A stretch of 64,000 bases of DNA, from assembly GCA_963575645.1 (NCBI GenBank), contig OY754468.1:1054001-1118000 (forward strand), given 5' to 3'. Below are positions 1-64,000 of the stretch, piece by piece; positions within the stretch are counted from its first letter, which is position 1, and each line of letters begins with the position of its first letter. The notes beneath the pieces are model-generated. The model saw nothing but the letters and a program-made list of their open reading frames with translations, searched no databases and was not told the DNA's origin. The position numbers were made by a program, and so were the translations under genes. This DNA is from Xanthostigma xanthostigma (taxonomy: Eukaryota; Arthropoda; Insecta; Raphidioptera; Raphidiidae).

Positions 1-55
1 GAACTACAAGAAAATTACAACGATTTTATATAAAATAACTTTTACTTATAAAATA

Positions 56-412
56 CTAGCGGTCCCGCCAGGTTTCACCCGGATGCAAAAGAACGAATGA
101 GGGAGGAGAGACATGAGTACGTACGCTCATCTTCGTTTACAGAGATGAATGTTGTGTCCAAACTTCATGATGATCGAAGTTATCGTTCAAAAGTTTTTGT
201 CGAACGGACAAATTTTGAGTTATATTTTGCAACATTTTTCATTGATGTTCCGCTCCTATTGGTCGTAGCGTGATATTATAAAGCCTATAGCCTTACTCGA
301 TATAAATGGGCTATCCAACAAAAAAAAAATCAATTCGAACTAGTCGTTCCAGAGATTAGCGCGTTTAACCAAACAAACAAACAAACTCTTCGGCTTTATA
401 TATTAGGATAGA
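56..412 (-). mobile_element. Lep1-like non-autonomous Helitron
   Basis: Read on the minus strand it starts TCTATCCTAATATATAAAGC and ends in a GC-rich hairpin and CTAG, with no target duplication and flanking A/T, the hallmarks of Helitrons. The interior (GATTAGCGCG, GGCTATCCAAC, CGGAACATCAATG in various forms) is shared with copies at 47973-48598, 48862-49456 and 62506-62813. It has no coding capacity. Confidence 0.8.
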
Positions 413-589
413 TATATAGATTTTAGTTATTGAAAACGCCGTATATACAACGGCATTGCGACACGCCCATTTAGATTTAAAAATTTACCTGGCAAATAAA
501 TGTCGTTCGCTTTGTCATTTGCGATGTTTGCGCGGCGGGAGGTACACGCGGTCAATTTTGACGAACACGAGAGACACGACGTTACTTAA

Positions 590-1011
590 GAGTATTCGTC
601 CCTGCAAATACCCCCTGCACCCTTCATCTCAAATCTTTTCACCTCGCCTAAAAACGGTTCGCGCTCTCCCGACGCTATTTTTAAAGCTAGAGGGTTCTGG
701 TAAACACCAAATGAAAGACAAAGAATCAGACTACAGATCCTTCAGGCGAATTTTTTGATAAAAAAAAATCCTGAAGAAACTTACAACCTCTTGAAAAAAA
801 TAATAAGTTACGTAATATTTCACACGTAGGCGAAACTGTTTTTCAAAAAATTCGCCTGAAGGATCTGTAGTCTGATTCTTTGTCTTTCATTTGGCGTTTA
901 CCAGAACCCTCTAGCTTTAAAAATAGCGTCGGGAGAGCGCGAGCCGTTTTTAGGCGAGGGGAAAAGATTTGAGATGAAAGGTGCAGGGGGTGTTTGCAGG
1001 GACGAATACTC
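590..1011. mobile_element. TTAA-flanked fold-back MITE (piggyBac-like)
   Basis: Flanked by TTAA on both sides (586-589 and 1012-1015). The ends are GAGTATTCGTCCCTGCAAA and its complement, and almost the whole element is an inverted repeat with arms near 185 bp around a short centre. TTAA target duplication is typical of piggyBac-type transposases (established). A diverged relative of the arm sequence lies near 32430-32770. The short open frame at 456-758 that crosses its edge is not credible. Confidence 0.8.
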
Positions 1012-1015
1012 TTAA

Positions 1016-1317
1016 ATGAATTACTGAAGCTGACCGGAGATTAAAGAATAGATGAGATTTTGAGTCGAGTAAACTGAACGATGATTAAATAAGCGAAGTA
1101 ATTACGGCAAACACGTCTGCCAGATGTGCACAGAGATATTTCAATTTATTACACTAATTTCAATTACATAACGATTACGAGCGATGATGCTCCAGATGTC
1201 AGCGGTTCAAAAGCTTTCCAAATGCTACGCCGCCCTGACCATTTAAATTAGTACTAGTGTGACCTGTGCGAATTATTCGCACTAAATAAGTATAATAATT
1301 ATCACTTAACAAAATTA
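1016..1317. other. AT-rich sequence, no feature seen
   Basis: No open frame, repeat end or RNA gene recognised. Confidence 0.5.
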
Positions 1318-1322
1318 TTTTT

Positions 1323-1989
1323 GACGTGATAACGTCTTATAAATTGATGAATCACCAATCTTATAAATTGATAAAACACCGGCTGCATGTTCGAAAAAGT
1401 GTAACGTAACGTTCCTAACGTTCCTAACGTTTCGCCTGACCCTGTGCGTGCTTTTTGCTAATTTCTCGCTCAATTTAAATCAGATCGGTTTGAAACCAGT
1501 CTTAAACGAAAGAGGAGAACATTTTACATAGATTTCGTATAACAGAATTTGCCTAAACAGTTTTTTTATACAAATTTATATAGAAAAATATTTTATACAA
1601 ATTTATATAGAAAAATAGCTGTATAAATGCAATGTTGTGTAATGCATGGCGCGACGCGGTCGGTTGTCTTTGTTTGCCGTACATGGAAATTAGAAGCAAA
1701 CGTATGTCTTGTCTTAACATGAAAACAGCTGCATTTCTAATGTTTAATTCAATTTTTTGACATTAGTATATTGTGAAATGCAAAGCCTTCTAAGTTAAGT
1801 ATTGGAATAACTAATTATTATTAGAACATAATACTTTGTAAGTTGCAAACGTCACTTTTGACATTTCTTATCATTTCGACACCAAGGATAAGCGGATTGA
1901 AACCAAATTTTGGGAGGTTTAGGTTATGTATTACGGAATACGTTATCACGTAAAACTATCGTCCGTAAACCGACTTTACAGACAACCAA
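1323..1989 (+). mobile_element. Family B element, interior type 1
   Basis: Starts GACGTGATAACGTC and ends CAGACAACCAA, and is flanked on both sides by exactly five T residues (1318-1322, 1990-1994). The interior (about TTGCTAATTTCTCGCTC through ACCAAATTTTGGGAGG) is shared with copies at 12962-13614 and 17580-18244. No coding capacity. The transposon superfamily was not recognised. Confidence 0.75.
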
Positions 1990-2059
1990 TTTTTAAATAT
2001 GATTGCAGGTATTCAATTCGTTTCTAATTTTGCACACTGCTTATAACGTTCTTCTTTTT

Positions 2060-2345
2060 GTTGTATTACAATATGAAGCTCAGATGACCGATCGAAGAAA
2101 TATTTTACTAAAATTGTCATATAGAGGCGCAAGTAGCAAAAGCGTTGAGCTAAGCCGTCAGATGGCATCATGCAGCATTGCTGTGACGTTGTTCAGCGTT
2201 GCTCGCTGTTTCAAAATTACAGTCTTCAGATGGCAGTATGCAGTATTGTATTACAATATGAAGGTCAGATGACAGATCGAAGTGTTGACGTTGTTTCAAA
2301 ATTAAAGCCGTCAGATGGCAGACGTTGTTCAGCGTTGCTGTATTT
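2060..2345 (+). repeat. Degenerate local repeats
   Basis: TATTACAATATGAAG followed by a TCAGATGACxGATCGAAG block occurs at about 2063 and 2248. CAGATGGCA occurs near 2158, 2227 and 2310, and CAGCGTTGCT recurs. This looks like an old tandem array of roughly 185-bp and shorter units. The open frames at 2003-2352 are by-products. Confidence 0.5.
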
Positions 2346-3099
2346 TAATTAATTTACAAAAAAACAAAAGCAACAATAAATTTTTTAGTTGTCGATGTCA
2401 GTAGAGCAAGCAATTATCTGTAAAATGATATATAATTTATGTGGAGAAATTGTGAGGTTTTTTCTAAAAAGTGAGGCAAACATCTTTAACCTTAGCGTAT
2501 TAATATATATGATAATTTCTTGTAATACCGGAATTCCCGGGAAATGGGTTTTATTTCCCGGTACTAAAGGCGATGAAATTTCTCGGGAATTCCCGGGAGC
2601 AATCCCTAGATACGACCCAAACAAATAACATCCATTTTTGGTGAGTCCGGTGTTGTATATTATATATACACATATAGCAAAATTGAATTCTGTTGAAATC
2701 TATTTTCACTTTTCAATATTCATAACAAATACAAAGTATATTAGAGACAAGTTTAACAGTTTAGCTGATAAAAAATTATAATAAATAGCTGCGGTGTCGA
2801 CAAAAAAACGTGATTACTTATGCCAGTAAAAGTTGATTACCGACTTTGTTTTGTATATCAATGCCAAGCAAAGAACCGCAACTGGTTTATCGATTTTAAA
2901 TCAACGAGAGAAAGTATGCAGACAACGCCGCCGTACCTATACGAAGCACAAAAAATCGATACATATATTATTTAATTTATAATACAGTAGCCTTTACCTG
3001 CGGCTTCACTCACGATATATACAGAGTGACCAGGCAGTAAAAACTAAACTACGTTATTTTCGAATATAACAGAGGTCTATAGCTTAAGCAACGAATAAT
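2346..3099. other. AT-rich spacer with GGAATTCCCGGG repeats
   Basis: No gene seen. At 2525-2605 GGAATTCCCGGGA occurs twice, with TTTCCCGG between the copies. The paired 79-residue frames on opposite strands here reflect this symmetry rather than coding. Confidence 0.4.
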
Positions 3100-4267
3100 T
3101 CTAGATGGAAAAGTCGAAAGCAGAACATTTGACTTAGGAACTTTGTTTGGACTAGTTAGGAGATAAACATACTAAAAGTCCTTACCCCTCCGAGGTACGC
3201 CCGAAGGGGGGGAGCACAAAGAAGGTCCCGTTTTTTGGTATTTTGCTTTCATCTCGAAAACGGTACGTCGTACGAAATTTTGTTGGAATACATAATGAAA
3301 GCTGATAAAATTCTCTACAACTTTAGTTTTCACACTTTTTATCTATCTCCAATCTTTGCCTAGCTATGAGCTCCGAAAAATGGTCGATTTTCAAAAATGT
3401 GTTAAATTCTCTGTAGCACATTGTAACAATACGAATTTGTCAAAATCATTTCGTATCGCTCATCCACACTATTAAAAACACCCACACACTATTAAAAAAT
3501 AACATAAGCTGGGAGTACCTCCACACAGGGCCCTCTTTCCCACTGGGCACTCTGGCACGTGCCCAGGGCCCCGCGATCGATAGGGACCCCCTAGTTTAAT
3601 GGTATACTAAGTACCTAAACTGTTTTAAACAAAAATCATCAGTGAACTATTTTTCATATACTTATTTTTTTTGTGTCCTTCATGTTAAAATTGGGAACGT
3701 GATCCTTTTAAATATATGCATTTTATATCACATTCCTCGACTTAGAATCTAGAACCTTGTTTATCTATTTTCTTTGTCTATTCTAACAAAATAGTGCTCT
3801 GTTAAGGTCATAGGGGCCCCATAATCCTAATGTGCCCAGGGCCTTCAATAGGTTAAAGCTTATGTTATTTTTTAATAGTGTGTGGGTGTTTTTAATAGTT
3901 TGGATGAGCGATACGAAATGATTTTGACAAATTCGTATTGTTACAATGTGCTACAGAGAATTTAACACATTTTTGAAAATCGACCATTTTTTGGAGCTCA
4001 TAGGTAGGCAAGGATTGGAGATAGATAAAAAGTGTGAAAGCTAAAGTTGTAGTGAATTTTATCAGCTTTCATTATGTATTACAACAAAATTTCGTACGAC
4101 GTACCGTTTTCGAGATGAAAGCAAAAAACCAAAAAACGGGACCTTCTTTGTGCTCCCCCCCTTCGGGCGTACCTCAGAGGGGCAAGGACTTTTAGTATGT
4201 TTATCTCCTAACTAGTCCAAACAAAGTTCCTAAGTCAAATGTTCTGCTTTCGACTTTTCCATCTAGA
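3100..4267. mobile_element. 1.17-kb fold-back element
   Basis: Two arms of about 410 bp (3100-3510 and 3857-4267) are nearly perfect inverted copies. They start TCTAGATGGAAAAGTCG and end at its complement. The spacer (3511-3856) has GTGCCCAGGGCCCC and CCTAATGTGCCCAGGGCC. Non-coding. Confidence 0.8.
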
Positions 4268-4323
4268 TGCCCCTTATAAGCACTCATTGACTAAACTACT
4301 ATGCGTGGATCGTTTTACTAACG

Positions 4324-4911
4324 TATAATACGCGCCACGAATCTAAAAGGCTCGGAAGTTACATGCGAATGCGGGCTTGTGCTTGTACAGTCTGTTAAAA
4401 AACTACAAACTTGCAACTCAACAAAACTAAAATAGCATTGGAGATTGACTCTATTCAATAAATAGAGTAACTGTGATCCATTGAAGTTAAAGATGAGTAT
4501 TTGGAAAGAATTCCGTGGCATAAGGATCGAAAATGAAGCAATACTGAGATTTTTTTAAACTTGCATTTAATACTAACGTTTCGATACGTTACTGAAGATG
4601 ATACAAAACGTATCGAAACGTTAGTATTATAAATGCAAGTTTAAAAAAATCTCAGTATTGCTTCATTTTCGATCCTTATGCCACGGAATTCTTTCCAAAT
4701 ACTCATCATTAAAATAGCAATAACAACTTGACAATAGCGTACTCGACTGTACTTTAAAGCAGGAAAGCGACAAGTGACAAAGGCAACGAGCGATCACGGC
4801 CAATCGCCGATAGCTGGGAGGTGGCGGGAGCCCCAACGGCTCTAAAATGTGCCTTTGCGACACTGTTTGTGATTAGCTTCCGAATATTTTAGATCCGTGG
4901 CGCGTATTATA
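4324..4911. mobile_element. TATAATACGCGCCACG MITE, copy 1 (interrupted)
   Basis: Inverted ends read TATAATACGCGCCACG, then ATCTAAAAGG. Two further copies at 10911-11226 and 43526-43854 are near 320 bp; this one is longer because the hairpin at 4492-4707 is inserted in it. The frames at 4318-4521 and 4663-4863 lie inside it and are not genes. Confidence 0.75.
4492..4707. mobile_element. Fold-back insertion with CTGAAGA/CGAAACGTT centre
   Basis: Inverted arms of about 100 bp starting GATGAGTATTTGGAAAG. The centre is CTGAAGATGATACAAAACG then TATCGAAACGTT. Arm sequence (GTGGCATAAGGATCGA, TTGCATTTAATACTAACG) is related to the hairpin at 36097-36315. Probably Penelope-derived (inference). Confidence 0.6.
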
Positions 4912-4985
4912 ATTATGAAGCGGTACTGCAACCTGCCTTAATCTATTACTTAATCTCGCCAAACTAACCTATAAACATATTTTGA

Positions 4986-5299
4986 AACATTCAATAATTT
5001 GAATGGTTTATTCTATTCATATCCATGTTATTGAATGACTGTAAATGTTCATGGGTATTTGGATTGACAAAACAGTTATTATTTAAACAATTAGTTAGTT
5101 AGTTATATTTTCATGACTTTTGTACTTGTAAAATAATATTTATCTTTTGTTTTTTGTATTCTTGTTACAGTACCTGAAGAAGTCTCGAGAGAGACGAAAC
5201 GTCGTACGATGATATTAAAGAATTGTTTAAATAATAACTGTTTTGTCAATCCAAATACCCATGAGCATTTACAGTCATTTAATAATTTGAATGTTCCAA
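4986..5299 (+). mobile_element. Inverted-repeat element around a hammerhead-like motif
   Basis: The outer arms, ATTCAATAATTTGAAT on the left and GGGTATTTGGATTGACAAAA with its complement on the right, are inverted copies flanking the motif at 5158-5223. Similar design to 4492-4707 and 36097-36315. Confidence 0.6.
5158..5223 (+). ncRNA. Hammerhead-ribozyme-like motif
   Basis: Stem I outer AUUCUU (5158-5163) pairs with AAGAAU (5218-5223). Stem I inner GUAC (5170-5173) pairs with GUAC (5204-5207). Core CUGAAGA is 5174-5180. Stem II GUCUC/GAGAC (5182-5186, 5191-5195) is closed by GAGA. GAA is 5196-5198, followed by palindromic ACGU as a minimal stem III and C as the cleavage-site base. One extra A separates the core from stem II, so catalysis is uncertain. 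Confidence 0.45.
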
Positions 5300-5731
5300 A
5301 CTTCGTGTTGAGAGCAAAAACATGTCACTGACACAAACAGCAGAGATAACCGAAATAATCTTGAAGCCAGACTCGATGACAGAATAAAAAACTGTTATGA
5401 AACTCGACAAAACAAGAGAAAGAGGAAATTGCAAGTCATAATATTGTAATAATAAAAAGCAGAACGAAATGACATACCGTATTTGTCTCTTTGACGAAGC
5501 CTACAGAGTTGAATCAGTATAGAAATTTCGAGTTACTTAACAACTGACTGATTACACGAACGGCTTAGCTACGCATTCACACTCGACTGAACAAAATTCA
5601 ATGAAGCGAATAATTTATTGTCTTTAAATTTAATATTTAATTTCAGTTGTAACTATAATCACAAAATACATTGTTCTCTGGAGTTTGATCAGGGTTGCCA
5701 ACCAGAAATTCGTCAGCCGGTGCTGGGAATC
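5300..5731. other. No feature seen
   Basis: AT-rich sequence without a recognisable gene or repeat boundary. Confidence 0.4.
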
Positions 5732-5739
5732 CACTAGAA

Positions 5740-6163
5740 CAGCCATACTCAAAGTGTGCTCCGCGGAACCCTAGGGTTCCGCGAAACCCCTGTGGGGGCT
5801 CCGCAAGAATTTAGAAAAATATTAAAAACACCTCTCTCTCTGTTTGAGGCGATGTTCACGAGGCGCAGCCAAACTTAGTCGCCACCACAGTACAAATTAT
5901 TGTCCCTTTGATAAAAGCCGCCCCTGGGATTAGGCGCTATAGTTATGAACAAAACATAGAGTCGAGAATTGCTTGCACTGTCAATTTGTATTTCTATTTT
6001 TATTTCGGATTATAATACTATTAATAAGTAACTGTTACATTGTCCTCGTATTATGCTTATTAATAAAGAATGCATATAAAGACATTTTTGTTTTATTGAG
6101 GGTTCCGTCAAGTATTTCGCTTTCCAAAAGGGTTCCGTCACCAAAAAGGTTTGAGAGCCGCTG
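5740..6163. mobile_element. hAT-like MITE
   Basis: An 8-bp target duplication, CACTAGAA, flanks it (5732-5739 and 6164-6171). The ends are CAGCCATACTCAAA and, inverted, CAGCGGCTCTCAAA. A perfect 20-bp palindrome, GCGGAACCCTAGGGTTCCGC, lies near the left end. The 76-residue frame at 5973-6203 runs through it and out of it, so it is not a gene. Confidence 0.85.
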
Positions 6164-6268
6164 CACTAGAATATGTAAAAAGAACTATTGGGATTTGACA
6201 TAGAACGATACAACATCTGGTGATTGAAAATTAAACCAAAAACACATTACATTTTACTATACTATTTA

Positions 6269-6674
6269 TCTATACTAATATTTGTGTGTATGCGGAGGGC
6301 AATCTCCAAAACTACTGATCCGATTTCTAAATATTTTCACCAATATTTAAGAATGGACCTTTAAGATGGACTTAGGCTATATATAATCGCGTTAAAATAA
6401 AATCGCTTTGCGTGGAGACCAATTTTCTATACTAATATTATAGAGTGCGAATTTTGCAAATTTGTGTGTATGCGGAGAGTAATCTCCGAAACTACTGATC
6501 CGATTTCTAAATTTTTTCACCAATATTTAATAATGGACCTTCAGGATGGACTTAGGCTATATATTATCGCGTTGAAATAAAATAGCTTTTCGTGGAGACC
6601 AATTTTACAACGAAAGTCGACAAAAAAACGGTGGCAATCTACACATTCGGGCGAAGTCAGACCCGGGCCACTAG
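6269..6674 (+). mobile_element. Helitron with duplicated 5' end
   Basis: Begins TCTATACTAATATT and ends in a CGGGC hairpin followed by CTAG. A second 5' end starts at 6426 and repeats the first about 155 bp with small differences. Relatives are at 32043-32271 and 41051-41840. Confidence 0.75.
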
Positions 6675-6833
6675 TTTACAATTAAATGGCGTATTGGACA
6701 TCACATTTAGCCTAAGCTCCGCCCACATGTCAAATTCTGATTGTAGTTTGTATTATTTTTGTGGGTTACGTCTAGCTGTCAAAGTATTCGAATCGGGATG
6801 TTTGAAAGTGGGATAAGACACCATCGTTTTTTT

Positions 6834-6974
6834 GACGTGATAACGTCTTATAAATTGATGAATCACCAATCTTATAAATTGATAAAAGACCCTGCACAAA
6901 CCTTACGGGATTTGGATCTCGGTTAAATTAATCGAAAATGGTTTTATTCCATAGTTTAGTTAAAAACCAATAGA
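6834..6974 (+). mobile_element. Broken family B start plus fragment of TIR element E
   Basis: 6834-6887 repeats the first 54 bp of family B. From 6888 it switches to the first part of element E (GACCCTGCACAAACC to CCAATAGAT), with an internal deletion relative to 17178-18374, and then a complete family B copy starts. Confidence 0.65.
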
Positions 6975-6978
6975 TTTT

Positions 6979-7540
6979 GACGTGATAACGTCTTATAAAT
7001 TGATGAATCACTAATCTTACAAATTGATGAAACACCGGCTGCATGCACGAAAAAGTGTAACGTTCCGCCTGACCCTGTGCGTGCTTTTCTCGAAAACGGC
7101 CCTAACGATTTGGATGAAATTTACTGAAAAGGGATTTTGGGGGGCAAAAAATCGTTTTAGCTAGGTCTCATCTCTCGAAAAAATCGTTTTCTTACAAATT
7201 TTATCATTATAAAAATCAATTTTTTGACGTATGAAAATACTTAAATATTGTAAGTAGGTTTTGGAATTTTATATAAACAGTGAAACAATTGTTTTATAAA
7301 TAGTATGACAGTTAATCTTTGAGACTTAAATAAATACGAAAGAAAGAAAGTTAATAAAAAAAAATATTTTTATAGGTGGTGAGTAATTTAATAAATAAAA
7401 TTAACCTAAATTTGAAGCGAAAGATACAATATCATAGATTCGAATTATTATAATTATTATATGTAGAATTTAGGTTATGTATTACGGAATACGTTTTCAC
7501 GTAAAACTATCGTCCGTAAACCGACTTTACAGACAACCAA
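6979..7540 (+). mobile_element. Family B element, interior type 2
   Basis: GACGTGATAACGTC start and CAGACAACCAA end, in a T run (4 before, 7 after). The interior includes GATTTGGATGAAATTTACTG and GGGGGGCAAAAAATCG, shared with 8462-9028, 11702-12287 and 41137-41719. The MYYGIR frame near the right end recurs in every copy but is short and non-coding. Confidence 0.75.
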
Positions 7541-7547
7541 TTTTTTT

Positions 7548-8336
7548 AGGGAATAACCAGTTTTGTCTCATGCCCTCAGATCACAGGCGTGAGACACTTT
7601 CTCGTAATTGTAATAAAAATATAACTTCCTCGAGTTCGAGTAAACGCAGATTTATTATTCACTGTTTTTTTTTCTATTCAGTTCTATTACAAAAAGAACA
7701 GTTCCACGTAATTGAAGAATAATAGCGTGTATTTTCATACATCTTCATTATAAAACATAATTACCTTTCAAACGGATGGACAAAACTATAATCAATATTA
7801 TTTTTACTATTTCGATTTCCCGTTTCCGACTTATTTAAAAGAAATTGTACAGATTTTAATACATAACTAAAGTTTTCTTACTTTATTTATTGTAGATTAT
7901 AGAGGCTCGGCAACTCAGATCATTACGTAGACCGGTTTAGAAAACAAACAAATAAACAAAAACTCACACACAATCGGTCTCAGGACTCTGGAAGTACTAC
8001 AAAATGTTTGTCGCGATTCGTGATTCTGACTCATACAAGTAAAACTAGGGTTTCAAATAATATTTTGTCCGCGTAGATGCGGTTTTGGTGGATAGACAGA
8101 TCTTCAAGCGACGCTAAAACCACAAAAACACGTAAGAACAATATCAACTGTCAGCGTATTGTTTACCCAATGGTTAGCCACGAAGACCTAATGGGCATTC
8201 GTATCAATTTCGCGTGTACAAACAAACTCACGCGCCATAAATTGACGCAAATCACGGAACAAAACTGCTAAAATCCTGTCTTGTGACTTATTGTGACATG
8301 AAGTTGTTCTTATGTTCTTAGACAAAATAAAAAAAG
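7548..8336. other. No feature seen
   Basis: Unique-looking AT-rich sequence; the short frames have no recognisable similarity. Confidence 0.4.
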
Positions 8337-8452
8337 TATCCCTTAATACACGCCTTAAAATAATGTTTTTTTCTAATACCCTACAGCAGCGGTTTCCAAA
8401 GTGAGGGGCGCGCCCCCTTGGGAGGCCGCAGATTAATTGCAAAACAGAGAAT
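8337..8452. repeat. Duplicated hAT left end and flank
   Basis: About 115 bp, including the CCCTACAG target site and the first 66 bp of the hAT-like MITE (CAGCGGTTTCCAAAG), occurs here and again at 9036-9152, either side of a family B element. Confidence 0.8.
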
Positions 8453-8461
8453 AAAAAAAAT

Positions 8462-9028
8462 TTGGTTGTCTGTAAAGTCGGTTTACGGACGATAGTTTTA
8501 CGTGATAACGTATTCCGTAATACATAACCTAAATTTATATAACAATTATAATAATTCGAATCTATGATATTGCATCTTTCGCTTCAAATTTAGGTTAATT
8601 TTATTTATTTAAATTACTCACCATATAATATAATTGTTTTTTTTAACTTTCTTTCTTTCGTATTTATTTTAAGTCTCAAAGATTAGCTGTCATAATATTT
8701 ATAAAACAATTGTTTCACTGTTTATATAAAATTCCAAAACCTACTTACAATATTTAAGTATTTTCATACGGCAAAAAATTGATTTTTATAATGATAAAAT
8801 TTGTAAGAAAACGATTTTTTCGAGAGATGAGACCTAGCTAAAACGATTTTTTGCCCCCCAAAATCTCTTTTCAGTAAATTTCATCCAAATCGTTAGGTCC
8901 GTTTTCGAGAAAAGCACGCACAGGGTCAGGCGGAACGTTAGGAACGTTACACTTTTTCGTGCATGCAGCCGGTGTTTTATCAATTTATAAGATTGGTGAT
9001 TCATCAATTTATAAGACGTTATGACGTC
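8462..9028 (-). mobile_element. Family B element, interior type 2
   Basis: Minus-strand copy, from CAACCAA complement TTGGTTGTCTG to the complement of the GACGTG end (here GACGTC by a base change). It sits between the two 115-bp direct repeats. Confidence 0.75.
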
Positions 9029-9085
9029 AAAAATTTATCCCTTAATACACGCCTTAAAATAATATTTTTTTCTAACACCCTACAG

Positions 9086-9350
9086 CAGCGGTTTCCAAAG
9101 TGAGGGGCGCGCCCCCTTGGGACGGCGCAGATTAATTGCAAAACAGAGAAAATAATTTTTTTAATAAATTATTATCAAAATAATGATTAATATTTTTATT
9201 TTAACACACATAAATTATTGTCTAATACCAGCTTTCAGTAAAGAAATTATTTACAAATTGTTTATAATTTTTTTCAAAAGGGTGGTAGGGCGGCAGAGGT
9301 AAGATTTTTTTATAAAGGGAGCGTTAGTGCACAAAGTTTGGAAACCGCTG
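9086..9350. mobile_element. hAT-like MITE, 265 bp
   Basis: Target duplication CCCTACAG (9078-9085 and 9351-9358) and ends CAGCGGTTTCCAAA and TTTGGAAACCGCTG. These are diagnostic of hAT insertions. The GGGGCGCGCCCCC palindrome lies near the left end. Confidence 0.88.
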
Positions 9351-9358
9351 CCCTACAG

Positions 9359-10038
9359 TAAGTAAATCCATATCCGACTAGCGTGTGTTTTCTTAAAATT
9401 TGTAAGTCCGTTCCTGTCAAGCCGATTTTATGAAAATTTTAGCAGCACATTTGAATCGTTATATAAATAGGTTAAAATTCGGTTTTGGAACGACTCGGAA
9501 ATTTTTATCGATTTCTTTGGATCCGACCACTTTTTTCAACCCCTAAACACCACTCTTAAAATGACCCGATTAGGCCCATTTCGAATAGGCTTCGTGCGGT
9601 GATGGATTCCAACATGTCGACCAAATTTCGTTTAAATCGATACGATCTGTCGAGAGTTATCGTGCTAACGGTATAGTGTCAGCGGCTCTCTTACTACAAA
9701 TAGCTGATATTTTCATAAAGTATTTTCAATGAATTTTATTTTACCCAGAAGACGATCGGTATCCCAGCTATCGCGTTTATAAACGCTCGACAGTTAACGC
9801 ACACTAATAGTTCGCCCGTCGTAAACACACTCATTTTGCGCTTCGCATATAAAATTGCAAAAATCGAGTTCATATTACAAACGCAGCTACAGTGCGCTCG
9901 GCTAAAGAAGACCGGTAGGGAAAGAGCGAGAAGTCGCTGATGCGTACCATTGTGTCCCTTATTGCATGGAAGCGGTTCCAGGATCATTACCTTTTACTAA
10001 TATAAAATGCATGTGCGCTCTTCTGCAATAAAGTCATA
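9359..10038. other. No gene recognised
   Basis: A minus-strand frame at 9736-9987 contains VCVNCRAFINAI, which faintly recalls a zinc-binding segment, but no convincing exon structure supports it. Confidence 0.35.
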
Positions 10039-10638
10039 GTAGGGGAGGGAGGGAGAATATCGCTCACTGGGTAATGGCGCTCACCTCTGTAACTCTGTCA
10101 AAAAGGAACGTAGCAACACGTCACGTCGCGTGAAGCGCGAGGGGAGGGGGCCTCTAATAGACAGCAATGCAAACGGACAGTCAGCTCGCGTCATGCGACC
10201 GTGAAAAGCGTTTCTTTGTTTGCGGCCGCGCTGATCTAATTTTTAATTAGGTGCTGAACAAGTTAAGTTGCTGGGCTCGCTATACTATGGATTCAGTGTT
10301 GCAGATTTGCGTAGACTTGTTTATAAATTTGCTGAGCGCAACAATATCAAAAACAATTATGATCAAAGCAGGAAAACAGCCGGATTGGATTGGGGACACT
10401 ACTTTATGAGACCCTGAGCGGCATTACCCAAAGTCAGGGACAATGCCGCTCAAACATGTTTTTTTAATAATGTTTTCCTACTACTAGTAGGTGAAAGATA
10501 TATGCTTTTGTTGTTAAATTGTTGATTACTCGATAATTAAAGACTTTGTTACTCTTCTTAATTTTGATTTATAATATATAATTTAAAAAATACACCATGT
10601 TTTCCTTAAGTGAACGCCATTCCCCCGTCCTACCCTAC
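10039..10638. mobile_element. Probable 600-bp TIR element
   Basis: The left end GTAGGGGAGGGAGGG then CGCTCAC matches, inverted, the right end GTAGGGTAGGACGGGGG then CGTTCAC. The interior is locally GC-rich, with GAGCGGCATTACCC and GGTAATGGCGCTCAC inverted motifs. No clear target duplication. Confidence 0.5.
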
Positions 10639-10910
10639 ATTCCATAGACCAGTCTTCTTTTAAAATTCGTACTGTACAAAGTACCTATACTCGACGTGGG
10701 CTATTTAATACGCAATCTGCGTACATAAAACACATGGTATAACCAGCCCACAGCAAATAAACAATAGCTTCTTGCATTACAACAATTTGATATATCAACG
10801 GGCATCGCGGTTTTGTAATTCTAGTGCAGGTATGGCCAACATTTTCACATCTACGCGCCAAATTAAAAAAAAAAATGTGAAAACTTATCTCAACGAAGAT
10901 ATGAATATGA

Positions 10911-11226
10911 TATAATACGCGCCACGAATCTAAAAGGCTCGGAAGTTAGACGCGAATGCGGGCTTGCGCTTGTACAGTCTGTTGAAAAACTATACAAACT
11001 CGCAACTCAACAAACCTAAAACAGCAATAACAACTTGACAATAGCGTACTCGACTGTACTTCAAAGCAGGAAAGCGAAAGTGACAAAGGCAACGAGCGAT
11101 GACGGCCAATCACCGACGAGCGCACGTTCCGTGCAGGTAGCTGGGAGGTGATGGGAGCCTCAACGGATCTAAAATGTGCCTTTGTGACTAACTTCCGAAC
11201 CTTTTAGATCCGTGGCGCGTATTATA
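10911..11226. mobile_element. TATAATACGCGCCACG MITE, copy 2
   Basis: Uninterrupted copy, 316 bp, with inverted ends TATAATACGCGCCACG and internal GGCTCGGAAGTTA. The TA at each edge suggests a TA target (inference). Confidence 0.8.
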
Positions 11227-11239
11227 CTTGATTGATTAT

Positions 11240-11640
11240 GATGTTTGGATGAAGAAATATAGGATCAGGAGAAAAGCAATACTATGGTAGAAATTGCATT
11301 TATTATGCTGACGTTTCGACAATTATTTTTGTCATCTTCGGAGCTCAAGTTAAATTCATAATACAAATCTAGAACGGTTACCATCTAGTTTTAATTTTTT
11401 ATAATTCTAAAATAACTTAACAATATTACCAATCTTATAACCAGTATTTAAATAAAACAATTTTAACAAATATTAGTCACACCATGTTCATAACTCTTCT
11501 ACGACAATATACTATGATGTGACAGCATTTTAAACTCTGAAGATGGTACGAAGTGTACCCGAAACGTCAGTAATTAATGCAATTTTAATAATCCAGTATC
11601 GCTTATTATTAGTCCATTTGCCACGGATTCTTCCAAAACG
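11240..11640. mobile_element. Penelope-like remnant with two inverted hammerhead-like ends
   Basis: A minus-strand motif (CCGAAGATGACAA, TTGTCGAAACGTCAGC) lies near 11310-11345, and a plus-strand motif lies at 11525-11580. They point in opposite directions, and flanking segments such as AAATTGCATTTATTATG and TTAATGCAATTTTAATAA are inverted relatives. The interior is AT-rich and non-coding. Assignment to Penelope-like elements is inference. Confidence 0.5.
11525..11580 (+). ncRNA. Hammerhead-ribozyme-like motif
   Basis: Stem I is GCAUU/AAUGC (11525-11529, 11576-11580) plus ACU/AGU (11534-11536, 11569-11571) around an internal loop. Core CUGAAGA is 11537-11543. Stem II GGUAC/GUACC (11545-11549, 11555-11559) has loop GAAGU. 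Then GAA, ACGU and C. A U and a C sit unpaired between core and stem II. Confidence 0.45.
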
Positions 11641-11701
11641 TTCTCCATTAAATGAGAGAACGTGCTAACAAGCAACCAAAGAAATTTAGTGGACAAAAAA
11701 A

Positions 11702-12287
11702 TTGGTTGTCTGTAAAGTCGGTTTACGGACGATAGTTTTACGTGATAACGTATTCCGTAATACATAACCTAAATTTATATAATAATTATAATAATTCGAA
11801 TCTATGATATTGCATCTTTCGCTTCAAACTTAGGTTAATTTTATTTATTTAAATTACTCACCATATAATATAATTGTTTTTTTTTAACTTTCTTTCTTTT
11901 GTATTTATTTTAAGTCTCAAAGATTAGCTGTCATAATATTTTGAAAACAATTGTTTCACTGTTTATATAAAATTCCAAAACCTACTTACAATATTTAAGT
12001 ATTTTCATACGTCAAAAAATTGATTTTTATAATGATAAAATTTGTAAGAAAACGATTTTTTCGAGAGATGAGACCAAGCTAAAACGATTTTTTGCCCCCC
12101 AAAATCCCTTTTCAGTAAATTTCATCCAAATCGTTAGGGCCGTTTTCGAGAAAAGCACGCACAGGATCAAGCGGAACGTTACGAACGTTACGACCGTTAG
12201 GAACGTTACACTTTTTCGTGCATGCAGCCGGTGTTTTATCAATTTATAAGATTGGTGATTCATCAATTTATAAGACGTTATCACGTC
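11702..12287 (-). mobile_element. Family B element, interior type 2
   Basis: Complete minus-strand copy with A runs of seven and six residues at its edges. It inserted about 60 bp after the Penelope-like remnant. Its TAACGTTCC-type mini-repeats are expanded. Confidence 0.75.
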
Positions 12288-12517
12288 AAAAAATAATCAA
12301 AATTACTTTAATCTTTCCAATCCCTATATTCTGGAAAAAGTGGGAGCACTAGACGAAACGAGACGGTGAGTGGTAAACACGTGAGTCAGTGACGTATAGG
12401 TCTGTTTGTCAGTGTGTTTATGACTCAAGAAGCGCTCACCCGTTTTTTTTTGTATCATTAGATACGTTGTCTGGCCAGGTTGAAGACCGTACTTTGTTAC
12501 GCTAAGTAGGTCGGTAG

Positions 12518-13711
12518 CAGCGTTGCCAGACGTCCCGATTTTTAAATCAAAATTAAATGTCCCGCGCGGGACAAGCTCAGTCCCGCTTTTCGGGGATAAC
12601 TTTAAAAGAAGTTAAATCTTCACAGAAATATCATGAATAAGTAAATAAGTAATTCTTATAAATAATTATTCTCTTATTCTAAGTTGCAATTTGTAACACT
12701 CACTCCACAGACTATTGTTTGAAACGCCATATTTTTCTAATGAATAAAACTTTTTTGATTTTGATTTCTGTTTTTTTTTTTTCTTAATCTGAAGACGAAT
12801 AAGACTCAACTATTTAACGATAGGGTAAATCTGATTTAAAATATTATATTTTTATTAAAATACATTTTCTATGTCACGTAAACGTAATTTTAATTCAAAA
12901 ATTCAAATAAAAAGATAAATATTATGTAGGTATTTAAAAACTTCTGATTATTTACGTTTTTGACGTGATAACGTCTTATAAATTGATGAATCACCAATCT
13001 TATAAACTGATAAAACACCGGCTGCATGCACGAAAAAGTGTAACGTTCCTAAAATCCTAACGTTCCTAACGTTCGTAACGCGTAACGTTCCGCCTGACCC
13101 TGTGCGTGCTTTTTGCTAATTTCTCGCTCAATTTAAATCAGATCGGTTTGAAACCAGTCTTAAACGAAAGAGGAGAACATTTTACATAGATTTCGTATAA
13201 CAGAATTTGCCTAAACAGTTTTTTTATACAAATTTATATAGAAAAATAGCTGTATAAATGCAATGTTGTCTAATGCATGGCGCGACGCGGTCGGTCGTAT
13301 TTGTTTGCCGTACATGGAAATTAGAAAATAACGTATGTCTTGTCTTAACATGAAAACGGCTGCATTTCTAATGTTTATTTTTTGACATTAGTATTTTGTG
13401 AAATGCAACGCCTTCTAAGTTAAGTATTGGAATAACTAATTATTATTAGAACATAATACTTTGACAGTTGCAAACGTCACTTTTGACATTTCTTATCATT
13501 CCGACACCAAGGATAAGCGGATTGAAACCAAATTTTGGGAGATTTAGGTTATGTATTACGGAATACGTTATCACGTAAAACTATCGTCCGTAAACCGACT
13601 TTACAGACAACCAATTTTTTTACTATGTCCCGCTTTCGACGAAAGAATCCCGCTGTTTTCACTCAAAGAGTTCCAAAATCCCGACATGGCAAAAAAAAAC
13701 TGGCAACGCTG
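12518..13711. mobile_element. hAT-like element containing family B
   Basis: Perfect 8-bp duplication GTCGGTAG (12510-12517, 13712-13719) and ends CAGCGTTGCCAG and CTGGCAACGCTG. The hAT interior has GTCCCGCGCGGGAC. It was later split by the family B copy at 12962-13614, so the original element was about 540 bp. Frames at 13535-13768 and 13551-13754 are composites of the two elements. Confidence 0.88.
12962..13614 (+). mobile_element. Family B element, interior type 1, nested in hAT
   Basis: Starts GACGTGATAACGTC after five T and ends CAACCAA before seven T. The interior is shared with 1323-1989. Confidence 0.78.
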
Positions 13712-13719
13712 GTCGGTAG

Positions 13720-15480
13720 TGAGAATTTTAATCGAAAAAGAGGTCGAGATGTAATAATTTTGAATTAATTCAATTAACAATATATCACAATTTGTATCGT
13801 GTATTCGTACCAATTAATTTGAAAGACATACAAACTTTTGTTCATTACGCGAATAAACCTAATTAAAACACACACTAAAAACATTTTAAGAACAATATCA
13901 TATTTGAACACATTATCTGTGATAACAATTAAAAATAACAACTTTATTGCGTCACACAAACGAACATTCTCTGGTTTTAACAATTCTAGATCAGTTAAAA
14001 TGCAGTTTTAAAATGGCATGGTCACGACTGCAAAAAATTAAGTGTTACAAGTTACAATCCAGTTAATAATGTGGGTACATTGTTTCATAATGACGTGCCC
14101 AGGTACAATAAACACATGTACCGATTTAAAACATGCAACATTTATTCTACATGTGTTGATTTATCACGTACTATAGCGACCCGGCCCGGTTTCAACACGG
14201 ATTTTTTTACGTGCAGGATAATACGACGGCTCCTGGCCGCCATATTGGAATATTAATGGCGCCCATTAGCCTTGGACACTCGTAACGTCCAGACTGTTCT
14301 AACGATACGTCATTTGTACAAATCGGTTCATCCGTTCCAGTTCTACAGCATAACATCCGAACATAGTAACAATATTCCAAAATATTACATGTCGATAATA
14401 TAGGTTTCTTTGTTTGTTTGACTCAAAAGTTTCATTCAATATTTACAGTCAATGAACATAGTGTTAACAATATATAAAATTTAAACCTGACCAACAATTA
14501 ACATTCATACTATCACAAATTACAATAGCTGAGCTAAACATATGAAAGATAATTCTAGCAAATAAAAAACGAATTTTTTAGAATCATCGATACGCATGAT
14601 GCCGACAACAAAGCAACAAAATAACAAACAAGTACTGTTTATTTCTTACTGATGACGTATTTAGAGTGGGTGTGTCGTTATTTAGAGTGTATCTTTGTAT
14701 GAGCAACATTAAGTAATTTCGACGTTTTAAGGAGTCGTCGTTATATCGAGTGACGTTATCTATGGAGTTTACACTGTATTTCGATTTTAAAAAAGACATA
14801 TTTCTTCTATTTCTTGATATCGGAACTAGTTCCGGAATTCCGGAACTGAGAACCAACTATCAAAATCGGGGAATTGAGGAAGATCTTAGTTTGAAGACCC
14901 TAAAGGCGATCGAAGCAGGTTTTGACTGAAGTAATAATACTGTACTTCAGTCAACGCAAAGTGTCAGAAATAATTTGAATTTCACTTTTAAAGGTTGCCT
15001 GCTAGATGTCTTCGTTGCGCGAAATTGCGAGCAAATAATAGAGCTTGTATAATGAGATTACATATCTGGTCACAGTGTAATCTCACAGAGTTGTGTACTC
15101 CATTAATGTTTCCTGTATTTAAACATATAATTTTACAACAGGATATCATAAAGATTTCAGTATGTACTGGCTTATTAAGATCAACTGACCTTTTCATAGA
15201 CAAAAGCCAAGCATGCATTAAAAGCTAGGTCAAATAGTATCAAAGATATAAATAACCACTCTGAAGGTCGTCTTTCCAATCAAGTGAATACATAACCTCA
15301 AAAAATATGGACCGTATAAATTAAATTTTCAAGGAACGTATAAGATCCCGGGACTCAAAAATTTAGCGATGGCTTGGTTTATATGAAAACGCCATGCCTC
15401 CTCTATTGCAAGCCCCGTGATTTACAAGTTTTAATTTAACAACTGGATTCTCAAATTATTATCTTCTAATATAGAGAGAA
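13720..15480. other. Long AT-rich stretch, no gene seen
   Basis: Several short frames occur, but none resembles a known protein. GGAACTAGTTCC and GGAATTCC palindromes occur near 14821-14850. Confidence 0.4.
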
Positions 15481-17177
15481 GTAAAAATTGGATAACTGAC
15501 TGACTGACTCATCAACGCCTTATTCAAAACGCTGAAGCTAGAAATTTGGACAACAGGTTCCTCTCTTATCTAGGCAGGCAACACTGCTCTAAAAAGGCAA
15601 AGGGCAGCAAGTGACATTTTTTTAAAAATGAGTTCATACTTGAAACCAACGATAACAGTAAGTGCTGCAACAATAATTTTATTGTCTTTAAAAAATGTTT
15701 CCCCCATGTTTTGGTTTCCATAATCTAAAATTCTGGACGATCAATACATTTTTAGTAAATCTTGATTTACTCAAATTCATAAGTTGGTCACTTACTGCCT
15801 TTTGCCTTTTTACGGCAGAATAAGAAGGGACATTTAGAAATTTTACCCCCTCGATGGTGAAAAAGGGGTGTAGAATTAAAAATAAATTGGAAAGTATACT
15901 TGGTTCAAATAGTTCTTTATATTATTACGCTACAGGAAAAGGAAAATGTCGGATGAGAGTTGAGCAGAAATAGTGATATGTGACCGGAAGATGTTGGACT
16001 CGGCAAGCCAATGTTTTATAAAAACAAAACACTAACGGTATACGGCGCTTGTTTTACTGTTGTAATAAAATGTTTACTTACTTGACATGTTTTTTAAATG
16101 TTTTCTGTATAAAAATGACATTTTTATAGCTCAGAACAATGACTGCATGCATTATAAAACAATAATCTCTATTTCTTATCTAAAGATAAAAAATATTACT
16201 CATTAATTTAAAAAAAGGTAAGTAAAGAATATAGGTATTTGCTTTTTGATAAAAAATGTATTAGTCACTACTTAAGCGATTTTTCGGTAAAAAAATTGGA
16301 AAATCTCTATTTGACGTCACTAATTCAGTCAGAAGTATTTGAGTCCAGCACCAATTAACACTTTTGCAATTTATTATTTTTAACTAGCATTTTAGTAATA
16401 TTTTTTTTTATTTATGTCTATAATTTCAATTTGAAGTCGTGCTCTAATATTAGACAATGAATTATATCGATTAAAGAGCCCTGAAGAAATCAGAAATTAT
16501 CGTCGAAACGTTGGCAATAAAAATGTATATGTTACGGTCTATACCCGAATTCGGTTAATGGCCGAAGTAAATGCGCAAAACTACGAATATTGCCCAAACC
16601 CGAAATCTTACATTTAAACGGGTATTGAGTGTTATAAAATGAGCAAAATTAGTTGGACAAAACTAGTTCTGTCTATTTCTGACAGACACAGGGGGTAATA
16701 CACCCCCCCCCCCCAGGATTTCAACAGTACCGCAGGTAACCAGCCACAACAGACGAAAAAAAATCTTTTTGTTGCGGAAATGAAGGGACCTTTTTGTGTT
16801 AATAAATCTTTAAAAAAATATTGATTTTTTTTATTTACACCCCCTCAGAAAAAAAATATCTACGCCGTTGTTTGTTATGTGTCCAGACACAGTATTAAAA
16901 AAAATATTTTCTATTTTACAACGTTTATAAAAAAAGTCGTAAAATTTGCATTTGATTAACTTTGAATACTTTTATTGACTTCGCATTTCATTAATGCGAA
17001 CGATTACTGCAGATCAAAGTCGGCCGAGACACTTTTATAATCTGTTAAACTGAATAACTTAAACGTTAAACTTCAGATAAAATATTCATTAAGAATAACT
17101 TATAAAGAAAGTTAATTAAAAGTCGAACGAATTAAAGATAGACAAAAAAAAACTCGCTGTGGAGAAACATGTTGCAA
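15481..17177. other. AT-rich, repeat fragments
   Basis: Contains an inverted pair (AAAGGCAAAGGGCAGCAAGT near 15592 and its relative near 15788), a 14-C run near 16701 and one CTGAAGA/CGAAACGTTGGC motif at 16478-16515. In that motif GCC/GGC can pair as stem I, but stem II is poor. No gene seen. Confidence 0.4.
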
Positions 17178-18374
17178 AAGACCCTGCACAAACCTTATGG
17201 GATTTGGATCTCGGTTAAATTAATCGAAAATGGTTTTATTCCATAGTTTAAAGGTCGCTAAGAAAAAGGGTCCGTAGGCGCATTGCCTAAAAACCAATAG
17301 ATTTTTAGCTACAGATATGTTTAGCGAGATTTTAGATATAGGGATATCCATTGAATTCACAATCTTAAAAAATCCTAACCTCTAGAAATGTTTTCGAGTG
17401 CGCTGAATCCGAATACGACATTATTATTTTACACAGGGTGACACCTTCCAACATTACCTTGTTTTAGACAATTTTTCTATTTCTAAAAAAAGCATAAAAG
17501 TTGAACACGGAGCATGTTCGTGAATTCAATGGATATCCCTATATCTAAAATCTCGCTGAAAATATCTGCAGCTAAAAAATTGGTTGTCTGTAAAGTCGGT
17601 TTACGGACGATAGTTTTACGTGATAACGTATTCCGTAATACATAACCTAAACCTCCCAAAATTTGGTTTCAATCCGCTTATCCTTGGTGTCGGAATGATA
17701 AGAAATGTCAAAAGTGACGTTTGCAACTTACAAAGTATTATGTTCTAATAATAATTAGTTATTCCAATACTTAACTTAGAAGGCGTTGCATTTCACAATA
17801 TACTAATGTCAAAAAATTGAATTAAACATTAGAAATGCAGCCGTTTTCATGTTAAGACAAGACATACGTTTGCTTCTAATTTCCATGTACGGCAAACAAA
17901 GACAACCGACCGCGTCGCGCCATGCATTAGACAACATTGCATTTATACAGCTATTTTTCTATATAAATTTGTATAAAATATTTTTCTATATAAATTTGTA
18001 TAAAAAAACTGTTTAGGCAAATTCTGTTATACGAAATCTATGTAAAATGTTCTCCTCTTTCGTTTAAGACTGGTTTCAAACCGATCTGATTTAAATTGAG
18101 CGGGAAATTAGCAAAAAGCACGCACAGGGTCAGGCGGAACGTTACGCGTTATGCGTTACGCGTTACACTTTTTCGTAAATGCAGCCGGTGTTTTATCAAT
18201 TTATAATATTGGTGATTCATCAATTTATAAGACGTTATCACGTCAAAATCTATTGGTTTTTAGGCTATGTGCCCATGGACACTTTTTCTTAGTGACCTTT
18301 AAACTATAAAATAAAACCATTTTCGATCAATTCAACCGAGAACCAAATACCACAAAGCTTGTGCGGAGTCCTTT
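17178..18374. mobile_element. TIR element E, copy 1, containing family B
   Basis: Long inverted ends (CTGCACAAACCTTATGGGA, then TCGGTTAAATTAATCGAAAA) pair with the region 18250-18374. The interior includes GATATAGGGATATCCATTGA and its inverted copy. Family B (17580-18244) interrupts the right arm. A second copy is at 29292-29795. Confidence 0.7.
17580..18244 (-). mobile_element. Family B element, interior type 1, nested in E
   Basis: Minus-strand copy beginning TTGGTTGTCTG after an A run and ending CACGTC before AAAA. Confidence 0.75.
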
Positions 18375-20930
18375 AGTACTTTAGGCCGAAACAGCTCTGG
18401 CTGTTAGTGGCCTCAAAAGAAACTAATGGGGAACTAATATATTTTCTTTTGTGTTTAAATTGTGGTGAAAATAAACAATTTTCTAGAATCTTCACATACC
18501 TTCAAGATCCAATTCTAAGTCATCGTCCAAAGTTGGGTCCAAATTCTTTTGTTTCATTTTTACGACCATATTTAGGTATATTACACTTTCTCAAAACAAA
18601 AAAAAAAAATAAAACAACACCGCGTTTCACAATGTCTGCATAGCTAAAGACGAGCTCACTAACTAAAATGCAACGCGGTCAAAAATATGCAAAAAGTACA
18701 AAAAATATAATAAACACTCGTTTCGCAAGTTTCTGCAAAACGTTTGCAAAAGTCGACTATGCAAAGATATATTATTTTAAAATAGTCATTATGTAACGTG
18801 GAACATAAAAATTAAACGTTACTAAAAGCACGCAACACTATAAAAAATGAGCACTAAAAAAACAGTACCGTGAAAAAATAGTTATTTATGTAAAACAATT
18901 CATATTTTATTTAAAAAAAAACACGCACTAAACCACCTTGTCTAAAACACAAGAAAAATAGCTTCGCGATAAAAAAAAACTTTAGAACAGAAAACAAGAG
19001 AAATAATATTCGTACAAATACCGACTGTTCGATAAGAGAGAATAATATGGTCAAACAAAAGCGATTTTTAAATGCCCAGATAGTCCATTGTTCGTGAAAC
19101 GATTTTTTCAGCGCGATTATTGCGATAAAAAACGTGGAATGTTTACAACAAACTATAAAGTTCCGAACACTAATCCAGTAGCTTAAGATTATAGACGCTT
19201 GACAATTGAGGTCTTAATGCGTTAATCGAAACGTGAAATAGGCGCTTTCCACTCGAAAATCACCGCACTTGAAAATATTTCGAAAGTCAAAATGCGTTCA
19301 TAAATCTACTACCTATCTAATTGTTTTTGGCGAACACAAAACGTAGCCGGATCAACTGATATTTTTATTAACCCGAAAACACTCAAAAAAAGCACTACAC
19401 TAAAATATCGAAAGTCAAAATTGTTTTTGGCGATTCGAAAACACAAAATTGATTTTTTATAACTTTGCACGTTCGGTTCTCACTCGAAAACCACCGCACA
19501 TTGAAATCTTGCAACAGTCCGAAATGCTATTCTTCGAACAGAACAGAAAAACGCGACCATACGTTGATTCTGAAGGAATGCAGACAAATAACAGCACTAG
19601 TCTTGAACAATAACAAAGAAGGTGAAAACAGCTCCTCCAGCATCTCGAAGAGTAGAACAGACAGAGAATATCTGATCTTAACAGACAAGACTGCGATAGA
19701 ATGTTTTTGTACTTCGTGTGGCACAGAGCGCGGCCATTCACTTATCAAAAACTTATTTACCACACTCGACGTTCGGCGAGTCCGTTACACTGAGCGCTAG
19801 TCAATGACTGGTAGACGATGAACGCTGCCGGCTCTAGTAAAAACAATACCGTCGCGGATAATCATTAGTCGTGGTGCGGTGGTGGGGACGGCTCCCACGA
19901 ATATTTACACTTTTTAAGGACAGCAATTCGCACTATGAATTTTTTACCGTTTTTAGCAGACTTCAAAAAAGAAATAGGTTCTTAATTAGGTAGTTAATTT
20001 GTTTGTTTGTTCCGCGATTCATTCAAGTATTACGTAAGCAGAATTTTAGTAATTTTTGCCCCCCCATGTCAGCAAAAGTAAGTCTCTTACCCCTCTCCTA
20101 TGCTTACGTAAATATTGGACCCTTTTTTTCTTAGGGAATCCCTGAACATTCATTTCGCTTTCGAGCATAGACAAGTAGGGTTTCCATATCATAATTTATC
20201 AATTTTTGCAGACAAATCAGAAAAAGGTACAAAAATAAATATTACTAACGTAATCACCATCTAGGCAACCCCCCCCCCTTCCCATTTCACATAAATATTA
20301 CTTAAATCGCCGTAGTCGTCGGAAAAATTAGGTGTGCAAATATTCATATACTTTTATTCTACACTGAGCATAGGAATAAAATCGCATTCGAACTATTAGG
20401 GTGCAAACATATACTTCTGTCTTTTTTTACGCCGTAAGCACTGGCGTATCCAGGAGGACAAAACAAGCACGGGAAACCCGGCTGAAGAAATTTCTAATTT
20501 GCCCCCTCCTGGGCCAAAAGCTGGGTACGCCCATGTTAACGTCATAGAAAAAAACAAAGTTTTTGAAACAGAGATACTTTGAATGCAAGTACATCAACCA
20601 ATCCTATCATCGAAGAAATCAGGGAATTACATCGAAGAAAGAGACGCAGATATATTTTCGATACGCTTTGTTGCGTACACTCACCGCACATTGAGTAGAT
20701 AGGCAATGATTCATATAGTTAATTAATAGATATATGGTAATATTGTTATCGAATACGAACAGCTGTGCAATCAATACGGATAATGACGCTTATAGACAAA
20801 GATAAATACATAATCAATATCATAAGTTCAATTGTATGAATTTATGACACAACATATTGCCAATTAAATTTTTTCTACAATACAATATGTCATAATGACT
20901 GCAACGCAATCGTCAAATTGTCAACATAAC
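18375..20930. other. No gene recognised; local direct repeats
   Basis: CACTCGAAAA(T/C)CACCGCAC occurs near 19251 and 19481, and TTGTTTTTGGCGA near 19320 and 19420, suggesting a diverged local duplication. Opposite-strand frames of 94 and 111 residues at 19457-19800 show no recognisable domain. The less AT-rich part at 19790-19890 could be regulatory (guess). Confidence 0.35.
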
Positions 20931-20949
20931 AATATGTTTGTCTAGAACG

Positions 20950-21200
20950 GTGATGTCAAAGATACCGCATTCGGCCCTCAAGCAATCTCAATACGGCCCG
21001 CGACCAGAATCTATCGAGCGAGGATTTTAGACGGCATTCAATGCCACTACGTATTCTTAAAACTACTGGATCCTCAAGCTCAAGATAATTTACCCTTTTT
21101 ATTACTTTTATATGAAAATTGATTTAAACTAAATAAATAAAGATTTAAATTTTTTATGTGTTTTAGTTTAGTAATCCTATAAATATCCCTTTAGGAAAAT
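20950..21200. repeat. Dispersed repeat related to 60192-60442
   Basis: Shares CGACCAGAATCTATC and AAGATAATTTACCCTTTTTA with the hAT-like MITE in the spire intron. The left end lacks the clear CAG terminus. Confidence 0.6.
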
Positions 21201-21223
21201 CAATCAGTCTAGAATAGTGCTTA

Positions 21224-21706
21224 TATTCAACTCATGCGCGCTATTCATGTTTTATCATGCCTAAAAACCGAACCCTAAATAGCCATTTACCGACTGGTGA
21301 CAATTACTTGTCATAACTCAATGAAGATTCCTACTAGCTCGGCCATTGTGGAGTAATGAAAATAAACGTAACTATTTTCTGAGTCGTAACGAAATAGTCG
21401 GTAACAACAGCTCCGTTGTTACCCATTGAGGCTAAAATTGAGAGGCCGAATGTTTTCGACATGGAGTTTATTCATAACCGGCTAACCTCAAACCAAAACA
21501 TTGAATCGTGCTGTTTGGTGCTGTTAGTATTGACAGTTTTTTTTATAAAGAAATAAATAGATATTTACAACATCTCATTAATAACAATAAATAAAACATG
21601 AATAACGCGCAATTGTTGAATAAAATTATGGGCGTAACTTGTAGGCTAAGTCATGACCTGTCAGCGCGATGAATGACTTAGACTACTAGTTACGCCAATA
21701 ACTATT
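21224..21706. repeat. 483-bp dispersed repeat G, copy 1
   Basis: Nearly identical to 26936-27411, from ATTCAACTCATGCGCG to GCCAATAACTATT. The right end is a long hairpin (GGCGTAACTTGTAGGCTAAG against CTTAGACTACTAGTTACGCC). High identity implies recent movement or duplication. No coding frame. Confidence 0.8.
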
Positions 21707-22600
21707 GCGAGCTGGGAGCCTAGAGGATTATCAGATATTATCCAGTTTTTTGTACTTCTACGTTCCGTAAAGAAATGACGGGGTCAAAAAAAAAAACACT
21801 CAAGACGTTAAGAAATGTTATTTTCCGCATGTCTGCGTCGAAGAATTTTCTTTAATTAACAGTCGCTTCTGCAAAAATTCATCTGAACATGTTTTAAGTG
21901 AAACTTCTTTAGCGAAATTGAAGTCGTGAACAGTTCTTCATACTAATTTAATAGCTAAGGCCATTGGAGTGTATATTAAGTGACTGATATTTTCAATCGA
22001 AAAGAACGCGGACTTCCGTCGAAGGGAGATCGTGTGTCATTTTATAAGATGACTGTTGAAGACAGAAATGCGCAAAAGTAGGCAACGAGCGTGAAAGTAT
22101 CTCGTACATTGTTTATCGCCTGTATTAATAGTTTATTATATTAATAAATGCATGTGGAAAGACAGTTTAGCAACAACGTGAGACCAACGGTAAATATCTA
22201 GCGATTGTTGTTAAAAACGTTAAGAAATATGCAGCGAAACAATAAATAACTAATAAAAACAGATTAGCAGTTCATTAACATAGTTTGTGAAACATTTATT
22301 CCAGATAATGTCAGTCTAGATAACGCAATTAAAAAAAAAAAAAACTTTTAAAAAATCGAATCTCGTTCACAAAAGGCACCGAAAGGACGAAAATAATAAA
22401 ATTTTGAGGTTTAATTACAAAAACGTTTTACATATTTACTTTTGTTAAATTGGCGTCGACCTAAAAATTTTGATTATTTATCTCCTATTAGCAGCTTTTT
22501 TGAAGGCGACTCAATTTTGTATCCCCTAGTGAATTTGCACGTTTGTAAATATTGCTTGACTTCTTTTTTAAATTCGAGTACTTACACTTAGAAATACATA
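21707..22600. other. No feature seen
   Basis: AT-rich. GTGAAACTTCTTTAGCGAAA at about 21899 is a short motif also present near 24328 and, inverted, near 25027. Confidence 0.4.
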
Positions 22601-22606
22601 TATATA

Positions 22607-22962
22607 CAGTAGAACATTTGTAAATCGAACTTCAAAGGAGACGCCAAAAAAATCGAGTTAAAGAATTTTCGACTTATGAAGAATTTCGATTTTCCATAAG
22701 GAAATATTCGACTTGTAGAGGTGTTGAGATTCATTCAAACCAATTTTGAGTTGCTATGTTCGAGATACAGAGTTCCAATTTAATTTTTCGAGTTACGAAG
22801 CGAAAATATGCAGATACCGAAATGACATGTAGGGACTCACTGATTATTTCGACCTATAGAGGGTTGAGATTTCGAGTAATATATAGGCTTTTGGGGCTTG
22901 AAGGGAAGAGAACAAAACATTTTTCGAGTTTTGGTATTTTTTGACTTAAAGAAGTTCTACTG
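22607..22962. mobile_element. pogo/Tigger-like MITE
   Basis: TA on both sides (22605-22606, 22963-22964) and ends CAGTAGAACATTTGTAAATC and, inverted, CAGTAGAACTTCTTTAAGTC. This TIR pattern is typical of pogo/Tigger elements (family knowledge). The 62-residue frame inside is not a gene. Confidence 0.8.
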
Positions 22963-23200
22963 TATAAAAAAAGCCACTAAACCGATTTAATTAAAATAAA
23001 AACCACCCTGAAGGTATGCCCAATAGAACCGAAATCAGTTGATAAATGGTGGAGATATGGGGTCAGTTGCCCGCAATGACGTCATTTCCACCTTCGCAGC
23101 CAGCGCGGCTACCAGTACAAGTCTCAGCAGCGAAACTAGCGTCGTGTGGAGCCCGCCTTATAAGAGAGTTCCTAGTCTAGCAGCAGCTTAAAAAACATGC

Positions 23201-23656
23201 AATTAGGCTTTTGAAAAAAAAAAATAATTATCGATTTTTTTATTGTATTTTAAAACTTTATTATAAATAATATTGATAATCGATGCGAAAAACTTTCAAA
23301 AAACTTTTTTTAAATTAATTATAAGCAATTTAAAATTGATAAAATATTTAAAAAAATCACGTGACTGCAAACGCACTAAAATTGTTTTTGACAGTTGTGA
23401 CGTCATAATGGTAAAATGTATATACGCAGTATACTATCAATGGCTTCTAAATGTGTATTAACTAAAACATTATGACGTCACATTATGTTCGGGAAATGTC
23501 GGCGCGTTCTCGGAACTGGGTACAAAAATTTATTTTTAATTTGATATAACTTTTGAATTATAACGAAAATAAAAAAAAGAAAAATAGTTTTGTTATAAAA
23601 CTTATATACGATCTTTCCATTTATGACAAAAACAAATTTCATTCAAAAGCCCAATT
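23201..23656. mobile_element. AATT-edged TIR element H, copy 1
   Basis: Ends AATTAGGCTTTTGAA and TTCAAAAGCCCAATT. The interior is shared with 56787-57501, including CACGTGACTGCAAACGCAC and GGAAATGTCGGCGCGTTCTC. AATT may be a 4-bp target duplication or part of the TIR. Confidence 0.8.
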
Positions 23657-23693
23657 CCTTATAGATATAAATAGCCAATGTTAACACAAAATT

Positions 23694-23928
23694 AGGGTGA
23701 CCAACCGTCTCGGATTTCCCGGGACAGTCCCGCATTCGCGTCCGGTGTCCCGGATTAGAGAAAAAGAGAAAATGTCCCTCATTATTACGTGAACACTAAC
23801 AATGCCCAATAAACATTTATATTTTAAAAAAAAAAGTAATTCCTTTTCCTGCAGGCTGATGTAAGGAAGTCTTTTTTCAGACAAACGTTTTCTGTCCCGC
23901 ATTGTGTTACGATAAAAATGGTCACCCT
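23694..23928. mobile_element. Short TIR MITE with AGGGTGACCA ends
   Basis: Inverted AGGGTGACCA/TGGTCACCCT ends. The interior has GTCCCGCATTCGCG and CTGTCCCGCATTGTG inverted motifs. No clear target duplication. Confidence 0.6.
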
Positions 23929-25100
23929 ACACTAAGTAAGAAATTTGTTTCGTGTGAACCTAGCTTAAGTAAAGTTCTTCTAACCTAGCGCCGCGCACTC
24001 TTTATGTTATAGCGTAATCTCGCCAAGTCGCCGCGAGAAGATAACTGCAAATAACAAGTGAATCGACAGGCGCGTTAGTTACGGCGTGAGTCCACGAGAT
24101 AGCACCACATGTATCTGTCGTATATTACTGCACGTAACGGCTCGTTAAACGAGCTTTCACTACGCCAGTTAACAGTGCTTAAAAGCTACAATTCAACGAT
24201 TCAAGTGTAAGTACAGTTGCCGACGCAACGCTAGCATTTGTTTTGTGCACATTGACCGGATAATTTGAAGATAAAAACCAGCGATACCTTTAAATAAAAC
24301 AACGAGCGGATCACACTCATATAAGCGAAGTGAAACTTCTTTAGCCGTTTTTTTTTTAATTTTGCGTTACCAAGGATTCTATTGTATTTCCCGCGGCAGC
24401 TGAATCATTTTTACCATTCCAACCCGCTAGTGGGGAATGGTACTAGTTTAGGTCAAAATTTTACAAAGTTTTTTCGTTTTGAGGTCCCCTAATTACACAA
24501 AAGTCCGTGCGTCTGTTTGTCTATGAGCACGATTCAGATCAAACGGATGAACGGATTGAAACCAAATTTTGGGCGGATGTTTGGTATACAATTATGAAGA
24601 GCCCTATTGCTTTTGGAGAAAATCGGCGCACGCGCAGAAGAGATATATGCTATAACGTTGTTTTTTTTTTATATAATAATGGTATACTTTTTATAAGGGC
24701 TTATTATTTTTTTTTTGTTTTGTTTATAGTTTCGGAAATATTTTGAAAATAAATAAAAATCAGCTGTTTTTTTTCGTTTTGTAGATCTGTCAGAAATAAA
24801 CTAATTAAGCACGCTTTGATTAATTTTTACACGACGTGGAACATATTATGTAGGTAACCATGCCAACGAATAGCAAATATCATATTGAATACTAGCCATT
24901 ACCCGCGTCACCTCACGCGATATCAGAAATTTTCTTTTCTTTATTATACTATATATCAAATGTAAATATTTTTGACGTTGGAATGGTCCCGTCGCCTGGA
25001 ATTTTCTCTTTAACATTATAGAAAGTTTCGCTAAAGAAGTTTTACTTCAAAAACTGGTCGAGTGCGAGTTGGGCTCGCCTAACGACGATTCCGTACACGT
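23929..25100. other. No gene; dispersed repeat fragments
   Basis: 24505-24600 carries AAACGGATGAACGGATTGAA and GGATGTTTGGTAT, also found in the spacer of the palindrome at 47049-47790. Otherwise AT-rich. Confidence 0.5.
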
Positions 25101-25139
25101 AAAGTGAAAGATTATGATGAGTATTTTACTTTGTTTAAT

Positions 25140-25610
25140 TAATTTATTGGCTAGCCTCACGGTATTTGAGCGGAGCAAACGCCATCATTTTATCGCCTCA
25201 ATGCAGGCAAGCCAACTTACACCATCGCGTGATTCGACGCTGCATACTCGCCCGGCGACAATGACTGCAGAGACTTCGTATTGTCGTTTTCAAAGAACAC
25301 GGCATACGTTCGAGAAAGCATTCGACAACGCCGCCGGGGCAGCGCGCTGGGGAGACGATGGGGGTGGAGAATGGCGGGCAATCGATCCAACGACTAAAGT
25401 AGGGTACCGTGGGACACAACAGTGAGCACTGCAGTAGTTTCCATTGGCGCCGCGCCGCACCCGTGGCCCCAGTGCAAGTCCTGCAGCGCCCCACTGTTTC
25501 AAAAGTCGGTCGCATATCTATTGAACGCGTCTTTGTTTGACCCTTCAACGGGCCATGGACAAATTTATCGATGCGAGCGCTTGTGGTGAGCACTAGGGGA
25601 AACTTCAAAC
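25140..25610. other. GC-rich island, possible exon or regulatory region
   Basis: This stretch is strikingly less AT-rich than the rest and has open frames on both strands (103 residues plus, 136 and 70 residues minus). None matches a domain I know. The composition could mark an exon or CpG-rich promoter of an unrecognised transcript, or a GC-rich repeat. Kept as unassigned. Confidence 0.3.
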
Positions 25611-26935
25611 TCGAATTTTCCGTATGTCAGTGAGCAATGTTTATTAAAAGTGAAAATAGTTATAATTTTATATAGTTTTTTGATGCAAAGAAAACATGGG
25701 CGATCTAGGAATGCTTGTTGTGTTTCTGGCTGTTACGCTGATGGCGATTTAAGTAAAATAAAGATCATAATTTGACGTTACGCTGTCAGTATAAACACAT
25801 TAATTATTTATATATTGTACGTCATAATTGATAAATAAATAATTCTCACGTACCTTTTATGTTATGCTATTTATATAATGGTTTACAATCTACATTTTAT
25901 TGGACCAAAAAGTATCACCATAGAAACATATCGCGATTTCCATAAAAAGTGAGTTCAATAATTCTCTATTATCCACTAGCGGCGCTAGTAGGATTCGTTC
26001 ACACAGCCTATACTAGAATCGTGCAGTAATCAATGGCTTATTAATTGTTCTCGCTTTTGCGTTCAACCACTCGAAATTATCGACGTAAGATATGATTTCT
26101 ATCATCTAATGAGTAATCAAATAATCATATCTTCGATGTGATTAAATTGGAATTTATCGTTTTTATTTAATTTTATATAAAGACTAGTTTGATCGCCCCC
26201 CCGGCTTCGTCCGGGTGCGCATCGCACTTTTAAATTTTCATCTACTTCCCGTTAAACGATTGAGTTAAAATTTTGCACACTGGTGCATTTCCGATCACAA
26301 TGTTTTCTGCACACATGTTCTGAATATGACCCAAATCGAACCAATATTACAATTTTTTAAAAGTATCTCGAGCTCAGGGCCACCCACCGGGTCAAAAAAA
26401 AAATTGAGCACCACTCAACGAACATATGGTATCAATATGGCTTCGATACGTTTTGATATATTAAGATTAATAATTAAATTTCTCAAATCAATTAAGGGAT
26501 CAACTTTTTGTAAATTCTCATAAAGCATCAATTTTCGAATTCACATAACTCAGAGAAAGAAAAATCGCAAATTGCGTCGCCACGGGCTCGGCTACTCTTG
26601 AGTGCTGTGAATGAATTTTATTCGACTTGTCGTTTAGGACGCTCGTTTATTGCCTAGTAAGAAGGCGCCTCGAGTTAAAATATGCGTCGGTGTGCGGTCA
26701 GCCCTTTCCACGATTTACTACAACGCCCTTCGCGTGCATCTCTCAATGCCCACAACGGAACACACATTACGCCTCCATATAATATATACTCCTATATATA
26801 GGTACACCAGTACACATGTAACAGCGCATTTTAAATGGCTGTTCTTGAGTAACCTTTCGAGGGGTTAACCGATTTCAAACATTACGACACCATTTTTTTC
26901 AAAATGCTTACGGATTAGTCCCATATAATTCTTTT
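25611..26935. other. No gene; possible Helitron end
   Basis: ACTAGTTTGATCGCCCCCCC then CGGCTTCGTCCGGGTGCG at about 26184 resembles a minus-strand Helitron 3' end, but the other end was not found. Confidence 0.35.
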
Positions 26936-27411
26936 TATTCAACTCATGCGCGTTATTCATGTTTTATCATGCCTAAAAACCGAACCCTAAATAGCCATTT
27001 ACCGACTGGTGACAATTACTTGTCATAACTCAATGAAGATTCCTACTAGCTCGGCCACTGTGGAGTAATGAAAATAAACGTAACTATTTTCTGAGTCGTA
27101 ACGAAATAGTAGGTAACAACAACTCCGTTGTTACCCATTGAGGCTAAAATTGAGAGGCCGAATGTTTTCGACATGGAGTTTATTCATAACCGGCTAACCT
27201 CAAACCAAAACATTGAATCGTGCTGTTTGGTGCTGTTAGTATTGACAGTTTTTTTTATAAAGAAATAAATAGATATTTACAACATCTCATTATAATTAAA
27301 ACATGAATAACGCGCAATTGTTGAATAAAATTATGGGCGCAACTTGTAGGCTAAGTCATGACCTGTCAGCGCGATGAATGACTTAGACTACTAGTTACGC
27401 CAATAACTATT
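26936..27411. repeat. Dispersed repeat G, copy 2
   Basis: Near-identical to 21224-21706, differing by a few substitutions and a small deletion near 27287. Confidence 0.8.
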
Positions 27412-27774
27412 TTTAATCAGATTAGTCATTTTTAACTGACCTAAATATTGAAGGTTTTTTATGTTACCTTATTATCCAGCATTTTGTTTGAAGATTTTTT
27501 TTTTAATATTAGTGTACTACTCTATTATTCAAGTAAGAGCGCGTACCAATTAATACATTTACTCAAATTTAATATAATTTTACCATAATCGAGTGATACT
27601 AGAGTCCGTACAGAGTGACAGACAAAAATTGTGAAAATACGTGGTCCTCTAATCACAGAAGAAAAAAAATCTTAGAAAATCTGCAAGGAAGCGAAAATTA
27701 CGCACCAATGTTTTCTGGTGGGAATTTTTTGAGTTTACAACAAAAAAGACTGCCCAATTAAAATAACGAATTAA

Positions 27775-28469
27775 GGAGGTTGAGCCGTTTTACGAAGATA
27801 ATGAAAAAAATCTGAAATAAAGTTTTTTTAATAGATTTTTTTATGACAAAATTTTCTGTAAAAAAACCAAAATCATTAGGAGATTTATAAAGTTAAAAAT
27901 TAAAAAAAACTTGTACATTGTAGTCTTATGGAAAATATGTCAACCTAGCATGCAAACTGTTCATTTTAATTTTTTGCAAATAACCAAATAATGTCAGCAG
28001 TTCCGAAAACTATCCATGTAAAACATCGATGTCTTACGCATATTTTAATATTTTTTTCAATTTAATTAGGAGACTTTTAATCAATAAAAAAAATTATTAA
28101 ACCTTAGTACTTTCCGATTATGGACTTTTATTCTTGACAGATTTACAAATTGTAACTGATTTTTCAACTTTTTAATGATTTAATTTTAATTTTTATTACT
28201 TCTAATTTCTTTTTTCAATTATTTACTGCAAAAAATATGTAAAATACAGATATTTACATAAATTTATTTTTTTTAACCTAACTTTGTACAAAAAACACAA
28301 AAGTTAGTCCATTAAGTATAAAGTACTGAAATAATTAATTAATATTAAAAAAATTATTGTTTTATGCCTTTATGACAATAATTTATTGGTATCATCGACT
28401 TATAAACTATAAAAGTTCCCATTTAGAATTCGACTTACTTTTGATTGGGACTGTAACGGATCAACCTCC
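27775..28469. mobile_element. TTAA-flanked MITE (piggyBac-like)
   Basis: TTAA at 27771-27774 and 28470-28473; ends GGAGGTTGAGCCGTT and, inverted, GGAGGTTGATCCGTT. The interior is very AT-rich and non-coding. Confidence 0.8.
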
Positions 28470-28721
28470 TTAAAAAACTTTTTTTTATTTATTAGAAATG
28501 TGTAGGTATTTAAAACATCAAATCTCATCAGTTTTAACCTAAAATCAGCGTTTGATAGTGCTTTTTGCTATCAAAATTGGTAGCCATTGGGATCACAGAT
28601 AAAGCTTAAGACTGGATCGAGCCTTATTTAACATTAAGTTTAAATAAAAAACAGTATGTGTGTCAGCTCCGACGCACGACTGTAGTTTACTCCTTAGATA
28701 CGCTGTGTAATGTATTCCAAC

Positions 28722-28885
28722 TCATTCTTTCGCACGTTAAATCCTACAGATATATATGTTTGTCTCTTTTGTATTCCATCTCTATCTTTCGCACGTTAAA
28801 TCCTACAGATATATATATGTATGTCTCTTTTTCATCTCATTCTTTCGCACGTTAAGTCCGACAGATATAGACGTTTGTCTCTTTT
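28722..28885 (+). repeat. Three-copy ~60-bp tandem repeat
   Basis: CTTTCGCACGTTAA(A/G)TCC then ACAGATATA and GTCTCTTTT recurs three times. The 65-residue frame here is built from the repeat. Confidence 0.75.
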
Positions 28886-29290
28886 GAAGCGGACGAGCGT
28901 AATGTCACACTTGAAGCGGTGGAGCGTAACGCCTCACCAATTGATTTTACTACTCATAAAATTTCCGTACCGGGCCTAATAACTCAAAATCGTTTCTTAA
29001 GAAGTAAACTCCAAAACAAAATGTAAAATGCACTAATCTCATTCGCTAGCAAATTAACTTTGTTTTGGATAACACATTGTTTAAAATTTCCCGAAGATCA
29101 CAGTTACATGTGCACCACTATTCATTAAGACGAAGCTTCAGGAAAAACGAAGTTGCGCTCTACACAAAACGAGAAAAACTTTAAGGAACTCCCGCTTCCT
29201 TCGACCAACGTGAAATAGTGTGTGCTATACGAAACGAAAGAAAAGAAGGTAATCAGCCGAAACAGGCCCGCAATCAGGGAACATATTTTA
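28886..29290. other. No feature seen
   Basis: TTGAAGCGGACGAGCGTAA and TTGAAGCGGTGGAGCGTAA form a small direct repeat at the start; nothing else recognised. Confidence 0.4.
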
Positions 29291-29291
29291 A

Positions 29292-29795
29292 AGGAGCCCG
29301 CACAATCCTTGTGGGATTTGTTTCTCGGTTGAATTGATCGAAAATGGTTTCATTTTATAGATTAAAGGTCACTAAGAAAAAGTGTCCATAGCCTATAAAA
29401 ACCAATAGATCTTTAGTTACAGATATGTTCAGTGAGATTTTAGATACAGGGATATCCATTGAAATCCCAAACATGTTCCATGCTCAACTTTTGTGCTTTT
29501 TTATAGAAATAGAAAAATAGTCGAAAACTACGTAATGTTGGAAAGGTGTCACCCTGTATAAAATAATAATGTCGTATTCGGATTCAGCGCACTCGAAAAC
29601 ATATTTGTAGAGGTTAGGATTTTTTAAGATTGTGAATTCAATGGATATCCCTATATCTACAATCTCGCTAAACATACCTGTAGGTAAAAATCCATTGACT
29701 TTTAGTCTATCTTAGTGACCTTTAAACTATAAAATAAAATCACTTTCGATCAATTTAACCGAGAACTAAATTGCATAAGGTTTGTGCGGGGTTTA
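29292..29795. mobile_element. TIR element E, copy 2 (uninterrupted)
   Basis: Inverted ends near GCACAATCC and GGTTTGTGCGGGG, with TCGGTTGAATTGATCGAAAA and its complement. Shows the element without family B. The minus frame at 29484-29675 is internal and not a gene. Confidence 0.7.
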
Positions 29796-30724
29796 GCGTC
29801 TGTTTAATAATAATAATAATAATTGTATTCCACGTAAAGAAAAAATACATCAATTAAAAACCGACAATTGCCAGATTCTTATCTAGGAACTGGACAATAT
29901 TAATCGAATTTTTACTAAACATAATAACAAAAGACGTGCATCGCAGTGGTCCAAATCTTCGCAAATAATTTGTAAAGATTTAAAATAATTAACATTACAT
30001 CCAGACAGCTTTGACAACTTTAATTTAACAACTAAATGTCATCAAAATCGGTCCAGCTGTTTATACACTCATACTACAAGTATACGGATAGACAAAAATT
30101 TCGAAAACGTTTGCCTGTGCAGATGTCATTTAAAAGAATCAAAAAAATTTCAAAAAAATCAGCAAATGACGGACAGAAGTCTCGTTGCTATTTTACATAT
30201 TTTTATTATTGACAAGTCCGACTCTGTGTTTACACGAACCCTACCGCAGCGCCGTTCAATCATAACATAAAAAATATCAACCTCGTACTCTTTCAAGTAA
30301 TATTCTGAAATGCTTTAACTGTCAATTATTTCCAAAAGGTCAACAAAGGGTCAACATTTGATCGAATCTGCAATTTGTTTTTGTACTGAAAACATTTTCC
30401 TGCTAATATAAATCTGTTTGACAAAAACCCATCAAGACTTTACGACCCACTAAAGTAAAACTTGGCGAGTGCATGATATAATACACAATATTCACAATCT
30501 ACTACAGTGCCTACAAAACTGTTCGTTTTGTGATTAAAAATTGGCAATTAAAAAACATAAATCGTAATATATTATTCTAGTTTTTTCTAATTACTCGCCA
30601 CATTGTATTTGATTTAAGAAGTCTTTTCATTTAATACCCATATCAAGCTGAAAATTATCCGCCATCTTCATAGTCCGCCATATTGAAAGTAAAATGGCGT
30701 CACATAATATGTCGCACTGACTTA
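29796..30724. other. No gene seen
   Basis: AT-rich, with a short TAA microsatellite near 29806. Confidence 0.4.
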
Positions 30725-31150
30725 AGGCCGCTGCACACGAGGCTGGATTTGCCGCTAGATTTCTTGCTAGATTTGACAACCAGTTTTCAAGCGCTGGTTT
30801 TCTTAATTGCTTTTATGTGCTCGCTTCACACGAGACGTCTTTTCAAGCTTTTTTTGTGGATAGATCTGGTGCGCGCGCAAATATAGACGCAGAGCAAAAC
30901 GTGTCTGTTGTCTAACTCTGAGCAGAATGACGCCCTGTTGGTTTGTGGGCGTTTGTTCATGTCGCCCACGTGACAAGATACTGTCTCCTGATTGGTTCTT
31001 GCTCAGAGCAAGCAGAGAATCTAGCAAAAAAATAGCTCCTGTTCTAATTTTAAAATCTATCTTGTGAGCTAGGCCTTGTACCCAGCCTAGGCCGGCCAGC
31101 AGTAGTCCAAGGAGTATTTCTAGCAGTGTTTCCAGGCTCGTGTGCAGCGC
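30725..31150. mobile_element. TIR MITE with GCTGCACACGAG ends
   Basis: The left end GGCCGCTGCACACGAGGCTGG is matched inverted at the right (CCAGGCTCGTGTGCAGCGC), with subterminal CTAGATTT/GCTAG motifs. TTA precedes it, compatible with a PIF/Harbinger target, but the right side is unclear. The 117-residue minus frame at 30803-31156 spans it and is not credible. Confidence 0.65.
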
Positions 31151-31424
31151 ATGCAAAATTTCAAGGCTTTAGTCTACCTATAGAAGTCGATGAAAAATTG
31201 ATAACAAAAATGTTCACGATTTACAACAGTTCGTAGGAACGTTGTAATAAATGAACTGGTTTAGAAGCACTGCTTTAGTGACAGACACGACAATCTTGTG
31301 TGTAATTGAAAATTCCGACCCCGTACACAGATATTATTCCGCGACCTTCTATCCGTTTGCTCTATTTAAGGGTAGACGTCCATTTTCACTTCCGGTATAT
31401 TTTGCAGATCTACAAACTTCTTAA

Positions 31425-31968
31425 GGTAGTTTGGGAGCCGCAATCCCAAGTCAAATAAATGACTTTTTTTTCCTCAAATAATTACCCAAATCATGCTAAA
31501 ACAATTAATAGAAATTCACATAAAAATATATTTGATTTAATTTAATGCGAATTATAATTAAATAATTATAGTAATGTAATTAATAAAATATTAATTAATT
31601 AGTACTCAGCTGTCACTAGTCACTGTCACTACAACAACAGAGATAGAGGCCACATGTCAATATTAAAAAATTAATAAAATCAAAAGTACGTGGTAAATTA
31701 TTCTGAAATTTTTGCAGTGTGTATATCCATTAAAAAGTCCTTTTTGTGGAGTCAAGTTTGTCAATTTTTTACAACTTTCAATTTCCGGAGTTATTGAACA
31801 AGGACACTCATAACGGCTCGTGTATTTTTGCATAACTTTAATTAATTATATCTATTAAACGGTGTGGTAAGAAAATCTGATTCTTTTTTTGTAGGTGTCT
31901 TTAATTATATTTTGAATAAATATAAAAAATGTAGGGTCAAGTTTAAGTCATTTGGCTACCAAATTACC
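31425..31968. mobile_element. TTAA-flanked MITE (piggyBac-like)
   Basis: TTAA at 31421-31424 and 31969-31972; ends GGTAGTTTGGGAGCC and, inverted, GGTAATTTGGTAGCC. AT-rich interior, no coding frame. Confidence 0.8.
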
Positions 31969-32042
31969 TTAAACACATTTGTCTTTTTGGGCTTGAATCG
32001 ATATTTCACGAATTATTTCAAGCGGTAATGACTGTTTCTTTA

Positions 32043-32271
32043 TCTACACTAATATTATAAAAAAATTAAAGTTTGTAAGTTTGTATGTAGGAGGTAATCT
32101 CCGAAACTACTCATTCGATTTCATTTTTTTTTCAACAGTATTTAGAATGGACCTTCAAGATGGTTAAAATAAAATAAAAGCGCTTTTTGTGGAGACCAAT
32201 TTTGCAACGTAAGTCGACGAAAAATGCGGTGGCAATCTATAAATTCGGGCGAAGCCGGACTGAGCCGCTAG
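32043..32271 (+). mobile_element. Short Helitron, 229 bp
   Basis: Starts TCTACACTAATATTATAAA and ends in a CGGGCGAAGCC hairpin and CTAG. Single 5' end, so it resembles the basic unit of 6269-6674. Confidence 0.75.
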
Positions 32272-32429
32272 TTGTAATATAACCGTCTACAATCGATTCT
32301 GGTATTTCTAATCTATAAATAACCTAAAATCATTTAGATATTTTCCATTTTATTTAAAGCATTATCGCTTCTTACATTTTAAGAATATTATGTAAAAAAC
32401 GAAGTTAAAAAGTACGTCAGATTTTAAAA

Positions 32430-32770
32430 TTAAAACTGTTACAGTTCTCCCAACACTATTTTTAAAGCTGAAGGGCTCGGGTACACGTCAACTGAAGAAC
32501 CAAGATACACACCACAGATATAACTTAAAAAAAGTCCTGGAAAAAATTTCAACTCTTAAAAAAAAAACAAAAATTACGTACATCTTTCAGGAATAGTCAA
32601 AACTATTTTGTTAAAAATTCTCCTGCAGTATATGTATCTTACAATTAGGGTCTACCTGAACCCTTTAGCTTTAAAAATAGCATCGGGAGAGCTCTAACCG
32701 TCTTTTTGTTGAGGGAACAAGATTTCAAATACCGCCTGTATTTGTAGGTAAAACAACACGAAATGCCCAC
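32430..32770. repeat. Diverged relative of the 590-1011 MITE
   Basis: CTATTTTTAAAGCT and AGCTTTAAAAATAGCATCGG are arranged inverted, as in 590-1011, but the TTAA edges are lost. Confidence 0.6.
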
Positions 32771-33389
32771 GAGACAATGATATAAATATGTATACCGTAA
32801 CGCGTGAACTGTAAACAGTTTGTACTTGTAAAATCTAGCCTTAATTCCGCGCAACATTCTAGCCAGCGAGGAGGCCATCGTGATTCGTGACGTCACAGCA
32901 CCGCGCAACGAACTCGTTCACAAGTCAACTAATATAGCCCATTTACCCCTTCCCTCATTCTTTAATTCAGTTCGCACTGCGCAATTCGTCTCGGCTTCCT
33001 TGAACTAGAGTCGACATAAAAACCAAAGACGTAAAAATTCGCAGACAACTTAACCAGAGGCGTAACGGAACGCAATAAAAACCGGCTTAATTTTCAATTT
33101 TTTTTTCATGACTTCATACAATTTTTTATATTTTGAATTTGCAGAAATTCACTAATAAAAATTTTAAAAAAGCATATTTCATATTCTTTTATGAATAACC
33201 AAAATACTATTTTCTGAATAAATTATAATATTTTTACTTAGCACTACATAAATTGAAAAAATAAAATCAAAGAGAAAAAATAAATGAGTTTCCGCAGCTA
33301 AAATCGTTAAGCGATCGTTCACACATTCACTCCTTGATTATTTTCTTGCCTCTGGTTTAGATGCAGGAAGTTTGAGATAGATCCGGTAC
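32771..33389. other. No feature seen
   Basis: No recognisable gene or element end. Confidence 0.4.
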
Positions 33390-34085
33390 CTCCACCATAA
33401 ATTGTACATCAATCGACCCTGCGCTCCCACCATCGACTATAGCTTCCGCCGCCTGTTCTAAATCTCAACGATACATTTAAAAATATTCCTACGCGAACAT
33501 TTTCTAAAAAAAACATCTGCTAAAGTTTTGCGCTTTTATTTTGAAACATAAATACCATAAATTGTACATCCATCGACCCTGCGCTCCCACCACCGGCTGT
33601 AGCTTCCGCCGCCGGGTCTAAATCCCAACGATACGTTTAAGAATATTCCTCTACGTGGTCATTTTCTAAAAAACCACCCGTTAAAGTTTTGCGCTTTCAT
33701 TTTGAAATATAAATACCACAAATTGTACACATCGACCCTGCGCTCCCACCACCGGCTGTAGCTTTCGCCGCCGCGACCGATTGTAAATCCAAATGATATA
33801 TTTAAAAATATTCCCCTATTTAAAAGTTTTCTAAAGGAAAAAAAACACCTACTAATGATTTTCATTTTGTAACACAAAAGTCATGGTTTTTAGACGGGAT
33901 ATTTAAAAAGCTCGACCCAGCGCTTCCACCACCGTTCGTAGCTCCCGGTGATACATTTAAAGAATACTCCTGCACGCGAACCATTTCTGAACAAAACGCC
34001 TGCTAAAGTTTTACGCTTTCATTTTGTAACGCAAATATCGAAATGGACATTTAAAAATCTGGACCCGGCGCTTCCACCACTGGAA
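33390..34085 (+). repeat. Five-unit degenerate tandem repeat
   Basis: CGACCC(T/A)GCGCT(C/T)CCACCA occurs at 33414, 33574, 33733 and 33913, with a variant at 34062 (spacing about 160, 159, 180, 149). Each unit also has GATACATTTAA, ATTTTCTAAA and AAAGTTTTGCGCTTT. Satellite-like, non-coding. Confidence 0.8.
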
Positions 34086-34700
34086 CAAGTGCCGCACGCG
34101 TTTATTGAAGTCGACGGTTGTCGCATCCAGCGATCGTCGACTGTTTACACTGACGTCACACAAAACATGTACATTCCGTATATTTAATTTATGACTTTGT
34201 TTTCGATACACGCGAAGCTTTCCAATTTATTTCGAGTCAAAACGCACACCTGTCGTATACAGATCGATATCGTTAGTGGCGTCTCTTTTGCGTGAACGGC
34301 GAATTGTTGATCGAATAATAATGAGCTTAAAGCTGTATGACCGTTACCCAACGGCGCAACGATCCTGAATAAATACGAGATTTTTAAAATAAATAAATTT
34401 TCCATGACAGTATTTTATTACTCACACTTTTTATATTTTTTTTAAACCGAACAGAAATTTATTTTCTGTCTGTTCCTTTTAGACGCGAAGAAAATAATGT
34501 TTCGTCTTATCCCTCGGGACATACTGAATCAACCGGGATAAAAATAAGCTTATGAATAGTTTGAAATCTGACTTCGATATTATATCAAATGAGGTTTTCG
34601 CGGTTAAAGAAAAAAATTAATCTCGACAGTGTTTATAGTTTACCAGTTCTTTCTAGTTCTTTTTAAGACACTAAGCCTGTTTTAGCCTGTTTTAACCGAA
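34086..34700. other. No feature seen
   Basis: AT-rich, with no recognisable gene. Confidence 0.4.
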
Positions 34701-34701
34701 C

Positions 34702-35490
34702 TAATAGAAAAAGTCAAGCTGAATCGATTCCGACAATCCGCAACTCTGTATCACTTTTAGTTTCGGAGATATGAGCGTTTAATTCATATTATTAGAGGAA
34801 AGCTAAAAACGCTGTAACTTCTAAACGACTAAAGATACCGAGGTGGTATAATGACGTGTCTTATAGAAAAAGTACGCTGCATCGATTAGGCCTAAGCACA
34901 AAGTCGTATCTCGATTAGTTTAGACGCTATGACGGTTTAAAGTGAATAAAAATTTTAACAGTTAAAAAATCGGCTATATCTTCGAAACTACAAGAGATAT
35001 GGTTGCGGATGATCGGAATCGATTCAAAATGACTTTTTCTATAAGTATGCATAATATCAAACGAATCAGAGTAAATTTTTTTCTCAAAAATTTTTCAATT
35101 TCGAATGAAGGGTCCCCTCTTTTTACTTTTTCCGTTTTAAGAAAAACGCAAAAATCTGTGACATATTGTTTATATACGACTTACAACTGAGGTTATTCCT
35201 ATAGAAAAATTAGCGCTGAATCGATTCCGATTTTTCTATAGGAATAACCCCAGTTGTAAGTCGTATATAAACAATATGTCACAGATTTTTGCGTTTTTCT
35301 TAAAACGGAAAAAGTAAAAAGAGGGGACCCTTCATTCGAAATTGAAAAATTTTTGAGAAAAAAATTTACTCTGATTCGTTTGATATTATGCATACTTATA
35401 GAAAAAGTCAAGCTGAATCGATTCCGACAATCCGCAACCCTGTATCACTTTTAGTTTTCGGAGATATGAGCGTTTATTCACATTATTAGA
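34702..35490. mobile_element. Fold-back unit between direct repeats
   Basis: About 95 bp (ATAGAAAAAGTCAAGCTGAA to GATATGAGCGTTTA) is repeated in direct orientation at 34702 and 35398. The second copy closes a palindrome with arms near 35016-35203 and 35236-35420. Identical frames on opposite strands arise from the palindrome. Confidence 0.7.
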
Positions 35491-35850
35491 CAAAAACTGT
35501 TTTTATTTTGCACGGAAACGACACGAGTCGCAAAAAAGCGACAAAAAACTGTCGCAAATCGGCAATTTTGACATCCCTGCTATAAATGTCAAATGAAATC
35601 ATAATAAAACACTGTCGTGAACGCTGGTTGGTGAAAAAATCGGTAGGTGTAACAAAGCGAGGTCATTATTATTCACGATCATTCATTGTTCCGGTCGTAA
35701 AATTAAATTAATTACTGCGTTTCGCGTTCAATCGCACCGAAACTAATTAAAAAATATATATTTATGTTGCAAAATAAAATGCAAAATACTTTAAATACCG
35801 CATAATATATTGTACTATGCGAATATGCTTTGTTTTTTTGGCATTATACC

Positions 35851-37216
35851 GGTGACCGGTAATTGCTCGTATTCTTCTCGGGAGAAGACACTATGACTAA
35901 TTTTGAATTATTTAACCATCACTTGGAGGTCGGAAATGCGTCATTTACGAGAAAATTTACTTCGGTTTTCTTTTTACAAAAATCCGAATTTAAAAATATT
36001 CTCACTTTTTGGCTTGAATTTTTCCATACTCTAATAGCTTACTAATTGGCCAACCTTCCTGCAGCTAAAAACCACGAAATTTACTGTTAGATTTTATTGG
36101 AAGATTAAAAGGATGAATCCTGGTGGCATAGGATCGATGAACTAACCAAATACTGAAGGTTTTTTAATCGCATTTTATTGTCTGACGTTTCGGCAATCTT
36201 TATGCCATCTTCGGAGATTGCCGAAACGTCAGACAATAAAATGCAATAAAAAACCTTCAGTATTTGCTCAGTTCATCGATCCTATTCCACCAGGATTCAT
36301 CCTTTTAATCTTCCAACATTTAAACAGGATCATCATCACTCTAAATTATTAGAGTTATTTTTCACAGTTAGATAGATTTTATGTTGTGTGTTAAAACTTA
36401 CAATAAATAAATAAAATGAAAATTATTCACAGAAATGTCATTATCAAAAAAAAATTACGCATTTCCGACCTCCAAGTGATAGAGGTTAAATCATTCCAAA
36501 TAGTGATAGTAATAGATATATTTAATTTCATTTTTTTTAATTGTTTTTTAATTAATCATAGTTTCTTCTTCAATAATAGTATATTGTGCGACTAGTGAGA
36601 GAAGGAGAAGATTCCATGAGCGTGAAATTTGCCGCACGAGCGCAGCGAGTGCGGTAAAACACACGCGAGTGGAATATTCTCCTTCGATCAATAGTCGCAC
36701 ATAATACTTTATTCAACTAGCAGGAGTAATATGTAATCGGGGCCCTGATAAAAGAGGGAAAAATAATAAATCACTTCATTGATTGACGTACCCACCGCCC
36801 TTGATGCACACAAGATGGCCCTGACTTTCGCTGCATTGCGATGCTGTTTTCATATATACAAATCGCTACCGCGTTCCTATTGGTCCAGAAACTATACAGT
36901 TATTATTCATTATTGTACGCTTTCGCTCGCTACTGCGTTCCTATTGGTTCAGAAAATTTATTATCGTACAGTACGGCTCATTATTAGCACTCTACGCGTC
37001 AACATGAAGTAATTTATTATTTCTCCCGAATTTAGCAGGGCCCCGAAATTATATATTACTCACGCGTGTTGAATAAATAAAATTATCGACCAATTTTTCA
37101 GACAAATATATTAACAAAAAATAATAATTAATACATTGACGTTTCTAATCAGGCGTTAATCAAAGATTTAAGCATAGTTTCTTCTTCCGAGAGGAATACG
37201 AGCAATTACCGGTCAC
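35851..37216. mobile_element. 1.37-kb TIR element with nested inverted repeats
   Basis: Ends GGTGACCGGTAATTGCTCG and CGAGCAATTACCGGTCACC, extending through TATTCYTCTCGG. Inside are an inverted pair (CACTTGGAGGTCGGAAATGC near 35920, complement near 36460), the hairpin at 36097-36315, and a third inverted structure at 36712-37076 (GGGGCCCTG and CAGGGCCCC with AATAATAAAT arms). Confidence 0.7.
36097..36315. mobile_element. Fold-back with CGAAACGTCAG centre
   Basis: Inverted arms (TTGGAAGATTAAAAGGATGA) of about 95 bp. The centre has CCGAAGATGGCATAAAG, ATTGCCGAAACGTC on the minus strand. Related to 4492-4707. Confidence 0.65.
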
Positions 37217-37949
37217 CTGTATACGGATAGTTTAACGCGGGATAAAGGTTAGTACTTATATAAAACACATTAAAAAAACTGCTAACAAAATCTGGCAAGC
37301 GTGCTTTTATAACACCGCTTTTCTATATTTTAGTAGGTACTTTTCTATAGCGACAAAATCCTAGAGTTTATACCGTCGGCGCAGTATATTAAGCATCCAA
37401 AGCGTACGTACCTACATACCTATGTTATTGCAGCGGCTTCTAAAACTGACATTCCCAACAGTTGGGTCGCGGGTAGACGAGAAATAGTTTATTTCTGCAG
37501 GCTGTCGAAACAATTTTAGTGATTTAGAAAGCATATATTGTACAAATAAAATAAAATTCCCATTTTACAATTTTGGCCGCGCTAATCTTCAAAACCACTG
37601 AACCGATTTTAATGAAATTTTGTAAATGTGTCTTGCTTGGCGCAACTTACGCTAAAGGATAATTTTTATTGAATATTTTGCACAAAACTATGGTGTTTTG
37701 TGAAAATAAACTGTTTTAGTAACATGTAACGACATCTGATAGGATTTACTCAAAGCTGTTAGTTCAGAAACAAACCGTTTTAGTACCAAATAGCGTCACC
37801 TGTTAGAATTCGTTCAAAGCTATTAGTTCAGAAGCTAATCTGGTAGAATTTGCCCAAAGCAATTAGTTCAGACGCCGAGCCGCAAACGAAATACATTTTA
37901 CAGAATATCTATCGCACCCGGGTGAAGCCGGGACGGACCGCTAGTAACA
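37217..37949 (+). mobile_element. Probable Helitron 3' part
   Basis: Ends CACCCGGGTGAAGCCGGGAC then CGCTAG at about 37945. It contains AACCACTGAACCGATTTTAA, typical of Helitron interiors, and three loose repeats of TTAGTTCAGA. The 5' end was not fixed. Confidence 0.5.
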
Positions 37950-37987
37950 TAAAATTAAGAATGTTTTTAGACAACGATTTGATAATT

Positions 37988-38034
37988 TTTAATGTCCTGA
38001 AAACGCAATTTGTGCCGAAACGTTGATCATTAAA
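37988..38034 (+). ncRNA. Hammerhead-like motif, core mutated
   Basis: Stem I UUUAAUG-UC pairs with GA-U-CAUUAAA (one bulge). Core CUGAAAA has A in place of the conserved G8. Stem II is CGCA/UGUG. GAA, ACGU and U follow. Likely inactive. Confidence 0.35.
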
Positions 38035-38133
38035 CAGCTTAATAATTTAAAAATTGTTGTTTCTTTGTTTTCCCGTTTCTCGTAACACAGAGAAAATTAT
38101 CCAAGTGTGTAGGCTTTCACGGCCGGTGTTGAT

Positions 38134-38275
38134 CCAAATCTTCTTGGTTTCCGGGCTTGTATGCCGTGGTCCATTGGTATTACTACCTGACGTTTCGTAC
38201 CGCAGTTGTAGACGAAACTTCAGGTAGTAATACCAATCGACCACGGCATACAAGCCCGGAAACCAAGAAGATCTG
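38134..38275. mobile_element. Small palindrome with TGACGTTTCGTACCGC centre
   Basis: Arms ATCTTCTTGGTTTCCGGGC and complement; the opposite half reads GACGAAACTTCAGG. Resembles terminal pieces of Penelope-like elements (recollection, unverified). Confidence 0.6.
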
Positions 38276-38587
38276 GACAGAGAAAATTGTTTCAAGCTGA
38301 ACAAATATTTGATTGTGTTTATTGGATCGTAGATAATGAATAACAGTGGGAACGGTAAAAAATTGTTCCGATTTTATAGAGAGGATGAAACTTTCAGAAA
38401 ATTTAGTGGCTTCAATCACTCTGCGAGAACCGGATCCGATAACGGGGACACTCCATTTCCGGTTTTCATTTTGATGTAGTTACTGGTTCCATATTCTTTA
38501 ATAGAACCGGCGAAGCTGTTTTTGTTTTTGAGTATTTAAAGACCAAAGAACCCAGAAAAATAAATTTAATAGTATATTACACATCTA

Positions 38588-38673
38588 GGGAAGTAAAGTA
38601 AGAAATGTCTGAGATCACATATTATAATTGTTATAACAAAGATGTGATCTTAGGCTTTCTTACTTTACTTCCC
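38588..38673. repeat. 86-bp palindrome
   Basis: GGGAAGTAAAGTAAGAAA pairs with TTTCTTACTTTACTTCCC, and GATCACAT with ATGTGATC. Confidence 0.8.
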
Positions 38674-39129
38674 GTGGTGTGTATACTATTTTTTTGCTCG
38701 ACGTAGGCAGGAAGAGGCAACTTCGTTTAGCGCAGCGGGACGAAAGTTGACGCTTTCTGCCCGTCGAGCAAAAAAAATTGCATACCCCTGCTGTAACCGT
38801 TTGACACAAAAATGTGTTTAGATATGATTTTACATTCAATATTACATATTCACAGCGATGTTTGAATGCAGATATTTTCATAAAAAAAAATATATATTTC
38901 GCGGCAAGTGTTCTAAAGATAAGCCGCATCGAGTGCCGCAATATTGCAGTGCTATTTCACTTACACGCAAACCAACCGCGTTCTAATATACTACCCTGAA
39001 CTTACTCTACATAATCTGCGGTCAAAAGACAAAACATCTTATGTCTGTTTAAGCTCTATAACAGATAGATTCAATGATTTTCTTTTAAAGTGATCACAGT
39101 AAACAGAGGTAAGCAAACCGTGGACTTAC

Positions 39130-39451
39130 ACTAGTGGACATGTCGGCAAAAATTTTACTGACAAATACTCTCCCTAAACTTTGTATATGGCTTCATTAGG
39201 CCTAGTCTGACACCTATTTCCTCTATGACTTTTTATGATTTTGGGGCGTTTTCCCTCTAAATTTTCCGAAAGATGTCGTTTTGACGACATGTAAAAAATG
39301 TATATAGATACTGTTTGTTTTTTAATCGGATTACTTAAAAACTTCAACCAAAACGCTAAAATAATGTTCTCTGACAAATAACACGAACCGTTTAAAATGT
39401 CCGACACCTCGTATATGTCGACATATTCGAGGTGTCAGACATTTTAAATGG
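39130..39451. mobile_element. Truncated copy of the 58809-59391 palindrome
   Basis: One long arm (GTCGGCAAAAATTTTA to CCGACACCTCG) and only the first about 35 bp of the opposite arm are present. Confidence 0.75.
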
Positions 39452-39566
39452 TAACTCCGATCATCATGAAATTTTGACACAACATTCATCTCGGTAAATT
39501 AAGATGAATGTGCGTACTTATGTCCCTAGCCCCTCATTCCGGGTGAAACCGGACGGGACCGCTAAT
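39452..39566 (+). mobile_element. Lep1-like Helitron 3' fragment
   Basis: TAACTCCGATCATCATGAAA through CGGACGGGACCGCTA joins directly to the truncated palindrome arm. Confidence 0.7.
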
Positions 39567-39575
39567 AAAAAATAA

Positions 39576-39962
39576 AAATAGGTAAAAAAGTTTTAAGTTA
39601 AACGCTTTTATTGTACAAACGATAATGTACTAAAAACTAGAAAATAAATATGAGTCACCATTGGGAACTTTGATTAAATTAAAATAGCGGGGAGCAAACT
39701 TTCATTTGTTTGAGAAATCATATTTAGCATTCGGCTGTCTTCTTCGACCATAATGAAACTATAAAATTATAACGTCCACGATTTTATTTTAGTTTAATCA
39801 AACCCTCCTATAGTGACTCATATTTAATTTCTAGTTTTTAGTACATTATCGTTTGTACAATAAAAGGGTTTACATTTTTGATTAACGTCTGAAAAGAAAC
39901 TCTTCAAAAAAAATATTTTTTTTTATAAAAGGGTTTAACTTAAATGTTTTTTTACCTATTTT
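39576..39962. mobile_element. Fold-back element with uneven arms
   Basis: TTGTACAAACGATAATGTAC and its complement form arms. The right arm carries an extra ~54 bp bounded by ATAAAAGGGTTT on both sides. Confidence 0.65.
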
Positions 39963-41050
39963 TATTTTTAAGTTTTTAGTGTGCTTTATTAAAAGTGCGA
40001 TTTATAACCGGACAAAAGCCGAACCGGTCAGTTAGCTGCTATAACATTGTATTGTCATGCAAAATTTCAATTCAATCGGATACCGGGATGTATTTGAAAA
40101 AGCTGTCCCAAGATTTGACTCAAAGATCTAAAAAAAATATACGGTGTCAAGCTAAATAAACGCGTTTATAATTATTTGCACGGCAAAGAAGTATAACTCA
40201 CAGTCTTGTAGAAAATATACAGAAAATACGTGCCATGGGCGTTTTTGCTTTACGGCCATAGATATATGCATAGAGGAAAAGCGTGGTAATATAACTTCTG
40301 CTACTCGGGGAACTCAAACAACCATCTACATTTATTATACATGTTCAAAGACATGCGCGTCCCGCGAGCCAAAATTTTCCTATACGTGCCGCGGCTCCAC
40401 CATCATACAACTCTGTCTTATTAACCACCTTTTTCCTTAAAAAAAAAAACTAAGTACTGTTCTTTTTCTTCGCTTTTCTTAAGGCATTTCTAATATTTTT
40501 TTCAAACTCTATAAGTAATGTAATTTATACTCTTAAAACAAAATTATTGGTAAAATTTACATAATTATATAAGAAGCCCTCAAGCGGACACTAAACCGTC
40601 ACTGTCATGCGCAGGCAGCTAAAACGTGTTCCAAAACCGATACAGTTTCGTTTCAGCTACTGCGCATGCGGGTAACGGTTTCGTGTCCGTTTGTTGGCTG
40701 CTTGGAACATACTTTATGTAAATACTATTGTAAATAAATAAATGTATCTATCAAAATCATCTTTATAAAAAAGGTATCGCTTTATTTCAATTAGAAGAAC
40801 ACATTTTTGAAGAAAAAAATACCCCGACTTTTTCAGGCCAGCCAGTAAATAAAATACAATTTTTCGTTGATTTTTTCCATTTTCGTAGTTCAGTTTTTCT
40901 ATACGTAGTACAGTTTTCAGTCGGCAGAAGAAAGTATACTTATTTTTTACATCTTTTCCTGATATTGTTCCCAGAGAGTTTCATGAATTCCCTGACCTAT
41001 AAAAACTCCCAAAAATTTTCGCGACTTTCCAGGTCTGTGGCCACCCTGTG
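39963..41050. other. No gene seen
   Basis: AT-rich. AGCGGACACTAAACCGTCAC and CGGTTTCGTGTCCGTTTG near 40570-40700 form a weak inverted pair. Confidence 0.35.
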
Positions 41051-41840
41051 CCAGGCCCGGCTTCGCCCGAATTTGTAGATTGCCGTCGTTTTTTTCGTCG
41101 ACTTACGCTGCAAAATTGATCTCCACAAAAAAAAAATTGGTTGTCTGTAAAGTCGGTTTACGGACGATAGTTTTACGTGATAACGTATTCCGTAATACAT
41201 AACCTAAATTTATATAATAATTATAATAATTCGAATCTATGATATTGCATCTTTCGCTTCTTTAGGTTAATTTTATTTATTTAAATTACTCACCATATAA
41301 TATAATTGTTTTTTTTAACTTTCTTTCTTTCGTATTTATTTTAAGTCTCAAAGATTAGCTGTCATAATATTTATAAAACAATTGTTTCACTGTTTATAAT
41401 ATAAAATTCCAAAACCTACTTACAATATTTAAGTATTTTCATACGTCAAAAAATTGATTTTTATAATGATAAAATTTGTAAGAAAACGATTTTTTCGAGA
41501 GATGAGACCTAGCTAAAACGATTTTTTGCCCCCCAAAATCCCTTTTCAGTAAATTTCATCCAAATCGTTAGGGCCGTTTTCGAGAAAAGCACGCACAGGG
41601 TCAGGCGGAACGTTACGCGTTACGAACGTTAGGAACGTTACACTTTTTCGTGCATGCAGCCGGTGTTTTATCAATTTATAAGATTGGTGATTCATCAATT
41701 TATAAGACGTTATCACGTCAAAAAATGTTTTTATTTGAAACCCTGTAAATATTGACAAAAAAGAAAATTTAAATCGGATGAGTAGTTTCGGAGATCACCT
41801 CCTACATCCAAACTTTACCTCTTTATAATATTAGTATAGA
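41051..41840 (-). mobile_element. Helitron interrupted by family B
   Basis: The minus-strand 5' end TCTATACTAATATTATAAAG is at 41840 and the 3' hairpin at about 41055 (CGGGCGAAGCCGGGCC; terminal CTAG is CTGG here). Family B splits it at 41137-41719. Confidence 0.7.
41137..41719 (-). mobile_element. Family B element, interior type 2, nested in Helitron
   Basis: TTGGTTGTCTG after a long A run and CACGTC before an A run. Confidence 0.78.
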
Positions 41841-42422
41841 TATCCCAGCTTATATTCCGAGAGCTTAAATTAATTAATTAAATCAATTTTCAGTTTGTTA
41901 TTAAAAACTAAAATTAATTGACAGTATAACTTGATACTTGGCCCAGTTGGCGACTTAAAAAAAAGCGAGGCCCCGTAATATTTCATGGTTGTACGTCTAT
42001 GGTTGCATCTAAAGAAAAACGAATATAAATCCGGGTGTCATGAAGGCCAGATAAAGCTATTCCAAGTCAAGAACATTAGGAACAGTCTTGCTCTATAGAC
42101 ACATAGGCACTGATAGCTGTGTCCTGTCTTAAGCCACGCCCATGTCGTGTTTAAAAGATTTTCGCCAGCGTTTTAGCTAATGAAACTGTTGCGTATTTTT
42201 TAAAAGCTTGTCTTTATCTATACTTATGTATAAAATGTGTGTTTGCACGGATTTAACTAAAAAACTATTTGACGAATTGTTATTTTTTTCAATTTTGATA
42301 ATTCAAAACTTAAAGCGAATTTTCAAAAACCAATTAGAAACTAATTATTAATCAATTTTTATATTTTTTAGATCAGTTCTGAAGAAGGTCCAGATCCGGT
42401 TAATGTAGTAATTATTATTTTT
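41841..42422. other. No feature seen
   Basis: AT-rich; no recognisable gene. Confidence 0.4.
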
Positions 42423-42912
42423 TAACCGACTTCAACAAAAAGGAGGAGGTTCTATGTTCGTCTGTATATTTTTTTTTATGTATGTTCACCGATTTCTCCG
42501 TCAATTATGGACCGATTTTCAAATTATTTTTTTTTATTCGAAAGAGTGCACCTCAGAGGTGGTCCCATCGGAACCAAGTCAGGATCTGATGGTGGAATCC
42601 GGAGAAATCGAGGGAAACTCTCAAATTTCAAAGAAACGCATAATGTTTTTTATATATGTTCACCGATTTTTAGTGTTAGATTAACACTAAAAAGAGAAAA
42701 ATAAAATATTTTTAACAAAAAAAATTGAACCGACTTCACACTAAAAAGTAAAAAATAATTGCGTATTGAAATGTTTTGGAGTCGGTGTCAGCCAAAATGA
42801 AATCTATTCCGAGAACTACACCGACTCCAAAACATTTCAATACGCAATTAGTTTTTACTTTTTAGTGTGAAGTCGGTTCAATTTTTTTTGTTAAAAATAT
42901 TTTATTGTTAAT
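42423..42912. mobile_element. Repeat with 209-bp terminal hairpin
   Basis: AACCGACTTCAACAAAAAGG starts a repeat with two TATGTTCACCGATTT copies. 42699-42907 is a hairpin with arms AATAAAATATTTTTAAC through GAAATGTTTTGGAGTCGGTG and complement. Confidence 0.65.
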
Positions 42913-43525
42913 ATATTTGTCTGAAAAATTGATCGATAATTTTATTTATTGAAGAGTTCTAATCAGACGTTAATCAAAGATTTGAATACCTTAATTACAC
43001 CCTAAATAAGTCCGGCACACTAAAAAATAAAAAATTCAGGTCCGAAGGGATTAATTTCTTTGATCTATCAAACCCAGGCTGCTAGTACGAAATAAAAAAA
43101 AAATAAACAACGATGAGAAAAAGTAATTACAAAATATATTTATGTAAGTGTGAGGTTATGTCAAAAATTACTTTCACAATGGTTTATCGAAGTTCAGTTT
43201 TAAAAGTGATAGTTCGTAATTTATTGCATCTGTGTTCTGTGCCTTACAAACATTTAAACAGATAACATTCAATTGACAATTTATTGTTAATTATCTCATT
43301 ACATGTAAATCTACTTACGGTGTACATGCAAACAAAACACCGCTAATAGAAACACTTGAACGTCATACAACGTCCGAATCGGCTGTGTTTGAACGTAACT
43401 TTTGTTTTTTAAAAACAAAAGATCACAAAACTTCATTCTAACTCAATATCACCAATTTCAATTGATTTTACACTGCAGTTTGTAGCCGGTTCAAAGAACA
43501 ATGTTAAAACTATTGTTACGCAATA
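42913..43525. other. No gene; short shared motif
   Basis: TTATTGAAGAGTTCTAATCA then GACGTTAATCAAAGATTTGA at 42950-42990 also occurs inside 52235-52825 and, diverged, near 37142. Confidence 0.5.
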
Positions 43526-43854
43526 TATACAGTACGCGCCACGAATCTAAAAGGCTCGGAAGTTAGATGCGAATGCGGGCTTGCGCTTGTACAGTCTGTT
43601 GAAAAACTACAAACTCGCAACTCAACAAAACTAACATAACAATAGCAACTTAACAATAGCGTACTCGACTGTACTTTAAAGCAGGAAAGCGACAAGTTAC
43701 AAAGGCAACGAGCGATCACGGCCAATCGCCGACGAGCGCACGTTCCGTGCAGGTATCTATGAGGTGGTGGGAGTATCAACGGCTCTAAAATGTGCCTTTG
43801 CGACGCTGTTTGTGACTAACTTCCCAACCTTTTAGATCCGTGGCGTGTACTATA
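43526..43854. mobile_element. TATAATACGCGCCACG MITE, copy 3
   Basis: Slightly diverged ends (GTACGCGCCACG, CGTGGCGTGTAC). The 87-residue minus frame at 43516-43779 lies within it. Confidence 0.75.
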
Positions 43855-43865
43855 CATGACTTTTG

Positions 43866-44022
43866 TTGATATGTAAGCTATGTAAATCATTAATGCATTA
43901 CTGAAAATCGTTCCACATAAAATGCGTACGAATCTCCCTTGGGCGCCCGGTATATGTTGCATTTTATGTGGAACGATTTTCAGTAATGCATTAATGATTT
44001 ACATAGCTACCGTATCAACAAA
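43866..44022. repeat. 157-bp palindrome
   Basis: Arms GTTGATATGTAAGCTATG to TTCCACATAAAATGC and complement around a ~28-bp loop. Confidence 0.75.
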
Positions 44023-44080
44023 GCCCATGTATATATTGCGCAACAATAGTGAGTATTGGTGAATATTATTAACAACATTT

Positions 44081-44720
44081 CGCACGTTGAAAACAATAGT
44101 GACACTATATAAAAAAGTTGACTTTTCACCTTTTGTAAGATTCATGTTTTACTGCAAAAGTGTCACTATACGAAAATTTTCGTTTGCTCATAAACCCACT
44201 TACTTCCGCTAGACTGAGCTAGTGTCGCTTTATATTTTGAAAGAATTGCCCATGGTCATGACTGGTATAACGACACTATTTTGATTGTGTCAAAGCAGTT
44301 GTTTGGTACGCACGTCGCTGTAAGTGAAAAAGTGACACATTTTGTTAAACGACAGTTTAGTGCGATTACAGTTGCTACAAAAATTAATGCAAGTAAGTAA
44401 ATACGTAAAATGACACATTTTGTTTAGTGACACTTTTTGCAGTTGAAGTCTCCAATTTACTGATTATAGGTTATGACAAAAATGACACTAAACAAAAAAT
44501 TATTGTAAAAAATTCTTTTTTTTATTAACTTTATTTTTAACATTGTGGTCAAAAAATAAACTAAAACAATAATAAATTGTCTCATTATTAACAAAATAAT
44601 CTCTATAAGCAGTATTTTAATAGTAACTTTTTTAGGACAAAACAATAATATTAAAACTAAAAAATGCTCTACTGTAAAATGTCATTTTTTACATAATGCC
44701 ACTTTTGTTTTCAACGTGCG
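44081..44720. mobile_element. TIR element with repeated GTGACAC motifs
   Basis: Ends CGCACGTTGAAAACAA and TTGTTTTCAACGTGCG, with ATTT duplicated at both edges (44077-44080, 44721-44724). AGTGACAC-type motifs recur at least nine times inside, in both directions. The superfamily was not recognised; the 4-bp duplication is only suggestive. Confidence 0.8.
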
Positions 44721-44724
44721 ATTT

Positions 44725-45542
44725 GTTAGTTGTGAATATCAGTGATATATTTCATTCTAGTTTTTATTTAAATAAACTATTTGCTTGCAAATTAAATCTT
44801 GTTTTCGATCACGCCAAAGAAGTATAGCTTATAACGCGCGTACATAAGTACACGCAACCATTTTTTTATTTCGAATATACACCCGGTATAGCATTGACAT
44901 CAATAAAAAATAAGACCGCTCACAATACCAGGCTTTATGGCAACAACACTTTTTTGTATTTTTTAACATAAAATATGAGCACGTTCGAACGTAGTGGACA
45001 GTCGTGTTCACTTGTTTAATCCTACGCAAGTTATAGAAAGTAAATTTATGTACGCAGGCATATTATGTGGGAAATTCCGTCTGTTCTAAAACGCTTGGTT
45101 TTAAGGCGGTCGTTCACTCGAATTGTTAAAAAAACCCTCTCGGCAAATTTTAAACCGTGGTCTCAAAATGCATTTCCCTATAAGCTCCACGAAATTGACG
45201 TTTAAAAATTTCAAAAAAAAAAAACATCTTTCTTCATGCCTCGGTCGAAAGTGCATACTTTCGGCATCAATCGTAAGGCAGAAAGTTTAACATTTACGCA
45301 CTGGTGATGGGATTACACGCACCGATGCGGGAAGTACGTACGTTCGGGCGGCAATAAAGAAAAAAATAACCTATCCACTGTTGTTTAGATGTCGTTTCTA
45401 TAGCGACCCTATTATATTTTAGCTAATAGTCGCGAACAGCTGTCATTCGTGTTTTTACGTATAACCTCAAAGCTGCTTGCTTGGAATTTATCTGTGTTTT
45501 TATGTAATTAATAAATAATTAACTTGCAACCGAGGTATGAAG
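44725..45542. other. No gene seen
   Basis: AT-rich, short frames only. Confidence 0.4.
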
Positions 45543-45653
45543 AAAAATAGTATACACCACTGGCCGAAAGTTTGATATCCTTGTGCACTGCGCGTCATGA
45601 TGTAGTGCAAGAATATCAAACTTTCGGCCCTTGTGGTGTAGTATACTGTTTTC
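45543..45653. repeat. 111-bp palindrome
   Basis: AATAGTATACACCAC then GGCCGAAAGTTTGATAT with its complement around a short centre. Confidence 0.75.
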
Positions 45654-45709
45654 GTCCAAAAAATTATAACTGAAAATTTGTGACAACATATTTAAATAAT
45701 TCAAGTTAA

Positions 45710-46396
45710 GGAAGTACCCTCGGTACGCAGTAAGTCAATGAATTTCAGTCTTCTACTTGAGTAACGTAGTATATAATTTGGCAACACCGCATGCCTTGCC
45801 ATAGTTACAAGTGCTTATGTACGCAGCATAAGTCAGCACGCAATGTCAAATTCGCATTAATTTATGAAAATGCTTTTCTTTATTCCTGTCATTTCGGAAA
45901 TAATAATATACTATCATTTTTTTGGAATACTATGCTTTTAGCATTTACTCAATTTACGTATGTTTTTACGATATCAAAACTGCTGCAGTTTCGTAACGTA
46001 CCTTTAAATGACGCGCCACAAACTATAATATTGCGGTGTTGCCATGTTTATGAATTGCTAAAAAGCTCAGCTTTGTTTTAGTTATTTCTATTAACATAAG
46101 CAAGCTTTATACGTTTTGGAAAAAGAAAAATGTTCATAGAATATTCGTTTATATTTCCTGAAAATTTTATCAAAATCTGTTTGTCAATTCCAACGTAATA
46201 AATGATGGAGTGCGTCAAAATCACAGATTTCCATAAGACTCCATGTTAAGTGCAGCGAAATAAAATTATCAATATCTTTTTTCAAAGTCAACCAAAAATC
46301 ACTAAAATTTAACTGAGTCATTTTTGAAAAGGTTTTGACATATTTGCAAATTTTCGTAATTTTCTGTTTGTTAATTCATTTATCGAGAGTACTTCC
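45710..46396. mobile_element. TTAA-flanked MITE (piggyBac-like)
   Basis: TTAA at 45706-45709 and 46397-46400; ends GGAAGTACCCTCG and, inverted, GGAAGTACTCTCG. The 96-residue frame inside has no recognisable domain. Confidence 0.75.
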
Positions 46397-46400
46397 TTAA

Positions 46401-47048
46401 AGAGTTCCTTGGGTTTCAGCAAAACGGCAATGGCTAATTTCTTCGACTTAAAGAAGAGTCAGTTGTCCCCACTCTATATTTTGTACCCGGCCGCTACGCA
46501 AATATTAAATTTACAACAGCAGATGCCCCTTAAACCCTGCAACGTTACCGACTACCGTAAATTGGCAAATAAGATAAATATTTATGAGTGTGTGAGCGGC
46601 AGTTATTATTCTAGAATAAGAATCGGCATTATCTTGTGAATTCGCCACACGTATAGCTAGATGTATAGACGCTATTGACCTCAGTTTACGAGCGTCTATA
46701 ATCCACAATATTCAAATTAGAACCGTTAAAAGACGCATTTATAAAGATTTACATAAGCATCGAAGCCGTAAAAAGATCCACAGACCCATACCGGATCGAA
46801 ATTATGCACTCGCTTTGTCTGTGTGTATCTGTCGCTATTTTTACCCCACGACGGAACGGAGAAGGTATATGCGTTTAGGGTGAGAGTTTGTTTGTGCACT
46901 CGAATGTCGTGATTTATGTAGAAAACGATTTGATCAATTCACATGCGGTTTTCTGTAAAGGGTTTTGTAACCTTTAGTTATGATTCTGAAATATTGTTTT
47001 CCACAGTTCAGTAACAAATAAATATGAAAACATCAAATGCAAATATTA
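46401..47048. other. No gene recognised
   Basis: A 76-residue plus frame at 46409-46639 has unremarkable composition and no domain I recognise. Confidence 0.3.
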
Positions 47049-47790
47049 TTATACAGCGTGTCCCATTTTAATGTCCCACCCCGGATAACTTTTGTCAGTG
47101 ACCTTGAATGAAAAATTGTTTGGTACAAAAGTTGTACAACTTGGAGGGGGACATTCCATGGCACTAATACTTTTGACCTTGGGTATAAGGTTCAAGGTCA
47201 TTCAAGGTCAACTTTGTTTTTTTTAATGGAACGTCCTATTTTTGACATCGGCAATCGATTGCGCGTGAAAAAATATGAAACTTTTGTCTGAAACTTTTTT
47301 CGAGAACGGGCAAAACTCTGTGCGTCTGTTAGTCTGTTAGTCGGTTATTCGGTTAATCTATGAACACTATACAGGTCAAACGGATGAACGGATTGAAACA
47401 AAATTTTGGGAGGATGTTTGGTATGCAAATATGAGAAGCCCTATTGTTTTTGAAGAAAATCTCACCATTCTCGAGTTGAAAATTCAAAAATTTTCAATTT
47501 TGAAGGCTAAATTAATTGAGAAAATTTGCCCGTTTTCAAAAAAAGTTTCAGACAAAAGTCTCATATTTTTTTACGCGCAATCGATTGCCGATGTCAAAAA
47601 TAGGACGTTCCATTAAAAAAAACAAAGTTGACCTTGAATGACCTTGAACCTTATACCCAAGGTCAAAAGTATTAGTGCCATCGAATGTCCCCCTCCAAGT
47701 TGTACAACTTTTGTACCAAACAATTTTTCATTCAAGGTCACTGACAAAAGTTATCCGGGGTGGGACATTAAAATGGGACACGCTGTATAA
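47049..47790. mobile_element. 742-bp fold-back with GCGTGTCCCA ends
   Basis: Arms of about 250 bp start TTATACAGCGTGTCCCATT. They contain repeated TTCAAGGTCA-type motifs. The spacer carries AAACGGATGAACGGATTGAA, shared with 24540. Confidence 0.8.
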
Positions 47791-47972
47791 TTATTATTAT
47801 TATTATAATCCAATGTATCATTTATGTACTTATTTTTATGTAAGCTATATACTTACTTATATATTTTTTATTTTATTTTTTGCGTAATGATAACCGTTCT
47901 ATTCTATTTTTGATCTCGCTACTGCCACAGGATTACCTTTTGTAACGATAACATTTATGTATTATATATGAA

Positions 47973-48598
47973 CTAGCGGTCCCGCCCGGTTTCAGCCGGG
48001 TGCAAAAGAACGAATGGGGAAGGAAGGGACATGAGTACACACATTCATCTTAGTTTACCGAGATGAATGTTGTGTCCAAATTTCATGATGATCGGAGTTA
48101 CCGTTCAAAAGTTTTTGTCGATAAAGAGCAGTATTTAAACTTTTTTTAACTAATACTTTTTTTTAAATGAATTAAATAAAATTAAAATAAATTTAAATGT
48201 AAGCCTAGAAGAAAGCAATGTAAAAAATAAAAAAAAAAATAAAAATATATTCACCCAACGTGGGGCTCGAACCCACGACCCTGATATTGACAGTCGCATG
48301 CGCTACCGATTGATCTACTTGACGTTGTGTTCTTTCATCACTAATATGAGTATATCTAGTTAGGGCATTTCACATGAACAGAAGCTTATTTTTGAGATAC
48401 TTTTTGCAACATTTTTCATTAATGCTCCGCTCCTAATGATCGTAGCGTAATATTATATAGCCTATAGCCTTCCTCGGTAAATGGGCTATCCAACAAAAAA
48501 AAATTATTCAATTTGAACCAGTAGTTCCTGAGATTAGCGCGTTCAAACAAACAAACAAACAACCAAACAAACTCTTCAGCTTTATATATTAGTATAGA
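47973..48598 (-). mobile_element. Lep1-like Helitron carrying a tRNA-like segment
   Basis: Minus-strand TCTATACTAATATATAAAGC to CTAG. Compared with 56-412 it has about 270 extra bp, including the tRNA-like sequence at 48250-48326. Confidence 0.8.
48250..48326 (-). pseudogene. tRNA-like sequence inside Helitron
   Basis: Has TAGATCAATCGGTAGCGC (A-box like), a CTGTCAA anticodon loop (GTC) and a perfect T-arm GTGGG-TTCGAGC-CCCAC (B box). Acceptor and anticodon stems are degenerate. Related copy at 49131-49205. Confidence 0.55.
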
Positions 48599-48861
48599 TT
48601 ATTAATAATAAAATTATTCTTATTCTTATTAGTGTACTGTATTTCATTCATACATTTTATTTTAGAAATGACGCAAGATCATAAAACGTATATATGCTTG
48701 TCAGTACTATTAAAATTGTTTTTAAATGAAATATAAATGATAATAATTATCGTTCATTTATTACTTATTTATAACAATAACGACCAGCTGTTCTTAGTTA
48801 TTTACTATTATAAAACAAGGTTCAATTATGCCAAGACGAAATGATTATTATTATATGATAA

Positions 48862-49456
48862 CTAGCGGTCCCGCCCGGTTTCACCCGGGTGCCAAAGAAC
48901 GAATGGGGAAGGAAGGGACATGAGTACACACATTCATCATGTTGTGTCCAAATTTCATGATGATCGGAGTTACCGTTCAAAAGTTTTTGTCGATAAAAAG
49001 CATAGTAGATATTTAAACTTTTTTTAACTAATAATTTTTTTTAAATGAATTAAATGAAATTAAAATAAATTTAAATGTAAGCTTTAGAAGAAAGAAATGT
49101 AAAAAATAAAAAAAAAATAAAAATATATTTGCCCAACGTGGGGCTCGAACCCACGACCCTGATATTGACAGACGCACGCTCTACCGATTGATCTACTTGT
49201 TGTGTTGTTGCATCACTAATATGAGTATATCTAGTTAGTGCATTTCACATGAATAGAAGCTTATTTTTGAGACACATTTTGCAACATTTTTTATTAAAGC
49301 TCCGCTCCTAATGGTCGTAGCGTAATACTATATAGCCTATAGCCTTCCTCGGTAAATGAGCTATCCAACAAAAAAAAATTTTCAATTTGAACCAGTAGTT
49401 CCTGAGATTAGCGCGTTCAAACAAACAAACTCTTCAGCTTTATATATTAGTATAGA
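48862..49456 (-). mobile_element. Lep1-like Helitron carrying a tRNA-like segment, copy 2
   Basis: Same structure as 47973-48598, 595 bp, about 260 bp from it in the same orientation. Confidence 0.8.
49131..49205 (-). pseudogene. tRNA-Asp-like sequence inside Helitron
   Basis: Minus strand: TAGATCAATCGGTAGAGC, then a CTGTCAA loop that would place anticodon GTC, a variable region of normal length, and T-arm GTGGG-TTCGAGC-CCCAC. Segment lengths suit a tRNA, but the anticodon and acceptor stems pair poorly, so a functional tRNA is unlikely. Confidence 0.55.
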
Positions 49457-49587
49457 TGATAAAAAAAATTATGAATAATACGAAAAACAGAAAATTATAA
49501 AGGGAATTTATTTTATTAAATAAACAAATACCATAGCGGCGTTGCCAGACGTACCTATTTTTGCGAGGAACAACTATAGTGTCATAA

Positions 49588-50173
49588 TCATATTAATATT
49601 ATAAATGCGAATGTAAGTTTGTTTGTTACGCTTTCACGCAAAAACTACTTAACCGATCATCATGAAACTTTGCACATACACTCTTGAAGGTATTAGAAGT
49701 AACATAGGATACTTTTTATTAAAAAAAAATAAAAATTTTTTACGAAAAATAAGAAAGGGTTGAAAACATTTTTTGGGCCCAAAAATACCGAAAAATTTCT
49801 CCGAATCGTTTCAAAATTGAAATTTAACCCTTTAGTAATGATTAAAATGTGCTATTAAAATTTCATTAAAATCGGCCCGACAGGACCGGACTTACAAATT
49901 TTATGAAAACGAAATATTATAAATGCGAATGTAAGTTTGTTTGTTACGCTTTCACGCAAAAACTACTTAACCGATCATCATGAAACTTTGCACATACACT
50001 CTTGAAGGTATTAGAAGTAACATAGGATACTTTTTATTAAAAAAAAAATAAAAATTTTTTACGAAAAATAAGAAAATTGTTTGTCAAAATATGTGCAATA
50101 CCTCAACCCCTGATATGCATGTCAAAAGTCGATTTCCATCTCAATCGCGGGCGTAGCCGCGGGTAGCGGCTAG
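49588..50173 (+). mobile_element. Helitron with two tandem 5' ends
   Basis: TCATATTAATATTATAAATG start; the 5' block repeats at about 49915. It ends in CGCGGGCGTAGCCGCGGG hairpin and GCGGCTAG. Confidence 0.82.
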
Positions 50174-51214
50174 TTTGTCATAAATCATTGTCAACACATT
50201 GAGGAGCGGAAATTCTTCAGCAGACAAGATCCTCGAAAAATAAATCGCTAATTTTTATGAAGGTTAATTTTTTTTAAATTCTCATTAAAAAAAAGAGAGT
50301 GTGCTTTAGACCACACGACTGAAGTAAAACTTCTTCCTGCCATAATTTGTTATTATTCACCCGAAAATTAACAAAATATGAACTTTAAAATGAATTTACA
50401 ATTTTATTCACTTTAAACGTAGAATATTTAATGTATTGAACAAAATATTACTTTTTTCTGTCACCCGATAGCGCCACTGGCAAGTAAAGTATGTGTCATT
50501 CTATTCTAAGTACTGCTTATATTTTCGGCCACATGATGGCGTCACTAGCCAGCGAAGTATTTGTTTCGGCCACATGATGGCGCTACTAGCCAGTGAAATA
50601 TTTGTCATCCTCTTTCTATCTTCACTAACTTATATTTCCCTCTCAACTTCCGTTCGCCTCGCCCGATCACAGTTTCCGTAAATCTCTCGTCACGCATCCA
50701 CCAGCTTACTCCCCAAGTAAAGCGTGTGTAAAGAAGTTTTACTTCAAAAACAATAAAAGACTGCTATTTTAGAACAGATATTTGTTTTTTAAAGCGAGTA
50801 GCAACGCCTGATATTGAAAAAGAAACTGTTTTGGCCATCACTAACTCAACGCACGTTTATTGTTTGGGGCCTGTCCTTTGTTAATATCATCTCGGCCTGC
50901 TTCTATTATCGTACGGATTTTATTTGGCGTGAATTTTGATGTATTTAATGTCATAACCTTTGTTCTTCATTGACCTACGGACTCATTTACAGCCGTACAA
51001 AATTACTCTATTAATTAAACATTATTTGCATACGGTAAACATCTATTTTATGCCTTATATACGTTTATAATTAAAACAGTTCATCGAGATAAACTCAACA
51101 TTTTTATTAATTTGACGATACGAACGTTTATAGACCGTTAAAGTGAAAATGATTTGACTGTAAACATTTCCACAAAATCGCAAAATGTTGCAAAAACATG
51201 TATATCAATATGAT
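50174..51214. other. No gene; small direct repeat
   Basis: TTTCGGCCACATGATGGCG with CACTAGCCAG occurs at 50523 and 50566, with a diverged third unit near 50460. The rest is AT-rich. Confidence 0.45.
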
Positions 51215-51665
51215 ACACAATTTGTCAAAATTGTACCTGCGTGCGATGATTTGAACTTGTTAAAAAATTGGTTGTCTGTAAAGTCGGTTTACGGACGATA
51301 GTTTTACGTGATAACGTCATAAAGAAACATTGAAATGCGTACAAGCCGACGCTTGGGCCGATCGTGCCTCTCTATCGCTTATACCGCCGGTGTTTCATCA
51401 ATTTATAAGACGTTATCACGTCAAAAACGTTAAAAAAGAGTTAAAAACTGTGTTTCATCAGTTTTTTTATTGTATCTTGTCTAAATTCAATCGCAAAAGG
51501 GTGCGAATTTGAGGGAACATTCATATGAACCTGATATACAATCTGTCAAAATTTAATCTAATTGCGATGACTTGAACTTGTTAAAAAACGTTAAAAAGGT
51601 TTAAAAAACTGTATTTCATCAGTTTTTTTGCTTGTATCTTGTCGAAATTCAATATTGTAATCATG
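51215..51665 (+). repeat. Diverged direct duplication, one copy with insertion
   Basis: TTGAACTTGTTAAAAAA then CGTTAAAAA and TTTCATCAGTTTTTTT occur twice. The first copy is split by the family B derivative and the second (about 51569-51640) is an empty site. Confidence 0.75.
51268..51422 (-). mobile_element. Family B derivative with third interior
   Basis: 155 bp with standard ends (TTGGTTGTCTG side and TTATCACGTC side) but an unrelated middle (GAAATGCGTACAAGCCGACG region). Confidence 0.8.
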
Positions 51666-52058
51666 GAAAAGTTCAAATTTTCGAATTAGTGAAAACTGAG
51701 TTCGTAATTTTACTGGCCTATTTACATTAAATTAACTAGATTTTTTTTTGGGTTTGGAATGTAACCCCTTATGAGACTTTGAACCGTTTAACGTTTGCGT
51801 TAAACATGATGACGTAACAAAAAATGCGTACATATAGAAACAAACGAATGCCGCTATTTTATGTTACGACTGTGTCGACGCTATCGAGAAAGCCACGCCA
51901 ATAATATAATACGGCCGCTTACTTAAAAAACCAACGTTTGACGGTGTAACCATGTTATTTACGTTTAGAACGAAACTCAGCTCTGACGCGCAAAGCGCTA
52001 GTGTAGCGGTATGCGAAATATTTTAAATATAATTTAATGAAAAAATATGTGCACTCAC
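51666..52058 (-). other. Start of next spire intron
   Basis: Begins at the GTGAGT donor. No further exon recognised. Confidence 0.6.
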
Positions 52059-52173
52059 ATCGATTTTTGCAACAGCTGGTTGGCCGGAGTTTGCGGCCCC
52101 TTTTTATTGAATCGAGAAGTTGTTCTCGCGCCGACGGTTGCCGTCTCAATGGAGCCAATTTCCTTTCCGAAGC
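52059..52173 (-). CDS. spir: Spire internal exon (first WH2 motif)
   Basis: This 115-nt exon begins in phase 0 and ends in phase 1. It encodes ASERKLAPLRRQPSA followed by REQLLDSIKRGRKLRPT, a clear WH2 actin-monomer-binding motif: an amphipathic helix (EQLLDSI) followed by the LRPT form of the LKKT/V motif. ASER directly after PPLRK is the expected Spire continuation, so the exon joins 59411-59653 without a frame change. The acceptor is GGCTGTTTCAG (AG at 52175-52174) and the donor GTGAGT starts at 52058. After the WH2 motif come SCCKNR, unremarkable residues ending at the splice site. Spire proteins normally carry four tandem WH2 motifs, a Spir-box and a FYVE-like zinc domain after this point; none was recognised further down in the window. 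Confidence 0.9.
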
Positions 52174-52234
52174 CTGAAACAGCCAAGCAATAATAGGGAC
52201 TTAGTGACAACAAGATTCTAAAAATCAAAATTAA

Positions 52235-52825
52235 GGTAGTACGAGCACCAAGGTAACTTTTAATCAAAGGCTTGGTTTTTTTTTAATATTTCGGTAGATG
52301 GATGATATGTTTTCATTGATTTCTCCAAAACTAGTCGGTGGAAATTAAAAAAAAACTATTTAAATTAAAGTTAAAACCTTAATAAATTATTGAAAACAAA
52401 AAAAAACTCGTTGTGCCCGACTAATTAAAAAGACATTTAATCATTTTAAATAAATATCTTTTTAATAAGTCGGGCACAACGGGTTTTTTTTTTTGTTTTC
52501 AATAATAATTTATTAATAAATAGAAACAAAAAAAAATATTTATTGAAGAGTTCTAATCAGACGTTAATCAAAGATTTGAATAATTTATTAAGGTTTTAAC
52601 TTTAAATAGTTTTTTTTAATTTCTACCGACTAGTTTTGGAGAAATCATCCAGCTACCGTTTTACTATAAAGCCAATGTTAAATATGCCTACTTTTGAAGT
52701 CATTTATTTATTTAAATAATCGGGCAACCCCCCCTAAAATTTTCAGAATTGGTTTAGACTTAGTCCAACTTCATATACAAAAAATCAAGCCTTTTATTTA
52801 AAATTGCCTTGGCGCTCGTACTACC
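52235..52825. mobile_element. TTAA-flanked fold-back MITE beside spire exon
   Basis: TTAA at 52231-52234 and 52826-52829; ends GGTAGTACGAGCACCAAGG and, inverted, GGTAGTACGAGCGCCAAGG. The interior is strongly palindromic (GTTGTGCCCGACTA and TAGTCGGGCACAAC-like arms). Confidence 0.82.
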
Positions 52826-52829
52826 TTAA

Positions 52830-53850
52830 ATAAACACACACAAATTTATCTAATTTCGATTTTTAAAAGCTTCTAATTACCAAATAGGATTTGTATATTG
52901 TTATCCAAGTGTCGTCAAATAACATATCACAGAACAATTTTGCAGATAATCAGAATCACTTTGCATTATCATGTGATGCAAAATCACGTACTCAAAACTC
53001 GTTTTGCTATAATTATAATAATGATAGTCGACGTCATATTATAATTATGCAATATCGTATCAACAGCGTCCATATGAAGTTATTTAATTTGAATTTTAAT
53101 GCCGCATATATTAACATTGAAAACAAAAATGCAACATTGTACATAATATTACATTTTTAGTAATCCGAATCGGTACATATCCGCGTTTTATGTCCATATT
53201 CACCGAACACTATTAAAGATAGAAGTTACTAATCTTGGAACAAAATTCGTTACAATAAAATGTACTTTCAATTAACCAAGCAAGATAACAGGTAGAAAAG
53301 TTAGTTAAAGAATAAATATACACTGCACTATACCCCTTGCCCTTTTTGTTGAATATTTCGACGTTCATCCAAAAATCCGACCGATGGCGTCAGTGTAAAC
53401 GTCAAAAAAAAGTTTCACAAAATAATAATATTTTATCCTAACCCAATTGTACACAAAACTTCCACTAACTTTAATGTTTTACAACTTCACAAAAGGTTAA
53501 TAAACAACACATAAATAAATTCACAAGAGCAACTGTAGATATAGTTTATAGGTTAGGTATTATGATCTGTGTGGCGGTCATTATTATTTTATCAGGTGAA
53601 TAAATATTTATACCCTGGAGACAAGACAAGATAGATTTATACCTGCAGTGAACACAATTATGTCTGGTGAATTTAATTGTCGCTATTTATTCGGTGGAAT
53701 AGTTACCTGAAGAACAAATGAACCAAATAAATAACTACGTTCGGTGGATATAGCCATTATTCGTAAAATCATATTGTTTTTTTTTACTCTCAGTTTAACG
53801 AAAATTTTTTATAACGCAATAAAACGCCCGGACCCTTCAGTTTCGCTATA
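52830..53850. other. Intronic AT-rich sequence
   Basis: No exon or element end recognised. Confidence 0.4.
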
Positions 53851-54621
53851 TACAGGGTGTCCCATTAAGAATGGGACATAGAACAACCGCAGATTCTCCA
53901 ATTCAAAATAAAACGATTAAGCGAAATATGCTTAGATAAAATGTTACTCGTTTCCGAAATACGGGGTGTTGAAGTTGAAAACTGAAAAATTATTAATGTC
54001 CATAATTTTTTTAATACACCGTATAATTTTACTCAAATCGGCACACTTGTTAAATATCATAAAATGCACCTAACAATAAAAACATTAGTTCAGTACGCTC
54101 TACCAGTGGCGTACGGCAGGAGTAAGTAATGCTTGTACCTCTTCTAAATGTTACGCCGCTGTCTAAATTTTAATTTTGACTATAATTTTAATTTTTTTGA
54201 TATTTTCTAAGTCAATAATGTACACTTGTTAGTTTGTTGTAAAGTCATTGGTTTTCGAGATATTCGCAGTTTTTTTAAGACAAAATTGTAAAAATGAATA
54301 TTATTAATAATAATACAAATAAAAAGTACATATTTATCTATCTTTAACTGCGAATATCTCGAAAACCAATGACTTTACAACAAACTAACAAGTGTACATT
54401 ATTGACTTAGAAAATATCAAAAAAATTAAAATTATAGTCAAAATTAAAATTTAGACAGCGGCGTAACATTTAGAAGGGGTACAAGCATTACTTACTCCTG
54501 CCGTACGCCACTGTTAGAGCGAGTAACATTTTATCTAAGCATATTTCGCTTAATCGTTTTATTTTGAATTGGAGAATCTGCGGTTGTTCTATGTCCCATT
54601 CTTAATGGGACACCCTGCGTA
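53851..54621. mobile_element. Fold-back with CAGGGTGTCCCATT ends
   Basis: Outer arms TACAGGGTGTCCCATTAAGA through AAAATGTTACTCG. Inner arms CAGTGGCGTACGGCAGGAGT through TTCGAGATATTCGCAG. The left half has about 150 bp lacking from the right. Confidence 0.8.
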
Positions 54622-55052
54622 GAGTATTGTGAATTGTAGACGGTCGACAATATTACGAATATTTACTTAGACACGCATTTTACACGGACAATAAACAAAT
54701 GACATGCCAATTTATGCAATCCGCAATCAAAAGAGCGTTAAACACGTTGCAGAATAGTCTAATTATCATAATTAAAACCTGTTCATGTTCCGACATAATA
54801 ATATATAGTGTAGATTACATTTTACAAAAAAGCGATATAAAAAACACACAGCTGCTTGGGAAACGATCCGTTTGGAAGGACACACGGAGATTTCAGGAAA
54901 AAAAAACAAGTCTCGTTGCAAAGGAAGCATAAATTTCAAACGTTTATCTATCAAAAATATCAGAAAACAGTCGTTTATGGATTCAGAACGTAATTGCAGT
55001 TATGTGGACATTATGTTAAAGCGAGCGACCTGTGAGTTTCAACAGTCACACG

Positions 55053-56012
55053 CAGTGGCGTAACAATAGGGTGGAAACGGGCCCCCGGCCGAAGAGGATC
55101 TCCCGGCTCGAGAGAGCCGTAAGCGCAGGAGGATCCTATAACATATTTAATATTATAAATGCGAATGTAAGTTTGTTTGTTACGCTTTCACGCAAAAACT
55201 ACTTAACCGATCATCATGAAACTTTGCACATACACTCTTGAAGGTATTAGAAGTAACATAGGATACTTTTTATTAAAAAAAAAAAATAAAAATTTTTTAC
55301 GAAAAATCATATCATATCATATTAATATTATAAATGCGAATGTTTGTTACGCTTTCACGCAAAAACTACTTAACCGATCATCATGAAACTTTGCACATAC
55401 ACTCTTGAAGGTATTAGAAGTAACATAGGATACTTTTTATTAAAAAAAAATAAAAATTTTTTACGAAAAATAAGAAATTTCATATTTTCATATTTTTAAT
55501 ATTATAAATGCGAATGTAAGTTTGTTTGTTACGCTTTCACGCAAAAACTACTTAACCGATCATCATGAAACTTTGCACATACACTCTTGAAGGTATTAGA
55601 AGTAACATAGGATACTTTTTATTAAAAAAAAATAAAAATTTTTTACGAATTTACGAAAAATAAGAAAATTGTTTGTCAAAATATGTGTAATATTATAAAT
55701 GCGAATGTAAGTTTGTTTGTTACGCTTTCACGCAAAAACTACTTAACCGATCATCATGAAACTTTGCACATACACTCTTGAAGGTATTAGAAGTAACATA
55801 GGATACTTTTTATTAAAAAAAAATAAAAATTTTTTACGAAAAATAAGAAAATTGTTTGTCAAAATATGTGCAATACCTCAACCCCTGATATGCATGTCAA
55901 AAGTCGATTTCCATCTCAATCGCGGGCGTAGCCGCGGGTAGCGGCTAGTTTATTATAACAACATTTAGTAAAATTTGCCATACGGGCCTCAAACGGTTTA
56001 GTTACGCCACTG
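55053..56012. mobile_element. hAT-like MITE containing a Helitron
   Basis: Perfect 8-bp duplication GTCACACG (55045-55052, 56013-56020) and ends CAGTGGCGTAAC and GTTACGCCACTG. Without the Helitron it is about 150 bp. Confidence 0.9.
55141..55948 (+). mobile_element. Helitron with four tandem 5' ends
   Basis: AATATTATAAATGCGAATG blocks start near 55149, 55325, 55498 and 55688, each running to about TTTTTTACGAA. Only the last continues to the CGCGGGCGTAGCCGCGGG hairpin and CTAG at 55945-55948. Confidence 0.85.
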
Positions 56013-56020
56013 GTCACACG

Positions 56021-56786
56021 AGTCATAATAGCACTACGTTCGAGGTACATACTATATTTTTTGCACGTGTCTTCTATAAAACAGTTGATTTTCACTTCAT
56101 ATTGTTCAGCCATATTGGAATCTATTTGGATTGGTAACGTCTCTGTCTCTAATATGATTTTAAATAGCAACTGATATTACTATTGGATTGGTGCAACAGC
56201 ATTTCTTTTGTTTTACTTTACGCACTAGTGTAAAATGGGTAATTTTTGACATAAATCATTTTTTATTTTGTTTTTGTTTAATTCTTTCAAAAAGTGCTTC
56301 TTATTAAAATTTTTAGATTATTCGCATCACAACAGCTCGAATATTGTAACTCTAAAATACGTGAAGAAATTTTTATTATTTCAGCACAAAGTATCTAAAA
56401 CCCCGTTCATTGTATCAGATATAAAATTAAAAATTTACGACAATTTCCAAGAAATTATGTTTTAAAAATGATAACATCATAAAACGTACTTAAAAAAAAC
56501 AAGCATTGCGAATTATATTGTTTATTTAAATGTAATTTTGATTGTTTAACTTTTACTTCTGCGAAACTATGATGAATCATTACTTTACTTTATACATCAT
56601 AATTAAAAATAAATTAAATCGACAACACGACCTTACAAGGACGATTTAAATCTTTTAATAAAAACAGACTACACCTTAAAAATTTAATACATATCTCAAA
56701 TAAACTGGTGAATAAAACAAACTTGTCTTAGATTATTTTAAAAGCAGCAGGGCACCGGAAAGTACTTTGTCTCATTCATGAAGGGC
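56021..56786. other. Intronic sequence, no exon seen
   Basis: Short frames only. Confidence 0.4.
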
Positions 56787-57501
56787 AATTAGGCTTTTGA
56801 AAAAAAAATAATTATCGATTTTTTTATTGTATTTTAAAACTTTATTATATATAGTAATATTGATAATCGATGCGAAAAACTTTCAAAAAACTTTTTTTAA
56901 ATTAATTATAAGCAATTTAAAATTGATAAAATATTAAAAAAATCACGTGACTGCAAACGCACTAAAATTGTTTTTGACAGTTGTGACGTCATAATGTTAA
57001 AATGTATATACGCAGTATACTATCAATGGCTTCTACATGTGTATTGACTAAAACTTCCTAAATTTAGTATAAAAAAATTTTGTTGACAAGTAATTCTATT
57101 AAATAATGTGTGACAAATCTTTTATAAAAGCCAATTCTGCTAATATACTTACTGTAGATATTATTTAAGATCACAGATTTTCTAAAAAATGATACATTTT
57201 CGGTTCAATTCAGCTGCGGTTCGAGATGCGAAAGCATCAATGGAAGTTTTTTTTTCACAAAATAATAATGTGACTGTAATTTATGAGAAACTAAATATTT
57301 TTCATTAAATATAGATTAACATTATGACGATGTTCGGGAAATGTCGGCGCGTTCTCGGAACTGGGTACAAAAATTTATTTTTAATTTGATATAACTTTTG
57401 AATTATAACGAAAATAAAAAAAAGAAAAATAGTTTTGTTATAAAACTTATATACGAACTTTCCATTTATGACAAAAAAAAATTTCATTCAAAAGCCCAAT
57501 T
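56787..57501. mobile_element. AATT-edged TIR element H, copy 2
   Basis: As 23201-23656 but with about 265 extra bp at roughly 57050-57325, so copy 1 is a deletion form or copy 2 carries an insertion. Confidence 0.8.
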
Positions 57502-57802
57502 ACCCTTACAGAAATCCCATTTGGCGTCGCCACTGAAAATCGAACAACATGGTCACAATCTGTGAACTAGATATGATGACATTGTCGGAGTTTTTTCACA
57601 TTGATTGATCGATGCGGGCGACATTGCAATTAAAATTCCAAGGTTCTGAGTTCCGCTTTGTTCTAAAAATACACGCTGTTTACGGAAGTACAAATAATAC
57701 GTCTTCCATTTTAAAACAACTGAAGCAATAACGCGGGTCATTATTGATAAATTAATATCTGAAACTCGGCATTGTTATTTAGGTATGTTAAAAATATAGT
57801 TT

Positions 57803-58160
57803 AAAAAAAACTAAAAAACACGCTTTATATCGAACTAAAAAGTAAAAAATATTTTTTTTTAAATAAGCTTAAAACAATAATGAATAAAAAATACTAGTAT
57901 TATTGTGAAAAAAGCGTGGGGCGCTCGATGTACGAAAATGTGGAACAAAACGCCCCACGCTTTTTTTCACAATAATACTAGTATTTTTTATTCATTATTG
58001 TTTTAAGCTTATTTTAAAAAAAAATATTTTTTACTTTTTAGATCGATATGAAGCGTTTTTTAGTTTTTGCTATATTTATTTTTCACTTTTTAGTTTGATA
58101 TAAAGCGTGTTTTTTAGTTTTTATTAAACTCTATTTATTTTCCACTTTTTAGTTCGATTT
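57803..58160. repeat. 267-bp palindrome plus short tandem units
   Basis: Arms of about 115 bp (ACACGCTTTATATCGA, AATACTAGTATTATTGTGAA, GCGTGGGGCG) face each other over a short loop. After it, ACTTTTTAGTT(T/C)GAT units repeat at about 58030, 58084 and 58141. Confidence 0.8.
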
Positions 58161-58199
58161 ATTGTCAAAAATTTGCCGAAAAAAACAAATTTTTTATTT

Positions 58200-58296
58200 C
58201 GGCGTGGACGGGATCAGAACCCACGACCGGTGAATCCGAGAGTTGACGTCAGCGAAGACTAGCGCCTTAGACCGCTCGGTCGACGATTGCTCTTAC
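58200..58296 (-). pseudogene. Type II (Leu/Ser-like) tRNA-related sequence
   Basis: Minus strand CGACCGAGCGGTCTAAGGCG matches the D-arm and A-box of leucine/serine tRNAs. A long variable arm and GTGGG-TTCTGAT-CCCGT T-arm follow, then an AT-rich tail. The B box and acceptor are degraded. Confidence 0.5.
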
Positions 58297-58589
58297 AGTT
58301 GTGGCATAACATACTAACAGCAATAAACCACTTGCTGTAGTCCAAACGAGTTTACAAACAAACATACATACATACAAACTTACAAGTGAAACTAAAATAA
58401 AGCATGTAAAAACAATTCACAGGACCAAAAACAACGGAATTCAAGGGAACAATTTTTCAGGGAATTGTGGATTCATTTTCGTCGAGAACTTTTCGAAAGT
58501 CTTGCGAATTCTTTAGAGCGTCTCTGCTTGAAAAAGTATTGTTTCTTTTCGACTGCCGGACTACGAATGTTATATACGAAAACTTTCGA

Positions 58590-58779
58590 AATAAAAAATA
58601 TAGAATAGTTACTTCTTACAACAGTTTTATTGGCGGATGTACATTTCGAGAGCTATGCTCTCATCTTCAGCAAAACACTAAAAGTTTAGTGTTTGCTGAA
58701 GATGAGAGCATAGCTCCCTAAATGTACATCCGCCAATAAAACTGTTGTGGTAAGAAGTAACTATTCTATTTTTTTTATT
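58590..58779. mobile_element. Fold-back with CTGAAGATGAGAGC centre
   Basis: Arms AATAGTTACTTCTTACAACA and complement. Minus strand reads CTGAAGA-T-GAGAGC-ATA-GCTCTC-GAAATGTACATC at 58640-58669. Confidence 0.65.
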
Positions 58780-58808
58780 TTTGTTTCAACCACAGTGCTC
58801 TTAATAGT

Positions 58809-59391
58809 CAGAGTGCCCGTCGGCAAAAATTTTATTGATACACACTCTCCCCAAACTTTGTATATAGCTTCATTAGGCCTAGTCTGACACCTATTTCCTC
58901 TATGACTTTTCTTGATTTTGGGGCGTTTTCTCTCTAAACTTTCCGAAAGATGTCGTTTTGACGACATGTAAAAATTTATAGGTACTGTTTGTTTTTTTAA
59001 TTTGATAGCTTAAACACTTCAACCAAAACGCTAAAATAATGTTCTCTGACAAATAATATGATTCATTTTAAATGTCTGACACCTAGAATATGTCGACCAT
59101 ATTCGAGGTGTCAGACATTTTAAATGGTTCATGTTATTTGTCAGAGAACATTAATTTAGCGTTTTGGTTGAAGCTTTTAAGCTATCCAATTAAAAAAACA
59201 AACAGTATCTATAAATTTTTACATGTCGTCAAAACGACATCTTTCGGAAAGTTTAGAGAGAAAACGCCCCAAAATCAAGAAAAGTCATAGAGGAAATAGG
59301 TGTCAGACTAGGCCTAATGAAACCATATACAAAGTTTGGGGAGAGTATGTATCAATAAAATTTTTGCCGACGGGCACTCTGGCTATAATAT
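58809..59391. mobile_element. 583-bp near-perfect palindrome beside spire exon
   Basis: Arms of about 285 bp start CAGAGTGCCCGTCGGCAAAA and meet at a tiny centre near 59095. Frames at 58761-58967 and 59090-59290 are mirror images. Related truncated copy at 39130-39451. Confidence 0.85.
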
Positions 59392-59410
59392 TTGTATAAA
59401 AAATACTGAC

Positions 59411-59653
59411 CTTTCTGAGCGGTGGCCTTGACCTGATGAACTCCAAGATGACGGCGTGTGCATCCTTTTTGACCCTGTGCGGAATATCTCCGTCGACCAT
59501 GATCTTCCTCAGTTTGTAACGACGCGATCTGATATCGTCCATCAGGATCTCGTACGGCGTCAGTTCGTACTCGATCGGCGTTCTGTTGAAGTCGACCTTC
59601 TTTAATTTGACGCCCATTCGCAATTCGCCGATCACTTGAACCCAAAACCGAGC
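59411..59653 (-). CDS. spir: Spire internal exon (KIND end to WH2 linker)
   Basis: This exon has 81 codons, phase 0 at both ends. It begins [20 protein letters not shown], the end of the KIND domain, and continues through [28 protein letters not shown] and [17 protein letters not shown], the strongly conserved segment before the Spire WH2 cluster. The acceptor is TATTTAG (AG at 59655-59654) and the donor is GTCAGT (59410-59405). A methionine inside the exon gives a longer open frame that runs into the intron; that start is not real, because the upstream residues ARFWVQV are conserved and in frame with the preceding exon. The KIND domain binds formin tails and the following WH2 repeats bind actin monomers (family knowledge). 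A 583-bp palindrome ends only 20 bp downstream in the intron. Confidence 0.95.
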
Positions 59654-59791
59654 CTAAATACAAACAGAAATACGCGTTTGAATCAGAAGCTGTACGCGGG
59701 ATGTTGCATTCATTTTGCTACACATTAGGATATCACCTAATAGAGTAGTATCGCTTAGAGAAGTTAATAATTTTTGCTCGGACGAATCTAA

Positions 59792-60158
59792 AGGCCCCCA
59801 TACACCTCGTTCTTTTTTGGCAGTTTTAACTGTACGGGTAAAACGGTCGATGTGTGGCCAAAAACCGTCCTTCTTACCGGCGTTCAAAAATATCTGCTGC
59901 TGCTTGAATTAAACCGTCCGTTTTAAACGTGTCGTTCAAGTCGGCCCGTGTGTGTGACGACGCAGTTAAAAAGGACGGGTTTTGTTCGACTCTGTAACGT
60001 TGTAGGATCCATCAAAGTAGATCAGATGATGCCACGACTTCAGAAAAACTGAACGAAACAACGCCTAGTGTGTGGACATGGTCGTTGTTCGTGTTTACCC
60101 GTACAGTTTTACCCGTGCGGTTAAAACTGCCAAAAAAGAACGAGGTGTTTGGGGGCCT
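59792..60158. mobile_element. PIF/Harbinger-like MITE in spire intron
   Basis: TAA duplicated at 59789-59791 and 60159-60161. Long TIRs begin AGGCCCCCA(T/A)ACACCTCGTT and continue into TCTTTTTTGGCAGTTTTAAC. A 3-bp TWA duplication is the Harbinger rule. Confidence 0.85.
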
Positions 60159-60191
60159 TAAGGTATAGTTTATGATCATGGTGATTTAGTT

Positions 60192-60442
60192 CAGTGGAGT
60201 CAAAAATACGGCCCGCGGCCCGCATCCAGCCCTCAAGCCATCTCAATACGACCCGCGACCAGAATCTATCCAGAGAGGATTTTAGACATCTGACATCAAT
60301 GTCTGGATCTTCAAGCTAAAGATAATTTACCCTTTTTATTATCTCTATACTAAAATTGATTTAAACTAAATAAATAAAGATTTTAATTTAGAGTCTCTGT
60401 CCCGCTAAAACACCCTTGAAAAAAATCAGTCTGACACCCCTG
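60192..60442. mobile_element. Degraded hAT-like MITE in spire intron
   Basis: Ends CAGTGGAGTCAAAAAT and, inverted, CAGGGGTGTCAGACTG. Flanking ATTTAGTT and ACTTAGAG are a poor 8-bp match. Shares its interior with 20950-21200. Confidence 0.6.
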
Positions 60443-61240
60443 ACTTAGAGAAGATGGAAGCATCATTTCTGCGGAAGAATCTATGATTTCGAACCCAGGA
60501 GTGGCTTATGAACATTCAACTCATTTAGTTCGTTGCTCGAGAACAGATACCGCTTATGATTGCCTCTGAAATACACAAATCACAGCGCTCCCGGTCGCTT
60601 TTCCCACTCTTCTTACCACCGCTACTCTCTTCTCTGAACGATACTGTTCTAATATTATACAAGTCGATCAAAAACAAAGAAGTCTAATCTTTCTACAAAT
60701 TTGGTGACGTGTACACCTGTACACGTAGGTAAAGATAAGATATTTATTATTATATAAGAGATTGGAAAGTTTGCGAAAAGAAACACAAGCAACACAAAAG
60801 AAATGCTGTTTTTTTGATGAAACAAAAAATCATTTTCAGATCACAAGTGTAGAATTTTGAAATGAAAAGAAAAAACAAAACAGAAGTATGACTCAAAACA
60901 TAAAATAGATATTGATTTTGTTAAAAAGCCTTGGGTATGGCATTAATTGTGCGTATTGACATATATATATATATCTCGTCCAGAAAAAAACACTTAACGT
61001 TTTTTTTTTGAGTACAATATCGCGCTGCTTTGGTTCGTTGTAGCGTTCGATAAAATATTTTTTTATAGATTTTTTCGCAAACCAACTGACTCCTTTAAGA
61101 AGAAAGGGTTCAATTGGTTCTTCTTGCGACTCCAACTCAAAAATAAAATGTACTTTTTATTGTGTTTTTTTAATTTAAAATATTTAATACAATTGTAAGG
61201 CAACATTTTAAGTTTTTGGATATTTTGTGGCACCTACGTG
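60443..61240 (-). other. Intronic sequence, no exon seen
   Basis: Contains a (TA) microsatellite near 60961. Confidence 0.4.
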
Positions 61241-61535
61241 AGACACAAAATGTTTTCAAAAATGTTCTCTGTCGCTGTGTCAGCATCACACAAGAACAGC
61301 TAGACCGATTTGAATGAAACCATCCAATCGACTAAAGTATAGCTTCAGGTTAAGATATCGTCAAAACGCTGTCGGAGCCGATATTTAGCTAACTTTAGTC
61401 GGCGACTACTACATATCAGGAATAATTTAACTCCATTTACATACATACTACTTTATTAATCGAGACATAGATGTCACCGCTGTCCATTCCGTCAAAATCA
61501 ACATACACACGGCTGAAGCCGCCAATGATGACTAG
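61241..61535 (+). mobile_element. Probable Helitron, 5' edge uncertain
   Basis: AGCTAGACCGATTTGAATGA is a Helitron-like interior. The end is hairpin CGGCTGAAGCCG, then CTAG at 61532-61535. Confidence 0.5.
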
Positions 61536-62505
61536 AATTGAGAGACAGTAAATTACAGAAGCTCGATAACTGTGAACAGTAGCGTTGGACTACAATTGAT
61601 ATAAAATATATGTCACGCAGTCTTTGAGAAAGGCTTTTTAACACAGAGCAAATATTCGATCAACAAGCACAAACTTTATGTACATACTTGCAGGGCTCGC
61701 CAAATCCTACGGTTTGACTAAAAAAAAAGAAGAAAAAGCTTTGTATAACAGGCGCTTTACAAATGTACATTCGTGAATGCAAAATTTCATACAGCTCGTC
61801 GTATTAGAATGTACTTTTTGTTGTTCGGCAGTGTCTGTTTTCACGGCACTAAATAATAGACGTTGCAGTCGAGGTAAGAATTTTCGAGAAAAAATTCGCA
61901 ATAGGTCATAATATGCATGATTTTTTTTTATATTTTTAATAGATTATTTAGTCAACCATAATACGGAAAAAAATTGATAATCATTTAAAAATGTAATATT
62001 ATCATAAGAAAAAAAATATTAAATTCCACATTCAAAAATAGACAGTTTAAACAATCGGCCATGTTCGCGGGCTTATGTGACGTCATGATATACGATGCAT
62101 GCCAACCTTGATGTCAAATTGTCAATGTTCTAAATGAAGTTCATTTGTTGTTTTCTCTAAATACTGACATAATCTTACTGTGAGACGACACAGTCGTCAT
62201 GAAAACTGTTGTTGATATATACTCTGACGTCACGATGCGTTTTGAGAATTCGAAAATAGCGCTTATTTTCTACATTTCTTTTTTATTATTTGTATTTTTT
62301 TCAGTGATTAGATTAATAAAATAACCATTACGTTATGATCAAGAACTAAAATATATTTCGAAATAAAAATTTTAACCAATTTGGAGTTTTATGCATATGA
62401 CCTATTCAAGTTTTTTGCAAACATGCGTCTATAGATTTCTCAAAAAAGTCAGGGCTAAACTTTGAAATATTTATGTCTAAAACATTCGAATTTTATATGG
62501 CATAT
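61536..62505. other. Intronic AT-rich sequence
   Basis: No exon recognised. Confidence 0.4.
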
Positions 62506-62813
62506 CATACTAATATATAAAGCAGAAGAGTTTGTTTGGTTGAACACGCTAATCTTAGGAACTACTGGTTCGAATTGAAAAAAAATTTTTGTTGGATAGC
62601 CCATTTATCGAGGAAGGCTATAGGCTATATGATGTCACGCTACGACCAATAGGAGCGGAGCATCAATGAAAAATGTTGCAAAATGTAACTCAAAATTTGT
62701 CCGTCCGACAAAAAATTTTGAACGGTAACTCCGATCATCATGAAATTTTGACACAACAATCATCTCGGTAAACTAAGATGAACGTGCGAAAATCAGCGCT
62801 AGAAAAACTAGTG
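62506..62813 (+). mobile_element. Lep1-like Helitron in spire intron
   Basis: TCATACTAATATATAAAGC start and CTAG end near 62810. The interior matches 56-412, but the 3' hairpin is diverged. Confidence 0.7.
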
Positions 62814-63699
62814 GTCCAATCTAGCGGCCATAAGATACCAAACACACCTATTATTACATCTGTAATGTACTTGAACCCTTCTTGTCTTATAAATCAATTA
62901 TCTAAATTTCGACATTATCATGGAGAGCTATTGAGTTAATTTATGGGTCAACATTTCAGTAGAAACGAATGAAATGACTCGTTTGAAAGGAGTCGTATCG
63001 GCCATCTCTTTTCATTAATGTTTAACCAATTGTAATTAGTGAGATGGGACGTCGAATGTTTGGTTGGTGGATACCAGATAAACCATAATGTAAATGTTAA
63101 TTGAATCTGCTTCAACGACCGACAATGCAAAGAGGCACCGCCGCCCCATCGTCATCACTGCTGCTCGAATCTAATGACTGTTTACTGGTATACGCCATTT
63201 CACTCCTTTCTGGTTCGAGATAATTAAACACATTCCACGATCGACTTATCTAATGGGCACAGTGTTTAAGCACGTGATGCAGCTGGTGGATTCCCTGAAT
63301 ATTTTTTACGGTTATGTCTAGCATCAATTCAGATGTACATAGATAAAATTTTTCAATCCTGATAATTTTCTTTCAAACCACACCCAATTCTCAATGTTCG
63401 TGATTTTTTTCAGATTTTTCTGAGCGATTCTTTTGGTGATAAGAGTACACTTTGCTACCGACTCTAATATAGCTGAAAAACACTTCACATTAAAATATAT
63501 TTCTGGTGTTGTCTCCTTTTCAATGCAGCCCAAAACCGATAAAGACACGACCTACGTGTCCAGTTGAAAAATAACACAAGAATTGTATCTGAAGACATAC
63601 AAAAAAAAACTGCTAAAAATTCGATTTCCGCCATTTCATGGCAACAGAATATACAAAGAAATGATACAGTTACGATAAATGGCAAGTAGAACGACTTAC
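62814..63699 (-). other. Intronic sequence up to spire donor
   Basis: Short frames occur but none is recognisable. Confidence 0.5.
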
Positions 63700-63900
63700 C
63701 CAATCGGAAAAATTTAATTTGTCAAGATGAGAGCACGATTCAGGATCGGCATCGACTCGAAGGTCCCTCGTGCCTGACGACGAGACTTTCTGCAAGAAGG
63801 TGGACAGCTCCAGGGTTTCAGTGACTAGTGCCCTGCAGACTGCGCGGTAATGGACGTCCGCTTGCTGCCATTTTGTGTGACCCACGTGTCTGGCACAAAG
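63700..63900 (-). CDS. spir: Spire internal exon (KIND domain part)
   Basis: This exon encodes 67 codons and begins in phase 0 (LCARHVGHTKW). It contains ADVHYRAVCRALV and ELSTFLQKV and ends in KLNFSDW. These match the later half of the KIND domain of Spire, the actin nucleator that works with formins on actin meshes and vesicle transport; the family role is established knowledge. A polypyrimidine-poor but canonical acceptor (TTTGCAG) lies just upstream on the minus strand, and a perfect GTAAGT donor follows the final TGG codon (63699-63694). The reading frame is open throughout. The next recognisable exon begins ARFWVQVIG in the same phase, recreating the conserved DWARFW junction. The protein start and the first half of KIND must lie beyond 64000. 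Annotated as a partial gene from protein-family recognition, not from a database search. Confidence 0.9.
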
Positions 63901-64000
63901 CTGCAAATATATAATTAAAAATTTCCAATTATTAAGAAGTACACAACTAGCAAGATAAAAGATTTTATCGAAAGGTAATATCCTCAAAATAACTACCTAT

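Follow-up and report, generated by a model that had tools for sequence, protein, structure and literature searches.

A family of short transposons in Xanthostigma xanthostigma with Helentron-like ends and varied interiors

The window, a 64,000-nucleotide stretch of the Xanthostigma xanthostigma genome, contains eight complete copies of a transposon family that are almost certainly HINEs, i.e. non-autonomous Helentrons, rolling-circle transposons of the Helitron superfamily. An earlier note on this DNA had left the family unclassified, outside any known superfamily. That placement can now be replaced, as the ends fit the HINE/Helentron anatomy described in PMC4067079 and bracket an element coding for Rep and helicase. 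The family itself is apparently new while its kind (HINE/Helentron) is known; its ends differ from those published ones that are visible in that source. All eight coordinates given previously hold, and the family copies in the window are as follows:

1323..1989, plus strand: complete HINE copy, interior type 1, 667 bp, with 5 T + 5 T as flanks
6979..7540, plus strand: complete HINE copy, interior type 2, 562 bp
8462..9028, minus strand: complete HINE copy, interior type 2, 567 bp, with A then 8 T as its 3′ flank
11702..12287, minus strand: complete HINE copy, interior type 2, 586 bp
12962..13614, plus strand: complete HINE copy, interior type 1, 653 bp
17580..18244, minus strand: complete HINE copy, interior type 1, 665 bp
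41137..41719, minus strand: complete HINE copy, interior type 2, 583 bp
51268..51422, minus strand: 155-bp HINE, a deletion derivative of the C5 Helentron (see below)
6834..6978, plus strand: HINE 5′ end only (~63 bp) plus ~75 bp of a local repeat, with a second HINE next to it

The ends are indeed shared. The 5′ sequence GACGTGATAACGTC is exact in seven of the eight complete copies (8462-9028 carries one change) and CAGACAACCAA is terminal in all eight. A core near both ends had also been described; in 8/8 copies the second ACGTGATAACGT core stops 38 nt short of the 3′ tip, with one change in 6979-7540. Anatomy was compared across 23 distinct complete copies from the loci read, the window copies among them. 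The copy at 1323 serves as the example:

1323..1336, plus strand: 5′ palindromic subterminal repeat, GACGT-GATA-ACGTC
1335..1380, plus strand: 24-bp tandem repeat, two copies, behind the 5′ subterminal repeat
1407..1431, plus strand: 9-bp tandem repeat (TAACGTTCC), microsatellite-like, close to the 5′ end
1939..1952, plus strand: 3′ palindromic subterminal repeat, TACGT-TATC-ACGTA, whose 12-bp core stops 38 nt before the 3′ tip
1965..1979, plus strand: 3′ hairpin, GTAAA-CCGAC-TTTAC, 10 nt from the 3′ tip

The element tips are GACG (5′) and CCAA (3′). Both subterminal repeats are 14-mers, fully palindromic at the 5′ end in 22/23 copies and at the 3′ end in 17/23. The 5′ repeat is located at the very tip (counting the flanking Ts as element would place it 4-5 nt inside), and the core of the 3′ repeat ends 38 nt from the tip in all copies except L060, where the distance is 45 nt. 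Of the 23 copies, 22 have the exact hairpin sequence GTAAACCGACTTTAC and 22 have it 10 nt from the 3′ tip, although as a fold it is weak (z = -1.10, with 29 of 200 shuffles as good).

This layout follows the published one. In PMC4067079, HINEs have palindromic subterminal inverted repeats, the 5′ one 2-4 nt and the 3′ one 38-60 bp from the terminus, and a short palindrome situated 8-35 bp before the 3′ terminus. A repeat length of 12-15 bp and TT or T-rich insertion sites without target-site duplication also characterise HINEs. The HINEs of Metaseiulus occidentalis, Culex and Drosophila treated there (Thomas et al. 2014) share with the present family the palindromic subterminal repeats, the 3′ palindrome (weak as a fold in the present family), the microsatellite or tandem repeats, insertion into T-runs, an uncertain number of terminal Ts and copies far in excess of the coding partner. 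In contrast, their end sequences, as far as visible in that source, are unlike those found here, where one set of ends has at least four long interiors and several short forms. DINE-1 of Drosophila has the superfamily and general layout in common, but its subterminal repeats are, according to the same paper, not palindromic in themselves, whereas those of the present family are. According to PMC4344730, the lepidopteran non-autonomous Helitron Hel-2 is likewise short and gene-less with a 3′ hairpin, a subterminal inverted repeat and an internal microsatellite; however, it ends in 5′ TC and 3′ CTAG and sits between A and T, features that the present family lacks. A literature text search returned no match for the family 12-mer, and a search with six family strings gave, among the matches listed, nothing beyond the two 10-mers. 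Exact scans of viral contigs and of genome contigs gave 0 matches each.

Genome-wide, 24,546 exact 5′ tips and 21,646 exact 3′ ends were found in 623 Mb, or about one end per 25-29 kb. The control for the 3′ end gave three matches and the reversed 5′ pattern was found once, so the recurrence is not due to chance. With ~21,600-24,500 exact copies of each end, the family ranks among the major repeats of this genome; without a class assignment it would stay ‘unclassified’ or be mis-filed as a MITE. The sequence TTTT precedes 22,800 of the 24,546 5′ tips (92.9%) and follows 20,901 of the 21,646 3′ ends (96.6%). Among the 23 complete copies, at least four Ts stand ahead of the 5′ tip in every case and behind the 3′ tip in 20. 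Spanning empty sites were recovered for 6/23 copies. They were clean for the copies at 1323 (a paralogous site in L039/L040), 51268 (window 51653-51489 and L046) and 17580 (window 29289-29662 and 17176-17360) and for L043, and poor for L003 and for the copy at 41137, whose match lies at 32041-32258. Compared with their empty sites, the filled sites of 1323, 51268 and 17580 have, on balance, 4-5 more T. No non-T duplication was seen in the four clean sites, a duplication of Ts only being indistinguishable from terminal Ts.

The earlier note proposed that a transposase between these ends would classify the family. A coding element was indeed found between both family ends, on the same contig as the window copies, and it is of the rolling-circle type (HUH Rep) rather than a cut-and-paste transposase:

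G000:C5:10936346-10943472, minus strand: coding relative between both family ends, 7,127 bp

This element, hereafter C5, codes for a Rep of the Helitron type, in which HUH and two-tyrosine motifs occur, as well as for a piece of Pif1 helicase and a partly deleted endonuclease. The strings SPHAH and EYVVEYVNK are what we take to be the HUH and two-tyrosine motifs. A C-terminal endonuclease is a mark of Helentrons. Profile scores were 92.2 bits for PF14214 and, in a separate frame, 60.4 bits for PIF1, and a search of solved structures with the Rep ORF gave 0 matches. Compared with proteins, the locus scored 438 bits against Helentron L041, 277 bits against Helentron L039 and 38 bits against the canonical Helitron L048. 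Both C5 ends are matched by all 23 copies. The element is not intact, its frame being broken past the Rep ORF and ~390 bp of endonuclease being absent that are present at a second helicase/endonuclease locus, t (C2:26874990-26876750). At t, a family 3′ end lies downstream in the coding direction; a 5′ end was not found in 11.3 kb upstream. BLAST similarity of t to L041 is continuous over helicase and endonuclease (E = 1e-30), and its C-terminal endonuclease piece scores 17.0 bits with PF03372, below the cut-off of 24.5. The Rep, helicase and endonuclease remains at C5 and t are related to the intact Helentrons L041 and L039 of the same genome, whereas C5 itself is broken and its endonuclease partly deleted. 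This coding link gives the complete boundaries of a Helentron plus its passengers.

No intact Helentron with the same ends was seen among the loci read. The family ends are absent from L039-L042, L044, L045, L047-L051, L053-L055 and L059, and also from the Rep-only pieces L009-L038, which stop short of element ends. Of the four family B loci lying downstream of the gene, the end check took in two, and it covered part of the remnant places and the 5′ flanks of a minority of the Helentrons. Family A of the same genome has a 3′ end different from that of the present family.

Could the bracketing of C5 be accidental, with an isolated HINE 5′ end and an isolated 3′ end having come to lie around an unrelated Helentron while the true partner is another? 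Ends are common at the density given above, and other HINEs are nested within and beside C5. Moreover, the sequence following the endonuclease breaks off at a shared point (AATTTAAGTA) in t, C5 and C10a and then runs into three different continuations; this leaves room for some of the 3′ ends there being separate HINE pieces. Nevertheless, we regard an accident as improbable. One 5′ end and one 3′ end, the sole plus-strand ends at the locus within the mismatches allowed, flank the coding region, t independently has a 3′ end downstream of its helicase/endonuclease, and the L043 HINE matches both ends of C5 (96.5% over the first 171 bp and 98.5% over the last 68 bp). Even if the bracketing were accidental, the Helentron class would stand from the anatomy.

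Two other classes can be weighed against the same data. Short, gene-less and very abundant elements with inverted-repeat words close to both ends resemble MITEs, and DINE-like elements were formerly annotated as such (PMC4067079). A cut-and-paste DNA transposon moved by a DDE transposase, with a target-site duplication of T only, would equally produce the gain at empty sites through a 4-5-bp T duplication. This is very unlikely, however, as the tips GACGTGATAACGTC and CAGACAACCAA are not inverted repeats, the inverted word is set 38 nt inward at one of the ends and the element with the same ends carries HUH Rep and helicase. Less credible still, to the point of being negligible, is derivation from a canonical Helitron (5′ TC, 3′ CTRR, inserted between A and T). 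The rolling-circle class and 3′ hairpin would suit such an origin, and the genome does harbour a canonical-looking Helitron family that is very young (14 loci at 99.89-100% over 3,540 bp, query locus counted). Yet the tips are GACG and CCAA, insertion is into T-runs and both full-length canonical loci read (L048, L049) lack the family ends.

Taking the copies as HINEs, Rep from such Helentrons would nick the 5′ T|GACG end in trans and the element would be copied by helicase-driven strand displacement, with the 3′ subterminal palindrome and hairpin probably marking the stop. The single strand would then be joined into a T-run, perhaps opened by the endonuclease. The ends alone would be needed for mobility, ~30-130 bp at 5′ and ~50-70 bp at 3′. 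The interiors may therefore vary because the ends suffice, deletion derivatives and copies with captured filler all being mobile. It is unlikely, though less so than the alternatives above, that the family is still mobile with its coding parent lost and its ends now served in trans by intact Helentrons whose own ends differ (for example family A or D). If true, Helentrons would recognise ends less strictly than has been assumed.

The claim of a transposon family whose ends are defined and whose interiors can be exchanged is supported by complete copies, empty sites, clustering and end pairing. Among the 23 complete copies, 13 have trimmed interiors longer than 60 bp, which form four clusters, and in the first 3 Mb of contig C1 a 3′ end is found at 174-1,217 bp for 70 of the 92 plus-strand 5′ tips listed. 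The interiors had been described as three unrelated types. This stands for the two long ones, which are unrelated. It does not for the third: the 155-bp form is dissimilar to both long interiors and is composed of a Helentron's two ends, and further interior types occur outside the window. Positions 1-35 of the 155-bp form correspond to 1-35 of the C5 Helentron, 36-91 to 93-148 and 90-155 to 7062-7127, the three pieces having 98-100% identity to the C5 ends. Judged from this alignment, the form is the C5 element minus its middle. With constant ends and varied interiors, the family lends itself to asking which terminal sequences Helentrons require. An origin of the long interiors from t was considered and rejected: the t pieces resembling interiors 1 and 2 (71-97%) recur at other places and are thus dispersed repeat pieces, uninformative on origin.

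Lastly, the 5′-end-only fragment at 6834-6978 was absent from the earlier list of copies. A genome-wide search gave no spanning empty site for 6834-7540. The local repeat of the fragment recurs at window 17176-17250, and its junction occurs at one place in the genome.

All eight window copies of the transposon family described in the earlier note, here classed as HINEs, lie where it placed them and share the ends it reported. Read in HINE orientation, they run T-run, GACGTGATAACGTC ... ACGTTATCACGT(A), 38 nt with the final CAGACAACCAA, T-run; a 5′-only fragment absent from that list occupies window positions 6834-6978. The exact 5′ 14-mer occurs 12,396 + 12,150 times in the 623-Mb genome (backwards-read pattern, 1), and the 3′ end TTTACAGACAACCAA 10,900 + 10,746 times (exact occurrences; control, 3). 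Of the 92 plus-strand 5′ tips listed for the opening 3 Mb of C1, 70 could be paired with a listed 3′ end, with spacings of 174-248 bp (24 pairs), 398-416 bp (5), 549-688 bp (33) and 856-1,217 bp (8). In window 6834-7540, a HINE 5′ end is followed by about 75 bp of local repeat (98.7% to 17176-17250), then by a complete HINE; T-runs flank the whole, which looks like a captured-host composite. Its junction occurs once in the genome, and a search for its empty site found none.

Searching 339,890 partly overlapping bases, with 2 substitutions allowed per end word, yielded 23 distinct complete copies, which are 155-690 bp long, together with two solitary 5′ ends and three solitary 3′ ends. The subterminal 14-mer is a full palindrome in 22/23 complete copies at the 5′ end and in 17/23 at the 3′ end; the distance from the 3′ core end to the tip is 38 nt in 22/23, and the 3′ hairpin word is unchanged in 22/23. 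Folding is clear for the two subterminal hairpins (z -3.68 and -2.51) and unremarkable for the 3′ hairpin (z -1.10); tandem repeats of 24 bp and 9 bp lie near the 5′ end. Features of this kind are described for HINEs in PMC4067079; the weakly folding 3′ hairpin may be one of them.

The HINE family inserts into T-runs. Genome-wide, TTTT directly precedes 22,800 of 24,546 5′ tips (92.9%) and directly follows 20,901 of 21,646 3′ ends (96.6%). Among the complete copies, at least 4 T stand before the 5′ tip in 23/23 and after the 3′ tip in 20/23, the exceptions being L043 with 3 T, L046 with 2 T, and window 8462, where an A precedes the Ts. Paralogues without the element span the joined flanks of 6/23 complete copies; 1323, 51268, 17580 and L043 give clean alignments, whereas the left side aligns poorly at 41137 and L003. 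No non-T target-site duplication was seen at the clean empty sites. Empty and filled sites carry 6 T vs 5 + 5 (1323), 6 T vs 5 + 6 (51268) and 5 T vs 4 + 6 (17580), so that only Ts are duplicated, if any, and 4-5 T are gained. The extra Ts may either belong to the element or have arisen by duplication, an ambiguity about terminal Ts identical to that in the 2014 paper (PMC4067079).

A coding relative was sought with the Helitron Rep profile PF14214, which matched 89 places in the genome. The top family is a canonical-looking Helitron with frames of 1,555-1,560 aa; no endonuclease domain was found in its member L048, and HINE ends are absent from L048 and L049. The apparent 3′ CTAG of the L048 type was seen by eye only. 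L048 itself (C1:50131001-50140500) has an open 1,555-aa Rep/helicase frame, and 14 loci (its own and 13 of L024-L038) are 99.89-100% identical over 3,540 bp, which points to a very recent burst. Endonuclease-fused loci were found with a Helentron endonuclease query, and HINE ends were absent from most of their flanks examined. Complete HINEs lie close to Helitron-type genes at L043 and L046, the former being a clean insertion compared with its paralogue L044. At a helicase/endonuclease locus on C2 (locus t, L056+L052), the frame is followed in its coding direction, after about 550 bp, by a HINE 3′ end; the 11.3 kb upstream contain no HINE 5′ end. Following related endonuclease sequence (93-95%) led to C5 and to two C10 loci.

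The reverse complement of C5:10936001-10949000 (C5x) contains one plus-strand 5′ end, at 5529 and preceded by TTTTT, and one plus-strand 3′ end, finishing at 12655 and followed by TTTTTT. Between these ends of the C5 element (C5:10936346-10943472, minus strand, 7,127 bp) lie:
Open frame of 1,162 aa, with DUF6570 (61.2 bits) and PF14214 (92.2 bits)
Separate frame of 152 aa, with PIF1 (60.4 bits)
Endonuclease remains, without about 390 bp that locus t has
C5x 11696-11944, reversed, nested HINE
A stretch resembling an inserted inverted-repeat element

The Rep frame contains SPHAH and EYVVEYVNK, which we take to be the HUH and two-tyrosine motifs, respectively. Its matches to Helentron proteins from this genome score 438 and 277 bits, that to the canonical Helitron 38 bits. 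The class of gene between HINE ends is established.

The complete copies, 23/23, match the C5 element at either end; in L060 a small duplication cuts the 3′ match short by 9 bp. The 155-bp window form corresponds to C5-element 1-35 (100%), 93-148 (98.2%) and 7062-7127 (100%) and is a deletion derivative of it, and a 245-bp copy at L043 corresponds to 1-171 (96.5%) and 7060-7127 (98.5%). In interior types 1 and 2, likeness to the C5 element is confined to the ends. Their interiors partly resemble dispersed repeat pieces and may be captured filler. Interior identity is 90.3-98.9% within type 1 (5 copies), 95.2-97.4% within type 2 (4 copies) and 94.3-96.9% within a third cluster (3 copies); the L001 interior forms a group of its own.

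There is a small chance that the pairing of HINE ends on C5 is accidental. Behind the endonuclease, locus t, C5 and one C10 locus (C10a) are alike up to a common point (AATTTAAGTA) and different thereafter:
Locus t (L056+L052) 11012-11025, break point
C5x 11680-11690, break point
Reverse complement of L058, 2130-2138, break point

Past the break, locus t has 333 bp common to many HINEs (95% with L060); C5 and C10a have an A-run, then reversed HINEs with different interiors, and their outer flanks also differ. The A-run as a repeated target accounts for part, not all, of this pattern. Because of this misfit, and because the C5 element is broken, we retain accidental pairing as an explanation, and consider it very improbable. 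Even if the pairing were accidental, the anatomy would put the HINE family among the Helentrons.

For a HINE family served by a Helentron, Rep would nick at both ends, strand displacement would follow, the 3′ palindromes would mark the termination point, and the element would be joined into T-runs, with proteins presumably supplied in trans. The family may be new, of a known kind, and may already be in some repeat library; among the matches listed when paper text was searched for the HINE end words, none is a paper on it, and all contain only the two 10-mers.

Other Helentrons of this genome were also noted. Helentron family B (L043/L044; not the family B of the earlier note) carries a ubiquitin carboxyl-terminal hydrolase domain (PF00443, 45.7 bits) behind the endonuclease, at L043:1-1014 and in frame with the endonuclease at C1:60111026-60112012. 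In family D (L039) this place is taken by an OTU domain, the sole such domain mentioned in the available part of PMC4067079. Downstream of both family B copies, BLAST ladders reveal arrays of a tandem repeat of about 265-275 bp, starting at about 2765 in L043 and about 2360 in L044 (reverse complement). Family A (L041/L042, L053, L054) has three copies with 3′ parts 99.5-100% identical; their common 3′ end has the hairpin GTGCGAGTCCGACTCGCAC, and TTGACCGG ahead of a T-run. An 83-bp stretch near this end recurs inverted about 0.5 kb upstream, and the L041 copy has a 2,241-aa open frame.
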